DNA of 21,515 nucleotides, from IMG/VR virus record IMGVR_UViG_3300023116_000414, positions 1-21,515 of that record; one strand, given 5' to 3'. Position numbers and translations under genes: made by a program. Below the pieces are notes generated by a model. That model ran no database searches. It saw only the letters and a program-made list of their open reading frames with translations, and was not told the origin of the DNA. Shown piece by piece: positions 1-21,515 of the stretch. This DNA comes from a virus. How positions within the stretch are numbered: position 1 is the stretch's first letter; each line of letters begins with the position of its first letter.

Positions 1-2
1 TT

Positions 3-236
3 GGCATGGACATGGCGAGGAAGTTCCTTGAAATGGGATTTACTCGGGCGAGACGTTATGCTAACCACAAGACGGGGACGAAATACGATGGTTCTAAAAG
101 GGTTCTCCCACAGGAAACTGATGCGCTGACATCTGAAAAAGCAAAGGCGGCACAAGTATTCAAAGAGATGCGTGATCTCGCTGCATATGATTCAGAGTAT
201 CAGGTGATGAGAAAGCAATGGAGAGCAGCAGAATAG
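3..236 (+). CDS. DUF4385 family protein, C-terminal part (cut by window edge)
   Basis: The reading frame is open from the window edge (in phase from base 3) to TAG at 234-236, so only the C-terminal 77 residues are visible. The run GMDMARKFLEMGFTRARRYA followed by NHKTGTKYDG matches my memory of the DUF4385 signature, a family of unknown function found in bacteria and T4-like cyanophages. The first in-frame ATG (base 6) lies inside this conserved motif, so it is not the true start. The C-terminal tail is basic and helix-rich. A promoter follows within 15 bases of the stop, so this gene ends the preceding transcription unit. The family call is fairly secure; the function is unknown. Confidence 0.82.
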   Translation, partial: GMDMARKFLEMGFTRARRYANHKTGTKYDGSKRVLPQETDALTSEKAKAAQVFKEMRDLAAYDSEYQVMRKQWRAAE

Positions 237-245
237 AGAATAATA

Positions 246-254
246 TGCTATAAT
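246..254 (+). promoter_or_regulatory. Extended -10 promoter (TGCTATAAT)
   Basis: A perfect extended -10, TG-C-TATAAT, lies in the 42-bp gap after the DUF4385 gene and 25 bp before the ATG at 279. No good -35 is visible. The following bases, GTGAACCAAACAAC, resemble the A/C-rich leaders of other promoters in this window. Confidence 0.6.
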
Positions 255-278
255 GTGAACCAAACAACTTAAGTAGCG

Positions 279-416
279 ATGAGTGACACAGAGCAACTTC
301 TTAAAATTATCACTGAACAATTAAAAGGAAACCTCTATCATGTGACTGTAAGTGACAAAACGCACGAGCACCAAAAATACGTCATTGAATACAACAAAAA
401 GAAAAAGTCCAACTGA
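279..416 (+). CDS. Small hypothetical protein (45 aa), Lys-rich C-terminus
   Basis: This ORF runs from ATG to TGA and encodes 45 residues starting MSDTEQLLKIITEQLKGN and ending in a lysine cluster. It lies 25 bp below a strong extended -10, which supports the start. Its last 65 bases overlap the beginning of the next frame if that gene starts at GTG 352, so one of the two boundaries may be wrong. The first part looks like an amphipathic helix. I do not recognise a family. Confidence 0.6.
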   Translation: MSDTEQLLKIITEQLKGNLYHVTVSDKTHEHQKYVIEYNKKKKSN

Positions 417-813
417 AGCAGAGAAGTTTCCTTACGAGATGTTCCCTTTCCGTCTTGACCACAAAACTGAAAAGAAAGTCTGTTGGTTTCAATGCCAAGA
501 GCACATGGATAAGTATATCCAACGGCACAAACTAACCACAAAGGATTACACTGTCAGTTGTAAGCGTGGATTTGGCATCATTCCAATCGCCAAACCAAAA
601 CCCAAGACCACACGCAAACCAAAAGCAACGGTTAAACCGAAAGTAACAAAGAAACCTAAGACTACTACGAAAGCGAAACCAAAACCCAAGGCAACTACTA
701 CTGCTAAACCTAAACCTAAACCTAAACCTAAACCTAAGGCAAAGACTACCACTAAGCCTAAAACAAAGGTTGTAACCAAGAACATCAAACTCTTACATCC
801 ACAAGTGAAATGA
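352..813 (+). CDS. Cyanophage-type protein with Lys/Pro repeat tail (153 aa)
   Basis: There are two parts. Residues 1-80 form a compact domain containing FPYEMFPFRLDHKTEKKVCW and then QEHMDKYIQRHKL; it has three cysteines, as in a broken zinc ribbon. Residues 82-145 are almost only K, P, T and A in KPK/TTKPK repeats, like the C-terminal tail of histone H1, and would be strongly positive and disordered. The tail overlaps a perfect hexanucleotide repeat in the DNA. The start is uncertain: GTG 352 overlaps the previous ORF by 65 bases, and TTG (about 388) or ATG 439 are alternatives. A nucleic-acid-binding role is inferred from charge only. The stop overlaps the next ATG (ATGA). Confidence 0.75.
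   Translation: MTKRTSTKNTSLNTTKRKSPTEAEKFPYEMFPFRLDHKTEKKVCWFQCQEHMDKYIQRHKLTTKDYTVSCKRGFGIIPIAKPKPKTTRKPKATVKPKVTKKPKTTTKAKPKPKATTTAKPKPKPKPKPKAKTTTKPKTKVVTKNIKLLHPQVK
705..737 (+). repeat. Tandem hexanucleotide repeat TAAACC, 5 copies plus a partial
   Basis: Five exact copies of TAAACC (705-734) and a half copy encode the KPKPKPKPKPK segment of the basic tail. Such a tract is prone to slippage and in-frame length change, since each unit adds exactly two codons. Confidence 0.9.
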
Positions 814-1028
814 AACAGAATCCTTATTGGTTTTTTCATAAATGGGGAATTGATGAACCAACTCCCCTTGAAATTCTGTCGCAAAAAGCAAAAGAACTTG
901 AAGACCGAGTTCGTGTGCTTGAGGAGGAGAACATTGGACAAACCAATGCACTCTACGAAGTAATGAATTCTATTGAAGCACGCATAGATATTCTTGCTAG
1001 TAAGTTTAGGACTGAATGGGATGTATGA
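810..1028 (+). CDS. Coiled-coil small protein (72 aa)
   Basis: ATG 810 overlaps the preceding stop as ATGA, indicating translational coupling. The N-terminus (MKQNPYWFFHKWGIDEPTPL) is aromatic. Residues 22-60 (EILSQKAKELEDRVRVLEEE and on) have a heptad pattern typical of a short coiled coil. The end overlaps the next gene by eight bases. No enzyme motif is visible and the function is unknown; it may be an oligomerising partner of a neighbour. Confidence 0.75.
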   Translation: MKQNPYWFFHKWGIDEPTPLEILSQKAKELEDRVRVLEEENIGQTNALYEVMNSIEARIDILASKFRTEWDV

Positions 1029-1215
1029 AGATTTGGATTGCTTTGAAACAGCACTAAAACACTTTGGTACTCGTGTTGATGTAATTATTGCTATGGAAAT
1101 GGCAGATAGAATTGATAGTGAAACTGCATACCAGAACATTAAAATGGAACTGAAAGAACTAAAGAGAGTTCGTAAAACTTGGAAAACCAATCGTGAGTGT
1201 GGTAATGACTGCTGA
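1021..1215 (+). CDS. Small hypothetical protein (64 aa)
   Basis: ATG 1021 was chosen over the upstream TTG 994 because it gives the usual short overlap with the previous stop (ATGTATGA). The protein starts MYEDLDCFETALKHFGTRVD and is mostly helical, with a basic C-terminal helix (KMELKELKRVRKTWK). Its end overlaps the next gene by 11 bases. The family is not recognised; the position in the chain supports a real gene. Confidence 0.7.
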   Translation: MYEDLDCFETALKHFGTRVDVIIAMEMADRIDSETAYQNIKMELKELKRVRKTWKTNRECGNDC

Positions 1216-1375
1216 TAGTCCTGATAGTCTTAAGATCTCGCAGAATGAAGATGGATCTTTTTCAGTTGATTGGTCGCCTGATGACCCAAAATGGGAATGG
1301 TTAAATGGGTTGACAAGCAAAGAGGTTCAGGTTATTATGGAACAAGCAATCAAGGATTACCTCAATGACCTCTGA
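1205..1375 (+). CDS. Small acidic conserved cyanophage protein (56 aa)
   Basis: ATG 1205 starts MTADSPDSLKISQNEDGSFS, followed by VDWSPDDPKWEWLNGLTSKE and a C-terminal helix. GTG 1193 is also possible but would lengthen the overlap. The N-terminal half looks like a beta hairpin (QNEDGSFSVDWSPDDPKW). I recall similar short proteins in T4-like cyanophages, with no known function. The stop overlaps the next gene by 11 bases (the next ATG is at 1365). Confidence 0.78.
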   Translation: MTADSPDSLKISQNEDGSFSVDWSPDDPKWEWLNGLTSKEVQVIMEQAIKDYLNDL

Positions 1376-2195
1376 TCCTCGCTCCTCTGACTTCTCTTAC
1401 AAAAAGTATTCTCTTGAGCAACTTGATAATTGGATACATGATGCTCTGAATTGTGAGGACCTAACACCGCAGGACATTTATGATACTGTTGTAAATGCTG
1501 TGGATGAGAGCATAGAGTATCATAAAAAGTATCTGACCAAAAACATTGAAGTTCTTTCTCTGTTGAAAGGTCATCGTTCATTTGAAATTGATACATCTCT
1601 TGATGATGTCAATCCATCATCTGGTGTTTCTTCTGCAACTCAAAAAGATTGGGAGAACTTTTGGGAAGAGAACTATTATCCAGAAGAATCACACAATTAC
1701 ACTGAAGAAGAAATGAACGCAATGTGTGATGCTGCGACAGAAAAAGAGAAGTGTCGTGAGTATAACCTGCGTGAGGCAGAGTACTATAACAAACGTGCTC
1801 AACTTGATGCTGAGGTAGAAGCAATCAAGCGAACAGGTGGTTATGAATGGACTCCTAATGCAGAAGTAACACGCAATGATCCTACTCGCCTGAAGTATGA
1901 GAACGGTTGGATCTATGAGTCACCTGATGGTGGTAAAACTGTAACCAAACGCAAACCAGGATCCCTTGAGAAGTTTGAAGTCAAGGCAGATGGTTACAGT
2001 GCGTCTAAAACATGGAGACTTCCTGTGCAACAAGGTAGTGTAGATGGCGTTGATGACTACTACATTGAATTTCCTAACGATTTGCTGGAAGCAGCAGATT
2101 TGAAGGAAGGTGACAGTGTAGAATGGATTGAACGTGAAGATGGTAGTTGTGAACTCCGCAAAGTCACTAAACCTCTTGCAATGGATGAGTGCTGA
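1365..2195 (+). CDS. 276-aa protein with AbrB/SpoVT-like C-terminal domain
   Basis: Residues 1-150 are acidic and helical (SLEQLDNWIHDALNCEDLTP), with a W/Y/E-rich centre. A linker holds SPDGGKTVTKRKPG. Residues about 230-267 read DDYYIEFPNDLLEAADLKEG then DSVEWIEREDGSCELRK. The order strand, 'P-(D/E)-DLL', helix, 'L-K-EGD-VEW', hairpin is that of the swapped-hairpin AbrB/MazE/SpoVT fold, which binds DNA as a dimer in bacterial regulators and antitoxins. The domain is at the C-terminus, which is less usual for this fold. A DNA-binding role is inferred. Start ATG 1365 overlaps the previous gene; the stop overlaps the next as TGATG. Confidence 0.75.
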   Translation: MTSDPRSSDFSYKKYSLEQLDNWIHDALNCEDLTPQDIYDTVVNAVDESIEYHKKYLTKNIEVLSLLKGHRSFEIDTSLDDVNPSSGVSSATQKDWENFWEENYYPEESHNYTEEEMNAMCDAATEKEKCREYNLREAEYYNKRAQLDAEVEAIKRTGGYEWTPNAEVTRNDPTRLKYENGWIYESPDGGKTVTKRKPGSLEKFEVKADGYSASKTWRLPVQQGSVDGVDDYYIEFPNDLLEAADLKEGDSVEWIEREDGSCELRKVTKPLAMDEC

Positions 2196-2329
2196 TGACT
2201 AAGAAGTCTCTTGTGATGAATATAGTGGTGCTGGGGTTGCTATTCCTCAGCGTCGGTGCTATAATCGTCGCAGGATACATCCACGGCGATATGCACTTCG
2301 CCAAAGTTCTTGAACACCTTAAATTATGA
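2195..2329 (+). CDS. Small single-span membrane protein (44 aa)
   Basis: The ORF runs from an ATG overlapping the upstream stop (TGATG) to TGA at 2327-2329. Two lysines at residues 3-4 are followed by a hydrophobic stretch at about 6-28 (LVMNIVVLGLLFLSVGAIIV), then a short polar tail. The charge pattern suggests N-in topology. Such a peptide could act on the host inner or thylakoid membrane. The function is unknown. Confidence 0.7.
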   Translation: MTKKSLVMNIVVLGLLFLSVGAIIVAGYIHGDMHFAKVLEHLKL

Positions 2330-2338
2330 CTTACAACT

Positions 2339-2584
2339 ATGACTGAAGATGATAAACATGTACTCAAAAAGGAACTCAAACAGTACATGAGTGATGTTGT
2401 ATTTGCTATTGGTCTAGCATGTGGTGTTATCTTTGGTATTACTCTGCTGTACCCAGACTGGGCAGATAACACCCCAACTAAACCCTCTACTGAAGTGGTT
2501 GGTAATTACAAAGAATGTGATATAATAAAGTGGAATGCAAAATATTTGCCAAAATACTTCCTCTATTGTGAGAAAAACAAATGA
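2339..2584 (+). CDS. Single-span membrane protein (81 aa)
   Basis: After a charged N-terminus (MTEDDKHVLKKELKQYMSD) comes one transmembrane segment at about residues 20-38 (VVFAIGLACGVIFGITLLY), then a polar domain ending NYKECDIIKWNAKYLPKYFL with two cysteines. The C-terminal motif recalls small cyanophage proteins of unknown function. It starts 9 bp after the previous small membrane protein, so the two form a pair. The stop overlaps the next start (ATGA). Confidence 0.75.
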   Translation: MTEDDKHVLKKELKQYMSDVVFAIGLACGVIFGITLLYPDWADNTPTKPSTEVVGNYKECDIIKWNAKYLPKYFLYCEKNK

Positions 2585-2946
2585 GTATTCTTAATTTTAA
2601 ATCACAAGATGATTACCAAGAGTATCTCAATCTATTTGATGATCGTTGGCAAGTAAAACTCACTCTCCTCAATCGTGTCAAGGATGATATGTATCCTGGA
2701 TACAAGTGGCAATCACTCCCACCACACTCTGTTGAAACAATCAATGACATCACACAGTCTCTTCTGTATGATGTTGAATACACATTCAAAGATAAGCATC
2801 CAGAGTATAAGAATGAGGATGATGAATGTTTCATTCCTCGTTCTTCATTCAAAGAGAATGTAGCAGAAGCACTCAAAGAAGCAATGAACACTGAGTGCCC
2901 CCCATGTGATACACTGGCATGTGCCGACCACCTCACTGACGAATAA
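2581..2946 (+). CDS. Hypothetical acidic protein (121 aa)
   Basis: ATG 2581 overlaps the upstream stop as ATGA. The protein begins MSILNFKSQDDYQEYLNLFD, is mostly helical and acidic, and ends with a three-cysteine cluster (ECPPCDTLACADH). The terminal C-x2-C...C-x2-H spacing could bind a metal, but this is speculative. The end overlaps the following gene as TAATG. No family is recognised. Confidence 0.75.
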   Translation: MSILNFKSQDDYQEYLNLFDDRWQVKLTLLNRVKDDMYPGYKWQSLPPHSVETINDITQSLLYDVEYTFKDKHPEYKNEDDECFIPRSSFKENVAEALKEAMNTECPPCDTLACADHLTDE

Positions 2947-3131
2947 TGTACACTCTCAAACTCCTTGCTCCTGTTCTTGTTTCGCTGTGTGTCAATGAGG
3001 CAACAACAGGACAAGGTGACTATTGTGTTCTTGACCAACCACAGTCAAATGTTGTCAAGTATTATGAACCAAACAAGTCTTGCTATGTGAATGGTGTATT
3101 CTATAGCAAGTGTTCCGACAGACTGGAGTAG
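2946..3131 (+). CDS. Small putative secreted or membrane-anchored protein (61 aa)
   Basis: ATG 2946 is coupled to the preceding stop (TAATG). Residues 3-18 (TLKLLAPVLVSLCVNEA) form a short hydrophobic N-terminus compatible with a signal peptide or anchor. The rest has cysteines at 27, 46 and 56 and several aromatic residues, suggesting a small disulphide-stabilised periplasmic domain. No clear lipobox precedes Cys15. The function is unknown. Confidence 0.65.
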   Translation: MYTLKLLAPVLVSLCVNEATTGQGDYCVLDQPQSNVVKYYEPNKSCYVNGVFYSKCSDRLE

Positions 3132-3213
3132 ATAGTTGAAGACTATAGAAAGGCACAGATACAGAGACAAAAAAATATTTCAAACTAGAACACTAACGTT
3201 TGAACCTTATCCC

Positions 3214-3627
3214 ATGACTGAGATTGAATCAGTCATGGGATTCATCCGTGAGAATCTGACACCAGATTTACTCAAAGGCAGAAAGTCTTTGATGTACCCT
3301 GAAGATCTTCAGACTAACAAATACTATGGTCATTGTTATCATGCAACTCAGGCATTGTATTACCTGATGGATAGCGATGAACTGATTCCCATGAGTGCTA
3401 TTGACTATAGAGGAGAAAAGCACTGGTGGTTGTCTGACGGTGATATTAAATATGATGTCACTGCTGATCAATACTATTCTGTTGGTCAGACTCCTCCACA
3501 CCTTGACGGAAAGAAAACTGCATGGTATGGATGGAAGCAACGTCCACAACAGGTTACGTTAAATTTGATGAAGAGGGTGCTTGGAAATAGATTAGCCCTT
3601 GACACGGTGACTGATCATCCTGTATAA
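3214..3627 (+). CDS. Cys-His-Asp (papain/transglutaminase-like) phage protein (137 aa)
   Basis: I chose ATG 3214; TTG 3136 would add 26 basic residues. The key pattern is KYYGHCYHATQALYYL (Cys41 at the start of a helix), then GEKHWWLSDGD (His70), then KYDVTADQYY (Asp81 or Asp85). A helix-capping Cys, a later His before WW, and an Asp in a strand ending DPTA/DVTA is the arrangement of the papain/transglutaminase fold. I recall phage proteins with GHCYVASEAL and HWFL...DPTA motifs. Catalysis (peptide or amide cleavage, or deamidation) is inferred, not shown. The UAA stop lies inside a TATAAT box that probably drives the next gene. Confidence 0.75.
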   Translation: MTEIESVMGFIRENLTPDLLKGRKSLMYPEDLQTNKYYGHCYHATQALYYLMDSDELIPMSAIDYRGEKHWWLSDGDIKYDVTADQYYSVGQTPPHLDGKKTAWYGWKQRPQQVTLNLMKRVLGNRLALDTVTDHPV

Positions 3628-3628
3628 T
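3621..3628 (+). promoter_or_regulatory. -10 promoter overlapping a stop codon (TGTATAAT)
   Basis: TATAAT at 3623-3628 contains the UAA stop of the cysteine-protease-like gene (3625-3627). A small CGGA-TTCG-TCCG hairpin (3637-3648) follows in the untranslated leader of the 406-aa gene, whose ATG is 84 bp downstream with an AAGGAAGG purine run before it. Confidence 0.5.
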
Positions 3629-3711
3629 AACCACATCGGATTCGTCCGAGTCAACCTAACTCCATAACGGTTGATCTTACACAACTTACCAAAACCAAAG
3701 GAAGGTAAATT

Positions 3712-4932
3712 ATGGTGGAAACACTACTAAATCTTTGTGACCTTTATACAGATAAGGTTGATGATACTGTCAAAAAAGAACTCCAAAAATTGTCAGTTAT
3801 AGATAAAGCACCCGAAAAACTGCCATTATTGGAAAATGTAATAGAAGCACACTCCAGAGGAGAGTATGATGACGTTGATTCTGTCCACGTCTCTGCCAGA
3901 ATTGGAGATATTATGACTGATCCTCAATACAATCGTGGAAATAATCTGCGATATGGTAATCAGCAGAGAGACCTTAATGCAATGGGAGGTTTTTCTCATA
4001 GAGCAGCAGGAACTCTTGTTGGATTCCTGCGTCCTGGTGGCGTGGTAGTCGCTACTCAAGGTAACAATCGTATCTCTATGCTTTATGCTGTGACTCAAAA
4101 TAAGTCAGCGCGAATTTCATTTCTTCTTAATTTCCACAAATCTGGTGATCTTGAGGAAATGAAGCGTGTGGAAGCAGAGAATCATAATGCAGACTGCAAC
4201 TTTCGTTCCATTCAAAGCACGGATGAAAAGTTTAAGTCCGCATACTACTCTGAGCAGGATTGGGCATGTAAAATCTACGAGTTCCTTGAACCCTATAGCA
4301 TTGGAATTGCTGGAACACTTGAAGGTGCAAAGTTTAACTGCATGTCGCACAGTTACATTGATAAGGCACGAAAAGAAGCTGAAGACGAGTTCGTAAAGCG
4401 TTTTCTTAATGCTCATGTAGATGTGTTTTCTGCAGACAACTGCGAAAAAGAAGTTTTTGGAAACTTTGTCCGAGGTGGATCATCTTTTCTTTCTACGTTC
4501 TCTGCACATATCGCTGAGGTAGATCAGAAAAACGGTGGAATTGATTCCTTTAGGGACATGATGCGCCATTACTTTGCTGACAGAGAAAAGAACGCACTTG
4601 ATGCACGAAAGTTTCTTAAAGAGTTTCCTGAAGTTGATAAATCAACTATTGCATCGGTTATTGCATCGGTTCCTGTCAAGAAGTGTCTGACACAAGCGGA
4701 TATTACTCAAGGTAACCGAACAATCAAAGGATATACTTTGTTTGTTTGTCGTTTCGTAAGTCTTTACAACGACTATTGTAAAGAGCAAGGACTTGATTAC
4801 AACAAAACTTATGCAACTGCTATTCCTGTTGTTGATGGAAAGACCTTTGCAAACTTCATCAAAAAAGAAGATCCTATCCTTAGACCTTCATTCATTGATG
4901 TTGCAAAGAACCCAGTTGTCCACAAAGACTGA
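3712..4932 (+). CDS. Putative ParB-like nuclease-domain protein (406 aa)
   Basis: The start ATG follows an AAGGAAGG ribosome-binding site. Residues 56-120 contain DSVHVSARIGDIMTDPQYNR, then GGFSHRAAG, then VVVATQGNNR. The order 'I-x-D-I-x-x-DP-x-x-NRG ... V-x-x-G-NNR' resembles the ParB/Srx fold, in which a GxxR-type motif binds nucleotide. The remaining 280 residues are helical with scattered cysteines and no motif I know. In phages ParB-like domains occur in nucleases and host-modifying ATP/CTP-binding proteins. The fold call is tentative; the gene itself is certain. It is monocistronic: a promoter lies upstream and a strong terminator directly after. Confidence 0.7.
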   Translation: MVETLLNLCDLYTDKVDDTVKKELQKLSVIDKAPEKLPLLENVIEAHSRGEYDDVDSVHVSARIGDIMTDPQYNRGNNLRYGNQQRDLNAMGGFSHRAAGTLVGFLRPGGVVVATQGNNRISMLYAVTQNKSARISFLLNFHKSGDLEEMKRVEAENHNADCNFRSIQSTDEKFKSAYYSEQDWACKIYEFLEPYSIGIAGTLEGAKFNCMSHSYIDKARKEAEDEFVKRFLNAHVDVFSADNCEKEVFGNFVRGGSSFLSTFSAHIAEVDQKNGGIDSFRDMMRHYFADREKNALDARKFLKEFPEVDKSTIASVIASVPVKKCLTQADITQGNRTIKGYTLFVCRFVSLYNDYCKEQGLDYNKTYATAIPVVDGKTFANFIKKEDPILRPSFIDVAKNPVVHKD

Positions 4933-4951
4933 CAATTAGACAACTGTCACA

Positions 4952-4974
4952 GGGGTCGCAAGACCCCCTTTTTT
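4952..4974 (+). terminator. Rho-independent terminator with GCAA tetraloop
   Basis: GGGGTC (4952-4957), loop GCAA, GACCCC (4962-4967), then C and six Ts. A GNRA tetraloop and a clean U-tract make this a very convincing terminator for the 406-aa gene. The -10 box of the next gene begins five bases after the U-tract. Confidence 0.92.
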
Positions 4975-4975
4975 G

Positions 4976-4984
4976 TGCTATAAT
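4976..4984 (+). promoter_or_regulatory. Extended -10 promoter (TGCTATAAT) abutting a terminator
   Basis: TG-C-TATAAT lies directly after the terminator U-tract. The -35 position falls inside the terminator hairpin. GACTCCAGTTCAATC follows, sharing the CAGTTCAA leader element with promoters further right. It drives the helicase gene and fixes its start downstream, at GTG 5006. Confidence 0.75.
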
Positions 4985-5005
4985 GACTCCAGTTCAATCA
5001 AACCT

Positions 5006-6187
5006 GTGATTCAACTCCGTCCTCACCAACAACGTGCAGTTGACGCCATGCTGAATCAGCAGAAGGGTCAAGTAATTGTTCCCACAGGCGGGGGCAAGAC
5101 TCTTTGCATGATTCAGGACACTCAGATTCATTTTGAATTGTTTGAGCGTCAGACTCATGTGGTTGTTGCTCCCCGTATCTTGCTTGCCGAGCAACTCTCT
5201 TCTGAGTTTCTTGAGCACATTGTTGACCCTATGGTGCGTGTTCTTCACGTTCATAGTGGTGAGACTCATCACGAGTCCACAACCAAAGCAGACTACATTT
5301 ACGACTGGGCAGTGCAATGCTACAAGCGTAACAAGATCATCTTCACCACCTACAACTCCTTGCATCGTGTTGTAGAGTCTGGCATCAAGATTGACACAAT
5401 CTATTTTGATGAGGCACACAACAGTGTGAAGCGTAACTTCTTCCCTCCCACTGAGCACTTCAGTCATGAGGCAGATCGTTGCTTCTTTTTTACTGCCACA
5501 CCAAAACATTCTGCCACTATCTTCAAACCTGGCATGAATGATGGTTCTGTCTATGGTCAGGTGATCTGCAAAGTCTCTGCTCCTGAGTTGGTTGAGGGTG
5601 GATACATTCTTCCTCCCAAGGTTGTTGTCAAGCAACTGGACATGGTACAGGACAAGCAGATGATTGCTGACCGTGATAGTCAGAATCTCCTGGATACGAT
5701 TGATGACCAGGAAGTCAAGAAGGTTCTGATCTGTGCTCGTTCTACGAAGCAGATTGTCAAACTTGTCTCTGAATCTGATTTCTGTCTGCAATTGGAGAAG
5801 CGTGACTATTCTTGGATGTATATCACCTCCAAGACTGGTGCTATCATTGATGGTCGCAAAGTTGATCGTGAAGAGTTCTTTGAGACTCTGAACGCTTGGG
5901 GTAAGGATTCCGCCAAGAAGTTTGTGGTTCTCCACCATTCTATTCTGTCTGAAGGTATCAATGTCAATGGACTTGAGGCAGTATTGTTCATGCGTAACAT
6001 GGATTACATTGGTATTCAGCAATCAATCGGGCGTGTAATCCGTCTAGGTGGCGCTGAGAAGACGTTTGGACTGGTTTGTGTTCCAGTCTATGACAAAGTG
6101 GGTATCAGCACTTCTAGGAGCGTACAGGCGGTAGTTGATACTGTCTTTGAGAAGGGTGATGCTGCTGTTAGTGTCATTCGGAGGTAA
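5006..6187 (+). CDS. SF2 DEAH-box DNA/RNA helicase (393 aa), UvsW/SSL2-like
   Basis: The helicase motifs appear in order: Q-motif region LRPHQQRAVDAM (residues 4-15), Walker A PTGGGKT (26-32), DEAH (135-138), TATP (163-166) and motif VI QSIGRVIRLG (339-348) with arginine fingers R343 and R346. This is an ATP-driven nucleic-acid translocase of the SSL2/UvsW type, acting on branched DNA or RNA in recombination, repair or origin switching. It is shorter than T4 UvsW (about 500 aa) and lacks extra N-terminal sequence, so I do not assign the symbol. GTG 5006 was chosen because TTG 4973 lies inside the terminator and promoter. The purine run GGAGG at the stop leads into the next gene. Confidence 0.92.
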   Translation: MIQLRPHQQRAVDAMLNQQKGQVIVPTGGGKTLCMIQDTQIHFELFERQTHVVVAPRILLAEQLSSEFLEHIVDPMVRVLHVHSGETHHESTTKADYIYDWAVQCYKRNKIIFTTYNSLHRVVESGIKIDTIYFDEAHNSVKRNFFPPTEHFSHEADRCFFFTATPKHSATIFKPGMNDGSVYGQVICKVSAPELVEGGYILPPKVVVKQLDMVQDKQMIADRDSQNLLDTIDDQEVKKVLICARSTKQIVKLVSESDFCLQLEKRDYSWMYITSKTGAIIDGRKVDREEFFETLNAWGKDSAKKFVVLHHSILSEGINVNGLEAVLFMRNMDYIGIQQSIGRVIRLGGAEKTFGLVCVPVYDKVGISTSRSVQAVVDTVFEKGDAAVSVIRR

Positions 6188-6189
6188 CT

Positions 6190-6333
6190 ATGAAGTGTAA
6201 AGTACAACTCTATGTGGCAGGTCAAGTCTTCTATGAAGAAGTGATCTGCCGTGACTACCAACATGCACGCAAGATAGCACTTGCTCGCAACCCTGAAGCA
6301 AAAATTATTAGTGTAACTGCTGTATTCAACTAA
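6190..6333 (+). CDS. Small conserved cyanophage protein (47 aa)
   Basis: ATG 6190 follows a GGAGG motif formed by the end of the helicase gene, an unusually good ribosome-binding site here. The product starts MKCKVQLYVAGQVFYEEVIC and continues RDYQHARKIALARNPEAKII, a beta-beta-alpha-beta pattern. I recall near-identical small proteins across T4-like cyanophages, with no known function. The stop overlaps the next start as TAATG. Confidence 0.85.
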   Translation: MKCKVQLYVAGQVFYEEVICRDYQHARKIALARNPEAKIISVTAVFN

Positions 6334-6908
6334 TGAAAAAGTCTAATCGCTGGCAAGAATACTGTGAGACTGCCTTCAATTCTATGAGGGCAAATGTACA
6401 CAACTGGGGTAAGCCTGAGTTCTATCGTCCACTCACACGCATTTATTATATGGGTGTGTTTGATTGCGGCACTCCAAATCATACTGGATTCATTAGTAAA
6501 ACTGCATATCAAAACAAATTGAGTCGGGGAAAGGTAGTGCATGATCATTACCTGTCACCCCAGTTTATTGGGCGAATGATTCTAGACAATCCAGACAAGT
6601 ATTTGGAAGACTTTGATGTATTCCGAGACATCTTTTGGAAGTCTTGTGGTACAATTATTGTAACCGCAGAGGAAAACATCAAACTCAGCTTACTGACTGA
6701 AAATAAGGGTAGTGAGTACCGAGTGCATGTTCCTACCAATCAAAAGTACACACACTTAGGAATTGATTTGCTCTCACGACCCACACAAGTTAAGTCCTGG
6801 ATCAATGCTTCCATGCAGAGTGTCACTGAGAATGAAGTGTACTTTCCTGATGACCTAATTAACTATGAGAAAAACTATCTTGTAAGAACAAATGGACTCT
6901 TTGTATAG
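6333..6908 (+). CDS. Conserved hypothetical protein (191 aa)
   Basis: This soluble alpha/beta protein is coupled to the preceding gene (TAATG). Notable segments are TRIYYMGVFDCGTPNHTGFI, KVVHDHYLSPQFIGRMILDN and TIIVTAEENIKLSLLTEN, then YRVHVPTNQKYTHLGIDLLS. The HDHYLSP motif has an HNH-like look, but the supporting residues are missing and I do not assign a nuclease. I recall similar proteins in cyanophages, without function. The last 17 bases overlap the next gene. Confidence 0.75.
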   Translation: MKKSNRWQEYCETAFNSMRANVHNWGKPEFYRPLTRIYYMGVFDCGTPNHTGFISKTAYQNKLSRGKVVHDHYLSPQFIGRMILDNPDKYLEDFDVFRDIFWKSCGTIIVTAEENIKLSLLTENKGSEYRVHVPTNQKYTHLGIDLLSRPTQVKSWINASMQSVTENEVYFPDDLINYEKNYLVRTNGLFV

Positions 6909-7053
6909 AATTGAAGAACTTTGCACAAATGATTGGAATGTAGTTGATGAACAGTCCAAGAAACTCACTAAAGAACAAGCAACGCAAAAACTTGAACAAC
7001 TCCTCGCAGAAGGATACAATCCCAACAGACTTCGTGCAGTCAGAGATAATTGA
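6892..7053 (+). CDS. Small conserved cyanophage protein (53 aa)
   Basis: The ORF runs from ATG 6892 to TGA 7051-7053. The sequence begins MDSLYRIEELCTNDWNVVDE, continues SKKLTKEQATQKLEQLLAEG and ends YNPNRLRAVRDN. The pattern 'SLY-IEEL...W...D...LTKE-...L-EGYNPNRLR-V' is one I recall from many T4-like cyanophages. It probably forms a small alpha/beta domain. The function is unknown. Both ends overlap neighbours, typical of a tightly packed operon. Confidence 0.85.
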   Translation: MDSLYRIEELCTNDWNVVDEQSKKLTKEQATQKLEQLLAEGYNPNRLRAVRDN

Positions 7054-7345
7054 TCTCCCACATGACTTTCCACATGTAGCACCAAAAGGAATGTACTATG
7101 AGCAGACAGAGTTTAAACGCAATGTTATTGCTATCTGGATTCATTACAAGCGTCGGTTTGATTACAATCTTGGTGATCCAGTTCGTTGTATCTGGGGATT
7201 CTATGACACAAAAAAACAGTGTTACTATGCGCCTATCAACTCCACCAAGCAAGGTAATCAGGTAGACATTGAGTCTACTACTCCTTATTCTTCAATGCAA
7301 CTTAATCTCAACCCATTAGAGTATGCCCTATACGCCAAAAGTTAA
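7034..7345 (+). CDS. Conserved cyanophage protein (103 aa)
   Basis: The conserved part begins EIIDLPHDFPHVAPKG and contains FKRNVIAIWIHYKRRFDYNL, then RCIWGFYDTKKQCYYAPINS. The in-frame ATG at 7091 would cut off the conserved DLPHDFPHVAPKG, so GTG 7034 is preferred; it overlaps the previous gene by 20 bases. I recall this family in cyanophages as small proteins of unknown function, basic and rich in aromatic residues. The C-terminus ends LNPLEYALYAKS. The next gene starts 22 bases before the stop. Confidence 0.78.
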   Translation: MQSEIIDLPHDFPHVAPKGMYYEQTEFKRNVIAIWIHYKRRFDYNLGDPVRCIWGFYDTKKQCYYAPINSTKQGNQVDIESTTPYSSMQLNLNPLEYALYAKS

Positions 7346-7580
7346 TGATTATGTCATATGGAAAAAAGAGTACGGTGGTGATGTGGAAGGATGGGTGTAC
7401 TTTATGTGCAATGACTACATCACCATTGAAGTTGGTGTAAAGGATAAGTGTGATGAGAACTATAGGGACTGCCCTATTCATAAAAAAACACACATCCTTG
7501 TGCTTTGTTACACCCAGTTCTGGCATCAGTTAGAGTATGTCACCAAGAGAGATTGTAAAACCTGCGATCCTGTGGTATAA
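7323..7580 (+). CDS. Conserved small beta-rich protein (85 aa)
   Basis: ATG 7323 begins MPYTPKVNDYVIWKKEYGGD, followed by VEGWVYFMCNDYITIEVGVK and then HKKTHILVLCYTQFWHQLEY. The order of strands (KVNDYVIW, EGWVYF, YITIEVGVK) suggests a small SH3-like or OB-like barrel. I recall this as a common cyanophage family of unknown function. The UAA stop lies inside the TATAAT box of the next promoter. It overlaps the previous gene by 23 bases. Confidence 0.82.
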   Translation: MPYTPKVNDYVIWKKEYGGDVEGWVYFMCNDYITIEVGVKDKCDENYRDCPIHKKTHILVLCYTQFWHQLEYVTKRDCKTCDPVV

Positions 7581-7581
7581 T
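7573..7581 (+). promoter_or_regulatory. Extended -10 promoter overlapping a stop codon (TGGTATAAT)
   Basis: TGG-TATAAT followed by TGAC. The UAA stop of the 85-aa gene (7578-7580) is part of the hexamer. The next ATG (7605) is 23 bp downstream of the box, the same spacing as other promoters here. Confidence 0.65.
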
Positions 7582-7604
7582 TGACCCGTAATCCTATAGA
7601 CAAA

Positions 7605-7838
7605 ATGAAGTACCTGTACATTGTTGATCACTTTTGCCCATTCCCTACCTCTGAATACGGTGGTTTGTGGAATGTAATTGCTCAAGATGATGAGGAGTGT
7701 TTTGATCTGATCACAGAACATGATCAGGAGTTTAATACAGAATACTACGGTGTTCTGCGTGAGCACATTCAAGGTGCAAGAGTCTACGGTCTTTCCGAGG
7801 ATCTTGATTCATGTGTTGTGGAATCCTTTACGACCTGA
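7605..7838 (+). CDS. Hypothetical small acidic protein (77 aa)
   Basis: ATG 7605 is preferred to TTG 7581, which sits on the -10 box. The sequence starts MKYLYIVDHFCPFPTSEYGG and continues LWNVIAQDDEECFDLITEHD. The N-terminal strand then 'DHF-PFP-SEYGG' followed by 'V-A-DD-EC-DLI' looks like a small alpha/beta domain that recurs in phages. It is strongly acidic. A terminator follows after 23 bases, so the gene may be a one-gene unit with its own promoter. Confidence 0.78.
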   Translation: MKYLYIVDHFCPFPTSEYGGLWNVIAQDDEECFDLITEHDQEFNTEYYGVLREHIQGARVYGLSEDLDSCVVESFTT

Positions 7839-7861
7839 GGACAGTTTGATAAGTGGCACAC

Positions 7862-7885
7862 GGGGGGTTTGATGCCCCCCTTTTT
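7862..7885 (+). terminator. Terminator hairpin, G6/C6 stem with T5 tract
   Basis: GGGGGG (7862-7867), loop TTTGATG, CCCCCC (7875-7880), then TTTTT. It is preceded by AAGTGGCACA, also found before the hairpin at 11384. The loop supplies TTGATG, 16 bp before a -10-like box. Confidence 0.88.
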
Positions 7886-7896
7886 GATGCCATACT
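7869..7896 (+). promoter_or_regulatory. Promoter overlapping the terminator (TTGATG-16-CATACT)
   Basis: TTGATG in the hairpin loop (7869-7874) and CATACT (7891-7896), preceded by TGC, are 16 bp apart. The leader to ATG 7947 is about 50 nt long and A/C-rich, with no Shine-Dalgarno sequence. Confidence 0.5.
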
Positions 7897-7946
7897 AACG
7901 GAGTGATCGGGACACACCTGATCCTCACACCAAACTCACTTCAAAC

Positions 7947-8360
7947 ATGGGCACTCGCTCTCGCATCGGATACCAACTCAAGAATGGTATCGTTTCCTCC
8001 TATCACCACTGGGATGGTTATCCCGAATGGTTGGGTAAGACTCTGGTTCAGCACTACAACACCGCTGAGAAGGTCACTGCACTGATTGATGGTGGTGACA
8101 TGTCCTCTTGCTGGTCTAACAGCATCTGGGGTGAAGATCTTCCCGAAGGTGAATACTCTCCTGAGTATTACACTGCCCGTGGTGAAGACATGAATGATGT
8201 TGCACCTCAACTCGCTGAGTCTTTCACTGAGTACATGGAGCAGTGCAGCAACTGTGATGCAGAGTATGCTTACATCTTCAACGATGGTGAGTGGTTCTGC
8301 TATGATTCTTATGAGACTCCTGGCAAAGTCGTTGACATCCCCGAACCCACTCCTGTATAA
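7947..8360 (+). CDS. Conserved phage protein, MGTRSRIG family (137 aa)
   Basis: The N-terminus MGTRSRIGYQLKNGIVSSYH followed by HWDGYPEWLGKTLVQHYNT, then ALIDGGDMSSCW and later EYAYIFNDGEWFCYD, matches a family I recall from many phages and some bacteria, with no known function. Conserved W, H, D and C residues suggest a compact alpha/beta fold, not an extended scaffold. It is acidic. The gene has its own terminator-promoter module upstream, and its UAA stop is embedded in the next TATAAT. Codons favour C at third position more than in the genes at 1-7300. Confidence 0.85.
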   Translation: MGTRSRIGYQLKNGIVSSYHHWDGYPEWLGKTLVQHYNTAEKVTALIDGGDMSSCWSNSIWGEDLPEGEYSPEYYTARGEDMNDVAPQLAESFTEYMEQCSNCDAEYAYIFNDGEWFCYDSYETPGKVVDIPEPTPV

Positions 8361-8361
8361 T
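8354..8361 (+). promoter_or_regulatory. -10 promoter overlapping a stop codon (TGTATAAT)
   Basis: CCTGTATAATA is shared with the site at 3619-3629. Here too the UAA stop (8358-8360) is inside the hexamer. ATG 8385 follows 23 bp after the box. Confidence 0.55.
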
Positions 8362-8384
8362 AGATCATGAGTTGAGAGGTCTTC

Positions 8385-8540
8385 ATGACTTGCGAAGTTG
8401 AACTTGAAATCGGTATCCCCGATTACTATCGTGAAGACCTTCACTCCTATGAATGGGAGAAAGTCCTTGACAATGCCATCCAGCGTTCTCAAGAACTTGG
8501 TGTTTCACTTGATTTCTATCTCCTTGAGTTCTCACAATGA
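8385..8540 (+). CDS. Small acidic hypothetical protein (51 aa)
   Basis: The ORF runs from ATG 8385 to TGA 8538-8540. It begins MTCEVELEIGIPDYYREDLH and continues SYEWEKVLDNAIQRSQELG. It is predicted to have one strand followed by helices and is acidic. It is the first gene after a stop-embedded promoter and is coupled to the next gene by ATGA. No family with a known function is recognised. Confidence 0.75.
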   Translation: MTCEVELEIGIPDYYREDLHSYEWEKVLDNAIQRSQELGVSLDFYLLEFSQ

Positions 8541-8719
8541 ACGACATTCTGATCAAAGACTGTGCTCTTGACAAGTCCATCAAGATCTCATTCAATGAGT
8601 TCTATGATCTTAAGATTGGTCTTGAATGTGCTATTGACGAGTACAGCTCTGTGAACATGAGTAAAGAAGTCAAAGACTTCAAAAAACTCATGAACAAGAT
8701 CAACAAGTTCATCAACTGA
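8537..8719 (+). CDS. Small helical protein (60 aa)
   Basis: ATG 8537 overlaps the preceding stop (ATGA). The sequence MNDILIKDCALDKSIKISFN continues to EFYDLKIGLECAIDEYS and a lysine-rich C-terminal helix (KEVKDFKKLMNKINKFIN). It is probably two amphipathic helices. The function is unknown. Coupling to its neighbour suggests the two products work together or are needed in equal amounts. Confidence 0.75.
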   Translation: MNDILIKDCALDKSIKISFNEFYDLKIGLECAIDEYSSVNMSKEVKDFKKLMNKINKFIN

Positions 8720-8749
8720 TTTCCGTTCACCCAACACACCATTTTCACC

Positions 8750-8905
8750 ATGACCATGATGTACGACCAAGTTGACTTTGACGTTCGTGACTACATTGAA
8801 GATTCCTGGGAGTCTTTCCTTGAGTCTGCTGAAGATGACTGGAATCCCACTGGTATTGTTGAGAGTCTTGATGCTGAAACTCTCAAAATGCTAGAAAACT
8901 TCTAG
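8750..8905 (+). CDS. Small strongly acidic protein (51 aa)
   Basis: ATG 8750 begins MTMMYDQVDFDVRDYIEDSW, then ESFLESAEDDWNPTGIVESL. Roughly a third of the residues are D or E, with very few basic ones. ATG 8759 is an alternative. No Shine-Dalgarno sequence is seen; the leader is A/C-rich (CCCAACACACC). Closely followed by a strong terminator, it ends a three-gene unit. A DNA-mimic role would fit the charge but is only speculation. Confidence 0.68.
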   Translation: MTMMYDQVDFDVRDYIEDSWESFLESAEDDWNPTGIVESLDAETLKMLENF

Positions 8906-8927
8906 AAACAGTGTAGTTTTCGGAATA

Positions 8928-8965
8928 AATGCTCTACATATAGTAGAGCATTATTTCGTTTTTTT
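8928..8965 (+). terminator. Rho-independent terminator, 10-bp perfect stem
   Basis: AATGCTCTAC (8928-8937), loop ATATA, GTAGAGCATT (8943-8952), then ATTTCG and seven Ts. The U-tract starts six bases after the stem, slightly far, but the structure is otherwise canonical. Confidence 0.88.
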
Positions 8966-8985
8966 GTATTTTGCGATTTTTGCTC

Positions 8986-9153
8986 GTGAATAAAAAAGTT
9001 AAACTGGTTCTCGCTATTCAACAAGTTGACAACTTGATTAGCATGAGTGATGGACTTGATTACACTCAGTACCTGAAAAATAATCTATACCCTGTGAAGT
9101 ACGAACTGCAACGGCAGTTTTCCCTACTTGACAGAAATCGTTTGCCTGACTAG
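8986..9153 (+). CDS. Small helical protein (55 aa), GTG start
   Basis: GTG 8986 begins (M)NKKVKLVLAIQQVDNLISMS and continues DGLDYTQYLKNNLYPVKYEL, ending RQFSLLDRNRLPD. The upstream alternative TTG 8971 lies close behind the terminator. The pattern 'L-AI-QVDNL...YLKN-L-PVKYELERQ' recalls small cyanophage helical proteins. No separate promoter is clear between the terminator and the gene, so it may depend on read-through. The function is unknown. Confidence 0.72.
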   Translation: MNKKVKLVLAIQQVDNLISMSDGLDYTQYLKNNLYPVKYELQRQFSLLDRNRLPD

Positions 9154-9179
9154 AATCAAACCACTCGCACGGAGTTCTC

Positions 9180-9368
9180 ATGGATCTTACTGTCTCCAAA
9201 AACAAAAGCAAGAAACTCACACGATACCGCATCACTTTGGATGTGATGATTGATCGTACATCATGCGAACCACCAACCCAATGGAACTGGAAAGACCTCA
9301 TGGAGTTGGAAGGTAAAGAGCAAGTCAATGATGTCTACATTGAAAACCTTGGGGACTACAAAATCTAA
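9180..9368 (+). CDS. Small beta-rich protein (62 aa)
   Basis: ATG 9180 begins MDLTVSKNKSKKLTRYRITL, then DVMIDRTSCEPPTQWNWKDL and MELEGKEQVNDVYIENL. The lysine-rich N-terminus and alternating pattern 'LTRYRITLDVMID' indicate beta strands; the C-terminal half is acidic. I recall similar phage proteins of this length with a conserved 'NW-DL-ELEGNE-V' segment, without a known function. The stop overlaps the next start (TAATG). Confidence 0.77.
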   Translation: MDLTVSKNKSKKLTRYRITLDVMIDRTSCEPPTQWNWKDLMELEGKEQVNDVYIENLGDYKI

Positions 9369-9505
9369 TGGAAGAAACACAATTCTTTGAGATTCTGGGC
9401 ATTGATGTAAAAGAGGGGGATACAGAGACCATGTTTTACTATGAAGAGTATTTCTACGATGACTCTTCGGTTGGTGACTTCATGGTTGAGTCCTATGATC
9501 CCTGA
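9368..9505 (+). CDS. Small acidic aromatic protein (45 aa)
   Basis: ATG 9368 is coupled to the previous stop (TAATG). The product reads MEETQFFEILGIDVKEGDTE, then TMFYYEEYFYDDSSVGDFMV. It is highly acidic and rich in F and Y. It is the last gene before a 93-bp gap containing the next promoter. No family is recognised. Confidence 0.68.
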   Translation: MEETQFFEILGIDVKEGDTETMFYYEEYFYDDSSVGDFMVESYDP

Positions 9506-9570
9506 AGTCAAGGTTCTCTAGACAGTTTGTGAACTGGTACAAAATCGCATTGCCCCATCCAATCTCTCTC

Positions 9571-9596
9571 TATACTGACATCAGTTGAGGCAACTG
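9571..9596 (+). promoter_or_regulatory. Promoter (TATACT) with start-proximal leader hairpin
   Basis: TATACT at 9571-9576 is followed by GACATCAGTT. The leader forms a perfect hairpin: CAGTTG (9582-9587), loop AGG, CAACTG (9591-9596), ending two bases before ATG 9599. It belongs to the CAGTT leader family. No G-run hairpin precedes it, unlike most other modules. Confidence 0.65.
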
Positions 9597-9598
9597 CC

Positions 9599-9811
9599 AT
9601 GACTCACTTCACGATTGAACAACTCAACACCAACAACTTGTCCAGTTCTTTCAATGTGGGCAAGTATCTTCGCAGTGCCAGTATTGAGTCTGAACTTGCA
9701 GATGTTCTCAGAAAGAACAATGTTAGTGAAGATGTAATCGCACAATGCTGTGAAGTTGTTGTGGATCACTTTGCAGTAGCGATGTTCCTAGAGGAAACTG
9801 CTGGAAACTGA
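9599..9811 (+). CDS. Small hypothetical protein (70 aa)
   Basis: ATG 9599 lies 23 bp after the -10 box and two bases after a leader hairpin. The sequence MTHFTIEQLNTNNLSSSFNV continues GKYLRSASIESELADVLRKN, with a C-terminal helix containing two adjacent cysteines (IAQCCEVVVDHFAVAMF). It is mostly helical. No family is recognised. A 3-bp gap separates it from the tiny membrane ORF that follows. Confidence 0.73.
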   Translation: MTHFTIEQLNTNNLSSSFNVGKYLRSASIESELADVLRKNNVSEDVIAQCCEVVVDHFAVAMFLEETAGN

Positions 9812-9814
9812 GTC

Positions 9815-9910
9815 ATGACCACATTCTTCATCTACTGGATTCTCGCATCTTTAATTGGTGCAGGCATCAACTACGTTATCATGAGGGACACTGACAATGA
9901 CCGTGACTAA
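9815..9910 (+). CDS. Tiny membrane peptide (31 aa)
   Basis: The ORF runs from ATG 9815 to TAA 9908-9910. It starts MTTFFIYWILASLIGAGINY and ends in a charged tail (MRDTDNDRD). Residues 4-23 form one transmembrane helix. It overlaps the next gene by 14 bases, as real neighbours do here. Small size limits certainty, but the sharp hydrophobic/charged division is not expected by chance. Confidence 0.6.
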   Translation: MTTFFIYWILASLIGAGINYVIMRDTDNDRD

Positions 9911-10100
9911 AGAACAACTGATTGATGCACTCTACCATGAGTATGTTTTTCTGTGTCATGATGATTTTGATCCAGACGAGGATCCGACTCCTGAAGAGTA
10001 CCTTAAGATGATAAAAGAAATGTCCTATGATGAGTTGATCTTTGAGGCATGTGTTGATGAAGAGTTTGGTCTTGATGATTACATGGAGGCATGGGGGTGA
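9897..10100 (+). CDS. Small strongly acidic protein (67 aa)
   Basis: ATG 9897 begins MTVTKEQLIDALYHEYVFLC, then HDDFDPDEDPTPEEYLKMIK and EMSYDELIFEACVDEEFGLD. D and E dominate. The 'DPDEDPTPEEYLK...LSY-EL' segment recalls small phage proteins of unknown function. It overlaps the upstream membrane peptide and may be made with it. It could be a DNA mimic or a host-factor binder; the sequence alone does not decide. Confidence 0.76.
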   Translation: MTVTKEQLIDALYHEYVFLCHDDFDPDEDPTPEEYLKMIKEMSYDELIFEACVDEEFGLDDYMEAWG

Positions 10101-10231
10101 CAGGTAAAGAGAAACTTGTCTTCATTGGTTCTTTTGTTTGGTTTCTTCACTGGGGCACATGTCTTACATCACTCATGATGGATACGGTTATTCTAAGAAA
10201 CTCTGTGAGGATGTTACCTCTTGGTTTCTGA
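10091..10231 (+). CDS. Possible overlapping membrane micro-ORF (46 aa)
   Basis: An ATG at 10091 (or GTG 10097) opens a frame that fills the gap before the metallopeptidase gene and then overlaps that gene's first 73 bases. It reads KEKLVFIGSFVWFLHWGTCL and then SLMMDTVI, a plausible single membrane span after a short basic start. The overlapping part is in another frame of a real gene, so the tail may be meaningless. Offered as a possibility only. Confidence 0.3.
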   Translation: MGVTGKEKLVFIGSFVWFLHWGTCLTSLMMDTVILRNSVRMLPLGF

Positions 10232-10635
10232 ATAGTTTCTTCCCACGTCACAACATTACGGTGGACATTGTGCATCGTGGTCTGAAACGTGAGTGTGCTT
10301 ATGGTTACTGTGATGTTGTGGGTGAGTATTATCGTCCACGGCATTTCTTGATTGAACTTGACACACACATGCCGAAGGAGTTGTATGTAAAAACTCTTTT
10401 GCATGAACTCACGCACCTGAAGCAGTGGGTGATCGGTTCACTACGCTCAAAGCGTGGCAAAATGTATTATGGACAAGAATGTATAGAAGACATTGAGTAT
10501 TGGTATAAACCACATGAGATAGAAGCAAGAGAAATGGAAGAAGAATTGTACCACGACTATTTGATAGATAAGGGGCTTGTGACAGTTGAGGAAGTGTCCC
10601 ATTCCTTCCCGAACCGTCTGATGAGGGTACTATGA
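10159..10635 (+). CDS. Zinc metallopeptidase-like (HExxH) protein (158 aa)
   Basis: ATG 10159 is preferred to TTG 10138. Residues 77-90 read YVKTLLHELTHLKQWV, an HExxH zincin helix with H82, E83 and H86. A likely third ligand lies in KPHEIEAREMEEE (E120 or E122). The segment RHFLIELDTHMPKELY before the helix is an edge strand plus helix, as in SprT-like and small phage zincins. The protein would bind zinc and might cleave a peptide, but catalytic function is unproven and the domain is minimal. It could act on a host protein early in infection or in virion maturation. Confidence 0.83.
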   Translation: MSYITHDGYGYSKKLCEDVTSWFLNSFFPRHNITVDIVHRGLKRECAYGYCDVVGEYYRPRHFLIELDTHMPKELYVKTLLHELTHLKQWVIGSLRSKRGKMYYGQECIEDIEYWYKPHEIEAREMEEELYHDYLIDKGLVTVEEVSHSFPNRLMRVL

Positions 10636-10662
10636 TTCAGAGGTAATCAAGGGAACACCATC

Positions 10663-10866
10663 ATGCAGTTCCAAGTTACTTCCATTGAGTTTGACTTTGA
10701 TGATGACTCTTTCTATCCCATCACTGAAGAAGAACAGAATGATGTGTATGATGATTACATCGGCACATTCTGGGAGGCAGATGATGGTGATGATCTAGTT
10801 GAAGAGATCACATGTGCCTCTGGTTGGTGTATCAAGTCCATTGACTATCGTCACGTTCTTAACTGA
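10663..10866 (+). CDS. Small acidic conserved phage protein (67 aa)
   Basis: ATG 10663 begins MQFQVTSIEFDFDDDSFYPI and has TFWEADDGDDLVEEITCASG followed by WCIKSIDYRHVLN. The pattern 'F-VTSIEFDFD...W-ADD-DDLVEEIT-ATGWCIKSIDY' is one I recall in several phages and some bacterial genomes, with unknown function. Strand-helix-strand is likely. It stands 27 bp after the metallopeptidase gene. Confidence 0.8.
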   Translation: MQFQVTSIEFDFDDDSFYPITEEEQNDVYDDYIGTFWEADDGDDLVEEITCASGWCIKSIDYRHVLN

Positions 10867-10871
10867 AACTC

Positions 10872-11120
10872 ATGCCATTCTTTGATCCTGGTAACGGTTC
10901 CCGAATGTACATTCCCAAAAGTGACTGGAATCGTGGAACATACCGTGAACTCAAGGCAATTCTAAATGAACTGCCTGAAGAGTATCTTGACCAGACTGCA
11001 ACAATTCTTGTAGATGGTGATCAAGATGATGACTATCATGATGTAAGATCTATTGGGTTCACTGGTCCTGCATCTCAGGTTCTGGATCCCAATCATTTCT
11101 ACATGACAATCTCCGCCTGA
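10872..11120 (+). CDS. Small acidic conserved protein (82 aa)
   Basis: ATG 10872 begins MPFFDPGNGSRMYIPKSDWN, then RGTYRELKAILNELPEEYLD and QTATILVDGDQDDDYHDVRS. The helix 'ELKAILNELPEEYLDQTATIL' followed by an acidic strand is typical of a conserved group of phage and bacterial proteins in which 'LPEEALD-T--V' precedes a beta strand; no activity is known. It starts five bases after the previous stop, in the same transcription unit. Confidence 0.8.
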   Translation: MPFFDPGNGSRMYIPKSDWNRGTYRELKAILNELPEEYLDQTATILVDGDQDDDYHDVRSIGFTGPASQVLDPNHFYMTISA

Positions 11121-11157
11121 AATGATTTCACTTCCCAACCCAATCAAGCACACCAAA

Positions 11158-11373
11158 ATGTCTCTCAACACTCAACAACTCGCAAAACTCAAGTATGACT
11201 ATTGCGAGCGCATTATTGATGGCATGGACATGGATACCCTAGTCCAGATGGCACATGATCTACTGATGGATGCCTATGCTGATTCAACCGAAGAGGACAT
11301 GAAGGAAGAGATTCTGGATCTCTACGATGAAGAGTATCTGGAAGATCTCATGGAGAGTGTGGCAGAGAGTTAA
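11158..11373 (+). CDS. Small acidic helical protein (71 aa)
   Basis: ATG 11158 begins MSLNTQQLAKLKYDYCERII, followed by DGMDMDTLVQMAHDLLMDAY. ATG 11122 would add 12 residues, but the extra part (ISLPNPIKHTK) looks like translated A/C-rich leader. The protein is helical, with an acidic C-terminus (EEILDLYDEEYLEDLMESV). I recall relatives in cyanophages with 'QLAKLKYDY-E-IVDGMDMDTLV'. The function is unknown. A terminator follows directly. Confidence 0.8.
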   Translation: MSLNTQQLAKLKYDYCERIIDGMDMDTLVQMAHDLLMDAYADSTEEDMKEEILDLYDEEYLEDLMESVAES

Positions 11374-11383
11374 GTGGCACAAC

Positions 11384-11407
11384 GGAGGGGTTGCATCCCT
11401 CCCTTTT
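11384..11407 (+). terminator. Terminator hairpin with short T-tract
   Basis: GGAGGG (11384-11389), loop GTTGCAT, CCCTCC (11397-11402), then C and TTTT. It is preceded by AAGTGGCACAACGG, nearly the same as before the hairpin at 7862. The loop carries TTGCAT. Confidence 0.82.
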
Positions 11408-11446
11408 GTCTCTATACTGACTTCAGTTCAACCAACCACCTGAACT
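11391..11446 (+). promoter_or_regulatory. Promoter fused to terminator (TTGCAT-16-TATACT) plus leader hairpin
   Basis: TTGCAT (11391-11396) in the terminator loop and TATACT (11413-11418) are 16 bp apart. The leader has AGTTCA (11425-11430), a ten-base A/C loop and TGAACT (11441-11446), a perfect six-bp hairpin ending one base before ATG 11448. The 23 nt at 11423-11445 recur exactly at 12782-12804. Confidence 0.68.
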
Positions 11447-11447
11447 C

Positions 11448-11771
11448 ATGAGCATCGTCACTTTTCCTTCCATGTGGGGTGAGTACACTGTGACCCAGGC
11501 GACTCTCTGCCAGGAACCGTACATGTACTCCACCGCCAATCGTCGGTCTCAGAACTACATCTACTTTGAGACTGCATCCAATTCGGAAACGGTGCAGATC
11601 GTGACGAATTGCATCTATGAGGACACCGAGACTGGTGAGTGTACCACTCGGAGCAACTGGGGCACCCGTAAGTGTGTGCTGAAACCCCAGGCACGGGAGA
11701 TCTGGAAGATGTATCGTGCCAATGGTTACTCTCTGGATGTGAAGAAGATCAGCGGCAAGGAACTGGAGTGA
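11448..11771 (+). CDS. Hypothetical beta-rich protein (107 aa)
   Basis: ATG 11448 is set by the upstream promoter and leader. The protein begins MSIVTFPSMWGEYTVTQATL, then NRRSQNYIYFETASNSETVQ and a C-terminal helix LKPQAREIWKMYRANGYSLD. The strand-rich first half has cysteines at about 21, 55 and 64; the last third is helical. From here to 14470 codons end in C or G visibly more often than in the first 7 kb. No family is recognised. Confidence 0.75.
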   Translation: MSIVTFPSMWGEYTVTQATLCQEPYMYSTANRRSQNYIYFETASNSETVQIVTNCIYEDTETGECTTRSNWGTRKCVLKPQAREIWKMYRANGYSLDVKKISGKELE

Positions 11772-11778
11772 TGTGACA

Positions 11779-11807
11779 GTAGGGGGAGTGTCCACCATTC
11801 CCCCTAC
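11779..11807 (+). terminator. 9-bp hairpin after gene, no T-tract
   Basis: GTAGGGGGA (11779-11787) and TCCCCCTAC (11799-11807) pair perfectly around an 11-base loop. No U-run follows, so it may stabilise or pause the transcript and not terminate it fully. It sits in the same place as the terminator hairpins of the other modules. Confidence 0.65.
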
Positions 11808-11852
11808 ACCCCACAAAATCGTCTATTGTACCTAAGTGTTCGGGATTCAATC

Positions 11853-12047
11853 ATGATCATCACCACCTTTGAGCAAGCACTCCTTGCATCTGACTACATC
11901 TATGATCCTCAAGTGGGATCGTACATGAAAGAAGATTCAAACGGTGATCTTCACACCTACATGAATGTTGAAGGTGCTGATTGGATCTACGAAAAGTATG
12001 ACATCAATGATGTTGAACTTGTCTCCAAACCTTTCACTCTAGACTGA
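11853..12047 (+). CDS. Small acidic protein (64 aa)
   Basis: ATG 11853 is preferred to TTG 11826, which lies in the leader. The sequence MIITTFEQALLASDYIYDPQ continues VGSYMKEDSNGDLHTYMNVE and GADWIYEKYDINDVELVSKP. It is predicted alpha then beta. A degenerate -10-like TATTGT (11824-11829) lies 23 bp before the start, matching the spacing of other modules. The stop overlaps the next start (TGATG). The function is unknown. Confidence 0.75.
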   Translation: MIITTFEQALLASDYIYDPQVGSYMKEDSNGDLHTYMNVEGADWIYEKYDINDVELVSKPFTLD

Positions 12048-12163
12048 TGAAAACCATCGGGATCATCTACCTCATTTCCTTCGTGCTATTTGCACCAGTT
12101 CGTTATCACACGGGTGAAGCATTTCACACGGTTGGTAACTTCATTCAAAACACTGCAAAATGA
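12047..12163 (+). CDS. Small membrane protein (38 aa)
   Basis: This ORF is coupled to the previous stop (TGATG) and overlaps the next start (ATGA). MKTIGIIYLISFVLFAPVRY gives one transmembrane segment at residues 3-18, followed by HTGEAFHTVGNFIQNTAK. I recall very similar short proteins ('KTIG-IYLISFVLFAPVRYHT') in T4-like cyanophages, without a function. Exact coupling on both sides supports reality. Confidence 0.75.
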   Translation: MKTIGIIYLISFVLFAPVRYHTGEAFHTVGNFIQNTAK

Positions 12164-12360
12164 TCATGGCACCTGAACTTTACGAGCACAACGTCAAACT
12201 GATGTCCGAGCATTTGCTAGGCAAACTGTTTGATCATGTTGAAAACCATGACATTCAATCTGCCGATGCAATCTATGAAGAATGGGTTGTAGATGGTAAA
12301 GATCCAGAAGAGGAAGATTACGTTTTTCTCTTTATTCAAAATTTTAATCTTGCATCGTAA
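12160..12360 (+). CDS. Small acidic helical protein (66 aa)
   Basis: ATG 12160 overlaps the membrane protein stop. The product reads MIMAPELYEHNVKLMSEHLL, then GKLFDHVENHDIQSADAIYE and a D/E-rich C-terminus ending IQNFNLAS. It is probably a helical bundle of two or three helices. The stop overlaps the following start (TAATG). No family is recognised. Confidence 0.74.
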   Translation: MIMAPELYEHNVKLMSEHLLGKLFDHVENHDIQSADAIYEEWVVDGKDPEEEDYVFLFIQNFNLAS

Positions 12361-12515
12361 TGTCTTACACCTACATTGAGAATCAACAAATTGAAGAGAT
12401 TTCTGGGTGCTGGGAGGACTATCTGACTCCTGATGAACATCTGGATGCACTGGATGCAAAACTCTATGAACAGTCCCAAGGATACCGACCCTGGCGAACT
12501 GTGAACAACTATTAA
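12360..12515 (+). CDS. Small acidic protein (51 aa)
   Basis: ATG 12360 is coupled to the preceding stop (TAATG). It begins MSYTYIENQQIEEISGCWED, then YLTPDEHLDALDAKLYEQSQ and ends GYRPWRTVNNY. It is helical and acidic, with a W/R-rich tail. Last in a four-gene coupled chain starting at 11853. The function is unknown. Confidence 0.72.
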   Translation: MSYTYIENQQIEEISGCWEDYLTPDEHLDALDAKLYEQSQGYRPWRTVNNY

Positions 12516-12546
12516 CGGTCTGGTCACGGTTCCGCTCTTCACGCTG

Positions 12547-12552
12547 TAGGAT
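12547..12552 (+). promoter_or_regulatory. Weak -10-like box (TAGGAT) with GTTCAACC leader
   Basis: TAGGAT is preceded by TG and followed by ACGTTCAACCGCAAGG, a partial match to the shared leader. The spacing to ATG 12576 is 23 bp, as at other sites. It is the most degenerate member of the set. Confidence 0.35.
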
Positions 12553-12575
12553 ACGTTCAACCGCAAGGCACTCCC

Positions 12576-12764
12576 ATGATCCTCTCAATGGCATCCGATC
12601 TCACCACCCGTCGCATTGTGTGGGCAGGTCGCATGACTGACGATGCACCTCAGACCTGTGGCATTGACCTCCCTCTGACTGTTGAGTCCGAGTGGTTGGC
12701 GGGTGCCTATGCTGAGAAGTATGCTCACGAAGCGACTCATGCTCGTGACCTCTGCTGCTTCTGA
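12576..12764 (+). CDS. Small hypothetical protein (62 aa)
   Basis: ATG 12576 begins MILSMASDLTTRRIVWAGRM, then TDDAPQTCGIDLPLTVESEW and LAGAYAEKYAHEATHARDLC. The C-terminal helix contains HEATH, which superficially resembles HExxH, but nothing else supports a metalloenzyme. Codon use is GC-rich. There is no overlap with neighbours: it has its own weak promoter, and the next promoter starts five bases after its stop. Confidence 0.68.
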   Translation: MILSMASDLTTRRIVWAGRMTDDAPQTCGIDLPLTVESEWLAGAYAEKYAHEATHARDLCCF

Positions 12765-12768
12765 TCCG

Positions 12769-12804
12769 TGCTACACTTCTCTCAGTTCAACCAACCACCT
12801 GAAC
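12769..12804 (+). promoter_or_regulatory. Extended -10 (TGCTACACT) and duplicated leader
   Basis: TGC-TACACT (12769-12777) starts just after the upstream stop. The 23 nt at 12782-12804 are identical to 11423-11445. GTTCA and TGAAC can pair around a ten-base loop just before ATG 12807. Confidence 0.6.
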
Positions 12805-12806
12805 CC

Positions 12807-12989
12807 ATGAAGACCTTCACCGTCACCCTGACCGAGGACCAGATTGATACGATCCTCGCGGCAATGTCTGAATACATTCTGCACGACGATCCTGAGATTG
12901 ATCCTGAGGACCTGATCGGTGGCACTCCTGTTGCCGAGCGTGTGGAAGCGATTGAAGACATCCTGCTCGCCGCTGCTCGGGGGAACTGA
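12807..12989 (+). CDS. Small acidic helical protein (60 aa)
   Basis: ATG 12807 was chosen because GTG 12768 would translate the promoter leader. The sequence MKTFTVTLTEDQIDTILAAM continues SEYILHDDPEIDPEDLIGGT and PVAERVEAIEDILLAAARGN. A strand followed by 'LTEDQIDTIL-AL' and two further helices is a pattern seen in many small phage proteins of unknown function. It is strongly acidic. Two bases separate it from the next gene, so they are probably co-transcribed. Confidence 0.77.
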   Translation: MKTFTVTLTEDQIDTILAAMSEYILHDDPEIDPEDLIGGTPVAERVEAIEDILLAAARGN

Positions 12990-12991
12990 TC

Positions 12992-13153
12992 ATGCAAAGC
13001 AACCACCTGACGGACTACATTCGTTCTAAGGGTCGGGACATTCCGACCACTCCCGCTCCCAAGCGTACCTTTCCCTGCACCATCGGTCTCCGCACGTTTG
13101 AGACTGAGGAAGAATACGAGGAGGCACTCGCAGACTTCCTGAATGGTATGTGA
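12992..13153 (+). CDS. Small hypothetical protein (53 aa)
   Basis: The ORF runs from ATG 12992 to TGA 13151-13153. It begins MQSNHLTDYIRSKGRDIPTT, then PAPKRTFPCTIGLRTFETEE, ending in an acidic helix (YEEALADFLNGM). The basic N-terminus and acidic C-terminus give it a split charge. It lies two bases after its upstream partner. Family and function are not recognised. Confidence 0.68.
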   Translation: MQSNHLTDYIRSKGRDIPTTPAPKRTFPCTIGLRTFETEEEYEEALADFLNGM

Positions 13154-13202
13154 CAGTTCGAGGGCTGGCCCCTGGTGACCGTGTTTGGTCGTTGGGGGTG
13201 CC

Positions 13203-13232
13203 TATACTGACTGAAGTTCACCACTAACGAAC
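13203..13232 (+). promoter_or_regulatory. Promoter (TATACT) with GTTC/GAAC leader
   Basis: TATACT at 13203-13208 is followed by GACTGAAGTTCACC. GTTC and GAAC can pair around ACCACTAAC just before ATG 13234, a shorter version of the leader hairpin. Confidence 0.6.
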
Positions 13233-13233
13233 A

Positions 13234-13527
13234 ATGTTCAGCACCACTCTCACCGATTCCCGCTCCTTCGGCAACACCTACCAGTGGGCGATCCTGTCTG
13301 TTCTCCCGATGGAGAATGGCACTGACAGCGGTCTCCGTCCCACTGACATCAACGAAGAACTGGGGATGCCGAATGAAGCACGGACCACTGTCTCCATGCT
13401 CCTGAAGGACATGGCAAAGCGTGGACTGGTGATGCGTCATGAACTTGGACCTCGCTGGGTGGAGTACACTCGTCTGCTGCCACTGCGTAAGCGTGAGCGC
13501 ATCGCCCGATACCTCAAGGGAATGTGA
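13234..13527 (+). CDS. Predicted winged-helix DNA-binding protein (97 aa)
   Basis: Residues 35-44 (RPTDINEELG) and 50-65 (RTTVSMLLKDMAKRGL) form a helix-turn-helix. Residues 66-81 (VMRHELGPRWVEYTRL) form a beta wing. The layout matches MarR/ArsR-like winged helices: recognition helix, 'M--RGLV-R', then wing. The C-terminal helix is basic (LRKRERIARYLKGM). It would bind DNA and may regulate phage or host promoters. As a small wHTH inside the array of look-alike promoters, it is a reasonable candidate regulator of them; that link is inferred. A hairpin follows 11 bases after the stop. Confidence 0.78.
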   Translation: MFSTTLTDSRSFGNTYQWAILSVLPMENGTDSGLRPTDINEELGMPNEARTTVSMLLKDMAKRGLVMRHELGPRWVEYTRLLPLRKRERIARYLKGM

Positions 13528-13538
13528 ACAATGGTAAC

Positions 13539-13559
13539 GGGGGAGACAGAATCTCCCCC
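13539..13559 (+). terminator. 8-bp G/C hairpin between genes
   Basis: GGGGGAGA (13539-13546), loop CAGAA, TCTCCCCC (13552-13559). No U-tract follows. Same position and style as the other intergenic hairpins. Confidence 0.68.
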
Positions 13560-13568
13560 TGGACCGAC

Positions 13569-13599
13569 TAATGTAACTTCAGTTCAAACCAAGGACATG
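13569..13599 (+). promoter_or_regulatory. -10-like TAATGT and duplicated 24-nt leader
   Basis: TAATGT (13569-13574) precedes a leader at 13576-13599 that is identical, through the ATG, to 13997-14020. The -10 is weak, but the copied leader marks this as a regulatory module. Confidence 0.5.
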
Positions 13600-13935
13600 A
13601 CCACCACTCTTCAGCAACAGGCACAAGAGACCATTGAGGCGAATGTACTCAAGTGGAGTCTGATGATGTGTGATGCACTGACTCACAATGGACCTTCTGA
13701 TCGTTATTTCTACACTCTAGAATCAGGTCGGAAGTATCATAAAATCTTCATGCACATCGGTGATCGTCGTGATTCTATTCACGCCTTCATTGATAAGAAG
13801 ACTGGTGAAGTGTATAAACCTGCATCAATCAAGGCACCTGCAAAAGGTGTACGCTATGACCTGCGACTGATTGAGCAAAGAGAATGGTTGATGGAACATG
13901 CAGACTGGGCAGGAAGTTACCTGTACGCACGGTAA
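13597..13935 (+). CDS. Conserved phage protein (112 aa), SIHAFIDKKTG family
   Basis: ATG 13597 begins MTTTLQQQAQETIEANVLKW and contains GRKYHKIFMHIGDRRDSIHA, FIDKKTGEVYKPASIKAPAK and EHADWAGSYLYAR. The core 'YHKI...RS-HAF-D-KTGEVYKPAS-KAPAK-VRYDL...ADW-G-YLYAR' is one I recall from many phages with an unknown function; it is basic and might bind nucleic acid. Upstream in-frame residues TSVQTKDM come from the copied leader and are not thought to be translated. It has its own hairpin and promoter on either side. Confidence 0.82.
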   Translation: MTTTLQQQAQETIEANVLKWSLMMCDALTHNGPSDRYFYTLESGRKYHKIFMHIGDRRDSIHAFIDKKTGEVYKPASIKAPAKGVRYDLRLIEQREWLMEHADWAGSYLYAR

Positions 13936-13955
13936 GGACAATCGGTAGACTGTCC

Positions 13956-13983
13956 ACAGGGGGGATTGCCAAAGTCCCCCTGT
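13956..13983 (+). terminator. 8-bp hairpin ACAGGGGG/CCCCCTGT
   Basis: ACAGGGGG (13956-13963) pairs with CCCCCTGT (13976-13983). The loop GATTGCCAAAGT contains TTGCCA. There is no clear U-tract. Confidence 0.7.
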
Positions 13984-14020
13984 CACCCTTATTATGACTT
14001 CAGTTCAAACCAAGGACATG
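13966..14020 (+). promoter_or_regulatory. Promoter fused to hairpin (TTGCCA-18-TATTAT) and duplicated leader
   Basis: TTGCCA (13966-13971) lies in the hairpin loop, 18 bp from TATTAT (13990-13995). The leader at 13997-14020 is identical over 24 nt to 13576-13599, in front of an unrelated gene. Confidence 0.58.
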
Positions 14021-14239
14021 GACCTCTGCTCAACCACCTGGAACGACGGCACCAAGATCCCTCAACTGACTTCCATTCAGCAACTGAAGGAGATGCTCCG
14101 CAACTACGATGGCACGTTCCTGAAGGTGGACGAAGCGTATGTGGTGGACGTGAACCTGGAGGAGATGTGGTTTGACTCTCGCCAGGAACTGCTCCGCAAC
14201 ATGTCCTGGCACTGCTTCAACTGGGGGATGGAGTTCTGA
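14018..14239 (+). CDS. Small hypothetical protein (73 aa)
   Basis: ATG 14018 is chosen by analogy with the identical leader at 13597; ATG 13994 lies on the -10 box. The sequence MDLCSTTWNDGTKIPQLTSI continues QQLKEMLRNYDGTFLKVDEA and ends RNMSWHCFNWGMEF. It is alpha/beta and acidic, with a tryptophan-rich end. It is a single-gene unit between two hairpin modules. The function is unknown. Confidence 0.73.
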   Translation: MDLCSTTWNDGTKIPQLTSIQQLKEMLRNYDGTFLKVDEAYVVDVNLEEMWFDSRQELLRNMSWHCFNWGMEF

Positions 14240-14250
14240 AGAAATGTGAC

Positions 14251-14271
14251 GGGGACCACTCCACGGTCCCC
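14251..14271 (+). terminator. 7-bp hairpin GGGGACC/GGTCCCC
   Basis: GGGGACC (14251-14257), loop ACTCCAC, GGTCCCC (14265-14271). No strong U-tract. It is preceded by GTGAC, as before the hairpin at 11779. Confidence 0.7.
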
Positions 14272-14281
14272 TCCTGACCTT

Positions 14282-14300
14282 TATACTGGCATCAGTTCAG
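14282..14300 (+). promoter_or_regulatory. Promoter (TATACT) with CATCAGTTCAG leader
   Basis: TATACT (14282-14287) follows the hairpin by ten bases. GGCATCAGTTCAGACAACC follows. ATG 14315 is 27 bp after the box. Confidence 0.6.
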
Positions 14301-14314
14301 ACAACCACACACCG

Positions 14315-14470
14315 ATGAACAAGGAACTTCACGCACAGTGGCAGCAAGCGTTCGCAGAGTGGATGCTGCACAAGACAGACGCCACTGCATCCAAGGAACT
14401 CTCAACCCGCCAAAGGTTCCTTGCAACGAAATACAACAAGCACCCACGAGCACTCACCCTGACCCACTAG
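14315..14470 (+). CDS. Small basic protein (51 aa)
   Basis: ATG 14315 begins MNKELHAQWQQAFAEWMLHK, then TDATASKELSTRQRFLATKY and ends NKHPRALTLTH. Unlike most neighbours it is basic and helical. The open frame upstream (from 14246) would run through the hairpin and promoter, so the ATG is clearly the better start. The last residues are low-complexity and may not matter. The function is unknown. Confidence 0.66.
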   Translation: MNKELHAQWQQAFAEWMLHKTDATASKELSTRQRFLATKYNKHPRALTLTH

Positions 14471-14497
14471 ACTACACACAACAACACCACCAGACCG

Positions 14498-14800
14498 ATG
14501 TTTCTCCCATTCTCCGAGACCCGAATCGCTACACAGTTCAGACTCAAAGAGACGTTCTACTTCCATGATGACACCTCACAGTCTTCATACAGAACAGTGA
14601 CCCGATTGATTTCCAAACCATCACACGTCAACATTACTGGAAGAACACTTACTGAATGGCAAGAACACAATCCTAACATCACAAAGATCACTCACACCTA
14701 CACACCAGTAGTAACTGAAGAGACTAACATTGAACACTTCAAGTTAGCAAACACTATTCACTCTGACGCAGGACAACTCTTTCTCTCCCAACTGTCATGA
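14498..14800 (+). CDS. Hypothetical Thr/Ser-rich protein (100 aa)
   Basis: ATG 14498 begins MFLPFSETRIATQFRLKETF, then YFHDDTSQSSYRTVTRLISK and ITKITHTYTPVVTEETNIEH. It is mainly beta strands with many T, S and N. Base use shifts back to A-rich compared with the previous genes. The stop overlaps the next start (ATGA). No family is recognised. Confidence 0.72.
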   Translation: MFLPFSETRIATQFRLKETFYFHDDTSQSSYRTVTRLISKPSHVNITGRTLTEWQEHNPNITKITHTYTPVVTEETNIEHFKLANTIHSDAGQLFLSQLS

Positions 14801-14997
14801 ACCCTTCCATCATTGTCATCCCCAAGTCTAACAAAGCAAAGAACCGACTTGCTAATCTAATGAACAGTGACCCAATCGTAAGAGTAGAACAAGAAACACA
14901 GACACAGTTCTTCGTTGCTTCGTCTAATCAAATGAACTTCTTCTGGATTGATAAGAATAATGATAAAGATTGGAGTTTCATGCCTATGGAGTGCTAA
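14797..14997 (+). CDS. Small conserved cyanophage protein (66 aa)
   Basis: ATG 14797 is coupled to the previous gene (ATGA). The product reads MNPSIIVIPKSNKAKNRLAN, then LMNSDPIVRVEQETQTQFFV and ASSNQMNFFWIDKNNDKDWS. I recall the pattern 'VIPKSKKAKNRLANEMN...V-VEQ...FV-S-N-KNFFW' from many T4-like cyanophages. It is probably alpha/beta with a basic helix; nucleic-acid binding is possible but unproven. Last gene before a long non-coding stretch. Confidence 0.82.
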   Translation: MNPSIIVIPKSNKAKNRLANLMNSDPIVRVEQETQTQFFVASSNQMNFFWIDKNNDKDWSFMPMEC

Positions 14998-15514
14998 TGA
15001 GTTACTTCGTCCATTTTATACTCAAAAGTAGTTAAAATGAGGTAAAAAGGTATTAAAAACGTTATTAAATGTGTTTATAAATGTATTCGTGTGTTTTATG
15101 TTACTGATCATTATTAGTATTATTGTGGATGTATGATATGAATTCGTATCGTTAATCGTCTCTTTTATCTTATGAAATGTGCCGAGTATTATGTTCTAAT
15201 GCCTTATAATACCTTAGAAATGCTTCGGGGTCTTGTGGTCTTAGCGTGCGCTCTACCGACTGTCAACATAAAACTCCCAAATCCTCACAAATCTTAAAAT
15301 ACCTTTTTTGCTTTTTTATAATTTTTCAATTTATTACAATATCATAAAACCACAGAAATACTCCAAGGGTTTATGATAGAATTGTACAGTACAGTTAGAT
15401 ATACATACACTCCTAATCTACACTGTATAATAACTCAGAGGACTTGTAAATATAATTTAATGGATTGAAATAATTATATTTTGTTCTGTTTAATTCTTTA
15501 TATCTTATTATTTT
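14998..15514. other. AT-rich non-coding region (about 517 bp)
   Basis: No ORF here has plausible coding character on either strand. The DNA is very AT-rich, with T-runs near 15304-15335 and a TTATAAATG at 15075-15083 that only loosely resembles the T4 late promoter TATAAATA. A stretch at 15242-15268 read on the minus strand (GGTAGAGCGCACGC) looks like part of a tRNA D-arm, but no full cloverleaf can be formed. A good -10 (TGTATAAT, 15424-15431) lies near its right end. Confidence 0.7.
15424..15431 (+). promoter_or_regulatory. -10 promoter (TGTATAAT) before structured leader
   Basis: CTGTATAATAAC matches the site at 3620-3631. It would start a transcript with a leader of about 300 nt that includes the GC-rich structured block and then the 223-aa gene. 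Confidence 0.5.
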
Positions 15515-15516
15515 AT

Positions 15517-15738
15517 GGCAGAGGCGGTGGCGACCTTTGGCGTCATCAGTGCTACCTCGCACCTCTCTTGATTGTCCCCATAGTCTAGAGCATAAGGCGG
15601 CGGATCGGGCGAGAATCTCCCAGATTTTATGATCAGCAGTGCTTATGGGTCGGATCTGGGAAACGGTATCGCTCGCTACCGTTTGGACTTGCCAAGGTCG
15701 GGCGGATGCTGTAACTTTAGATCAATCGCAACCGACCA
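15517..15738 (+). promoter_or_regulatory. GC-rich, highly structured 5' leader (candidate cis-regulatory RNA)
   Basis: A sharp change from AT-rich to GC-rich DNA. The strongest stems are CCCAGAT/ATCTGGG (15619-15625 with 15654-15660), directly followed by AAACGGTA/TACCGTTT (15661-15668 with 15677-15684), then TTGG/CCAA (15683-15686 with 15692-15695), then GGTCGG/CCGACC (15696-15701 with 15732-15737), whose 3' arm ends one base before the start codon. CCCATA near 15577 can pair alternatively with TATGGG near 15645. Serial stems reaching exactly to the ATG suggest control of the following gene. A short ORF of 18 codons (15515-15571, MAEAVATFGV...) lies at its 5' end. Confidence 0.55.
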
Positions 15739-16410
15739 ATGCAAGTCTCTCTCACCAAGGTCAGCAGCAACGCCAAGACGGGTCCGATCCCCACCAGCAC
15801 CTCGGAGCGGGCGTCCTGCTGGTCTGGTTGCCCTTTCTACGATAAAGGTTGCTACGCTAAGTCTGGACCCCAAGCGATCCACTGGCGCAAGACTAGCAAC
15901 GGCGAACGCGGCACCGCTTGGGACACATTCTGCAGCGCAATTCGTAAACTCCAGCGGGGACAATTGTGGCGTCATAATGTCAGTGGAGATCTCCCACATA
16001 ACGGTCTGGGTGACATTGATGCCGCTAAAGTTTCACAGTTGGTTGATGCTAACCGTGGACGCAAGGGTTACACTTACACTCATCATCCTTTGAATGCTGA
16101 TAACATTCAGGTGCTGCAGGATGCTAACTCTAAAGGGTTTACGATTAACGCCTCTACTGAAGACGTAGAGGTTGCAGATAAAGTTATGACCGAGCATAAC
16201 ATTCCCGCAGTTGCTGTAGTCAAGTCTGAAGAATCCCGCCGATTCTTTACTACTAGCAGTGGTCGTAAGGTTATCGTTTGCCCTGCAACAATCCACGACA
16301 ACGTTACTTGTGCCACCTGCGGTTTGTGTCAACAATCGGATCGCCAGTTTGTTATAGCATTCCCCGCTCACGGTAACGCTAAGAAAACAGTCAACAACAT
16401 TGTTGCCTGA
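15739..16410 (+). CDS. DUF7227-like cysteine-rich phage protein (223 aa)
   Basis: ATG 15739 begins MQVSLTKVSSNAKTGPIPTS. A cysteine cluster CWSGCPFYDKGCYAKSGP lies at residues 27-44. The middle has DIDAAKVSQLVDANRGRKGY then TYTHHPL and FTINASTEDVEVADKVM. The C-terminal part has VIVCPATIHDNVTCATCGLC and a late FPAHGNAKK. I recall this order from a widespread phage family (DUF7227), and the first cluster resembles the GP88 phage domain. At least seven cysteines suggest a metal or Fe-S site, but no radical-SAM CxxxCxxC is present. The gene stands alone between non-coding blocks, and its GC-rich 5' half suggests separate ancestry. Confidence 0.83.
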   Translation: MQVSLTKVSSNAKTGPIPTSTSERASCWSGCPFYDKGCYAKSGPQAIHWRKTSNGERGTAWDTFCSAIRKLQRGQLWRHNVSGDLPHNGLGDIDAAKVSQLVDANRGRKGYTYTHHPLNADNIQVLQDANSKGFTINASTEDVEVADKVMTEHNIPAVAVVKSEESRRFFTTSSGRKVIVCPATIHDNVTCATCGLCQQSDRQFVIAFPAHGNAKKTVNNIVA

Positions 16411-16425
16411 GTATAAAGAACCACA

Positions 16426-16452
16426 GGGAGAGTTACTAACACTAACTCTCCC
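16426..16452 (+). terminator. 10-bp perfect hairpin after the DUF7227-like gene
   Basis: GGGAGAGTTA (16426-16435), loop CTAACAC, TAACTCTCCC (16443-16452). The T-rich tract starts about 20 bases later (16473-16498). It is probably a terminator, or a hairpin helping a downstream one. Confidence 0.8.
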
Positions 16453-16749
16453 AACACTAAATGCCAAAAACCGTTTTTTGCTTTTTTTCTTTTTTTGTAT
16501 CTTTATTCTTTATCCTTAACCCTTGAACTTTCGTCGTTATTCTTTATACGTCTACTCGATGTATTCGTAACGTCTACTACATCTGAGCGATGATTAATTC
16601 TACCACTACTTTATGCGTCTCATATGAGATTTAATGGACTCTTTATCATTAAGTTTTGTCAAAATATACTTGACGCCATGAGACTCACGATGATAAATGT
16701 AAAATAGCAGTGCTAATTGGTAGTCTTAAGTATACCTTTCGTTTTGTTA

Positions 16750-16826
16750 CGACTGTATCGTGGCGAACAGCAGTCGCCCGCGATCCGTGGTATGGTGCGG
16801 GTTTTGCCCTTGCGGTTTAAAAACCC
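16750..16826 (+). ncRNA. Candidate structured RNA element with competing stems
   Basis: CGACTG (16750-16755) can pair with CAGTCG (16771-16776). Alternatively GGCGA (16762-16766) pairs with TCGCC (16774-16778), extended by ATCG (16757-16760) with CGAT (16781-16784). These two choices exclude each other. A further stem GGGTTTT/AAAACCC (16799-16805 with 16820-16826) follows. The GC-rich block in AT-rich surroundings has no ORF. Strand is assumed plus; the family is unknown. Confidence 0.4.
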
Positions 16827-16878
16827 CAAACTACCCTAACCTACAACGAACCAAAATCGCTTGAGATATCACAAATCC

Positions 16879-16971
16879 AAAAAAATTTCCCAGGCCCCCA
16901 CAAGACCTCCCATACCTCCCATACCTTAAAGGGACTCCCAGTTACCGCCCAGGAAAAAAAATTCCCAGGGG
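16879..16971. repeat. Imperfect direct repeat A(n)TT(T)CCCAGG and tandem CCTCCCATA
   Basis: AAAAAAATTTCCCAGG (16879-16894) recurs as AAAAAAAATTCCCAGG (16954-16969); a third CCCAGG is at 16948-16953. Between them CCTCCCATA is present twice in tandem (16906-16923) with a partial third copy. The role is unknown. Confidence 0.8.
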
Positions 16972-17025
16972 TAAAAACGATCTCAAAGGTCCGCCGAGAA
17001 TATATAAAGGAAATGGGGGTTGAAG

Positions 17026-17169
17026 ATGAACTTAGAGAGCCACGAAGTTGACTTATTAGTAGAGACAATTGAATATAGGATTGAGAACGACGTTGAGTTA
17101 ATCAGAGATGTAAATACCAAAGAGGATCTCACGTACTTATTGGAGAGACTTGAAGATGAATACGTATAA
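17026..17169 (+). CDS. Small acidic helical protein (47 aa)
   Basis: ATG 17026 begins MNLESHEVDLLVETIEYRIE, then NDVELIRDVNTKEDLTYLLE and ends RLEDEYV. An in-frame TTG at 17020 is also possible. It consists of two acidic helices. The 'LESHE-DLLVE-LE-R' pattern is common in small phage proteins of unknown function. Its stop codon also falls within a TATAAT string, but the next start lies upstream of it, so this one is probably coincidental. It overlaps the next gene by 14 bases. Confidence 0.72.
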   Translation: MNLESHEVDLLVETIEYRIENDVELIRDVNTKEDLTYLLERLEDEYV

Positions 17170-17320
17170 TATCTCAGTAAATGGAATAACAATTTTTGAG
17201 AGAGTGCCTGAAAACGAGGTAAAGGAGTATCAGAACCGCGTAAGAAATTTTATTTTTATGGGTAGTTCAAAGACTCTCAAGGACGTTGAGGCGGGTATCA
17301 AAGCGACTCTAAATACTTGA
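17156..17320 (+). CDS. Small hypothetical protein (54 aa)
   Basis: The ORF runs from ATG 17156 to TGA 17318-17320. It begins MNTYNISVNGITIFERVPEN, then EVKEYQNRVRNFIFMGSSKT and LKDVEAGIKATLNT. The layout beta-hairpin, helix, then a 'GSSKTLKDV-AGI' turn and helix looks like a genuine small fold. It is coupled to the gene before. The family is not recognised. Confidence 0.7.
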   Translation: MNTYNISVNGITIFERVPENEVKEYQNRVRNFIFMGSSKTLKDVEAGIKATLNT

Positions 17321-17350
17321 AGATTGACCATTGCAATAATTGACTTGTGG

Positions 17351-17359
17351 TGGTATAAT
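17351..17359 (+). promoter_or_regulatory. Extended -10 promoter (TGGTATAAT)
   Basis: TGG-TATAAT lies 23 bp before ATG 17383, the same geometry as at 7573. TTGACT (17340-17345) is too near to act as a -35. Confidence 0.65.
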
Positions 17360-17382
17360 AGTTTCGTAACTCATTCATTTTT

Positions 17383-18135
17383 ATGGCTAAAGGATTTACA
17401 ATCAAAGCGACTGCACCAAAGAACCAAGACTCTGGAGAAGAGTTTGATTTGGAAGCAGCGAAAGAGATGATGCGTGGTAAGGCATTAGTATTCTGTCTAC
17501 CTGGACGTGGATGTTCTTACACGTTTTTAAAAGCATTCGTACAGTTGTGTTTTGATCTTGTACAGAACGGTGCAAGTATTCAGATCTCACAAGACTATAG
17601 TTCCATGGTGAACTTTGCACGTTGCAAGTGTCTTGGTGCAAATGTTCTTCGCGGACCTAATCAGAAACCATGGGATGGTAAACTTCAGTATGACTATCAG
17701 TTGTGGATTGATAGTGATATTGTGTTTGACACTGAGAAGTTTTATCGTCTGGTTGCAATGGATAAGGACATTGCCGCTGGTTGGTACTGCACTGAGGATG
17801 GAAGAACGACATCTGTTGCCCACTGGTTAGAGGAAGGTGATTTCCGTCAGAATGGTGGCGTGATGAATCATGAAACTCTAGAGACGATGAGCAAGCGTCG
17901 CAAGCCCTTCACTGTGGACTACACTGGATTCGGATGGGTTCTGATTAAGAACGGAGTCTTTGAGAGTCTTGAGTATCCCTGGTTTGCTCCGAAGATGCAA
18001 CAGTTTGAATCTGGAGAAGTTCAGGATATGTGTGGCGAGGATGTCTCGTTCTGCTTAGATGCGATTGACAAAGGATATGAGATCTGGTGCGACCCTCAGA
18101 TTCGTGTGGGTCATGAGAAGACTCGTATTATCTGA
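17383..18135 (+). CDS. GT-A fold glycosyltransferase-like protein (250 aa)
   Basis: The core has KALVFCLPGRGCSYTFLKAF (residues 33-52), a helix with NFARCKCLGANVLRG, and LQYDYQLWIDSDIVFDTEKF with a DxD motif at D110-S-D112. It ends GEDVSFCLDAIDKGYEIWCD and PQIRVGHEKT. The DxD plus the late 'GEDV-FC--A---GY-IW-DP-I-VGH' is typical of family-2-like GT-A enzymes, which move a sugar from a nucleotide donor with a metal ion. The substrate could be phage DNA, a virion protein or a host glycan; its place before the structural genes hints at virion or surface modification. It has its own promoter, and a hairpin lies after it. Confidence 0.8.
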   Translation: MAKGFTIKATAPKNQDSGEEFDLEAAKEMMRGKALVFCLPGRGCSYTFLKAFVQLCFDLVQNGASIQISQDYSSMVNFARCKCLGANVLRGPNQKPWDGKLQYDYQLWIDSDIVFDTEKFYRLVAMDKDIAAGWYCTEDGRTTSVAHWLEEGDFRQNGGVMNHETLETMSKRRKPFTVDYTGFGWVLIKNGVFESLEYPWFAPKMQQFESGEVQDMCGEDVSFCLDAIDKGYEIWCDPQIRVGHEKTRII

Positions 18136-18152
18136 TGTCTGGTTATGTTCTG

Positions 18153-18182
18153 ATGCTCCTTTTGAGATCTTCTGAGGAGCAT
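18153..18182. terminator. 8-bp inverted repeat ATGCTCCT/AGGAGCAT
   Basis: ATGCTCCT (18153-18160) and AGGAGCAT (18175-18182) pair around a 14-base loop. No T-run follows on the plus strand, so it is a weak terminator or a processing hairpin. Confidence 0.55.
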
Positions 18183-18247
18183 TGGAAAAAACCGCTTTCT
18201 AAAACCCGTCAAAAAAACCGTAAACAAAACAGTATTGGAGTATTATT

Positions 18248-18394
18248 ATGGCTAAAGCAAAAGTTGGATTGGTGAAGACTGGTTATAATCCTGGTCCTCC
18301 GAAGAAGACCCGTCAGGGATGTGGCGGCGGCACCAAGTATGCTGCATCATCCCGTAATGCCGCCCGTAAGAAGTATCGTGGACAAGGTAAGTAA
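18248..18394 (+). CDS. Small basic Gly-rich conserved cyanophage protein (48 aa)
   Basis: The ORF runs from ATG 18248 to TAA 18392-18394. It begins MAKAKVGLVKTGYNPGPPKK, then TRQGCGGGTKYAASSRNAAR and ends KKYRGQGK. It is very basic, with almost no acidic residues, and probably disordered or nucleic-acid bound. I recall nearly identical proteins next to late genes in T4-like cyanophages. The function is unknown. A 17-base overlap joins it to the next gene. Confidence 0.85.
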   Translation: MAKAKVGLVKTGYNPGPPKKTRQGCGGGTKYAASSRNAARKKYRGQGK

Positions 18395-18806
18395 CATTCG
18401 GAAATGGATTACTAAGTTAAGTATTTCACAAGAACAACTTGGTAATCATTCCATTTGTCCATTTGCCGCCACTGCAAACGTTCATATTCAAGAAGTTGAA
18501 GTTGGTGACATCGCACCTGTTCCTGGTGTTGATGTCGCCATTTTTATTGTAAGTGATCTATTAACTCTTCAGGATCTTGAGGACCTTTGTGAAAGATTAA
18601 ATAGTATTTGGGTAGACTATGTGTTCCTTGATGATCATAAGGATGATCCAAGTTACATTAATGGCATCCAAAGCAATTATGGTGAGAGCAATTTAATACT
18701 AGTACAGAGAAAAGATAAGTTGATGTGGGCGAGAGAACAATTAAAAAAATCAGATTATTATCATTATTGGTCAAAAGAGATGTATAATAAGATTGTTAAG
18801 GGATAG
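18378..18806 (+). CDS. Conserved hypothetical protein (142 aa), GTG start
   Basis: GTG 18378 gives a 17-base overlap with the upstream gene. The frame is open further up, but those residues (HHPVMPPVRS) are another frame of the conserved small protein. The sequence (M)DKVSNIRKWITKLSISQEQ leads to HSICPFAATANVHIQEVEVG and VDVAIFIVSDLLTLQDLEDL. The 'CPFA--A-V-I' followed by a beta strand and 'L-DL---' is a pattern I associate with a cyanophage family of unknown function. The tail (WSKEMYNKIVKG) is basic. Confidence 0.75.
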   Translation: MDKVSNIRKWITKLSISQEQLGNHSICPFAATANVHIQEVEVGDIAPVPGVDVAIFIVSDLLTLQDLEDLCERLNSIWVDYVFLDDHKDDPSYINGIQSNYGESNLILVQRKDKLMWAREQLKKSDYYHYWSKEMYNKIVKG

Positions 18807-18851
18807 GAACCCCTTAAAAAGTTCTAGTTCATTACCGAATTAGGAAAAAAC

Positions 18852-19097
18852 ATGTCAAATTCACCAGTAGATCGTGATACAAACTACATGAGAGAGATGT
18901 GGGGAACCACAAAACTCATTACAGACTACGGTTCAATGCAAAATACTCAGAAAAGAGTGCTGACAGAGGTTATGAATGACCATGCGCCACTTCATGATCT
19001 GAAAAAACAGTCTGAATTGCATGAAAAAATCAGAAATGATGAAGATTATGATGATTGGAGTTATGGAACTGAACCTTCATACGGGAAGAAATGGTAG
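18852..19097 (+). CDS. Hypothetical protein (81 aa) before the baseplate genes
   Basis: ATG 18852 follows a TTAGGAAAAAAC purine-rich site. The sequence MSNSPVDRDTNYMREMWGTT continues KLITDYGSMQNTQKRVLTEV and ends GTEPSYGKKW. It is helical and polar. It lies 39 bp before gp25, so it is probably in the late structural operon; a baseplate-accessory role is guilt by association only. Confidence 0.73.
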   Translation: MSNSPVDRDTNYMREMWGTTKLITDYGSMQNTQKRVLTEVMNDHAPLHDLKKQSELHEKIRNDEDYDDWSYGTEPSYGKKW

Positions 19098-19136
19098 AAA
19101 ACCATTATAGATAGTATATTCAGTGTAACAACTTGG

Positions 19137-19538
19137 ATGGCTGTATCAATTTCTCGTGCTTTTAGAGACATTAGTTTGTCTTTTACGAGACATCCTGTCA
19201 CAAATGACATCACTATTCTCAGAAATGAGGATGCAATTAAGAAATCTGTCATTAATTTGGCGAGAACTCGTCTCAATGAGAGATTTTTTAATGATTTGCT
19301 TGGCACATCCATTGAAGATTCAATGTTTGAGTTGAATAATTCAGACATTTCTTCATTTTTAGAAGAGGAAATCAAGACCTTACTCAAGAATTTTGAACCA
19401 AGAATCAAATTGACCAACGTTTACATTGATTCTCAACCAGATTCTAACGATTTGTACATAAGAATTGAGTATGATATCACTGGATTGCCTTTTCCAACGC
19501 AGAATATAGAGTTTATCTTACAACCGACTAGGGTATAA
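19137..19538 (+). CDS. 25: Baseplate wedge subunit gp25 (133 aa)
   Basis: Length matches T4 gp25 (132 aa). The sequence MAVSISRAFRDISLSFTRHP has the start typical of GPW/gp25 proteins, followed by VTNDITILRNEDAIKKSVIN, LLGTSIEDSMFELNN and LKNFEPRIKLTNVYID, the conserved 'F--R--L-NV-V' end. It forms part of the inner baseplate where the sheath starts to assemble, with a lysozyme-like local fold proposed for the family. The adjacent gp6 gene is its binding partner. The stop overlaps the gp6 start as TAATG. Confidence 0.93.
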   Translation: MAVSISRAFRDISLSFTRHPVTNDITILRNEDAIKKSVINLARTRLNERFFNDLLGTSIEDSMFELNNSDISSFLEEEIKTLLKNFEPRIKLTNVYIDSQPDSNDLYIRIEYDITGLPFPTQNIEFILQPTRV

Positions 19539-21496
19539 TGTCATTCAATCAGTTCACAAATCTAGATTTCAATGATCTAAGGACTCAGATTAAGTCTTAT
19601 CTGAGGGCCAATAGCAATTTTACTGATTTTGACTTTGAGGGATCAAACTTTTCGGTCCTGATTGATACTTTAGCGTATAATTCTTATATCACCGCCTATA
19701 ATACCAACATGGCGGTGAATGAATCCTTCATTGACAGTGCTACTTTACGTGAAAATGTTGTTTCTTTGGCGAGAAACATTGGTTATGTGCCAAGATCAAA
19801 GAAAGCATCTGTCGCAAGAATCAGTTTTTCCGTTGATGTGAGCGGAACTCCCGCCAGAGCAGTCAAATTAAAGGCAGGAGTTGTCGCTTTAGGTTCTGTA
19901 GTCAATGGAAACTACATTTTTTCCATCCCAGAGGACATTACAGTCACTCCAGATGCTGATGGAATCGCCTCTTTTAGCGATATTGAGATTTACGAAGGCA
20001 ATTTACTGAGAAAGTCCTTTACAGTTGACTATTCTCAACCAGATGCAAAGTATATTCTTCCAAATTCTGATGTTGATACGTCTACGATTCGTGTTTCTGT
20101 AACATCTACCGCAGTTGAGACCTATACTGTATACAAAAACATCTTTGATGTTGATGCAAACTCAAGATTATTCCTGGTTCAGGAGATTGATGATGAAAAA
20201 TACCAGATTCTCTTCGGAGATAACATCTTAGGCAAGAAACCTGAAAATGGTTCAACTATTAATGTAAGTTATATTGTTACAAATGGTGATGCAGCAGATG
20301 GTGCTGCAAATTTCAACTTCTCTGGTAACTTAGTCTATTTGAGAGGTGGAAACGAAGTACAGATCACATCTGGAGTGTCCGTTTTAACGACCACACAGGC
20401 GTCTGAAAATGGCGATGACATAGAAAGTATTGACAACGTTAAATACCTCGCTCCTAGGGTCTATGCGTCGCAGTACAGAGCGGTTACAGCGAACGATTAT
20501 ACCAGTCTGATTCCATTTTTATACCCCAATATTGATTCCGTCAGTGCATATGGTGGAGAGGAGTTAGATCCACCACAATACGGCAAAGTCTTTATTACAG
20601 TCAAGCCAAAAAATGGTGAGTTCTTGTCTGATGTTGCAAAAGATTCAATCAAGAATGACCTGAAGAAGTACACGATTGCTGGAATCAAGCAAGAGTTTGT
20701 TGATCTTAAGTATCTTTACGTTGAGTATGACTCAACTGTATCATACGATCCAGGTCAAGTCACCAATTCCCAGGATCTACACTCCAGAATTTCCGCTGCA
20801 ATTGAGTCATATTCAGACTCTGCAGACATTAACTCTTTTGGTGGAAGATTCAAGTACAGTAAACTCCTGTCCCAAATTGATAGAGTTGACTCTGCCATCA
20901 CATCAAACATCACAAAGGTTGTAATGAGAAGGAACATGGTTCCTGCATATAATGCTCTTGCGAACTATGAGATTTGCTACGGAAACCAGTTCCATGCAGA
21001 ACTAGAAGGATTTAATATCAAGTCTTCTGGATTTACCGTAGATGGTATTGAAGGTACACTTTATCTCACAGATGTACCAACAGTTTCTTCTGGAGGAACT
21101 GCTGCTACCAGTTCAACTGGTGCTACAAATATATTCTCAGCAAGACCAGTTCAGGTCAATGTAACGACAGGATCAATCTCAATCATCAGTGTAAGCAGCG
21201 ACAATACGGTTAGAACAGTAATACCAAATGCAGGAACTGTTGATTATGTAAGAGGGGAGATTATCCTGTATCCAATCACGATTACATCAACAGTTCTGGA
21301 GAATAGAATTGAAATCTCGGTAATTCCAGAATCAAATGATATTGTCGCAAAAGAGAATCTTTATATTGTCCTAGATACTACAGGAAATAGCATCCTCTCA
21401 CTCAAGGAGGACTTGATTTCGTCTGGATCTAATAGATCTGGTACGAATTACATACCACCATCAAGTTTCAACAGCAACAAAAAATACACAAGATAA
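19538..21496 (+). CDS. 6: Baseplate wedge subunit gp6 (652 aa)
   Basis: Length is close to T4 gp6 (660 aa). It begins MSFNQFTNLDFNDLRTQIKS, then FDFEGSNFSVLIDTLAYNSY and TAYNTNMAVNESFIDSATLR ENV, the signature of gp6/J-like baseplate proteins. The centre has RVYASQYRAVTANDYTSLIP (gp6 core) and ITVKPKNGEFLSD. Residues 480-600 are beta-rich and Ser/Thr-rich. gp6 forms the wedge ring that links neighbouring wedges and drives the change from hexagon to star. Position and overlap with gp25 support this strongly. It ends at TAA 21494-21496. Confidence 0.95.
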   Translation: MSFNQFTNLDFNDLRTQIKSYLRANSNFTDFDFEGSNFSVLIDTLAYNSYITAYNTNMAVNESFIDSATLRENVVSLARNIGYVPRSKKASVARISFSVDVSGTPARAVKLKAGVVALGSVVNGNYIFSIPEDITVTPDADGIASFSDIEIYEGNLLRKSFTVDYSQPDAKYILPNSDVDTSTIRVSVTSTAVETYTVYKNIFDVDANSRLFLVQEIDDEKYQILFGDNILGKKPENGSTINVSYIVTNGDAADGAANFNFSGNLVYLRGGNEVQITSGVSVLTTTQASENGDDIESIDNVKYLAPRVYASQYRAVTANDYTSLIPFLYPNIDSVSAYGGEELDPPQYGKVFITVKPKNGEFLSDVAKDSIKNDLKKYTIAGIKQEFVDLKYLYVEYDSTVSYDPGQVTNSQDLHSRISAAIESYSDSADINSFGGRFKYSKLLSQIDRVDSAITSNITKVVMRRNMVPAYNALANYEICYGNQFHAELEGFNIKSSGFTVDGIEGTLYLTDVPTVSSGGTAATSSTGATNIFSARPVQVNVTTGSISIISVSSDNTVRTVIPNAGTVDYVRGEIILYPITITSTVLENRIEISVIPESNDIVAKENLYIVLDTTGNSILSLKEDLISSGSNRSGTNYIPPSSFNSNKKYTR

Positions 21497-21499
21497 GAA

Positions 21500-21515
21500 A
21501 TGGCAGATAAAAAAG
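21500..21515 (+). CDS. Start of next late gene (cut by window edge)
   Basis: ATG 21500, three bases after the gp6 stop, opens a frame beginning MADKK and continues past the window. Being just after gp6 it is probably another baseplate or tail gene, but five residues cannot identify it. Confidence 0.55.

Follow-up and report, generated by a model that had tools for sequence, protein, structure and literature searches.

A promoter cassette headed by a 24-bp dyad, probably a self-contained transcription start module, recurs between small genes of T4-like cyanophages

According to Arbiol 2010 and Comeau 2014, as cited in PMC4503421 and PMC3950731, the promoter-early stem-loops (PeSLs) of T4-type phages couple a promoter with a terminating stem-loop in the gaps between small, variable genes, recur before unrelated genes and have been proposed to play a role in gene shuffling. 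The cassette described here was identified in a 21,515-nt stretch of viral DNA (the window). It resembles the PeSLs of those accounts in that it recurs with a promoter before unrelated genes and, in part of its copies, follows a hairpin with that promoter; it may likewise take part in gene shuffling, belongs broadly to the same phage group and lies between small genes of the hyperplastic regions of a T4-like phage. Unlike the PeSLs as they are summarized there, its stem-loop is optional and is lodged in a fixed spacer of 29-31 bp, and the cassette adds a conserved leader and a 24-bp dyad, which T4 lacks and of which KVP40 has essentially no copy. For a stretch of S-PM2, PMC4503421 names two stem-loops and one early promoter and judges the PeSL density to be low.

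The middle promoters of T4, which depend on MotA and AsiA, are also similar in that an upstream protein box takes the place of the -35 element on replication-type genes. The MotA box is short and is located near -30; in contrast, the site in the cassette is a symmetric 24-bp dyad near -53 and does not have the form of a MotA box. Cyanomyoviruses have neither motA nor asiA (PMC2984593). In cluster K mycobacteriophages, the conserved SAS/ESAS sequences lie directly 5′ of the start codon in many small genes that are unrelated to one another, and half of the SAS have an upstream inverted repeat (PMC3203893). The cassette likewise has a conserved sequence before the start codon, but the two sequences are unrelated: the SAS resembles a motif for ribosome binding, but a Shine-Dalgarno-like core occurs in just 12% of the cyanophage leaders, and the consensus of these leaders before the start codon is not of the GGGATAGGAGCCC type. 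Repeated intergenic promoter modules are also present in the haloviruses HF2 (PMC8707807) and HGTV-1 (PMC3950731), where the HGTV-1 modules contain a TATA box as well as an inverted repeat; however, these promoters are archaeal and unrelated in sequence.

The initial annotation of the window described a repeated intergenic promoter-leader cassette restricted to the small-gene region (4.9-14.3 kb), and this description holds. The annotation also pointed out that the bases before the hairpins are alike (AAGTGGCACA and CTGTCACA); the likeness is real, but these bases are the 3′ half of a dyad that was itself missed. This 24-bp mirror-image dyad, TGTGMCAGTT-N4-AACTGKCACA, is the best-conserved upstream part of the cassette and occurs 27-32 bp upstream of the -10 box at eight of the window borders, in a strong form at seven and in a weak form at one. 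Matches with at most three mismatches were found at five places in the window (nine on both strands), compared with 0.12 expected from shuffles, and a position weight matrix (PWM) added dyads at 11774 and 13936 and a weak one at 11360. The PWM scan found no strong dyad in the window outside 4.9-14.3 kb. A composite score of dyad and leader reached 19.5-52.8 at six borders (-10 boxes at 4979, 9571, 11413, 13203, 13990 and 14282), and none of 40 shuffles scored above -1.5. Hairpins with a stem of at least 6 and at least 5 GC pairs numbered 13 in the window and 1.9 ± 1.6 (maximum 5) in 30 dinucleotide shuffles, so that the enrichment over shuffled sequence on which the initial annotation had staked its proposal is present for both elements.

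All of the features that follow are on the plus strand. The dyad box TGACAATTAGACAACTGTCACA (4930..4951) lies 27 bp 5′ of its -10 box and is followed by the terminator-like hairpin GGGGTCGCAAGACCCC (4952..4967) with CTTTTTT, and by TATAAT with the leader GACTCCAGTTCAATCAAACCT (4979..5005), which runs up to the GTG (5006) with which a UvsW-like helicase gene begins. The strong dyad box GGACAGTTTGATAAGTGGCACA (7839..7860), which has a divergent leader and was overlooked as a cassette part, lies 30 bp 5′ of the -10-like CATACT; a terminator-like hairpin with TTTTT (7862..7880) and a long leader (7891..7946, including CATACT; ATG 7947) complete this unit. Two dyad boxes are without a hairpin. The box AGACAGTTTGTGAACTGGTACA (9520..9541) lies 29 bp 5′ of TATACT with a CATCAGTTGAGGC leader (9571..9598; ATG 9599); the box TGACAGTTGAGGAAGTGTCCCA (10580..10601), the head of a second overlooked cassette, falls within the 3′ end of the upstream gene, with TATGAT 29 bp after the dyad and ATG at 10663. 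The degenerate dyad TGGCAGAGAGTTAAGTGGCACA (11360..11381; weak by PWM) has an intact right half and is followed by a terminator-like hairpin with TTTT (11384..11402) and by TATACT with the leader GACTTCAGTTCAACCAACCACCTGAACTC (11413..11447; ATG 11448). The dyad box TGACAGTAGGGGGAGTGTCCAC (11774..11795) lies 28 bp 5′ of TATTGT (11824) and is overlapped by a GC hairpin (11779..11807).

No recognizable dyad was found at four window leaders: the weak -10-like TAGGAT with a GTTCAACC leader (12547..12575; ATG 12576); the -10-like TACACT with a CTCAGTTCAACCAACCACCTGAACCC leader (12772..12806; ATG 12807), which was recognized by eye and falls below the scan threshold; the weak TAATGT with a degenerate CTTCAGTTCAAACCAAGGAC leader (13569..13596, 13567 in the scan; ATG 13597), which follows a GC hairpin (13539..13559); and TATACT with a CATCAGTTCAGACAACC leader (14282..14314; ATG 14315), which also follows a GC hairpin (14251..14271). 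Between these, the dyad box TGACAGTTCGAGGGCTGGCCCC (13151..13172) lies 30 bp 5′ of TATACT with a GACTGAAGTTCACC leader (13203..13233), and a long weak hairpin with G-T pairs and no T-run (13168..13199) is located between them; the downstream gene (ATG 13234) encodes a winged-helix-like protein. The dyad box GGACAATCGGTAGACTGTCCAC (13936..13957) lies 32 bp 5′ of TATTAT with a CTTCAGTTCAAACCAAGGAC leader (13990..14017; ATG 14018), with a GC hairpin that carries TTGCCA in its loop (13959..13981). The leader consensus is CTTCAGTTCAAACAAA. A gp25/gp6-type baseplate gene at 19137 is in keeping with a T4-like phage.

The seven hairpins named by the initial annotation were all found. Four copies had been considered hairpin-free: this is correct for 9571, applies to a weak copy at 12547 and to one recognized only by eye at 12772, and fails at 13203, where the long weak hairpin occurs. 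A GC hairpin is present at 8 of the 12 window borders and a T-run at 3; T-runs accompany only the hairpins at 4952, 7862 and 11384 and are missing at 11779, 13539, 13959 and 14251. Among 629 cassettes, a spacer hairpin occurs in 36%, compared with 9% in shuffled sequence, and none of the cassettes matched an Rfam covariance model at E ≤ 0.5. The terminator-like hairpin is an optional part of the cassette, and the promoter is the constant part. Therefore, of the proposal that each small gene has its own stop and start of transcription, the start is standard but the stop is not, given the 36% and the four of seven named hairpins without a T-run. Nor does every small gene have its own cassette; multi-gene runs remain, such as 6190-7838.

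In IMG/VR, the full unit consists of the dyad, a 29-31 bp spacer, TATAMTGACTTCAGTTCAAACAAA and the start codon, and 901 copies were found among 214 fetched loci, before unrelated and mostly short genes; relatives of this cyanobacterial virus carry it worldwide. The distance from the -10 box to the start codon has a median of 30 nt (interquartile range 28-32), and that from the dyad to the -10 box has a sharp peak at 28-31 nt. When sites were selected by the leader only, a dyad was present at 82 of 88, and the other six resemble chance leader matches; when they were selected by the dyad only, a correctly spaced -10 box was present at 68 of 85, against a background of 13%. In the pooled set, a dyad occurs at 140 of 151 sites and at none in shuffles, with a spacing of 29-31 in 135 of the 140. 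Leader-type cassettes have no real -35 element (2.45 of 6 positions vs. 2.23 shuffled), whereas about a quarter of the palindrome promoters without the leader have a good one (at least 5/6). Because leaderless palindrome promoters are common, we dropped the idea that the CAGTT of the leader is a third half-site.

A scan of other cyanophages found the cassette in many. The dyad occurs 12 times in S-PM2, 17 in P-SSM2, 24 in S-CRM01 and 12 in S-T4 (ten of these within one repeated stretch), and a reversed-motif control gave 0-2 matches. Some Kyanoviridae have just 1-4 dyads (S-SM2, Sf-CH5, S-RIM8 and P-SSM4). There are none in T4, Syn5 or Ma-LMM01 and essentially none in KVP40, apart from one three-mismatch match; host genomes gave 0 matches in two scans, both with leader-containing patterns. 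The dyads cluster in the small-ORF regions of S-PM2, P-SSM2 and S-CRM01; the box also precedes cobS in these three phages, and both S-PM2 and the window have it before a helicase gene. In S-CRM01, the dyad ends 56-68 nt before the start codon on both strands, and tRNA genes are also preceded by dyads; this spacing and these tRNA genes indicate that the function of the dyad is transcriptional.

These patterns of anatomy, spacing, distribution and placement are seen in the sequence, as is the missing covariation between the dyad arms, and from sequence we infer what is considered below on the binding of a protein and on activation, termination, timing and recombination. We believe that in T4-like cyanophages (Kyanoviridae) the cassette is probably a self-contained module for starting transcription, which combines a regulator dyad with a host-type promoter. 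The dyad, centered approximately 41 bp 5′ of the -10 box and near -53 relative to the inferred start, would be bound as DNA by a dimeric regulator that touches the host RNA polymerase, because the arms do not covary as RNA, the spacing is fixed and 68 of 85 dyads have their -10 box. Since the leader-type copies have no -35 element, the regulator would most likely be an activator that substitutes for it; however, the good -35 elements in a quarter of the leaderless palindrome promoters mean that the dyad is not necessarily an activator site. The host sigma-70-type polymerase would initiate about 6-7 nt downstream of TATAMT, and the transcript would begin with a short A/C-rich leader (AGTTCAAACAAA type) that lies immediately 5′ of the gene and in most cases has no Shine-Dalgarno core. 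The GC hairpin that the spacer can optionally hold may end the transcript of the preceding gene.

If the bound protein were instead a repressor that closes these promoters later in infection, the dyad would be its operator. This explanation appears rather unlikely, although the site is symmetric and fixed in position, and some palindrome promoters with a good -35 should need no help. Most repressor sites overlap the -10 box or the start, whereas the dyad ends approximately 42 bp 5′ of the inferred start and is clear of both, and leader-type copies without a -35 element would be weak if left alone. The palindromic dyad could also be read as an RNA hairpin that directs processing or acts as a further terminator, and the annotators of S-CRM01 labelled several such spots as Rho-independent terminators. 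We rejected this very improbable reading on the missing covariation between the arms, of which the variable pair 5/14 even anti-covaries (pairing below chance, 52 vs. 64). Moreover, no T-run follows the dyad, its distance to the -10 box is constant within a base or two, and one dyad can serve possible promoters on either side (12 of 85).

It has also to be considered whether the cassette is mainly a PeSL-like recombination joint, kept for gene-shuffling homology, with promoter and terminator incidental. Cassettes are restricted to variable small-gene regions, and near-identical copies (at least 70% identical) with unrelated flanks (both below 45%) form 97 within-contig pairs in 28 contigs, such as L257 13362/13734, which suggests modular shuffling like that of T4-type PeSLs. 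However, the conservation in distant phages tracks promoter geometry, even before cobS and a helicase, and therefore requires a regulatory reason; as the main explanation, a recombination joint is quite improbable. It is nevertheless compatible with the transcription start module, as the same cassette before unrelated genes would provide short homologies for swapping or duplicating genes together with their switch. The remaining explanation, that ordinary host-type promoters and terminators are alike by chance or base composition, agrees with the sigma-70-like -10 boxes but has practically no probability, since it is refuted by the shuffle counts (dyads 9 vs. 0.12, hairpins 13 vs. 1.9, composite scores far above the null) and by hundreds of copies elsewhere.

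Two candidates for the regulator were set aside. The product of 13234-13527 matches Pfam MarR_2 at E 8e-4, which is below the cut-off; it is the sole winged-helix-like protein that the window encodes and has one phage relative; because its relatives occur only in S-SRM01, it cannot be a general factor. The MarR protein of P-SSP7 comes from a T7-like phage, and the activator site reported for it (PMC9692554) is downstream, with no motif that matches.

As far as the literature searched shows, the box is new, as are its spacing and its distribution, and an earlier mention in the PeSL papers or in the Syn9 transcriptome paper (Doron 2016) is possible. The control of early and middle transcription in T4-like cyanophages, which are without MotA, AsiA, Alt and ModA, has been described as "still unclear" (PMC2984593). 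We tentatively propose, with somewhat less than even confidence, a shared regulon of these phages, in which a candidate dimeric protein of phage or host would activate dozens of one-gene promoters from the dyad near -53, replacing MotA/AsiA, and the switch, as a mobile cassette, would spread between genes. With its fixed geometry and its dozens of copies in some genomes, the box is a concrete bait for this regulator and offers a means of predicting transcription starts for many genes without known function. It could likewise serve to trace the swapping of small host-takeover genes in these abundant marine viruses.

The source of the window, a single IMG/VR contig over all of its 21,515 bases, is a T4-like cyanophage. 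Its best DNA matches are Synechococcus phages, and it encodes a UvsW-like helicase (ORF 4973-6187, with GTG 5006 as the start suggested by the cassette leader) and a gp25/gp6-type baseplate gene (19137). All seven hairpins named in the initial annotation were found, as were its -10-like boxes and CAGTTCA leaders. Strong hairpins exceed the shuffled level (13 vs. 1.9 ± 1.6), and 8 of the 13 lie at the gene borders in question. A general promoter scan of the window yielded 46 hits against 41 expected, not a significant excess, and a specific promoter model was therefore needed.

Among the matches listed, a palindromic box, the dyad (TGMCAGTT-N4-AACTGKCMCA), lies 5′ of the leader in 82 of 88 non-redundant cases, 29-31 bp from the -10; the other six look like chance matches. 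In the window, dyads at 4930, 7839, 9520, 10580, 11774, 13151 and 13936, and a weak one at 11360, lie 27-32 bp 5′ of a -10-like hexamer, and nine matches were found where 0.12 were expected by chance. The likeness noticed in the bases before the hairpins is genuine and represents the right half of the dyad, but the full dyad had been missed. In an independent test, viral contigs were searched with the dyad alone and downstream hexamers were tallied: -10 hexamers peak sharply at 28-31 nt and TTGACA-like hexamers at 5-7 nt, with approximately 0.5 per position elsewhere. Among the matches listed, a correctly placed -10 occurs on at least one side of 68 of 85 dyads (background 13%) and on both sides of 12 (sites in L129-L244), which may serve divergent promoters; these loci, like those behind the cassette counts below, were fetched by motif, and such frequencies are not population frequencies. 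Many dyad promoters lack the CAGTTCA leader, and the dyad therefore marks a wider promoter class. In one gene context (loci L140, L152, L163 and L241), a dyad lies approximately 50 bp 5′ of TATAAATA-type late promoter boxes, where early and late starts perhaps overlap.

The leader is shared with other cyanophages. TATAMTGACWYCAGTTSA matched at least 118 stretches in viral contigs, those listed being nearly all immediately 5′ of a start codon, with conservation extending past the searched letters into AACAAA, and BLAST against 50,697 phage records returned 45, almost exclusively from Synechococcus or Prochlorococcus phages. Leaders are rich in A and C, and 12% of them contain a Shine-Dalgarno-like core. 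An ORF follows the -10 in 508 of 629 non-redundant cassettes, starting at a median of 30 nt (IQR 28-32), and the unique ORFs have a median length of 76 aa. Most of 110 cassette-driven proteins lack any named match; the named matches are mainly to a peptidase, CobS, a helicase and a clamp loader, a sigma region 2 and a PNKP-type protein occurring once each, and the 25 most frequent PHROG families include no structural family. In the window, a 97-aa winged-helix-like protein (13234-13527, +) stands immediately 3′ of a cassette promoter; it has weak MarR_2/IclR/TrmB matches, and its only relative is an unannotated protein of Synechococcus phage S-SRM01 (54% identity). A 276-aa protein (1365-2195, +) has a C-terminal segment weakly resembling MazE/AbrB (E 9e-5) and a possible DNA-binding role. 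The long non-coding stretch at 15000-15738, ahead of a DUF7227 gene, showed no tRNA, unusual folding or Rfam family, its sole Rfam match being a spurious mir-103 (15366-15445).

Whole genomes were searched at up to three mismatches, with the reversed pattern as control (dyads/control): S-CRM01 24/0, P-SSM2 17/0, S-PM2 12/1, S-T4 12/1 (inflated by a repeated stretch of the record), Syn9 6/0, P-SSM4 4/0, S-RIM8 4/0, Sf-CH5 2/0, S-SM2 1/0, HTVC008M 1/0 and S-TIM5 1/1. T4, Syn5, Ma-LMM01 and KVP40 had none, KVP40 having one on the other strand. In S-T4 (NC_048049), the same dyads recur 171,569 bases apart in 2402-8304 and 173971-179873, and this record therefore has a several-kb terminal repeat or an unclosed assembly overlap. 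The sites cluster in small-ORF regions. A dyad box accompanies cobS in S-PM2, P-SSM2 and S-CRM01 and a helicase gene in S-PM2 and the window; in S-CRM01, dyads lie 56-68 nt from start codons on both strands and also precede tRNA genes.

Joint changes in the two arms would be expected if the dyad functioned as RNA. Four of five CAGTT/AACTG arm pairs show no excess pairing, pair 7/12 shows a slight excess (p 0.003-0.02), and the most variable pair, 5/14, falls below chance in two sets (30 vs. 39 and 52 vs. 64); we therefore rejected an RNA element. Because the arms do not change jointly and the spacing varies by about one base, a putative DNA site for a dimer is favored. Early and middle control in cyanomyoviruses has been called unclear (PMC2984593). 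Leader-type cassettes have no -35 (2.45/6 vs. 2.23 shuffled), and the dyad, centered near -53 relative to the inferred start, does not intrude on the core promoter; for these reasons we favor an activator site. The dyad may instead bind a repressor, since a -35 is frequent among dyad promoters that lack the leader. Two dyad-free promoters that match TTGACA-N18-TATAAT perfectly (3599-3628 and 8332-8361, +) constitute, by their sequence, a second promoter class in this genome. We infer the start sites, termination, timing and binding protein of the cassette.

The terminator, described initially as a standard part, is present in only part of the cassettes: spacer hairpins below -8 kcal/mol occur in 36% of the 629 vs. 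9% shuffled, and 28% of cassettes with a hairpin have a T-run of four or more. Because of this 36%, we regard the terminator as an optional insert fitting a fixed promoter frame. Spacer hairpins are clear in P-SSM2, e.g., CAACCCCCTTTCAGGGGGTTTTTTATTGC between dyad and TATAAT. S-CRM01 has a gene annotated as a NusG-type antiterminator (NC_015569, 87219-87800), which could be relevant to phages rich in intergenic hairpins.

The general kind of this cassette is already known as the promoter-early stem-loops (PeSLs) of T4-type phages, which join an early promoter to a terminator and have been proposed as mediators of shuffling (Arbiol 2010; Comeau 2014; as cited in PMC4503421 and PMC3950731). A PeSL search in an S-PM2 region found few (PMC4503421), and the stem-loop reported there after p038 (11369-11391) starts at the end of a dyad (11349-11370). 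The half-site AACTGGCAC with 'cyanophage' had no mention in the literature searched, whose reach did not include the key papers. In locus L257 (IMG/VR record G002, 101-118 kb), fifteen cassettes, mostly without terminators, occupy one strand of a 17-kb stretch, each gene having its own promoter, with several leader variants in one genome; two cassettes of this locus (13362 and 13734) are identical over 69 bp between unrelated flanks. Across 28 contigs, 97 same-contig pairs reach 70% identity or more, whereas neither of their flanks reaches 45%. Such near-identical cassettes with unrelated flanks would be the expected mark of PeSL-type spread.
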